A DNA stretch of 23,990 bases, taken from positions 1-23,990 of the IMG/VR virus record IMGVR_UViG_3300010396_001263; one strand, written 5' to 3'. Source of the DNA: a virus. The first letter of the stretch is position 1; each line of letters begins with the position of its first letter. Shown one piece after another: positions 1-23,990 of this stretch. Made by a program: the position numbers and the translations under genes. The notes under the pieces are model-generated. The model did not search any database. It saw nothing but the letters and a program-made list of their open reading frames with translations, and was not told the origin of the DNA.

Positions 1-786
1 TTATATCTCGTAGTTGGCTGTGAGCACTTCTGTTTTGAGCTGGCCGCACTTAGGGCCAACGGCTAATCCTTTTACTATCTGGCGCTGGTGCCAGCCGTGT
101 TTAGCCTTAAACTCTTCCAGGATATCGGACGGATAGCTGCTCAACAAAAACTTGCCTTTGATAGCTGACAGCGTCTCTAATAGCTGTTTAAAGTCGTTTA
201 AACTATAGCCGCGATAGTGTCCCATGTTGGCATTGTAGTATGGCGGATCGCAATAGAAGAACGCATCTGAGCTATCAAAACGCCTGATCACAGCCACCGC
301 GTCATCATTTTCAATCTGGACTTTCTGCAACCGGTTGTACAGTTGCTTTGTGAATGCTGCACGCTTATTCATCAGCCTAAGTGCTGTTTCGTGGGTTTTT
401 CTCTCAAATGCCCATCCTCCGAACATCACAGATGCGAAGCTCATGTTCGTTTGCACCCAGAATGCCCAGGCACGTTTGAGACTGGAGAATAGCTCAGGGT
501 TGCGCAGCACGTATTGAGCCTCACGGTGAATAGCCCTGCAATTAGCTGTGCCAACGATTAATGTGCGCAAGGCGCTGAACTCCGTACTACAGATACGATA
601 GAAGTTCACCACATCCTGGCGCAGATCGTTGATCACTTCGCAGTCTGAAGGCTCTTTGGAAAAGAAAATGGCGCCACCGCCAAAGAAAGGCTCACAATAA
701 AGCTTATGAGGAGGCGTGATCTGGTTGATCCTTGTGGAAAGGGTCTGTTTACCACCATAGTAGGTGATAGGGGTTTTTAGTTTCAT
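1..786 (-). CDS. D12-class DNA adenine (N6) methyltransferase
   Basis: This 261-residue protein is a Dam-like N6-adenine methyltransferase that would transfer a methyl group from S-adenosylmethionine to adenine in DNA. The N-terminal YYGGK motif (residues 9-13), the SAM-binding PFFGGGAIFF stretch (about 33-42) and the catalytic DPPY motif (about residue 180) are in the order expected for the D12 class, and the length is normal for it. The ORF is complete from ATG to TAA. It is the last gene of the leftward run visible here, behind the lysis genes, where phages often carry DNA-modification genes. A role in protecting phage DNA from host restriction is inferred; the target site cannot be read from the sequence. 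Confidence 0.93.
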   Translation of the reverse strand: MKLKTPITYYGGKQTLSTRINQITPPHKLYCEPFFGGGAIFFSKEPSDCEVINDLRQDVVNFYRICSTEFSALRTLIVGTANCRAIHREAQYVLRNPELFSSLKRAWAFWVQTNMSFASVMFGGWAFERKTHETALRLMNKRAAFTKQLYNRLQKVQIENDDAVAVIRRFDSSDAFFYCDPPYYNANMGHYRGYSLNDFKQLLETLSAIKGKFLLSSYPSDILEEFKAKHGWHQRQIVKGLAVGPKCGQLKTEVLTANYEI

Positions 787-824
787 ATAATTGGGTTAAT
801 TGGTTAGCGGTATAAAATACGAGC

Positions 825-845
825 GCCCGGCATTTGAGCCCGGGC
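825..845 (-). terminator. GC-rich hairpin, possible weak terminator
   Basis: Arms GCCCGG and CCGGGC enclose a nine-base loop between the 196-residue protein gene and the methyltransferase gene. In the direction of transcription the stem is followed, after a few bases, by GTATTTTATA, which is only a weak T tract. It could be a partial terminator or an mRNA-stabilising hairpin. The rest of the gap is AT-rich (TTTAAA-type words) with nothing else recognisable. Confidence 0.3.
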
Positions 846-888
846 ACCCGTGGTTTAAAATCAGTTTAAATTCAGCTTAAAACCGAAT

Positions 889-1479
889 TTAAAAATGCAG
901 CTTCCATGCCATACCCAAGAGGTAACTTTTATTAATAGGATCGTACCCGAGCTGCAGGAGCTGATCCCTCTTGGTGGCCAGTATGAGATTTGCCTCCACG
1001 ATAGGTTTAAAAGGTGTTGAAGCGCCGATCCGGAACCCTGCATAAAGCCTGATCGCCGGTTGTGGCTGGACAATAGTCTGAGCAACCTGGATCGGCCTTA
1101 GATTCTGTACCATCACGATACGCCGGAATATCCGGTTCTGTGAAAGGCTATCCCATATCACGCCGAGCACCTGGTCTTTCCGGAAGGTATCTGAAAGGAT
1201 ATAGGATGTGAAGTAATTCCTGATAATTAAAGCAGTATCAATCCTGCCAGGAACTGTATCATGAATGGTATCGTAGAGCCAGTGAGGCACATATTCTTTT
1301 ACCGGTTTTAATTGGTGTGTGTCCTGGGCCGTGACAAGCTTTTTATCACCGGGTATGGTAACAGTATCATGGATAACTGTGTTACCTGCAACGCCCGTGT
1401 GATTGCATTTATTCGGAATAAGAAATAAAGCAGCTATAATGAATGCCAGCGGCCAGCCGAGTATTTTAAGTGTTTCCAT
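889..1479 (-). CDS. Membrane-anchored protein with beta-rich C-terminus, candidate spanin analogue
   Basis: This 196-residue protein is not assigned to a known family. Residues 8-22 are hydrophobic (GWPLAFIIAALFLIP) and are followed by NKC, so the N-terminus is either a transmembrane anchor or a loose lipoprotein signal. The middle is polar and rich in HDT motifs. The last 60 residues alternate as beta strands (RLYAGFRIG, PIVEANLILA, LLQLGYD, YLLGMAWKLHF) and end in phenylalanine, as outer-membrane barrel strands do. The start is an ATG preceded by a purine-rich GGGAGGGG. It overlaps the holin-like gene by 14 nt and lies in the lysis cluster. Envelope disruption in the third lysis step is a hypothesis only. 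Confidence 0.6.
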   Translation of the reverse strand: METLKILGWPLAFIIAALFLIPNKCNHTGVAGNTVIHDTVTIPGDKKLVTAQDTHQLKPVKEYVPHWLYDTIHDTVPGRIDTALIIRNYFTSYILSDTFRKDQVLGVIWDSLSQNRIFRRIVMVQNLRPIQVAQTIVQPQPAIRLYAGFRIGASTPFKPIVEANLILATKRDQLLQLGYDPINKSYLLGMAWKLHF

Positions 1480-1885
1480 TTACCCCTCCCATTTCTGGAA
1501 AATCTGTCCCTGCCATTCCCTGCCCAACTGCCCCGTCCATTGTCGGGACAGCCGATTCTAACAGGTCATGATCCTTTGTGGTGAGAAAGGTTGTGCCTCC
1601 TGCCACAGCGCAGCCGCATATAACATAGCCGAGGATATTGATAACAACCTGTGGTATAATAAACCCGGTAGCGGCTATCCAAGTATGCGTACAAAGAATG
1701 ATAGTGCAAGCGCCCCCGAGCTTCACGCAGAACCTCCGGATTGTCTTGAAGAAATCAGGTGATTTGCTTTTAAGCCGTGCGACAAACAGCTTGTAAAATG
1801 GCCTGTCTTTGACCAATAGCACAAAGGCGACAATAATAGCTGCTATCGCTATGCCGATGATGATTCCGATAAATAATTTGTTCAT
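1466..1885 (-). CDS. Small multi-helix membrane protein, holin-like
   Basis: The 139-residue product starts at ATG (MNKLFIGIIIG). A TTG 57 nt upstream keeps the frame open but would lie inside the lysozyme gene and add a charged tail before the first helix, so the ATG was chosen. Residues about 4-25 form a strong transmembrane helix, a basic cytoplasmic-type segment follows (KSKSPDFFKTIRRF), then two more hydrophobic segments at about 54-100. The C-terminal 25 residues are soluble and glycine-rich. Holins are small membrane proteins that make the inner membrane permeable and time lysis. Size, topology and position beside a GH25 lysozyme support that role, but no named holin family was recognised. 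Confidence 0.65.
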   Translation of the reverse strand: MNKLFIGIIIGIAIAAIIVAFVLLVKDRPFYKLFVARLKSKSPDFFKTIRRFCVKLGGACTIILCTHTWIAATGFIIPQVVINILGYVICGCAVAGGTTFLTTKDHDLLESAVPTMDGAVGQGMAGTDFPEMGGVNGNT

Positions 1886-1895
1886 ATAATTGTGT

Positions 1896-2564
1896 TTAAA
1901 AGATTTTGATATTATTGCGCTGCGCCCAGGTTTCCGGATCAAGATTGCCCTTGCATACTGCTGCTTTGGTGAGGGCCATCAGCTGTGCCGGTGTGCCCAT
2001 AAAAAGATCTCCATCCAGCGGAGCAGCCTCACCTGTTACGGCGCTGTGATCGGTGAATTGCCAGAAGGAAGGCGCTGGCCATCCGCAGTAAGGCGTGGCC
2101 GGGTTCTTTTCATAGCAGGCATCCCAGAGTTTATATAATGCCAGAAAATGCGAACCTCCAAGCCGTTGCGTTATGAAGTTCTTATTTGTATATACTATTG
2201 GCCTGTAGCCCGACAGCGCCTCAAGCTTACGGAGGAATGCCATGACGCGCGCACCGAAAGTAACGGGATCGCGTTTCACGTTCGGGTCTTCCAGGTCGAG
2301 TACCGGAGGCAATGAAAAGACATCCAAATAAGGCTGGATTTTCTGCCAGAAATAAAGGGCCTGCCTTTCCGGATCGAAATTGTCTCGATAGAAATGATAG
2401 AAACCCCTGAAGAGATAAGTGCTGCCAACTTCGCTGGCGTGGCGCTGGAGCTGCGGGTCTTGAAACAAGCCTTCGCTTGCTTTGATGAAAGCGAAAGCCA
2501 GCCCGGCCTCCCGAAGGTTATAATCAACGCCCTGGTATCGTGATACGTCTATTCCTTTTAGCAT
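1896..2564 (-). CDS. GH25 muramidase (phage endolysin)
   Basis: This 222-residue lysozyme cleaves the beta-1,4 bond between N-acetylmuramic acid and N-acetylglucosamine in peptidoglycan. The GIDVSRYQG motif at residues 4-12 and the VLDLEDP motif near residue 100 carry the acidic residues that form the GH25 active site. FIKASEG and the YTNKNF/FWQFTD segments are also typical. No signal peptide or wall-binding domain is seen, so it probably needs the adjacent holin-like protein to reach the wall. The single domain fills the usual length of the family. It lies 11 nt upstream of the holin-like start and behind the fibre gene, a normal place for an endolysin. Confidence 0.93.
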   Translation of the reverse strand: MLKGIDVSRYQGVDYNLREAGLAFAFIKASEGLFQDPQLQRHASEVGSTYLFRGFYHFYRDNFDPERQALYFWQKIQPYLDVFSLPPVLDLEDPNVKRDPVTFGARVMAFLRKLEALSGYRPIVYTNKNFITQRLGGSHFLALYKLWDACYEKNPATPYCGWPAPSFWQFTDHSAVTGEAAPLDGDLFMGTPAQLMALTKAAVCKGNLDPETWAQRNNIKIF

Positions 2565-2577
2565 GGTGTGTGTCGTA

Positions 2578-3342
2578 TTAACTTAAGTAAAAGTAAAGCC
2601 CTTCAAGACTAATAAAAGTCCCTGCCGCAAGCGTGTGGTCCGCTTTAATATTGCCGGAGGTATCTATATCAATCTGGCTTGTGCCATTTGAAGGCGAAAA
2701 AAGCCTTGCCAAAAATGCTATAGCTTTCGCTGGCGCTGAAGGAAGCGTGAAAAATGTATCAGCCGTTGCCGGGGTAAGGGGGTTCTCAATCGCACCCCTA
2801 AGTTCTACCCTGCCACTTTCAGGGAATATCCTGTATGCTGCATGATAATAGCCGACAACGTTTGTAGTCCATCCATTTAAGGGTGACATATCAATCCAGG
2901 CAGGTGTTAGACCGGGGACATTTGCTGTTGGTATCCACAAGCCGCTGCCGGTGTTGGTCGTATAAGTGCTTCCTGAAGCGCTGGCTCCAATCTTAGCCTG
3001 GCGAGTATGATCGGGATATTGAGAGCTGGCGTCTGCAAAGGTTTGCGCCGTGTTAGCATTCTCCTCATCTATATACCAATAGTAGTTTGTGTTGGTGCTT
3101 CCGGAGTGCGCCGGTACAGCGCATGGTTCACCGTTAAATACCATAATGCCAGCCGTAACGGAGTATGTGCCACCACTAATGCTGAACACGCAACCAGACA
3201 CTATATAAGCGTTTGCCGGAGCGCCGGAATTAATCGCTTTGCCCAGCATGATTATCCCGTTGCGTAGCGCGGTCTGCATAAATTCAATCCGGTCCTGCCT
3301 GAGCGGGAAGCCAACGGGTTGCATGATTTCTAATTTGTCCAT
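2578..3342 (-). CDS. Putative tail fibre / receptor-binding protein
   Basis: The 254-residue product has no enzyme motifs. It starts with a short conserved-looking attachment segment (MDKLEIMQPVGFPLRQDR) and a helix to about residue 40, then changes to beta-rich, Gly/Ser/Thr/Asn-rich sequence through to a YFYLS end. The N-terminal segment resembles the start of other Bacteroidota phage fibre proteins that dock on the baseplate, and the rest looks like a fibre shaft and tip. It lies downstream of the gpJ-like gene and upstream of lysis, where Mu-type phages keep fibre genes. No separate fibre-assembly chaperone or invertible cassette is visible. The assignment is by position and composition. 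Confidence 0.6.
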   Translation of the reverse strand: MDKLEIMQPVGFPLRQDRIEFMQTALRNGIIMLGKAINSGAPANAYIVSGCVFSISGGTYSVTAGIMVFNGEPCAVPAHSGSTNTNYYWYIDEENANTAQTFADASSQYPDHTRQAKIGASASGSTYTTNTGSGLWIPTANVPGLTPAWIDMSPLNGWTTNVVGYYHAAYRIFPESGRVELRGAIENPLTPATADTFFTLPSAPAKAIAFLARLFSPSNGTSQIDIDTSGNIKADHTLAAGTFISLEGLYFYLS

Positions 3343-3352
3343 ATCTTTAAGA

Positions 3353-3379
3353 AGTTATTGAGTTTTGAGTTGTTGAGTG
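3353..3379 (-). repeat. Spacer repeat A, copy 1
   Basis: Read in the sense of the minus-strand genes this is CACTCAACAACTCAAAACTC followed by AATAACT. It fills the gap from the stop of the YRD-repeat gene to about 10 nt before the fibre ATG. The unit is a period-8 word AACTCAAY. Confidence 0.8.
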
Positions 3380-3859
3380 TTAGAAAGAGAGATAGCCGGG
3401 TCTTTTGCCGGCTTTTTTATATTTCATAGTGAAGCTCTGTATTTGTAGCTGGTCGAGGGCGGCAGGGTAATGCACGATAAAGTCATATTGGTTTGTAAAA
3501 TCCGCATCGCGGTAAATGAACAGTTGCGGCGTATGGGCGTCGGCATCGCGGTATAGAAAGGTTGCCGGCTCGACATCGCTGTCGCGGTAGAGGTATAGCT
3601 CGGGCACTTCGTTCACCACGTTTTCAATCCATATCCGCCTCAGGGTATTATCCATATAATCATTCAGCATGGCCTCCATACTGGCCGTCTGGCAGGTGTA
3701 CTGCATCGCCTGGATGGTTGCAGCCCCTGTAGCCGCATACGTACTATATAATGTAACCAGTGGCGAAATAAGGTTGCGGTACAGGTCGAGCCGCTTCGGT
3801 GTGCGGAGCTTCGGCCTGAGCCAGTCGGATATGAGCTGGTTGAAATCTGCGAGAATCAT
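3380..3859 (-). CDS. Conserved tail-tip protein with three YRD repeats, gpI-like position
   Basis: The 159-residue protein was not assigned to a family by sequence. Its N-terminal half is helical and starts with an amphipathic segment (ILADFNQLISDWLRPKLRTP). From residue 87 to 127 three near-identical short units occur, each containing YRD(S/A)D, with YRD at residues 91, 103 and 116; each is preceded by aromatic/aliphatic residues such as LYL, TFL or LFI. This suggests stacked short beta turns. It directly follows the gpJ-like gene (6-nt gap), the slot of Mu gp48/P2 gpI, which link the baseplate to fibres. A baseplate-to-fibre adaptor role is inferred from that position. Confidence 0.6.
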   Translation of the reverse strand: MILADFNQLISDWLRPKLRTPKRLDLYRNLISPLVTLYSTYAATGAATIQAMQYTCQTASMEAMLNDYMDNTLRRIWIENVVNEVPELYLYRDSDVEPATFLYRDADAHTPQLFIYRDADFTNQYDFIVHYPAALDQLQIQSFTMKYKKAGKRPGYLSF

Positions 3860-3865
3860 TTTCTT

Positions 3866-4675
3866 TTATTGCGCTATCCAGGTTATATTATCTGCTATCG
3901 TATTGCCTGTGCTGGTGTCTATCGCGGCATAGCCAGCTACTGTTGGGTAAATGCCAACCCAGGCGAGATCGGAGTTGCTGCCATTAAACCCTGAAAATGT
4001 CAGCCCCAAGTCATTGACGCCTACCGCCGCCTCGATAGCGTCTTCGAGCTTTATCTGCTCTACTACACCGTCAAACCTAATGTTCGCGAGATAAGCCTGT
4101 ATGGCTGCCAGCACGTTCGCCTGGACAGTTGCCAATGCGAGCTGCCCATTGTACCATATCTTGCCGCGGATCCTGATGGTATCTGCATTCAGGCTTGCGA
4201 TCGTAATGCGGTCGCCAGCGCCCTGGATGGCATTGATATAAGATGTAAAGGCCGTCATTTCCGCCGTGGCCAGCGGCGTAATCACACCGCTTATGTTCTT
4301 GGCCACCTTTATGCCTATAGTCCCTGTGATGAGGTTTTCAGGCACCGACGCGTAGGCTATTATTTGTTTTGTTGCATCAATAGTGGCATAGGCCGGTATC
4401 CCGTTGATAACCGTAACCGTATCTCCATATTGGAAATTGAGACATTGCTGCTTGTACCAACCCGGAGTGGTACTGAAAGATTTGGCGGCTATGCCGTTCA
4501 TCTGTAGAATGAGCGCGTCCCACATTTGCTGAAGAGTGACATAAATAAAAGCCACTCCCTGCCATATCATTTTCAGCCTGCCGGTGGCGGAGCCGTTTAC
4601 GATCGGGGCCAGGGAAGCGCGCCCGTTGGCATCAGTTTGCAGGTCGTTGAAAATTTCGTCTGTTGTCTGGGACAT
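3866..4675 (-). CDS. Baseplate J-like protein
   Basis: The 269-residue product resembles the baseplate J/T4 gp6 group of wedge proteins that form the outer ring of contractile-tail baseplates. The supporting region is the second half: TIRIRGKIWYNGQLALATVQ, then a long helix (ANVLAAIQAYLANIRF), then KLEDAIEAAVGVNDL, which matches the typical strand, helix and GV(x)D ending of the C-terminal J domain. The N-terminal part (residues 1-100) has helices and an aromatic stretch. The protein is slightly shorter than Mu gp47. It lies between a small tail protein and the YRD-repeat protein, matching the J-then-I order of Mu and P2. Confidence 0.75.
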   Translation of the reverse strand: MSQTTDEIFNDLQTDANGRASLAPIVNGSATGRLKMIWQGVAFIYVTLQQMWDALILQMNGIAAKSFSTTPGWYKQQCLNFQYGDTVTVINGIPAYATIDATKQIIAYASVPENLITGTIGIKVAKNISGVITPLATAEMTAFTSYINAIQGAGDRITIASLNADTIRIRGKIWYNGQLALATVQANVLAAIQAYLANIRFDGVVEQIKLEDAIEAAVGVNDLGLTFSGFNGSNSDLAWVGIYPTVAGYAAIDTSTGNTIADNITWIAQ

Positions 4676-4679
4676 GGGG

Positions 4680-4711
4680 AAGTTATTGAGTTAGATAGTT
4701 ATTGAGTTTTT
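4680..4711 (-). repeat. Spacer repeat A, copy 2 (overlaps a gene end)
   Basis: Sense reading has two AACTCAATAACT words separated by a short TATCTA. The upstream unit is inside the coding sequence of the 84-residue protein and encodes KNSIT just before its TAA stop. The downstream unit ends just before the gpJ-like start codon. Confidence 0.75.
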
Positions 4712-4945
4712 GAAGCAGTCAAGGCCGAGAATTGCATTTGTCGCGTCCGCAACACTGTATGGAGTCATGGATGAAAAAGTATAGCTCCGGGTATTGGGCT
4801 TAATGCCCCCGTTGTCGTAGATATCTACCACCACGGATACTTCATTCTTCTTTAAGCTGAAGTTTATATCCGTGATTTCCCAGGTGGCATTGATGAGCGT
4901 GAGGTCTGCAAAAAATTCGATCGTGCCTATTGTCTTGTACATCAT
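4691..4945 (-). CDS. Small phage tail-region protein, unrecognised
   Basis: This 84-residue acidic protein is not recognised. It is beta-rich (TIGTIEFFADLTLINATWEI, EVSVVVDIYDN, TRSYTFSS) with a short helix at SVADATNAIL, and could be a compact beta-sandwich structural protein. Two adjacent ATG codons start it. The last residues (KNSITI) are encoded by a unit of the AACTCAAY spacer repeat, so the natural C-terminus may have been replaced or extended by the repeat. It sits between the DUF1566-like adhesin and the gpJ-like baseplate gene, which suggests a minor tail-tip role. Confidence 0.6.
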   Translation of the reverse strand: MMYKTIGTIEFFADLTLINATWEITDINFSLKKNEVSVVVDIYDNGGIKPNTRSYTFSSMTPYSVADATNAILGLDCFKNSITI

Positions 4946-4948
4946 TAG

Positions 4949-4979
4949 AAGTTATTGAGTTGTAGAGTTATTGAGTTTT
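4949..4979 (-). repeat. Spacer repeat A, copy 3
   Basis: Sense reading is AAAACTCAATAACTC then TACAACTCAATAACTTC, two period-8 units upstream of the 84-residue protein start, beginning a few bases after the stop codon of the upstream gene. Confidence 0.8.
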
Positions 4980-4983
4980 ATGA

Positions 4984-5622
4984 TCAAAAATGTTTGCGTG
5001 CCATTAAGTAAGGGTTTGAGTTCGTCTTTGCCCCATTGGTTATCTGATACTCCTGCTGAAGCGCCGGGGCAGAAGTGGTATTCCTGGAAGTAGATGTCCA
5101 TAATGTTGAGCCGCCCCCCAGGGTTATAAAAAAGGGTTGGTAGTTAATCATATCGCCATTGCCTACTGTGCAGATCGAAAGCTGCTCAGATAGGTTAGGC
5201 AAGAAAAAGTCTCTATAAGTAACAGGGCCTACTGCAAGGCTGAACGTGGCATATTTACCAACCGCCGTAGCCCAGGCCGCCGCTGTTTGAAGCGTCTTGC
5301 ACCAACCGAGGCCGGTGCCGTGGTCTATCACATAATTGCTTGGATATGCCTGGTTGCCGTTTTCATCGGTGAACCGGAAAAAGTTACCGAACTTGTTTTT
5401 AAGGAGCAGCTGTGTGAAAGTGCTCCCGCGCCCGTGATTTTTGCTAAAATCATCGCCAGTTGCAAATGAAGTAGTCGCCCCTGTCTTGAGCACGTTTAAC
5501 ATGTTCAGCTGGTTCCTGGCTGCAACAGGCAGTAGGGTATTAAGTAAATTAATAACCAATGGGGGTGCCGACCTGAGGGCGCCGATAAAACCGGCGCGAT
5601 ATATGGGGTTCATTCCGTCCAT
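4984..5622 (-). CDS. DUF1566/Lcl-like domain protein, candidate adhesin
   Basis: The 212-residue protein has in its middle FRFTDENGNQAYPSNYVIDH followed by GTGLGW, resembling the DUF1566 (Lcl C-terminal) signature of the type D-x-x-TGLxW. The following segment (KTLQTAAAWATAVGKYATFS) matches the helix after it. Residues 160-205 contain a repeated-turn pattern (GGGSTLWTSTSRNTTSAPAL) typical of the fold end. DUF1566-type domains occur in surface and collagen-binding proteins and in phage tip adhesins. A short hydrophobic N-terminal helix (APPLVINLLNTLLPVA) could be a virion-attachment segment. Position in the tail-tip cluster supports host recognition; this is inferred. Confidence 0.6.
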   Translation of the reverse strand: MDGMNPIYRAGFIGALRSAPPLVINLLNTLLPVAARNQLNMLNVLKTGATTSFATGDDFSKNHGRGSTFTQLLLKNKFGNFFRFTDENGNQAYPSNYVIDHGTGLGWCKTLQTAAAWATAVGKYATFSLAVGPVTYRDFFLPNLSEQLSICTVGNGDMINYQPFFITLGGGSTLWTSTSRNTTSAPALQQEYQITNGAKTNSNPYLMARKHF

Positions 5623-5626
5623 TGCT

Positions 5627-5656
5627 AAGTTATTGAGTTGTTGAGTTGTTGAGTCA
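5627..5656 (-). repeat. Spacer repeat A, copy 4
   Basis: Sense reading is GACTCAACAACTCAACAACT then CAATAACTT: three consecutive AACTCAAY units between the 144-residue protein stop and the adhesin ATG. Confidence 0.85.
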
Positions 5657-5659
5657 TTG

Positions 5660-6094
5660 TTAGAAGTCCTCTGTTGAGCATACCACCGTGATCAGCTTGC
5701 CCGCAGTTACTGCTGCACCGGCAGCGGCGTAAAGGCTCCAACCTGTAGGCAGGTTGATGAAATAATTCCCATTCTGGTCCTGCCGCACATACAGTGTAAG
5801 CCCGGCGAGGAAGCTGACCGATATAGCTGCGGAGCTCATGCCAGATCCTGCGGGCACCGATATGGCTCCAATCAGGAATTTGGTAGTGCCGTTGTATAAA
5901 TAGAAAAGCATGTCCCTGGCGCTTGTGTCGTTGCTGGTGATACAGACCTTGTATATCCGGCTATCATTGGCCGCTGCCGCACATACGCTCTTGGAGTTAG
6001 TTCCAGTAACATCGCCTGCGCCGTCAGCGTTGGCGAAGGTTGTACCGGTCATGGAGATACCGGTGGTGAATACGGGGGTTATGTTTTTTGACAT
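5660..6094 (-). CDS. Putative virion surface/decoration protein
   Basis: The 144-residue product is rich in Ala, Gly, Ser and Thr and predicted beta-rich, with no enzyme motif. The series RIYKVCITSNDTSARDMLFY, YNGTTKFLIGAISVPAGSG and SVSFLAGLTLYVRQDQNGNY looks like a jelly-roll or Ig-like sandwich presented on a virion. Similar short proteins occur in other Bacteroidota phages beside tail-tip genes, but no family name is certain. It starts 3 nt after the LysM gene ends, so it is probably co-translated with it. It could be a tail-tip decoration or a trimeric fibre partner of the adjacent DUF1566-like protein. Confidence 0.55.
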   Translation of the reverse strand: MSKNITPVFTTGISMTGTTFANADGAGDVTGTNSKSVCAAAANDSRIYKVCITSNDTSARDMLFYLYNGTTKFLIGAISVPAGSGMSSAAISVSFLAGLTLYVRQDQNGNYFINLPTGWSLYAAAGAAVTAGKLITVVCSTEDF

Positions 6095-6097
6095 AAA

Positions 6098-6556
6098 TTA
6101 ACGGTATAAAGTGTTGTTTAAAATTTTAATCTGAATCAGGTTATTGGTCAATTCTGTAAGCGTCTTGCAGGCAAAGGGACGGGTCGCCGGCACGTTGTGC
6201 AGCACGCCGTCGCCATCAGTTACCCTGGAATCCGGTACCACATAGCCGTCCTGTACTTCGGCGCTCCAGCTCGCGTCTGTATTGGTAATATCCACTTCGC
6301 CGCTCACGCGCAGGTTATACATCTTCCCGGGAGGCTGCGGCAGCGCCACGGGCCATACCGGTATAGGATATGCGGGATCTTCGCCGGTGCGCACGTTCAA
6401 TGTCTGCCCCGGCGTAAGTGTATGCGTAAGGCTGTTGCCCAGGAGTGAAGCGTTGTCTTCCTCCAACAGCATGATCCCTCCCTGGTTGCCATACTCGGCC
6501 ATAGCTACATCGAGGAGTGTCTGATTGGGCGCTATTTCTACCTGATAAAAGGTCAA
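6098..6556 (-). CDS. LysM-like baseplate/tail protein with TTG start
   Basis: The 152-residue protein begins with a LysM-like unit: YQVEIAPNQTLLDVAMAEYG, a helix-turn, then LTPGQTLNVRTG. This fits the strand-helix-helix-strand LysM pattern over residues 4-57. In contractile systems small LysM proteins (P2 gpX, Afp7/Pvc7 types) tie the hub to the tube or baseplate. No in-frame ATG lies between the upstream stop and the domain, and the next ATG (residue 19) would remove half the LysM unit. The TTG one base after the TAA of the gp25-like gene is therefore the best start. The AACTT end of a spacer repeat runs directly into this TTG. Confidence 0.7.
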   Translation of the reverse strand: MTFYQVEIAPNQTLLDVAMAEYGNQGGIMLLEEDNASLLGNSLTHTLTPGQTLNVRTGEDPAYPIPVWPVALPQPPGKMYNLRVSGEVDITNTDASWSAEVQDGYVVPDSRVTDGDGVLHNVPATRPFACKTLTELTNNLIQIKILNNTLYR

Positions 6557-6587
6557 GTTATTGAGTTGGAGAGTTATTGATTATTGA
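6555..6587 (-). repeat. Spacer repeat A, copy 5 (overlaps stop and start)
   Basis: Sense reading is ATCAATAACTCTCCAACTC then AATAACTT. It encodes the C-terminal NNSPTQ and the TAA stop of the gp25-like gene, and its last base pair continues into the TTG start of the LysM gene. Confidence 0.8.
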
Positions 6588-6860
6588 TAATTGCCCATTG
6601 GCATATTGTATGGTCACATTTTTATAGCCGTCTGTTGCGAGCTGACTGTTGATCCCCGCGATATCGGACTGTTCTATAGTTCCGTTGAGCCTGGTGATGA
6701 TAGCGCAGCCAACAGTAGGCGCATAACGCAGCTCTCCCGGGATGATCTCAAGGATGTCCTGGATATTGTCCTGGTCGGCAGGGCCAATGGCGAGATCTTC
6801 CGCTTCCTCATCGAAGAGGATATCATAATCGGTGTCGTATTGCAAGTCTATATTAGGCAT
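6558..6860 (-). CDS. gp25-like baseplate wedge protein
   Basis: The 100-residue acidic protein matches the gp25/GpW family of small baseplate wedge subunits. The order of features is characteristic: a YDTDYDILFDEE start, LAIGPADQDNIQDIL, then IIPGELRYAPTVGC, where the family has a conserved L-x-x-PGE(x)-P-x-x-G block. These proteins nucleate the sheath and attach it to the baseplate. Length is normal for the family. The last six residues (NNSPTQ) are encoded by a spacer repeat and are probably not ancestral. It follows the spike gene by 5 nt and is followed by the LysM gene, a usual order for baseplate cores. Confidence 0.82.
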   Translation of the reverse strand: MPNIDLQYDTDYDILFDEEAEDLAIGPADQDNIQDILEIIPGELRYAPTVGCAIITRLNGTIEQSDIAGINSQLATDGYKNVTIQYANGQLSIINNSPTQ

Positions 6861-6865
6861 GATTT

Positions 6866-7393
6866 TTAATGCGTTATAGCTGTATCTTCAATGTCTGCAC
6901 GAGCCGTCTCCGGAGATATATCAATGGTGGAAGGAACAACGGGAGTACCCGTGGAACCGCTGATAGTACCTCCTGAATGCACGTGAGCGTTGTATTCTGA
7001 CACGAGATTATTTAAAGCGGTTTCAATGGCGTTTATTTTTGTTACCAGCGCTTCGATATTGATGAGACCTCCGTTGTTGCCTCCATTGAAAGCTATCTGG
7101 TTGTTGTCAATGGCAATACTATCCAGCGCACTCCACATCACAATGACACCGGTATAGCGGTTAATAGGCACTACTACTACCTGGCTGCCAACTGTTGGCT
7201 TCAGGTACACTCCTGTGCTCGCACCGGCAATCCTTACTTTCTTCAGCACAGCGCCCGGGTAGTCGAGCGGCGCCACGGTGCAGGTGCGGCTGGCATCATC
7301 CACATCTTTCACGGTACCCGGAATGCCGTAGAACTCCTCCCCGTCTGAAGCGAGTTTTTTTACAGCGTTTCTTATGTCCTGTACCTTATCCAT
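6866..7393 (-). CDS. gpV/Mu gp45-like membrane-piercing spike
   Basis: The 175-residue protein resembles the trimeric spike that caps the tube and pierces the outer membrane. Residues 20-95 form an OB-fold-like region (GIPGTVKDVDDASRTCTV, then GVYLKPTVGSQVVVVPINRY) typical of gpV and T4 gp5. A helical linker (residues 112-135) leads to EYNAHVHSGGTISGSTGTP, whose HxH (AHVH) recalls the metal-binding apex motif of P2 gpV-type spikes. The C-terminal helix ADIEDTAITH may pack back on the trimer. It overlaps the hub gene by 8 nt, so translation of hub and spike is probably coupled. Confidence 0.8.
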   Translation of the reverse strand: MDKVQDIRNAVKKLASDGEEFYGIPGTVKDVDDASRTCTVAPLDYPGAVLKKVRIAGASTGVYLKPTVGSQVVVVPINRYTGVIVMWSALDSIAIDNNQIAFNGGNNGGLINIEALVTKINAIETALNNLVSEYNAHVHSGGTISGSTGTPVVPSTIDISPETARADIEDTAITH

Positions 7394-8474
7394 TTGCCAC
7401 TAAAATATCCAAATCAATATCCTGGAAAAATCCCTGCATCCCCCAGGGGTATTTTACCTCCCGTACCAGGTACGTGCCGGTAGGCCGGTCGTTCCGGAGC
7501 AGGTTTTCTATTTTTATAAAGTCGCCTGATTTTATGGTAGGCTGGCCGAAGGTCTTGAAGCTCCCGCGGTACCCGGTATATTTAAAAGCCTGAAGCGCAA
7601 GATTGGCCAGGTTCACCAGTGTTGCCTTGTCCTGGATATTTACAAAATCAACTGGAACGATAACCCCGTCTGCATCGCCGACAAAGTAACCGTCTTGCGG
7701 GTCCTGGCCGTCTTCATCTATGGTCACCCAGTCGGGGGTGCCGAGCTGGTACTCAATACCGTTAAACCACCGGTTCACAGCCTTGATCCTGACTAGGTAA
7801 TCGGTTTTGTTATAATAAAAAAGGTCGTCCAAAATAATATTCCTGCCAAATGTGAAGACTTTGAGGTTTGCCGGTACAGCATTCTGCTCCACCAAACGCG
7901 GCATAGTACAGTACAAGGTACCGCCCTGCATGTAAGAAACGACCCCGGTTTCATCTTTCATCTGGCGGAGGATCTCTACCAGGTTATTCGCTTTCGACTT
8001 GTATGAGATCTGGAAATCGGCCAGGCGTGTGTCAATGGAAAAAGGAATAGTAGCAGGCAGGTATTGCTTTAAAAAATCAGCCAGCGGCTCCGTCTGCGCG
8101 ATACCGAAATTTCCCCCAACAATAATCTTTTTCAGCAGCCAGCTCTCGTCTTCAGCTGTGATCACGATCGGGATCCCGGAAGAGATTGAAGTTACAAAGC
8201 CTGTAAATATTTTGGTATTGTTGCTGTTATACCCTACGGCAATGCTTACCGCATCGCCAATATGGAAAATGCTGTCGCCGTTATCAATCTTCACAGCAGG
8301 TTGGGTAAATGTCTGGCCTCCTTTAGTAATGGTCTTTGAACCGAACTGCAGCTTGTGCGGTATTTTGATCGTAGCTTTATTGGTAAGCGTCTCATAGCTA
8401 TCATTAACCTGCACTTCCACAACCCTTTTAAAGGTATAGGTGCCGACGGTGATATTTGCAGAAAGGGTTAACAT
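7386..8474 (-). CDS. Baseplate hub, gpD / Mu gp44-like
   Basis: The product (362 residues from ATG, MLTLSANITVG) resembles late control protein D/gp27-type hub proteins that link the spike to the tube. Visible features are beta-rich N-terminal tube-like repeats (YTFKRVVEVQVNDSYETLTN), GDAVSIAVGYNSNNTKIFTG, then ITAEDESWLLKKIIVG and a helical TEPLADFLKQYLP. A QGGTLYCTMPRL strand and a C-terminal domain follow. A TTG nine bases upstream also opens the frame but overlaps the preceding gene; the ATG lies one base after that gene's stop and was preferred. The 3' end overlaps the spike gene by 8 nt. Confidence 0.78.
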   Translation of the reverse strand: MLTLSANITVGTYTFKRVVEVQVNDSYETLTNKATIKIPHKLQFGSKTITKGGQTFTQPAVKIDNGDSIFHIGDAVSIAVGYNSNNTKIFTGFVTSISSGIPIVITAEDESWLLKKIIVGGNFGIAQTEPLADFLKQYLPATIPFSIDTRLADFQISYKSKANNLVEILRQMKDETGVVSYMQGGTLYCTMPRLVEQNAVPANLKVFTFGRNIILDDLFYYNKTDYLVRIKAVNRWFNGIEYQLGTPDWVTIDEDGQDPQDGYFVGDADGVIVPVDFVNIQDKATLVNLANLALQAFKYTGYRGSFKTFGQPTIKSGDFIKIENLLRNDRPTGTYLVREVKYPWGMQGFFQDIDLDILVANG

Positions 8475-8475
8475 T

Positions 8476-9138
8476 TTAATCAAGGTTTTCAGGTGTGTCG
8501 CTTAAAAAGTCGAAGTTCATGAAGCACGTATTCCCTTTGCCCTGGTGCTGCTCGAATGTTTTGTCGTCAATAACTACCTGGCGGATATTGAAGATGTCGT
8601 TGAGGAACCAGCTATGAATATTTATATCATCTTTAATCGCCACAAATTGTGCGATCTGCCTCGAGAGGTTATAGGGAAATACGCGGTTGATATCGGAGAT
8701 CACGAGCTTGGCATTGATACGCCAGTCCCCTTCGCAGATGAACTGCTTTACCGTTCCGTCGCGGCCAGGGACAGGGGTTTTTACAATATTCCGCGCCTGT
8801 CTTACGGTAAACAGCACGGCATTAATGGCATAGCTTAGCTTCTGCCCGTTATATTCCAGGTTGAAATTGCTAAGCACCGGCGTCCCGATCAGGCTCATGA
8901 CCGGATGGCCATAAGTGGATACGGAACCGGGATCAGTGCGGGTATCCTGGAAGGGCTGTAACTGGAAAGCAGGCGCAGCTGGGTTCTTTAATGCCTGTGG
9001 CGCAGAGAAATCCTTGTCTGAAGTGGATTTCAGCTTGTCCGGCGCATTCTCGAAATGCTCGCCATAATAGGCAAGGATATTCTTCACCTCTACGGCGGTC
9101 CCGAAATTGATAAGTTTTATGCCTTTGAATACATCCAT
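8476..9138 (-). CDS. DUF6046-like conserved tail protein
   Basis: The 220-residue protein resembles a family seen in Bacteroidota phages (my recollection is DUF6046). The signature region is KTPVPGRDGTVKQFICEGDW followed by RINAKLVISDINRVFPYNLS, FVAIKDDINIHSWFLNDIFN and IRQVVIDDKTF. The alternation of beta strands around a GRxGTVK motif resembles tail-hub proteins that bridge tape measure and hub. The N-terminal 80 residues are proline-rich and probably flexible. It overlaps the tape-measure stop by one base and is followed by the hub gene after one base, which fits the slot of Mu gp43 or a P2 gpU-like protein. The exact role is inferred from position. Confidence 0.6.
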   Translation of the reverse strand: MDVFKGIKLINFGTAVEVKNILAYYGEHFENAPDKLKSTSDKDFSAPQALKNPAAPAFQLQPFQDTRTDPGSVSTYGHPVMSLIGTPVLSNFNLEYNGQKLSYAINAVLFTVRQARNIVKTPVPGRDGTVKQFICEGDWRINAKLVISDINRVFPYNLSRQIAQFVAIKDDINIHSWFLNDIFNIRQVVIDDKTFEQHQGKGNTCFMNFDFLSDTPENLD

Positions 9139-10907
9139 TACCTGCTTCCGCTCCCTCTAAAACTTGAATCGCCTATAGTGGCTAAAAATGCATCGTTAAC
9201 TTTATCCTGGAAATCGTCCGGCAGCTTGCCGTCGTTTGAGATGAAAGTAGCATTGGGCATGATAGGGCCATGAATATGAATATCACCGCGGCCACCTTTA
9301 TTTCCTGATCCGCTACCGGCATCGCCGGCGCTGACAGGCGCTTTGGGTATGATATCAGGATGTTCAAGTAATGACCGCTTGTATGCATTATCGGCACTGA
9401 ATCCGTCAATCGCATTCGCAGTTTCTGTGGCGCCACCTTTAAAAACCGAAAAATCTTGCGTTACGACACCTTTAAGCATCCGCAAGGGGCCATTCATGAT
9501 ATCCTGAACTTCGTTTTTTATAGCTTCCCAATTGGCCCTTATTCTTCCGGTGGAGTGTTCAAGCTTTTCCATATACTGGTAAAGCAGGTATATGGCCCCT
9601 ATCCCCAATGTAAAATACAAGGCCGAGTTCAATGCGATTGAGGAAAATGCAGCAGCGTTAAGCGCGGCGACAAGTTCCCAGGTTGTGGCTGTCTCGCTTA
9701 CCAGCGAGAGCATGTGAAACAAAGAGGCAGCGCTGGCCAGATAGGTTTGCACTTTTAGATAAGCCATGGAAAGCGCTACCCCTGCAATGACTATTCCTGT
9801 AGTCTTGACAATCCATTGATATTTTTCCAGCCATTTTATGGAGTCCCTCAGGGCGTCCACAAGAAATGTAACCCCTACGGCTAAAGCTTTATATGCGGGC
9901 AATAATACCTGGCTCATGGTGATGTTCAGTTCATGCATACTGTTGGCCTGCCTGATAAACCCGGCCTGGGCGCTGGCAGAATATTGCTCAATGGCGCCTG
10001 CATTTTCTTTTGCTGCCAGGGCAAGTATCTTTGGCATTTCAGTTACGGCATTAAATTTTCCCATTTGCAGCTCCTCGAACAATATGCGGTTTCCCATCTC
10101 GGGATTGCCTTTGATGTGCATCGTTTCCCTGGCTGCCTGGGCGAGGATCGGAACTTCCCTAAGCAGGGTTATCATCTGCCGCGGCCCTTCCTGACCCTTC
10201 GTAAATAAAGTGGAGAATGCTTCGTTTAGCTCTCCAAATTTTTCTTTGGAAAGATTGCCTGCGGCAGCTACCTTCATCCAATCTTCAAATATTTTTTTCT
10301 GGCCCTCAGAGCCTACCATTCCATGAAGCACCTGGCTCATCTTGGTGAAACCGTCTAATGATGATTCAGTAGATACACCCAGGTCATTGCTCCTTTTGCT
10401 TATAAACTCTATAGCGTCCCCGGCGGCTTTCTGGCTTCCAAGGTTTTGGCTCAGCAAATTTTCTATTCGCTCATATTCAACAGCCACGCCCCTAAGCTCG
10501 TGGAGGTAAGTGGCGGCACGGTCTATCACAAATATCCCGGCAACATAGGTGGTCACCTTTTTCGCCAGGTCGCCCAGCATCCCCATTCGGTCGAATAATC
10601 CCTGGGGCGGCTCATTGCCCATGCCTTCCAGTTCCTGCTTGGTTTTCCTGATCGCCCGGTTTGATTTTTCTATGGGGCCATCAACCAACTTCTGGTTATG
10701 TGCAATGTACCTCATCAGTGCATCGGCGCTGGTGTCTATCGGGCCTTTGCCGGCGGCGATCTGTGTATGGAGCTTTGCTACCTGATCCTGGAGCGTTTTT
10801 GTTTTGGCCGCTGCGCGCTCCGCCTGCCCTTCCAGTTTCTTCAGCGCATCATTTGCGAGATCCTGCAGGGAGATGGTATATGTAACGTTAGCGGAGGCGG
10901 AGGACAT
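9138..10907 (-). CDS. Tail tape measure protein
   Basis: This 589-residue protein has the tape-measure architecture. A coiled-coil N-terminus (residues 15-60) is rich in Leu, Lys and Gln, and a long helical middle follows. A hydrophobic block covers about residues 340-460 with several membrane-like stretches (GIVIAGVALSMAYLKV, YFTLGIGAIYLLYQYM). The C-terminal 70 residues are Gly/Asp-rich and low in order. Tape measures set tail length and help DNA cross the inner membrane. With the usual approximation of 1.5 Angstrom per residue the tail would be roughly 85-90 nm if uncleaved. It follows the tail chaperone block and precedes tip genes, the standard order. Confidence 0.85.
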   Translation of the reverse strand: MSSASANVTYTISLQDLANDALKKLEGQAERAAAKTKTLQDQVAKLHTQIAAGKGPIDTSADALMRYIAHNQKLVDGPIEKSNRAIRKTKQELEGMGNEPPQGLFDRMGMLGDLAKKVTTYVAGIFVIDRAATYLHELRGVAVEYERIENLLSQNLGSQKAAGDAIEFISKRSNDLGVSTESSLDGFTKMSQVLHGMVGSEGQKKIFEDWMKVAAAGNLSKEKFGELNEAFSTLFTKGQEGPRQMITLLREVPILAQAARETMHIKGNPEMGNRILFEELQMGKFNAVTEMPKILALAAKENAGAIEQYSASAQAGFIRQANSMHELNITMSQVLLPAYKALAVGVTFLVDALRDSIKWLEKYQWIVKTTGIVIAGVALSMAYLKVQTYLASAASLFHMLSLVSETATTWELVAALNAAAFSSIALNSALYFTLGIGAIYLLYQYMEKLEHSTGRIRANWEAIKNEVQDIMNGPLRMLKGVVTQDFSVFKGGATETANAIDGFSADNAYKRSLLEHPDIIPKAPVSAGDAGSGSGNKGGRGDIHIHGPIMPNATFISNDGKLPDDFQDKVNDAFLATIGDSSFRGSGSR

Positions 10908-10913
10908 TTTATT

Positions 10914-10943
10914 AAGTTACTGAGTTGTAGATTTATTGAGTGG
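10914..10943 (-). repeat. Spacer repeat A, copy 6
   Basis: Sense reading is CACTCAATAAATCTACAACTC then AGTAACTT, a diverged copy of the AACTCAAY spacer placed about 6 nt before the tape-measure ATG and starting at the stop of the small basic gene. Confidence 0.7.
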
Positions 10944-11195
10944 TTAGCGGTAAGCAGAAGTTTTGCGCTTCCAGTCTGGATCATAGAATTCGGAATGCTT
11001 AAAAGGAGTGCATTTGCGGAAACCGGCGACGTGCTTTGAAAAGCGGCGCCGCTCAGAGTATTCGCGTTGGTCTTCACCTGGAAGCCTTCCCGGCGCCAGG
11101 GAATCGCCCATGTGATGCAGAAGGGCGAATCTTCTCATTTTTTCTTTCTTTGATGGTTCTTTGAAAGTAATTCCGGGTAATTCTTGTGTCATCAT
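10944..11195 (-). CDS. Small basic phage protein, unrecognised
   Basis: The 83-residue protein is strongly charged, rich in Lys, Arg and His, with no hydrophobic core of note (KEPSKKEKMRRFALLHHMGD, EYSERRRFSKHVAGFRKC). It was not recognised. Two adjacent ATG codons are available. It starts 20 nt after the end of the frameshifted chaperone extension and ends just before the tape measure, a position in which Bacteroidota phages often carry a small extra gene. It could help the chaperone, bind nucleic acid or bind the tape measure. The role is open, but uninterrupted placement between two real genes makes it likely to be coding. Confidence 0.6.
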   Translation of the reverse strand: MMTQELPGITFKEPSKKEKMRRFALLHHMGDSLAPGRLPGEDQREYSERRRFSKHVAGFRKCTPFKHSEFYDPDWKRKTSAYR

Positions 11196-11215
11196 GCTTT
11201 TTATTGATTATTTGA

Positions 11216-11913
11216 TCATTGTTCACTGCCTGTTCCATGAATAATAGTGGCCATCCTTTTTTCAAACCAGAGGGCTTTTTGAAAAGCTATAGCCCATTCG
11301 TCGTCATTCAGTTTGCCCGGGTCCTGGTGAAGCCAACCCTGGATCAGGGCGTCTATTTTATGCAGCTCGCCACAGCCTTCGCCATCGAGGATTTCGGCTG
11401 TGGCGTCTAATTTTTTTTTAGGATACCCATCCGGAACTTGATAAGCCCCTGGAGGGTCTGGTGTGCCGCGTACATCAGCTCATCCTCATCAATCACGCGG
11501 CGGTCTTCAGCGCCGTGTTCCCCTTCTATCCATCCTTCCCGGATGATCATTTCCGAAGCCTGGAGCGGCTGGCTGGCCGCAATCATGGAAAGGGCGAGCG
11601 AAACGGTGGTGCGTGATGGCTTATTGATATAGCAGACAGTCCAATCGAGTCCGAGATCGTCCAGCGGAACGATTACCGCTATCACGTCTTCCCCTTTCCG
11701 GGCAGAGCTCAGCGCCTCGCGGCGTTCTTCAAATTGTTTTATCTTCAGGTCACCAGGAGAGAGAATCTCTTTGGTGGTTTCCCCTGCCCCCTCTGCCTCA
11801 CCCCGGCCCTCTCCTGAAGGAGAAGGAGAATGAGGAGAGGGGGCTTCCGCGCCTTCCTTACTGTTGGGGCCGGTAGTTGCCCCTGGGTTAATAATTTCTT
11901 TTTCTTCAGTCAT
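11216..11913 (-). CDS. Tail assembly chaperone, -1 frameshift product (G-T type)
   Basis: If ribosomes slip one base back on the A9 run at the end of the shorter chaperone frame, translation continues past the TAG for 64 codons and stops at TGA. The extension begins LDATAEILDGEGCGELHK and contains DDEWAIAFQKALWFEKR, a helical, acidic and aromatic sequence resembling the T extensions of other Bacteroidota phages. Without a slip this 200-nt stretch has no useful start codon, although it is clean coding sequence. Lambda gpG-gpGT, P2 gpE/E' and Mu gp41/42 use the same logic: the extended form binds the tape measure while the short form coats it. The arrangement is seen here directly; frameshift efficiency is inferred. 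Confidence 0.82.
11407..11913 (-). CDS. Tail assembly chaperone, short (G) form
   Basis: The 168-residue zero-frame product has a disordered N-terminus (residues 1-50) and a folded part: EDVIAVIVPLDDLGLDWTVC, then YINKPSRTTVSLALSMIAAS and DEDELMYAAHQTLQGLIKFR. The KPSR and LALSMI segments are typical of tail chaperones in Bacteroidota phages. It follows the tube gene and precedes the tape measure, as expected. Residues about 22-44 (PSPHSPSPSGEGRGEAEGAG) are encoded by an inserted palindromic repeat, so the N-terminal tail may be an acquired linker. The frame ends LKKN-TAG at an A9 slippery run. The start is ATG. Confidence 0.85.
   Translation of the reverse strand: MTEEKEIINPGATTGPNSKEGAEAPSPHSPSPSGEGRGEAEGAGETTKEILSPGDLKIKQFEERREALSSARKGEDVIAVIVPLDDLGLDWTVCYINKPSRTTVSLALSMIAASQPLQASEMIIREGWIEGEHGAEDRRVIDEDELMYAAHQTLQGLIKFRMGILKKN
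11411..11421 (-). other. Programmed -1 frameshift site (A9 slippery run)
   Basis: In the sense direction the run is CTAAAAAAAAATTAG, with the chaperone frame reading CTA AAA AAA AAT TAG. A one-base backward slip anywhere in the nine A residues enters the 64-codon extension. The run fits the A AAA AAA heptamer. No strong stem-loop was checked downstream. Confidence 0.8.
11787..11843. repeat. Palindromic GC-rich repeat inserted in a coding region
   Basis: Outer arms of 14 and 13 bases (left CCCCCTCTGCCTCA, right TGAGGAGAGGGGG) pair with one bulged base. An inner stem TCTCCT/AGGAGA closes around GA. The core CTCACCCCGGCCCTCTCCT resembles a dispersed intergenic palindrome I know from many bacterial genomes; this is from memory, not a search. 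Here it lies in frame within the tail chaperone, encoding a Pro/Ser/Gly/Glu linker. Confidence 0.65.
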
Positions 11914-11998
11914 TGTTCTTTATTGCTTTGAGCCGTTAAGGGCGCAGAGGGCAAAACTTAAAAAACCTCCGCACCCCCTAACCTGGCCGTTTCTTTTT

Positions 11999-12427
11999 TT
12001 ACTTGAATTTGATATCGCCGATAAAGAGCGGTATCTCCTCCTTCAGCGCTTTGTCGCCAGTTTTTGTATCCAATCCATTCGACTTTAAAATGCACATAAG
12101 CAATGTAACATTGCGGAATGAGCCATCAGCCCGGAGGAACTGAACAATAATGGGAAATGGAGGAATGCTCTGGATTCTCCCATCAGGGCTTAAATCTTCA
12201 AGCGCTTCAATAGTTTCCTTGAAAAGCTCTATAGAGCCATTCTTTTTTTCATCGCCGTAGGATACCGAGACAGGGGCTGACCCTGCGCCCATCTGGCCTT
12301 CGATCTCTTGATCGTCTTTGTATGATATTTTTGAAACCCCTTTGATATCAACATTAAGCAGGCGTATAATAACGCTTGCCCAACTGTAGTTGATACCATT
12401 AATCATTGGAAACCTATTTGTTGCCAT
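11999..12427 (-). CDS. Tail tube protein
   Basis: The 142-residue product fits the tube subunit that polymerises into the inner tail tube. Features include an N-terminal strand pair (NRFPMINGINYSWASVII), KISYKDDQEIEGQMGAGSAP, where tube proteins have a conserved loop and beta-hairpin, and GSIELFKETIEALEDLSPDG, a strand plus helix typical of the gpM/T4 gp19-like fold. It lies 14 nt downstream of the sheath gene and upstream of the chaperone, the order used by contractile phages. The 85-nt gap behind it is purine-poor with a T-rich run near the gene end; nothing else was recognised in that gap. Confidence 0.78.
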   Translation of the reverse strand: MATNRFPMINGINYSWASVIIRLLNVDIKGVSKISYKDDQEIEGQMGAGSAPVSVSYGDEKKNGSIELFKETIEALEDLSPDGRIQSIPPFPIIVQFLRADGSFRNVTLLMCILKSNGLDTKTGDKALKEEIPLFIGDIKFK

Positions 12428-12441
12428 AATTCTTTATCTTT

Positions 12442-13911
12442 TTAAAGGCTTGAAACAAAGCCGATGGTTACGTTAAATGTTCTTGAAATTCCTATACTTA
12501 CCAGCTTGATGGTGATAGCGATCGTGCTCGTTGCATTCACATCCTGGTTCGGATCAATTGTCACGATGGCGCCGCTGAGCTCGCCGTCCCTTTGCATCTG
12601 GTCGAGGGGAGCCTGGGCAATGGCAGTGAGCTCGCTTATGAAAGTGGAGGCCAGCTTGCCGCTCGTAGGATCTACTGGTACCTGGCCGTTGAGCAATGGC
12701 AGGATGGAAGCACGAACGTTCCGGATCGCCTTGTCAATGGTGCGCACGCGCTCGCCGCAATTGTAATCGCTGGTGGCGCTGGTACAGGTCGGGTCATCGC
12801 TCCAGAAAGTTCCGGTAAGCCCTATCTCATTCAGGGCAAAGACATAAGCCTTCGCCTGGATATCGCTCAGCGTGTTGCTTGCAATTGTAGAGATGAGGGT
12901 GCCGTCGCCCAGGGCAGGCGCGCTCATTTCTCCGTCCGGGTCTGCGATCGAATAACTTCGCCAGCCGATGTTCTGGCTTACCTTCAGGAAGGCATAAGAG
13001 CCAAGCCACTGTCCGATAGCCGGAACGCTATGGCCGAGCGATACTGCGAGAGCTGCCCCGGCGTTCTTACCGTCCTGGCCGATAATCACTTCCACGCCTT
13101 CCGCGTCGAGGGTGGTATTGTCCAGGAATGTAGTATGGTCCGTGATGGCGCTCGTGTCGGCGCCAAGTCCCAGGAGCGCGGGTTGGTTCCCGGCGCTGAG
13201 GGAATCATAAACGCCCTGGAGGGCAGTTACCATTGCCTGGGTAAAGGCGACTGGTAAGAATGCCGTCATCTGCCTGCACTTGCCTGCTGCCCAGGTTTGA
13301 AGGGTAACAAGCTCGGTGAAATCGTTGGTACCCGCGCCGGCTGCCGGGTCTGTGCCGATCCACAGGTAAAAGATACCTGAAGGCTGGCGCTTGAAGAACC
13401 GGTCTATAAAATAATATATGGAAGCAGTAGCGGTATTGGCGGAAGTGATCCCGTAATTTATAGCATCATAAATGCTGGTAAACCTCTGTTTGTCAGTGAA
13501 CGTGATTTGCGCTGCCGTTGCCCAGGCTGCCGTCGGCTGGCTCGCTCCCAGGGTAACCACCGCCCCAATGGTCACGCTCTGGTTGAGGTTCATCGTTACC
13601 TGTACATAATGCACGCCGGTAGTGATGGCGATAAACTTGCCTGCAAGCAATCCCTGCAGGTAGGTAGCGATCGCGGTGAGCGTGGTAGCGTCATCGGTAG
13701 TGAAGACGATATTGTGCGTCACGTTCAGCCCGTTGCTGCCGGTGATGGTAAGCGCTATGCTGTTGCTCGCAACCAGCGTGGCGCTGAAGGTGAGCCTGTA
13801 TGTAACGGTAGGGTTCTTGTAGTGCGCGTGCCCGGAGATAAAATCTTCTCCCGGGAGCGGAGCGCCTACACCGCCCTGGCCTTTGGTGAATGTAACTTTA
13901 GATAAGCTCAT
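12442..13911 (-). CDS. Contractile tail sheath protein, DUF2586-like
   Basis: The 489-residue protein matches the DUF2586-type sheath of Bacteroidota phages. Its N-terminus has the handshake-type strand seen in sheath subunits (MSLSKVTFTKGQGGVGAPLP), the middle carries inserted beta-rich segments, and residues 300-430 hold a Rossmann-like core (EVIIGQDGKNAGAALAVSLG, then VSQNIGWRSYSIADPDGEM). The C-terminus ends in strands for subunit interlocking (NATSTIAITIKLVSIGISRT). Subunits stack around the tube and contract to drive the spike through the envelope. The DPTCTS and DYNCGERVRTIDKAIRNVR segments near residue 380 also fit sheath proteins. It lies immediately upstream of the tube gene. Confidence 0.85.
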   Translation of the reverse strand: MSLSKVTFTKGQGGVGAPLPGEDFISGHAHYKNPTVTYRLTFSATLVASNSIALTITGSNGLNVTHNIVFTTDDATTLTAIATYLQGLLAGKFIAITTGVHYVQVTMNLNQSVTIGAVVTLGASQPTAAWATAAQITFTDKQRFTSIYDAINYGITSANTATASIYYFIDRFFKRQPSGIFYLWIGTDPAAGAGTNDFTELVTLQTWAAGKCRQMTAFLPVAFTQAMVTALQGVYDSLSAGNQPALLGLGADTSAITDHTTFLDNTTLDAEGVEVIIGQDGKNAGAALAVSLGHSVPAIGQWLGSYAFLKVSQNIGWRSYSIADPDGEMSAPALGDGTLISTIASNTLSDIQAKAYVFALNEIGLTGTFWSDDPTCTSATSDYNCGERVRTIDKAIRNVRASILPLLNGQVPVDPTSGKLASTFISELTAIAQAPLDQMQRDGELSGAIVTIDPNQDVNATSTIAITIKLVSIGISRTFNVTIGFVSSL

Positions 13912-13952
13912 AAGTTATTTGGAAATTTGGAAATGAGACAATTTGAAAATTG
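13912..13952. repeat. Spacer repeat B with short A remnant
   Basis: The gap before the sheath ATG carries AATTTGGAAATGAGACAAT (bases 13924-13942 on the plus strand) plus ATTTGAAAATT. It begins with AAGTTATT, the reverse of the AATAACTT end of spacer A. A near-identical AATTTGAAAATGAGACAAT occurs at 20329-20347. Confidence 0.7.
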
Positions 13953-13954
13953 GC

Positions 13955-14263
13955 TTACGCATTTGTTTCGTTGTCAACCGCTTTGGCTTTTATTTTTTTT
14001 GGAGCTTCACCAGCTGGAGCAGCTTCGCCTTGAGACGCAGTCACTGCATCTGTACCGGCTTCTGCCATTGCCCTGGTGATGTGCCAGGCTTGCCTGGGGA
14101 GCTTGTGCGTTTTGCAATGTCCCAGGCCGGCGCTTTCGTTCAAGAAGAGATGGCCGTCAGGCGCGCCCCAAATCCCTTTGTTGACTTTGGGATGTTCGGC
14201 ATAAAATTTCCGGGCATGGCTAAGCGCCACTTCCGGTATCGCTGTTGTTTCCGTTTTTGTCAT
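13955..14263 (-). CDS. Small phage protein, unrecognised
   Basis: The 102-residue product was not recognised. Residues 10-60 look folded (LSHARKFYAEHPKVNKGIWG, APDGHLFLNESAGLGHCKTH) and include several His and Cys residues. The last 35 residues are Ala/Glu/Lys-rich and flexible. It begins inside the 3' end of the preceding small membrane protein gene (44-nt overlap) and ends before the sheath gene. The overlap suggests translational coupling, or that one of the two is translated little. Its location between capsid and sheath genes suits a head-tail or capsid accessory protein, but this is only positional. Confidence 0.55.
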   Translation of the reverse strand: MTKTETTAIPEVALSHARKFYAEHPKVNKGIWGAPDGHLFLNESAGLGHCKTHKLPRQAWHITRAMAEAGTDAVTASQGEAAPAGEAPKKIKAKAVDNETNA

Positions 14264-14474
14264 TGTTTAAATTCGGTTTAAAAAGCCTTTTAAGGAGCAT
14301 GACCGTGATGAAACCCGCTATGGTGCTGATTACAGTGCTGGCCACCGCGTCTGCGCTATTGATAAGAGCGTTATGCACATCTCTTACCACGATGGTTGCC
14401 AGTCCGGCAGCGCCGCCGCCAATGGTTTCAAGGTCTGGATGGATCATTTGCTGTATAAAAGGGTTAGTGTTCAT
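14220..14474 (-). CDS. Small single-helix membrane protein
   Basis: The 84-residue protein has an N-terminal amphipathic region (HPDLETIGGGAAGLATIVVR), a membrane-like helix at about residues 44-64 (ASTVISTIAGFITVMLLKRL) and an Asn/Gly/Asp-rich tail. It is not recognised. It sits just after the terminator that follows the major capsid gene; the terminator T tract ends about 6 nt before its ATG. Tail and capsid genes on both sides make a virion or assembly role more likely than lysis, but a second holin-type protein is possible. Confidence 0.5.
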   Translation of the reverse strand: MNTNPFIQQMIHPDLETIGGGAAGLATIVVRDVHNALINSADAVASTVISTIAGFITVMLLKRLFKPNLNNDKNGNNSDTGSGA

Positions 14475-14480
14475 TTATTT

Positions 14481-14516
14481 AAAAAAATGCCCGGGAGAGT
14501 GTCAGCCCTCCCGGGC
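14481..14516 (-). terminator. Intrinsic terminator behind the major capsid gene
   Basis: In the direction of the minus-strand genes a perfect 9-bp stem GCCCGGGAG/CTCCCGGGC encloses a ten-base loop and is followed by ATTTTTTT (seven T). It lies 28 nt after the capsid stop codon and just before the small membrane protein gene. It would reduce readthrough from head genes into tail genes and so favour capsid protein over tail proteins. Confidence 0.85.
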
Positions 14517-14543
14517 GAACATGACCTGAAAAAACTAAGAGGA

Positions 14544-15635
14544 TTATTGTCCTTGTACCAGGACAGCCATGCCGACCTGGATTGTTTGGCGCATTTTCTG
14601 GCCGCCTGCATTTAGCTCGGCTGAAAGCACAGAGCCAAAGGTGGTTGCCCCTTCTTCATCAATTCTCACTTTGATATCGCCGACGGCGCGATCAACAAAT
14701 TCTTCATGCCATGCCAGGGCATAGAGGTTGTCAGCTGCATTGAAAGTAGGATTGCCATCATCGTTTAAGGCTTTCAACTGAGGTGTGGCATCATTGGTGA
14801 AGCGCCCGATTTGAGGCCTGACAATGATATTGAAATTATACAATTGCTTTACCACGCCGGTTGGGAACATATTCATATTCCCCATTGCCATTGCCAATGC
14901 AAGATTGTCATCATCAAATACTTCCAGGTACATTTCAGAAGGCATCAAAAGATACCTGCCGTACGAAGGGACTTTCATGTTGTTCATTTTTTTGGCCAGG
15001 TTCGCGAGATCTTTTCTCACAGTTGCCTTCCTGGTACCGGTGCAGCCATCACCAAGGTTGAATAAAGTTGCATCAGCGGCGCCACTCGTTCTCACAATAT
15101 TTGAAGCGAGCGTTGGCGTCCAGTTAAACAGCAAGTTTTGCGATATCGTATAATTCAAAACACTATTCTGCCTCTTCATGATAGAAGACCTTTTCTCATA
15201 AGAAAGCCATTGCTCTTCAGCGCCTCTTAAAAGGACCGGATCAGATGTATAATTGTCAATGTTATAGGTCTCATCGGTATCGTCGGCCTTTATAATTTTA
15301 GCAGGAAACTCTTTCCTGTTCTTTTTAACACCGGGTATCGTGCCTGCTTGAGGACGGTGAACTACATTCCCCCCGACAATATTTTCGCTATTATCAATAG
15401 CATATTTCATAAACTCATTCCCGGGCCATAAAGCTTCCTGTATGTCTTTTTCCCATACCTGGGTTTCGAGGAGGTTTAAGACGCCAATATGCATTGGCTT
15501 CGGAATAAAGCCGGAGGCGAATAATACCGCCCCGACAGTAAGGGCAAAAGCTTCGCCGAGATAGGGTACCAGGGCAAAAGCCAGGAACGCCGCCAAGAAG
15601 AGGTTTGCGAGTAATTTGAACTTATTGATTTTCAT
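14544..15635 (-). CDS. Major capsid protein with hydrophobic N-terminal hairpin
   Basis: The 363-residue protein is the best major capsid candidate: correct size, position between protease/decoration and tail genes, and an HK97-like pattern of a long helix and beta strands (KATVRKDLANLAKKMNNMKV, SYGRYLLMPSEMYLEVFDDD, FNIIVRPQIGRF, LYALAWHEEFVDRAVGDI). An expected RxxE-type acidic arm region is seen around NRKEFPAKIIKADDTDE. Residues 8-23 and 29-44 are hydrophobic (LLANLFLAAFLAFALV and FALTVGAVLFASGF), forming a membrane-like hairpin before MHIGVLNLLETQVWEKDIQE. Met48 is an alternative start or a cleavage point for the protease. A scaffold or membrane-docking extension removed in maturation is the favoured explanation. 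Confidence 0.82.
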   Translation of the reverse strand: MKINKFKLLANLFLAAFLAFALVPYLGEAFALTVGAVLFASGFIPKPMHIGVLNLLETQVWEKDIQEALWPGNEFMKYAIDNSENIVGGNVVHRPQAGTIPGVKKNRKEFPAKIIKADDTDETYNIDNYTSDPVLLRGAEEQWLSYEKRSSIMKRQNSVLNYTISQNLLFNWTPTLASNIVRTSGAADATLFNLGDGCTGTRKATVRKDLANLAKKMNNMKVPSYGRYLLMPSEMYLEVFDDDNLALAMAMGNMNMFPTGVVKQLYNFNIIVRPQIGRFTNDATPQLKALNDDGNPTFNAADNLYALAWHEEFVDRAVGDIKVRIDEEGATTFGSVLSAELNAGGQKMRQTIQVGMAVLVQGQ

Positions 15636-15662
15636 ATTTGAAATTTGTCTTTTGAAAATTTG
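15636..15662. repeat. Spacer repeat B upstream of capsid gene
   Basis: ATTTGAAATTTG followed by TCTTTTGAAAATTTG lies directly upstream of the capsid ATG. It belongs to the same ATTTGAAATTTG-like family seen at 16936-16966 and 17703-17716. The remaining 25 nt to the next gene are AT-rich without further structure. Confidence 0.55.
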
Positions 15663-15687
15663 TTGTTTACTGTTGTCTTTTAATGGA

Positions 15688-16362
15688 TTAATTCAATTGA
15701 TAAGGCGCGCCATCAGGGTAGAAGGCTGTGCCATCATAGGTGAATGTTTGCACGAAATCTTTTCCTGCCACGCCAACAATATCTGGCTGGACTGCAAAGC
15801 CGGTTCCGTGCACATTGTGTTCTGTGCCGGTGGTTCCAACCTTAAGCTGGATCTTCGCGCCCTTCCTTACGGTGTCATCAATCGTGAGATTGATTGTCCT
15901 GGTTGCAGTGGAGATGGTTGTTAAACCATCTATGATCGTCATCTGCGCATTGATCTCCACGGCCTGTGCGCCTGTTGCTGTCAGCGCCACTACCGGTACC
16001 GCAGAAGCGGAAGGCTCAGCAGTGAGTGGCAGGAAGTTGGTGCCGTCATATATAAAGAGCAGCTGCGCGCTTTCGCCTACCACGCCCGCGAAATGAGGGG
16101 CGGAGAAGCCGGTACCAAAAATGGTTTTGCTTTCAGTGCTGGTAGCGATCTTTACCAGGATGAGTGAAAATGCCTGGAGCGATTCATCCAGTGTCAGGTT
16201 TATGGTCCTGTCCCCGGTAGCAGCTATAGAAGCGCCATCAATGATGGTTGCATTGTTTGCAATGTCAATCGCCTGTACGCCGCTGGCCGTTAGTTCAAAT
16301 GAGTCCGCGTCCCCGAAAGGGAACCGAATCGTATAATTTTGTTGTGAATTGTCGTTGCTCAT
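15688..16362 (-). CDS. Capsid decoration candidate with duplicated domain
   Basis: The 224-residue protein consists of two tandem copies of a 90-residue beta-rich domain. Residues 22-112 and 125-215 align with a constant 103-residue offset. Matching blocks are ELTASGVQAIDI with ALTATGAQAVEI, TIIDGASI with TIIDGLTT, DRTINLTLDE with TRTINLTIDD, FGTGF with HGTGF, and FIYDGTNFLP with FTYDGTAFYP. It is not a named family to me. Lying between protease-scaffold and capsid genes, it fits a head decoration or stabilisation protein of the lambda gpD or Hoc kind. The internal duplication suggests each chain binds two surface sites or spans two capsomers. Confidence 0.65.
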   Translation of the reverse strand: MSNDNSQQNYTIRFPFGDADSFELTASGVQAIDIANNATIIDGASIAATGDRTINLTLDESLQAFSLILVKIATSTESKTIFGTGFSAPHFAGVVGESAQLLFIYDGTNFLPLTAEPSASAVPVVALTATGAQAVEINAQMTIIDGLTTISTATRTINLTIDDTVRKGAKIQLKVGTTGTEHNVHGTGFAVQPDIVGVAGKDFVQTFTYDGTAFYPDGAPYQLN

Positions 16363-16396
16363 AAGTTATTGAGTTGCTGAATTATTGAGTTATTGA
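16363..16396 (-). repeat. Spacer repeat A, copy 7
   Basis: Sense reading is ATCAATAACTCAATAATTC then AGCAACTCAATAACTT, running from the stop of the protease gene directly to the ATG of the decoration gene with no other spacer. Confidence 0.85.
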
Positions 16397-17575
16397 TTAG
16401 CTGTTGTAGCAGGCGTCAAAGAGCGCTTTTTTGGTTTCCGGATGTGCGGCAGTGAGTTTTGCCAGACCCTTTGGGTCTTTCTTTTCCCAGTCGCGGTGCG
16501 ACCAGGATTCACGGTCTTTCGGAATGCCAGCCATGAGGTTGGCATCAGTACCACCATTGCCTGCGGCTTTGGCTGCCAGGTTCTGGATGGCTTCTGTAAT
16601 GCTTTCCTTTTTGCCACCGGTGGTACCGGCAGGGGAAACCGTAGCGGCAGGCGCTTCACTCACGAGCTTCAGCGTGCTGTCAAAATCTTTGGCAGCGAGC
16701 GCCTTCACCGTGGCCTCGTTTGTGTCATTGACAAAGCCGGTTTTGCGCCCTAAGGCTACCAGGCTGTTTATGAGGGTATCGTTAGATCCCCCGGCAGAAG
16801 CGGCTGCGGCTCCGGCCCCTTTATCTTCAGGCGCTTTTTTGAGCGCTGCCGAAAGGGCGGTTAATATTTCCTGCTCCGAGGCGTCTTCTTTAAGCCCCAG
16901 GGCGAGTGCAATTTCTTTGTTCATACGTGTATTATGTGATTTGAAATTTGTGATTTGTGATTTGAGGGAGGCAGGCAGGTTTTTGAAATCACAGGCTGCA
17001 ATGCTGTAGTTTGCAACTGCCTTGTAATCCATGCTTTCTATAATGCCGTCAATGAAGCCAAGGGCTTTTGCTTTTTCAGCGCTGAGCCAGGTTTCGGCGT
17101 TCATTATGGTTTCGATGCGCCCTTCAGGAAGACCGGTCTTTTCGCAATACATCCCGACCATGGTTTCCTTCATGTGGACCATCATATCCTTAATGCCGTC
17201 CAGCTGCTCTACTTTCACACTGTCGAATGAAAGCGAAGGATCGTGGATCATGAGCATGGCCTTGGGGTGCATGTACACTTTCTTGCAGGCCATCAGAATA
17301 ACGGTGCCCATACTTGCGGCGAGCAATGGAACATATCCTGTAACAGTACCCGGGAAAGCCTTTATATCATTTGATATGGAGACGCCTTCCCAAACTGAAC
17401 CGCCCGGACTATCTACATAAAGATCAATTGCTGTAATTCCGTCTTTGGCGAGCTTCTGTATCTGCTGCCTGAAAACAAGAGCGGTTGTATCACTTCCAAT
17501 AACCCCGTTGATATCTATCCTCGCGGTCTTTTTGGTAGCGTCTGCCGTAATTGTGAACCAGCTTTTGAGTTGCAT
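16397..17575 (-). CDS. ClpP-like head maturation protease fused to scaffold-like region
   Basis: The 392-residue product starts with a ClpP/S14-type protease (residues 1-180). VDSPGGSVWEG at 54-64 supplies the oxyanion loop, LLAASMG at 84-90 the catalytic Ser88, and MLMIHDPS at 107-114 His111. AETWLSAEKAKALGFIDG near 150-165 is the conserved end. Such proteases cleave scaffold and capsid during head maturation. Residues 218-392 form a helical, Ala/Lys/Glu-rich scaffold-like domain that starts MNKEIALALGLKED. An internal ATG at 16922-16924 could make the scaffold alone, like Mu Z or lambda Nu3. The junction (SQITNFKSHNT) is encoded by an intergenic-type repeat in frame. Confidence 0.85.
   Translation of the reverse strand: MQLKSWFTITADATKKTARIDINGVIGSDTTALVFRQQIQKLAKDGITAIDLYVDSPGGSVWEGVSISNDIKAFPGTVTGYVPLLAASMGTVILMACKKVYMHPKAMLMIHDPSLSFDSVKVEQLDGIKDMMVHMKETMVGMYCEKTGLPEGRIETIMNAETWLSAEKAKALGFIDGIIESMDYKAVANYSIAACDFKNLPASLKSQITNFKSHNTRMNKEIALALGLKEDASEQEILTALSAALKKAPEDKGAGAAAASAGGSNDTLINSLVALGRKTGFVNDTNEATVKALAAKDFDSTLKLVSEAPAATVSPAGTTGGKKESITEAIQNLAAKAAGNGGTDANLMAGIPKDRESWSHRDWEKKDPKGLAKLTAAHPETKKALFDACYNS
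16936..16966. repeat. Spacer repeat B inside the protease-scaffold gene
   Basis: ATTTGAAATTTG continues as TGATTTGTGATTTGAG, the same simple repeat found in untranslated gaps of this window. Here it is translated as about ten junction residues just before the internal ATG of the scaffold-like half. Confidence 0.65.
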
Positions 17576-17578
17576 AAC

Positions 17579-17594
17579 GGTTCAAAATTGAACC
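17579..17594. promoter_or_regulatory. Perfect palindrome, candidate operator
   Basis: GGTTCAAAATTGAACC has 7-bp perfect arms around AA. It ends 4 nt before the protease ATG (minus strand), so a bound protein would block initiation. The hairpin could also hide the ribosome site in RNA. No matching second copy was found, although TTTGAACC-like sequence recurs near 17710. Confidence 0.45.
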
Positions 17595-17741
17595 ATTAAA
17601 AAACCGTGTGCAAATGCTTGATTATTAGTTTGACAGGATTATTTCACAGTGTGCAAAAATGATAACACACTAAGGAATTGATATTAGAAATTGGGGATTG
17701 GATGTTTGAAATTTGAACCACAATAAGAGTCAGGGATCAAT

Positions 17742-17772
17742 CTCAATAACTCAATAACTCCCCAACTCAAAA
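17742..17772 (+). repeat. Spacer repeat A, copy 8
   Basis: CTCAATAACTCAATAACTC then CCCAACTCAAAAATT, ending 7 nt before the small terminase ATG. The 15-nt AACTCCCCAACTCAA is identical to bases 21740-21754 inside the portal fusion gene. Confidence 0.85.
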
Positions 17773-17779
17773 ATTGTTT

Positions 17780-18229
17780 ATGACACCAAAACAAGCCGCT
17801 TACGACCTGTTTGAAATCGGATGGACGCAGAAGCATATCGCTGCAGCCCTGAAGATCAGCGAGACCACCATAAGCAAGTGGGCAAAGAAATATGACTGGG
17901 ACGGCGAGCGCGCCAAGAACACCGCTGCCGACGAAGCCAACGAGGCACGGCTGAAAAAGCTCATCAATTACAACCTCCGGGTGCTCCAGCTTAAAACCGA
18001 AGAATGGGAGCAGGCCGGTGAGCTGAAGCTCATCGAGCGCGGGGATGTGGACGCACTTAGCAAGCTTTATTCATCCATCAAAGGCAAGGAGCATACCTGG
18101 GCGCAGCAGGTGGAGCTGATCACGGAGTTTATCGGCTTTGTAGAAAAGAAAAGCCTTGACCTGGCTAAAAAGCTATTACCGCTCGGCGATGAATTTGTAA
18201 CCGGTAAAAAAGCGTCTGTCAATGGATAG
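17780..18229 (+). CDS. Terminase small subunit-like DNA-binding protein
   Basis: The 149-residue protein starts at ATG (MTPKQAAYDLFEIG). A TTG six bases upstream was rejected because the ATG follows the spacer repeat more normally. Residues 10-38 form a helix-turn-helix (GWTQKHIAAALKISETTISK), followed by WAKKYDWDGERA, the usual small terminase pattern. The rest is helical, including an oligomerisation-type segment near 75-125. Small terminases recognise phage DNA and recruit the large subunit. It overlaps the large terminase start by 8 nt, which strongly supports the pair. Confidence 0.82.
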   Translation: MTPKQAAYDLFEIGWTQKHIAAALKISETTISKWAKKYDWDGERAKNTAADEANEARLKKLINYNLRVLQLKTEEWEQAGELKLIERGDVDALSKLYSSIKGKEHTWAQQVELITEFIGFVEKKSLDLAKKLLPLGDEFVTGKKASVNG

Positions 18230-19820
18230 CCATATCCTTACCAAAAAAGAGAAGGATGCTTATGAGCAATGGCTCATTTTGCGGCGCAGGATTTCCGAAT
18301 CGAAATTCACTGTGCCGGCAGAGACATACGACCAGCAGCAGAAGCGGATAAAATACCTGCTGCGCTTTGAGAACTTTGAAAAATTCTGCCGGCATTATTT
18401 CGGGGATTTTATTGATAGTGATTTTGGATGGTTTCACAAGCAGGCCATTGATAACATATACAACCACAACGACGGGCTGCATATACTGGAGTGGGCGCGG
18501 GAACACGCCAAAAGTATATTTGCGGACGTCTTTATCCCTATGTGGCTGTATGCCAGGGGAGAGCTTACGGGAATGCTGCTCGGCAGCCGGACAGCCCCCA
18601 AAGCGCGCATTTTACTTAAAGACATTGAAGCGCAGTTCCTTGAGAACAAACGGTTCCAGGCAGACTTCGGGGAAAAGCACTTGATAGGCTCATGGCTCCA
18701 GGGATATTTTATTATAGCCGAGGATGGCGTGGGCTTCTGGGCTTATGGCATAGGCCAGCAACCGGAAGGTACCAGGTCAGGCGAGAAGCGCCCGAACTAT
18801 GGCGTTGTGGATGATGCCGATTCCAAGAAAATTGGAAAAAATCAGGCACTTGTAAAAGAGGCGATTGATTGGATCAAGGGTAGCTTTATTCCCTGTCTTG
18901 CGATCAAGGGCAAATGGTTTGTATATGCCAACAACCGCAAATGCCGGAACGGGATCACCGCGCACATGGTCGGCGATATCGAGGAGGGCGACAGGAAGAA
19001 CGACAGGATACGGCACATTAAAGTTTTTGCATTAGAAGACAAAAACCACAACATGGCGCTCCCTGGAAACCCGGATGCACGCCCGGCCTGGAAGGAACGC
19101 TACACCTACGAGCAGATCACCACGCGTATCGAAGAGATGGGATACCGTAATGCCATGACGGAGTTCTTTCACATGCATGTGGAAGACGGCAATATCTTCA
19201 CGGAAGACCATATCGTGTTTACCCCTGATGTGGCGTGGGACCAGTACGACGCGCTGCTGACTTACGTGGATCCATCGTTCAAAGACAGCAAGAAAAATGA
19301 CTTTAAAGCCATTGGGATGCTGGGCAAACGAGGACGATATTTTGATATCATCCTGCTGTGGATCCGCCAGGACAAAAAGAGCAACATGGTAAAGGCGCAT
19401 TATGATATGCAGGAGCTGGTGGAAGATTTCAACGCGAAGCGGCCACATAAGCCCATTATTTGCAGGCATTATATGGAGGCGGGGTTTGTACAAGATCTCA
19501 TCCTTGAAGATTATGATAAAGAAGAAGATACCCGCGGATATCCGCTACGTATCCGGAAAGACGAGCGAAAGAAGCCTGACAAGTTAGGACGTATAGAAGA
19601 CCTGGAACCGCTAATGGCCTGTGGCAGGATACGGTTCGTAGAAAGCCTCCGGAAGACCAAGGATTTTGTAACCCTGAAGGAACAGTTCTTAGGCTTCCCG
19701 AACGGTCACGACGACGGCCCGGACATGGTGGAAGGCGGCGTATGGCTCCTGAACCGGCAGACCAAAAGCAGCAGCTTCATTCCCAGGATGGGGAAGATGG
19801 CAAAGTCAACAAAACGATAA
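18222..19820 (+). CDS. Terminase large subunit (ATPase-nuclease), Mu gp28-like
   Basis: The 532-residue packaging motor has an ATPase half and a nuclease half. WAREHAKSIFADV at 91-103 is the atypical Walker A-like loop, with HAKS at its centre; YGVVDDADSKK at 193-203 provides the acidic Walker B-type residues. The RNase H-like nuclease begins LLTYVDPSFKDSKKND (Asp350) and finishes with the acidic GHDDGPDMVEGGVWLL near the C-terminus, supplying metal-binding aspartates. It would cut and drive DNA into the prohead through the portal. Length is normal for Mu/T4-type terminases. It starts within the small subunit gene. Confidence 0.88.
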   Translation: MDSHILTKKEKDAYEQWLILRRRISESKFTVPAETYDQQQKRIKYLLRFENFEKFCRHYFGDFIDSDFGWFHKQAIDNIYNHNDGLHILEWAREHAKSIFADVFIPMWLYARGELTGMLLGSRTAPKARILLKDIEAQFLENKRFQADFGEKHLIGSWLQGYFIIAEDGVGFWAYGIGQQPEGTRSGEKRPNYGVVDDADSKKIGKNQALVKEAIDWIKGSFIPCLAIKGKWFVYANNRKCRNGITAHMVGDIEEGDRKNDRIRHIKVFALEDKNHNMALPGNPDARPAWKERYTYEQITTRIEEMGYRNAMTEFFHMHVEDGNIFTEDHIVFTPDVAWDQYDALLTYVDPSFKDSKKNDFKAIGMLGKRGRYFDIILLWIRQDKKSNMVKAHYDMQELVEDFNAKRPHKPIICRHYMEAGFVQDLILEDYDKEEDTRGYPLRIRKDERKKPDKLGRIEDLEPLMACGRIRFVESLRKTKDFVTLKEQFLGFPNGHDDGPDMVEGGVWLLNRQTKSSSFIPRMGKMAKSTKR

Positions 19821-19860
19821 TCAATGATCAATAACTCAACAACTCACTAACTCAATAACT
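19821..19860 (+). repeat. Spacer repeat A, copy 9
   Basis: TCAATGATCAATAACTCAAC then AACTCACTAACTCAATAACT fills the gap between terminase and gp36-like genes. Its first 22 nt are identical to bases 23638-23659. Confidence 0.88.
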
Positions 19861-19863
19861 TCT

Positions 19864-20325
19864 ATGTCCCGATTCATGCTCGACAGCGATTATACGCCTT
19901 ATGTTTCCAGCCCGCGGATGCAGCAGCTTATTGGCACGGATATGACTGCGATACAGAGCTTCGAGCCTACGGCGCAGCAGATGATCACCGACGCGCTCTT
20001 CGAGCGGTACGATGTTGCGGCAATATTCGGCGCGGCGGCAGATCAGCGCTCATCAACCGTGATCCTGTGGATGCGGACCATCGTGATGTACTTTGTTTGG
20101 GAGAAGGTGGACGACAAGCTGAGGCCGGAGAGCGTGAAGCTGAATTACAACAACACCATCGCGCAGCTCAACGCCATGCAGCGCGGCGATATCAACGTGC
20201 AGCTATCACGCCTGGAGGTGTGGCCGGACGGCAGCCAGGTAAAGACAAAATTCAGGGGCGGCTCGGAACCGAAATTCCGCGACGACCCCAGGACGAAAGG
20301 CAGGCGATGGAGATGGGACGATTAA
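19864..20325 (+). CDS. Mu gp36-like (DUF1320-type) head-tail adaptor candidate
   Basis: The 153-residue protein resembles Mu gp36-type proteins: helical, starting FMLDSDYTPYVSSPRMQQLI, then FEPTAQQMITDALFERYDVA and RSSTVILWMRTIVMYFVWEK. The helix order with a YDVAAIFG segment matches small head-tail connector adaptors. The C-terminal third is basic (KTKFRGGSEPKFRDDPRTKG). Its place between terminase and portal is unusual, since in Mu it lies among head completion genes. The start ATG follows the spacer repeat by 3 nt. Confidence 0.6.
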   Translation: MSRFMLDSDYTPYVSSPRMQQLIGTDMTAIQSFEPTAQQMITDALFERYDVAAIFGAAADQRSSTVILWMRTIVMYFVWEKVDDKLRPESVKLNYNNTIAQLNAMQRGDINVQLSRLEVWPDGSQVKTKFRGGSEPKFRDDPRTKGRRWRWDD

Positions 20326-20327
20326 GG

Positions 20328-20347
20328 CAATTTGAAAATGAGACAAT
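20328..20347. repeat. Spacer repeat B copy in the gap before the portal gene
   Basis: CAATTTGAAAATGAGACAAT starts 2 nt after the gp36-like stop. It differs by one base from AATTTGGAAATGAGACAAT at 13924-13942 over the shared stretch. The remaining 50 nt to the portal start contain TTTTAAACCGTTTTAAAC, a TTTAAA-type palindrome-like word. Confidence 0.65.
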
Positions 20348-20399
20348 GCAGGACGGGGCAGAACCCGCTTTTAAACCGTTTTAAACTTACGTGTAACGC

Positions 20400-22979
20400 A
20401 TGAACTTACTACCAGTGGTACAAACTCCCGCGCGATGGCTAAAAAGCCTTGTACAGCGCGACGTGCAGAGTACGCCCGATAACCCGAATATACCGGACAA
20501 GCGCAAGGGCGCCCTGGCGACCTACAAGATAAAGCAGGTGCAGCCCCTCAGGGTGAACATGGAGCTTGATAAATGGAGGCGCTACGTGGATATGGCCATC
20601 AACCCGTACATGTACAACCGCTATGGCCTGTATGCTTTTTACAGGGAAGCAAGCATGGATCCCCAAGTCATCAGCCAGAGACAGCTGCTCATGTCCAAAG
20701 TATTGTGCCAGCCTTTCACCCTGGTAAAAAAGGGGGAAAACCCGCACAGGGAAGATATAGCAAACGACCCCGGCATTGAAAAGCTGCTGAAGCCACTGAA
20801 GCGCCCATGGATGATGGACTTCGACCGGTACAGCATGGAGAGCGATGCGTGGAGCCATAGCCTGATTGAGTTTGACGAGATGGGCCCGAGCGACAGCGGT
20901 ATTGTTGCACAGGAGTTCACCAAGATCGTCCTGGTACCCAGGGAGCACGTGAAACCGGAATGGGGCGAGATACTGATATACCCCATGGAGCTGCATGGGT
21001 TCAGCTACAGGGAAGCGCCCTTCAGTGACTGGCTTGTGGAGATTGGAAGGACTACCGGGGGGATTGACTCTCTTGGTTACCTGCTTAGCGCCAGCCGTGA
21101 AGTGATCTGGAAAAACCAGACATTGAGCGATGCGGCCAGGTATAGTGAGAAGTTTGGCGGTCCTCTTACCGTGCTCAAATCTGCAAGCAACGATGATAAA
21201 GAGCTGGATAAGAAAGAGCATTTTCTCAGGCACATGGGATCGAACGGCTATGCTATCCTGGATAAAGAAGACGATATCACCCTGCTTACGACCGGCGACC
21301 GCGGCACCGGTGTTGATACTTATATCAAGCTCCTCAATTATAAGGATGAATCTATTTCCAAATTGATGACTTCCCAGGTATTAAGCACGGACACCGGCAG
21401 CAAAGGCAGCGGATCCTACGCCCTGGGCAATGTGCATGAAGACACAGTAGATGATGTGGTGAAGATGGTTATGACGTGCAGGGAATATGAAAAAAACTAC
21501 ATCTTGTTCCCGCACCTCATCAAGCATGGATATGACTACCTGAAGGATTACGACTACCGGTATGTGAACCTGCTTAAAAGCAAACCGGTTGACCCGGGAA
21601 TGTTAAACCCGGAACCCGGGAGTGAAGATGACAACGGCCCGCAAGGGTCAAAAAAAAAAGTAGCAGCCTCAAAGCTCTTTACGGGACACATCAGTAAACA
21701 GAGCGGGGAGCGGAGAGCGTTAGCCCTCAGCAACTCAGCAACTCCCCAACTCAACAATTTGTCCGGGGACGATGACTTCCTGGACGAGATGGCGACCTTC
21801 GCGTATGAGAACCGCGACGACACCGGCAAGCTGAACACGGATGTCTATCTCAAGATCGCGAAGCAGATGTTCGAGCGCTTTGCCGGCGGCTTCAAAACTT
21901 CTTATGATGTGCCGGAAGGCAACCCCTCAGGCTTCAAGGCATTCATCCAGCAGAACCTTTTCCCTTTCAGCGCTGCCAGGAACTTCAGCGAGCTGGAGGA
22001 CATGCGTGGGAAGCTGCTCGACGAGAACGGCGTCCTGAAGCCTTTAAACGTTTTTAAACAGGACGTGGCGGCCATCAACAGCAATTATAACAAGACCTGG
22101 CTGGGCACGGAATACAACTACGTGCAGAAAAGCGGCGTGCTGGCCGCGAAATGGAAAAACTTCCAGGACAATGACCTGATCACAAACCTTACCTGGCATA
22201 CGTCCGAAGAGGAGAACGTTTGCCCGATATGCTTCCGGTTCGATAAGCTGACCCTGCCGAAGGATCACCCGTTCTGGAAGACCTGGTACCCTTTGTTGCA
22301 TTTTTTATGTAAGTGCTGGGTTGACGCTTCAGAAGACCATGCAGTATTAACGCCGGAACCTAAGGCGTATGATATCGCAAAGAAAAGTGATGTAAAACCA
22401 TTCTTTCAAAATAATCCCGGCGCGAGCAGGATTGTGATGAAAGACGACCATGCCTTTTTCGAGGCGAAGCCGCTGCGGGCCATCCAGGAGCTGAAGGCCG
22501 AAGACAACTACAACCTGCGGCCAGTGGAGAAGATATTGAAGAACGACACGCTGGCACCGGCAGCGCCATTGTTGAAAGACATCCCCGCTTACCAGGAATG
22601 GGTGAAGAAGTTCATGGACACACGCGGCAAAAAAGGCGCGAAAGCGCTGATCGGGGATGTAACCGGCATTGACATCACGGCAAGGGAAAAAGAACTCGCG
22701 CAGTTTGAAACCAAGAAACCGGCAGAGAAAAGATGGGAGTATGCCAACCGGCTGGAGGATGTGCTGCGGAACCCTGACGAGGCCTACCAGTTCTACGAGA
22801 ATTCAATTTTGAAAAGGAGCTATATCAAGTACTATGACGATATGGTGATGATTGCGATCGGGGAAGTCAGGGAACCGGATGTAGTTCTAAAGACCTGGTA
22901 CAAATGGGACGGAACAAAAGACAGCATGAATAAAGTAAGACACGGGACATTGCTCCATCTGGTAAGAATAAGGCCTTAA
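20400..22979 (+). CDS. Fusion: DUF935-type portal + Mu F-like minor head protein + nuclease-like C-terminus
   Basis: The 859-residue protein joins three parts. Residues 1-417 are a DUF935/Mu gp29-type portal (KFGGPLTVLKSASNDDKELD, then MTSQVLSTDTGSKGSGSYAL with VHEDTVDDVV). Residues 418-455 are a linker with polylysine KKK and LSNSATPQLNNLS, the latter encoded by a spacer repeat. Residues 456-700 are Mu gpF/SPP1 gp7-like, with a zinc-knuckle-like C608-x2-C611, H634-x2-C637-x-C639. Residues about 785-859 (LRNPDEAYQFYENSILKRSY, IKYYDDMVMIAIGE, VLKTWYKWDG) resemble PBECR/RelE-barnase-type domains fused to gpF proteins. In most phages portal and gpF are separate genes, so this length is unusual. 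An A10 run lies at the first junction. Confidence 0.82.
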   Translation: MNLLPVVQTPARWLKSLVQRDVQSTPDNPNIPDKRKGALATYKIKQVQPLRVNMELDKWRRYVDMAINPYMYNRYGLYAFYREASMDPQVISQRQLLMSKVLCQPFTLVKKGENPHREDIANDPGIEKLLKPLKRPWMMDFDRYSMESDAWSHSLIEFDEMGPSDSGIVAQEFTKIVLVPREHVKPEWGEILIYPMELHGFSYREAPFSDWLVEIGRTTGGIDSLGYLLSASREVIWKNQTLSDAARYSEKFGGPLTVLKSASNDDKELDKKEHFLRHMGSNGYAILDKEDDITLLTTGDRGTGVDTYIKLLNYKDESISKLMTSQVLSTDTGSKGSGSYALGNVHEDTVDDVVKMVMTCREYEKNYILFPHLIKHGYDYLKDYDYRYVNLLKSKPVDPGMLNPEPGSEDDNGPQGSKKKVAASKLFTGHISKQSGERRALALSNSATPQLNNLSGDDDFLDEMATFAYENRDDTGKLNTDVYLKIAKQMFERFAGGFKTSYDVPEGNPSGFKAFIQQNLFPFSAARNFSELEDMRGKLLDENGVLKPLNVFKQDVAAINSNYNKTWLGTEYNYVQKSGVLAAKWKNFQDNDLITNLTWHTSEEENVCPICFRFDKLTLPKDHPFWKTWYPLLHFLCKCWVDASEDHAVLTPEPKAYDIAKKSDVKPFFQNNPGASRIVMKDDHAFFEAKPLRAIQELKAEDNYNLRPVEKILKNDTLAPAAPLLKDIPAYQEWVKKFMDTRGKKGAKALIGDVTGIDITAREKELAQFETKKPAEKRWEYANRLEDVLRNPDEAYQFYENSILKRSYIKYYDDMVMIAIGEVREPDVVLKTWYKWDGTKDSMNKVRHGTLLHLVRIRP
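21650..21659 (+). other. A10 run at the portal/minor-head junction, possible slippery site
   Basis: Ten A residues encode KKK (residues 418-420). Slip by +1 gives an immediate TAG at 21661; slip by -1 gives twelve codons and TAA at 21695. Either releases a portal of about 420-432 residues without the minor head domain. Runs of nine or more A are known slippage sites for polymerase or ribosome. Confidence 0.5.
21726..21758 (+). repeat. Spacer repeat A, copy 10, in frame inside the portal fusion
   Basis: CTCAGCAACTCAGCAACTCC then CCAACTCAACAATT. Fifteen bases are identical to the spacer upstream of the small terminase gene. Here it is translated as LSNSATPQLNN between portal and gpF parts. Confidence 0.85.
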
Positions 22980-22987
22980 ACCCCGCA

Positions 22988-23017
22988 GTGGCCGAGTCGG
23001 GTTTTAACCGACGCCAC
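22988..23017 (+). other. Strong hairpin in the gap before the gpG-like gene
   Basis: GTGGC pairs with GCCAC and GTCGG with CCGAC, with a three-base CGA bulge and a loop GTTTTAA. No T tract follows, so it is not a classical terminator. It lies 60 nt upstream of the next ATG, whose leader (ACAAAGATACAAATAAA) is A-rich as in Bacteroidota starts. It may protect or regulate mRNA. Confidence 0.6.
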
Positions 23018-23076
23018 AACGCCCGGGCTAAGGCCTTGAGATACTATCAATATCCAGGAACAAAGATACAAATAAA

Positions 23077-23667
23077 ATGCCAGAGTTTGATAAAAATATA
23101 TTCCAGGGCCTGCGCAAGAGCATTGGCAAGACCTACGGCGAGCTGGCGGATATCGTGGCCAAAGAATCCGTGGCATGGGTGAAGACGAACTTCAGGATGC
23201 AGGGATACCAGGGCAGCAACGGCTTCTCGGCGTGGCTGCACCGCAAGAACGATCCCGACCCCAGCAGGAAGATATTGCACCTGAAGGGAATCCTGGAGAA
23301 CGCCGTTATCGTGTTTGAGAAGAGCCAGCGCCGCGTGACCATCGGCGTGGATGGGCGCAACGTCCCCTACGCGAAGCTGCACAACGAGGGCGGAACAGTG
23401 ATGGTGCCGGTAACGCCGAAACTAAGGAAATGGGCATGGGCGATGTATTATGAGAGCGGGGGCGATAAGGAAGAGAACGAGGTTGCAGGCAGGTACAAGG
23501 GAATAGCTTTGACAAAGAAAGAGAAGCTGACGATAAAGATACCGCAGCGGCAGTTTATGCCGCTCCCGGAAGAGGTGAACCAGAACCTGCACGATTACCT
23601 GGTGCAGAAGATAGCCGAGCGCCTGAAAGATAATATGTCAATGATCAATAACTCAACAATTCAATAA
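23077..23667 (+). CDS. Mu gpG-like virion morphogenesis protein
   Basis: The 196-residue protein matches the phage virion morphogenesis family (Mu gpG, head/tail completion). Typical features are the N-terminal helix (GKTYGELADIVAKESVAWVK), LHLKGILENAVIVFE, then GVDGRNVPYAKLHNEGGTVM, and the IPQRQFMPLPEEV segment near the end. The family helps finish heads or tails and join them. The last residues (MSMINNSTIQ) come from the AACTCAAY spacer repeat, so the native end was probably near residue 186. It follows the portal-gpF fusion by about 100 nt, a usual neighbour order. Confidence 0.8.
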   Translation: MPEFDKNIFQGLRKSIGKTYGELADIVAKESVAWVKTNFRMQGYQGSNGFSAWLHRKNDPDPSRKILHLKGILENAVIVFEKSQRRVTIGVDGRNVPYAKLHNEGGTVMVPVTPKLRKWAWAMYYESGGDKEENEVAGRYKGIALTKKEKLTIKIPQRQFMPLPEEVNQNLHDYLVQKIAERLKDNMSMINNSTIQ

Positions 23668-23676
23668 CTCAATAAC
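23638..23676 (+). repeat. Spacer repeat A, copy 11 (overlaps a gene end)
   Basis: TCAATGATCAATAACTCAAC continues as AATTCAATAACTCAATAACTT up to 8 nt before the next ATG. It encodes the end and TAA of the gpG-like gene and shares 22 identical bases with the copy at 19821. Confidence 0.88.
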
Positions 23677-23684
23677 TTAACTCC

Positions 23685-23990
23685 ATGATAGACCTAATTT
23701 TTCTCGCCATACAAAACTACCTGAAAACCACCGTTCCGGATTTTTTGGAAATAGAATGGTTCCTGCACCAGCCGGACGAGAATGCGGATGCGGCGCCACA
23801 GATACAAAGCCCGGCGCTGTACATTGAGTTCGTCGGCGAGACTTTCGAGGACATCGGCTGCAACATGCAGCAGGCACTCGACACGGTGAACTTCCACGTG
23901 ATCCAGGAAGACCTCCACGCGGAGGGGCGGATAACAGATACGGCCATGGCGCATTATACCCTGGTGAAAAAGGTGGTGGCAGCCATGCAG
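23685..23990 (+). CDS. Partial tail-completion/terminator-like protein (3' end outside window)
   Basis: The frame stays open for 102 codons from ATG to the window edge, so the C-terminus is missing. It begins MIDLIFLAIQNYLKTTVPDF, then IQSPALYIEFVGETFEDIG and ALDTVNFHVIQEDLHAEGR. The pattern of a helix, a short acidic linker, a PALYIEF strand and a further strand/helix fits small head-tail joining or tail-terminator proteins (Mu gp37-type position). No family name is certain. It starts 9 nt after the spacer repeat. Confidence 0.6.
   Translation, partial: MIDLIFLAIQNYLKTTVPDFLEIEWFLHQPDENADAAPQIQSPALYIEFVGETFEDIGCNMQQALDTVNFHVIQEDLHAEGRITDTAMAHYTLVKKVVAAMQ

Follow-up and report, generated by a model that had tools for sequence, protein, structure and literature searches.

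Why a single short unit, AACTCAAY, should stand again and again directly before the start codons of one phage, in the sense of the gene that follows, is the question raised by the stretch of DNA analysed here (called the window: 23,990 bases of one IMG/VR virus record). It had been proposed from the letters alone that this pattern is too regular for chance, and that it reflects either a mobile micro-repeat or an unstructured leader for translation initiation.

The phage and its host

The gene set of the window is that of a phage with a contractile tail and a Mu-like head and tail. It encodes a small terminase (Terminase_5, plus strand, ATG at 17780), a large terminase (TerL), a Mu gp36-like protein, a tail-S virion morphogenesis protein, baseplate hubs, a ClpP-type protease with a scaffold region, a DUF2586 sheath-like protein (gene 12442-13911, minus strand) and a Mu portal fused to MuF and a PBECR2 nuclease domain (gene 20400-22979, plus strand). 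The PBECR2 nuclease-like domain is C-terminal in this fusion, at residues 736-853. Given that TerL relatives occur in phages of Bacteroides, Flavobacterium, Winogradskyella and Porphyromonas, and in a few sampled Bacteroidota genomes, the host is probably a member of the Bacteroidota. No close relative of the phage was found in IMG/VR with TerL, sheath and portal queries, the best TerL having 50-53% identity, and a TerL search of 395 sampled genomes gave five distant prophage-like TerLs.

Placement of the element

All eleven copies of the repeat that had been listed are present in the window. On the minus strand, copies precede gene 2578-3342 (3352..3380, with a 1-nt deletion; copy 3353 below), the baseplate-like gene 3866-4675 (4680..4708), gene 4691-4945 (4949..4977), gene 4984-5622 (5627..5655), gene 6098-6556 (6555..6583), the tape-measure-like gene 9138-10907 (10914..10942, a diverged copy) and gene 15688-16362, whose ATG is abutted by the copy (16363..16391). 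On the plus strand, copies are found before the small terminase gene (17740..17776, with the variant tail AAAATTG; copy 17742 below), between the large terminase gene and the gp36-like gene with its ATG at 19864 (19821..19861, with an extended 5' part), and before the gene starting at 23685 (23638..23678). One more, at 21726..21760, is read in frame inside the portal-MuF fusion gene, at its junction. Ten copies stand before starts, all of them in sense, and the eleventh is the one at the fusion junction.

Most copies fill the intergenic gap in which they lie. Indeed, at three places the stop codon of the preceding gene comes from the element: copy 4680..4708 encodes the last residues and the stop of gene 4691-4945, and copies 6555..6583 and 23638..23678 give the TAA stops of genes 6558-6860 and 23077-23667, respectively. 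At one place it supplies the downstream start codon, the TTG of gene 6098-6556. The gaps before the genes that carry the repeat (array genes) measure about 1-43 nt, with one exception, and 0 to 13 nt separate the element from the start. All three forward frames are closed within 45 nt in 5 of the 11 copies, and many genes of the phage have no element. An assembly artefact was considered and rejected, given that the copies differ from one another, are in register with the flanking genes and supply some of their stop and start codons.

The excess over chance is clear: AACTCAAY matches the window 18 times against 1.36 expected, a count reached in none of 100 shuffles. The 13-mer AACTCAATAACTT matches 20 times when as many as two mismatches are tolerated (0.4 expected), and 18 of these 20 are in sense and at most 27 nt before a start; they occur on both strands, according to the way in which each of the two gene blocks runs. 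At the same stringency no antisense match occurs in any leader of the window, which agrees with the earlier statement that orientation follows the gene on both strands. The remaining two matches lie at the fusion junction (21748) and inside a gene (15631). Outside the leaders AACTCAAY is found at 20865 and 23823, in both cases as a single, intragenic unit on the opposite strand.

Architecture and variation of the copies

The original prediction described two to four freely repeated units. What is found instead is a fixed element of 29 nt, made of three 8-nt units and a 5-nt tail, with the consensus AACTCAAY AACTCnnY AACTCAAT AACTT when the copies are aligned at the tail; this consensus contains no G. 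The length is 29 nt in 10 of the 11 copies, copy 3353 being 1 nt shorter. The element may also be written as AACTCAAYAACTC-nn-YAACTCAATAACTT, that is, as two 13-nt direct half-sites flanking a free linker. Substitutions cluster at the two nn positions of the middle unit, where 12 of 20 cells are changed, compared with 15 of 270 in the rest of the element (Fisher p = 2.5e-9), and at least five different dinucleotides occur there. This clustering is the main hint of a constraint on the sequence besides lack of structure and, with eleven related copies, it is suggestive only.

The common tail claimed before the ATG, AATAACTT, is exact in 8 of the 11 copies; it differs in copies 10914 (AGTAACTT), 17742 (AAAATTG) and 21726 (ACAATTT). 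Copy 10914 is also the one that does not bear the core unit attributed to every copy, since it has no exact AACTCAAY and carries AACTCAGT and CACTCAAT. A 5' extension, TCAAT or TCAATGATCAATAAC, is present in several copies. The identities noted earlier between pairs of copies are both correct: copies 19821 and 23638 have the 22-mer TCAATGATCAATAACTCAACAA in common in their 5' part, and copies 17742 and 21726 share the 15-mer AACTCCCCAACTCAA (at 17756 and 21740) and form a sub-variant that has CC as its nn and AATT in the tail. Because these two pairs share derived features, the copies appear to have been copied between gaps of the phage. The fixed 29-nt form with clustered variation is unlike that of fresh slippage arrays, and the AACTCAAY arrays of bacteria, unlike the phage element, consist of 2 to 14 free units. 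Neither inverted repeats nor duplicated flanks were seen at the copies in the window, and no mobilising machinery or copy boundaries were found for the element. Of the proposed mobile micro-repeat, then, only copying within the phage is supported, by the 22-mer, the 15-mer, the fixed form and relatives that have no element.

A different micro-repeat of period 8, (ATTTCCAA)n, lies at 13912..13951 on the minus strand before the sheath-like gene, and ends in the same tail followed by ATG.

Composition and predicted folding of the leaders

Per 40 nt, the leaders with arrays contain 1.2 G, whereas the remaining phage leaders contain 6.9. The mean minimum free energy predicted for positions -40 to +20 is -1.5 kcal/mol in array leaders and -6.0 kcal/mol in the other leaders (Mann-Whitney p = 0.0004); for comparison, random 60-mers average -12.0 kcal/mol and the array leaders reverse-complemented in place -8.0 kcal/mol. 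The 40 nt upstream of the array genes fold at about 0 kcal/mol and hold no common inverted repeat. A core resembling a Shine-Dalgarno (SD) sequence is present in 2 of 29 phage leaders and in no array leader. An A at -3 (Kozak-like), read from the leader sequences, is found in about 1 of the 9 array genes that start with ATG.

Other roles that a short repeat in a gap may have were considered. The only match resembling a promoter of the Bacteroidota type lies about 200 nt upstream of its gene and away from the element, and no -7 box (TAnnTTTG) was found in the gaps before array genes; with most gaps also too short for a Bacteroidota promoter, the promoter reading was rejected. The same was done for a terminator, given that the element cannot form the hairpin, and for phase variation, given the 29 nt fixed in 10 of 11 copies and the diverged middle unit.

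The homologous gaps of related phages

About 60 TerL relatives (L126, L127 and L438-L516) were compared with the window. The element is absent from all of them, and AACTCAAY is near background in most; in viral contigs the exact 22-mer shared by copies 19821 and 23638 had no match. In the window one 8-mer is common to nine leaders, against at most four leaders in any of these relatives. Four is also the number of leaders in which L456 carries CACCCACC.

The gap between TerL and gp36 measures 43 nt in the window, whereas about half of the relatives have -7 to +4 nt. In three relatives the gap is 32-89 nt long and contains repetitive sequence of other kinds: a repeat of the ATTATCAATTAA type in L479, one of the AAATTAA type in L470, and the GCAGTAGG and AAGCC types in L463. 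Because these gaps hold other micro-repeats, the position appears to recur and to be reused among relatives while the repeat unit changes. Micro-repeats of the same gap in L463 and L439, some of them with G, include GCAGTAGG and AAGCCAGAAGC. Before another gene, L126 has a different G-poor micro-repeat, AACCATTTA. Freedom from G is a tendency of these gap repeats and not a law, since the repeats of L463 contain G.

Repeats in Bacteroidota genomes

Three consecutive units, (AACTCAAY)3, occur in more than 113 contigs of a genome collection, mostly of Bacteroidota. Arrays vary in length, are found in both orientations in many Bacteroidota genomes, and many are not near a start. Given that the strict 20-nt array is present in only 4 of the 395 sampled Bacteroidota genomes (about 1%), the unit is sporadic and not a signal of the whole phylum. 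In one sampled genome (L578, at a contig end of G403), an array of AACTCAAY, AACTCGAT and AACTCACT extends over several hundred bases.

The position of the arrays relative to genes was counted with ATG-start genes only, because antisense arrays contain TTG and so create false start codons. Within 60 nt before a start, 39 AACTCAAY arrays are in sense and 12 antisense, while within 30 nt after a stop 9 are in sense and 31 antisense (Fisher p = 3e-7). These counts, and those given next for other repeats, are indicative, since the loci were picked for AACTCAAY arrays, the genes come from a simple ORF rule and two genomes supply many of the arrays. The same bias is seen for unrelated C-rich micro-repeats, defined as lying more than 300 nt from any AACTCAAY array, with sense-to-antisense ratios of 30:10 before starts and 14:30 after stops (p = 9e-5). 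It is kept in a stricter set, which leaves out the two array-rich genomes, named other phyla and look-alike units (17:5 before starts and 5:16 after stops; p = 7e-4). The bias to sense copies before starts, which fits the leader half of the original prediction, thus extends beyond the phage, to Bacteroidota genomes and to units other than AACTCAAY. Equal frequency of both orientations had been named as evidence against the original prediction: both orientations do occur outside the phage, but genome-wide the antisense arrays sit after stops and not before starts. When Bacteroidota are compared with other phyla, the position bias has the expected direction and is not significant (1 of 18 against 12 of 64 arrays). 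A control with the reversed pattern is uninformative for AACTCAA, which has the same letters read backwards.

Outside the repeats, the 20 nt that immediately precede ATG are poor in G, and no excess of G is seen after stops; base composition after stops is no explanation for the antisense bias found there with both kinds of repeat. At loci L013-L125 and L377-L415, coding sequence tends to lie next to the 3' end of the C-rich strand, whichever way the repeat is oriented.

Comparison with known systems

No description of AACTCAAY repeats was found in the literature searched, where coverage of subscription papers was thin. The nearest arrangement is that of the TAACTGA intergenic direct repeats of Beggiatoaceae, Cyanobacteria and five Bacteroidetes (MacGregor 2015; PMC4679880), whose sets overlap the ends of upstream ORFs, give unstructured RNA and place forward stops in all frames (PMC4679880). 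In the Guaymas Maribeggiatoa they are mostly forward and just upstream of start codons, and a translational role has been proposed; of the 14 sets in F. litoralis DSM 6794, a member of the Bacteroidetes, 12 precede a start in forward orientation and one, in reverse, directly follows a stop (PMC4679880). The phage element is likewise forward, a few nucleotides before starts, in several sets per genome and with no SD between. However, the TAACTGA unit has 7 nt and a G, forms sets of two to six or more free copies and was described in cellular genomes, with no phage mentioned in the paper (PMC4679880), whereas the phage unit is AACTCAAY, with a period of 8, G-free, in a fixed 29-nt form with a variable dinucleotide and packed into one phage.

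The SAS/ESAS of cluster K mycobacteriophages is a short asymmetric repeat right upstream of starts, nearly always in gene orientation and with a putative function (PMC3203893). It resembles the phage element in being repeated before many genes of one phage, in this place and orientation. It differs in being a 13-bp, G-rich sequence, GGGATAGGAGCCC, common to all cluster K phages and accompanied by 17-bp inverted repeats at about half of the sites (PMC3203893), while the element of the window is G-free in its consensus, lacks inverted repeats and does not occur in related phages. A short tandem unit upstream of genes is also typical of long simple sequence repeats and of phase-variable tandem repeats located between promoter and start (reviewed in PMC4679880), but phase-variable units are homogeneous and vary in copy number, while those of the phage have diverged in copies of which 10 of 11 have a fixed length. 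The phage element fails the sequence definitions of TAACTGA and SAS and works, at most, like them. The arrangement is known from these two systems; the 29-nt G-free AACTCAAY form appears to be new.

Ribosome profiling of Flavobacterium johnsoniae has shown initiation without SD, helped by low structure at -20 to +20 (PMC6847099), in regions that are A-rich and G-poor, with biases towards A at -3, -6, -12 and -13 of single genes (PMC6847099). The array leaders share the low structure, the scarcity of G and the lack of SD. They differ in that one sequence is repeated in many leaders and that A at -3 is not kept.

What the element may do

The reading that we prefer, with a probability of roughly 0.58, is that the element is an unstructured intercistronic translation leader for SD-independent ribosomes, copied from gap to gap within the phage. 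On a polycistronic mRNA, an almost G-free, single-stranded stretch of 29 nt would span the gap from stop to start between late genes. Bacteroidota ribosomes, which ignore SD sequences and need an unfolded region around the start, would then find the next start accessible, and the TAA triplets of the element would terminate stray upstream translation in some frames. One ancestral leader would have been copied from gap to gap inside the phage lineage. We infer that the element raises initiation and that it spread by copying inside the phage. The second half of the original prediction, an unstructured translation-initiation leader, fits what the predictions and counts give: nearly G-free leaders, predicted to be unfolded, with no SD, in sense and directly before starts. 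Some observations speak against this reading. A is rare at -3, the distance to the start is loose and many genes do without the element; lack of structure alone leaves unexplained the 27 of 29 positions that are mostly kept, as well as the clustering of changes at nn; and low structure results from a G-free composition by itself, a composition that could also come from neutral drift with selection against G.

The main rival, to which we give appreciably less credit, is a neutral micro-repeat filtered by selection. It would have arisen by slippage or template switching in one gap, passed to others by homologous exchange and survived where harmless, that is, between genes and in the orientation that keeps G-rich, stop-rich or structured RNA away from the stretch before a start. 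The variable length and double orientation of the bacterial AACTCAAY arrays, many of them away from starts, speak for such an origin, as does the use of the homologous gap by other micro-repeats in related phages; moreover, three units read on the antisense strand bring TGA into every frame, and this would eliminate them from coding sequence. It accounts poorly for the fixed length, for variation concentrated at nn, for eleven of eleven copies in sense with most of them filling the whole gap, and for the lack of a comparable expansion in the 60 or so relatives. The sparing of both half-sites by mutations, which cluster in the linker, would be expected if the 13-nt direct repeats AACTCAAYAACTC and AACTCAATAACTT, 16 nt apart, were the single-stranded RNA target of a protein from host or phage (e.g., bS1, a cold-shock or an RRM protein) for coordinated translational control of late genes. 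The tail shared with the sheath gene, behind a different repeat, and the binding models proposed for TAACTGA repeats (PMC4679880) point the same way. Such a site is doubtful nonetheless: no protein is known as a candidate binder, the distance to the start is not strict, the copies are related and number only eleven, and the many unrelated units in the same place in bacterial genomes argue against one specific binder. It is similarly improbable that the 29-nt RNA element, read by a host or phage factor, replaces SD on late genes and makes them a phage-wide translational regulon for bacteria that do not use SD. Joints of recombination or modular exchange, or promoter and other transcription elements at gene boundaries, would explain why the copies lie exactly at these boundaries, the fusion junction included; with gaps mostly too short for a Bacteroidota promoter, and with the -7 box, terminator hairpin, inverted repeats and duplicated flanks all missing, they are very unlikely.

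The preferred reading, of an unstructured leader, bears on how Bacteroidota ribosomes pick starts without SD pairing. Ten near-identical leaders that vary naturally in spacing and at two bases, together with the unrelated G-free micro-repeats found at this position in bacterial genomes, make a ready test bed, which could separate lack of structure alone from a particular sequence as the driver of initiation. The element could also yield portable leaders for expression in Bacteroidota.

The fusion junction and other translated repeats

Copy 21726 encodes residues 443-454 of the portal-MuF fusion and has no in-frame TAA. Portal and MuF are two genes in relatives such as L126, L445, L440, L458 and L471, and the alignments of these separate genes end near residues 393-429 of the fusion and start again near 444-504, placing the copy on the gene border. 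Fused and separate forms are both common among relatives. The fusion copy shows a route by which intergenic micro-repeats may become coding when genes fuse.

A further repeat, (AATCACA)n at 16935-16964, is translated in frame in the linker of the ClpP-type protease and scaffold, just before an internal ATG (KSQITNFKSHNTRMNKE). Protease and scaffold form one fused protein in relatives as well, and for this reason the repeat may be either an expansion of the linker or an old leader.
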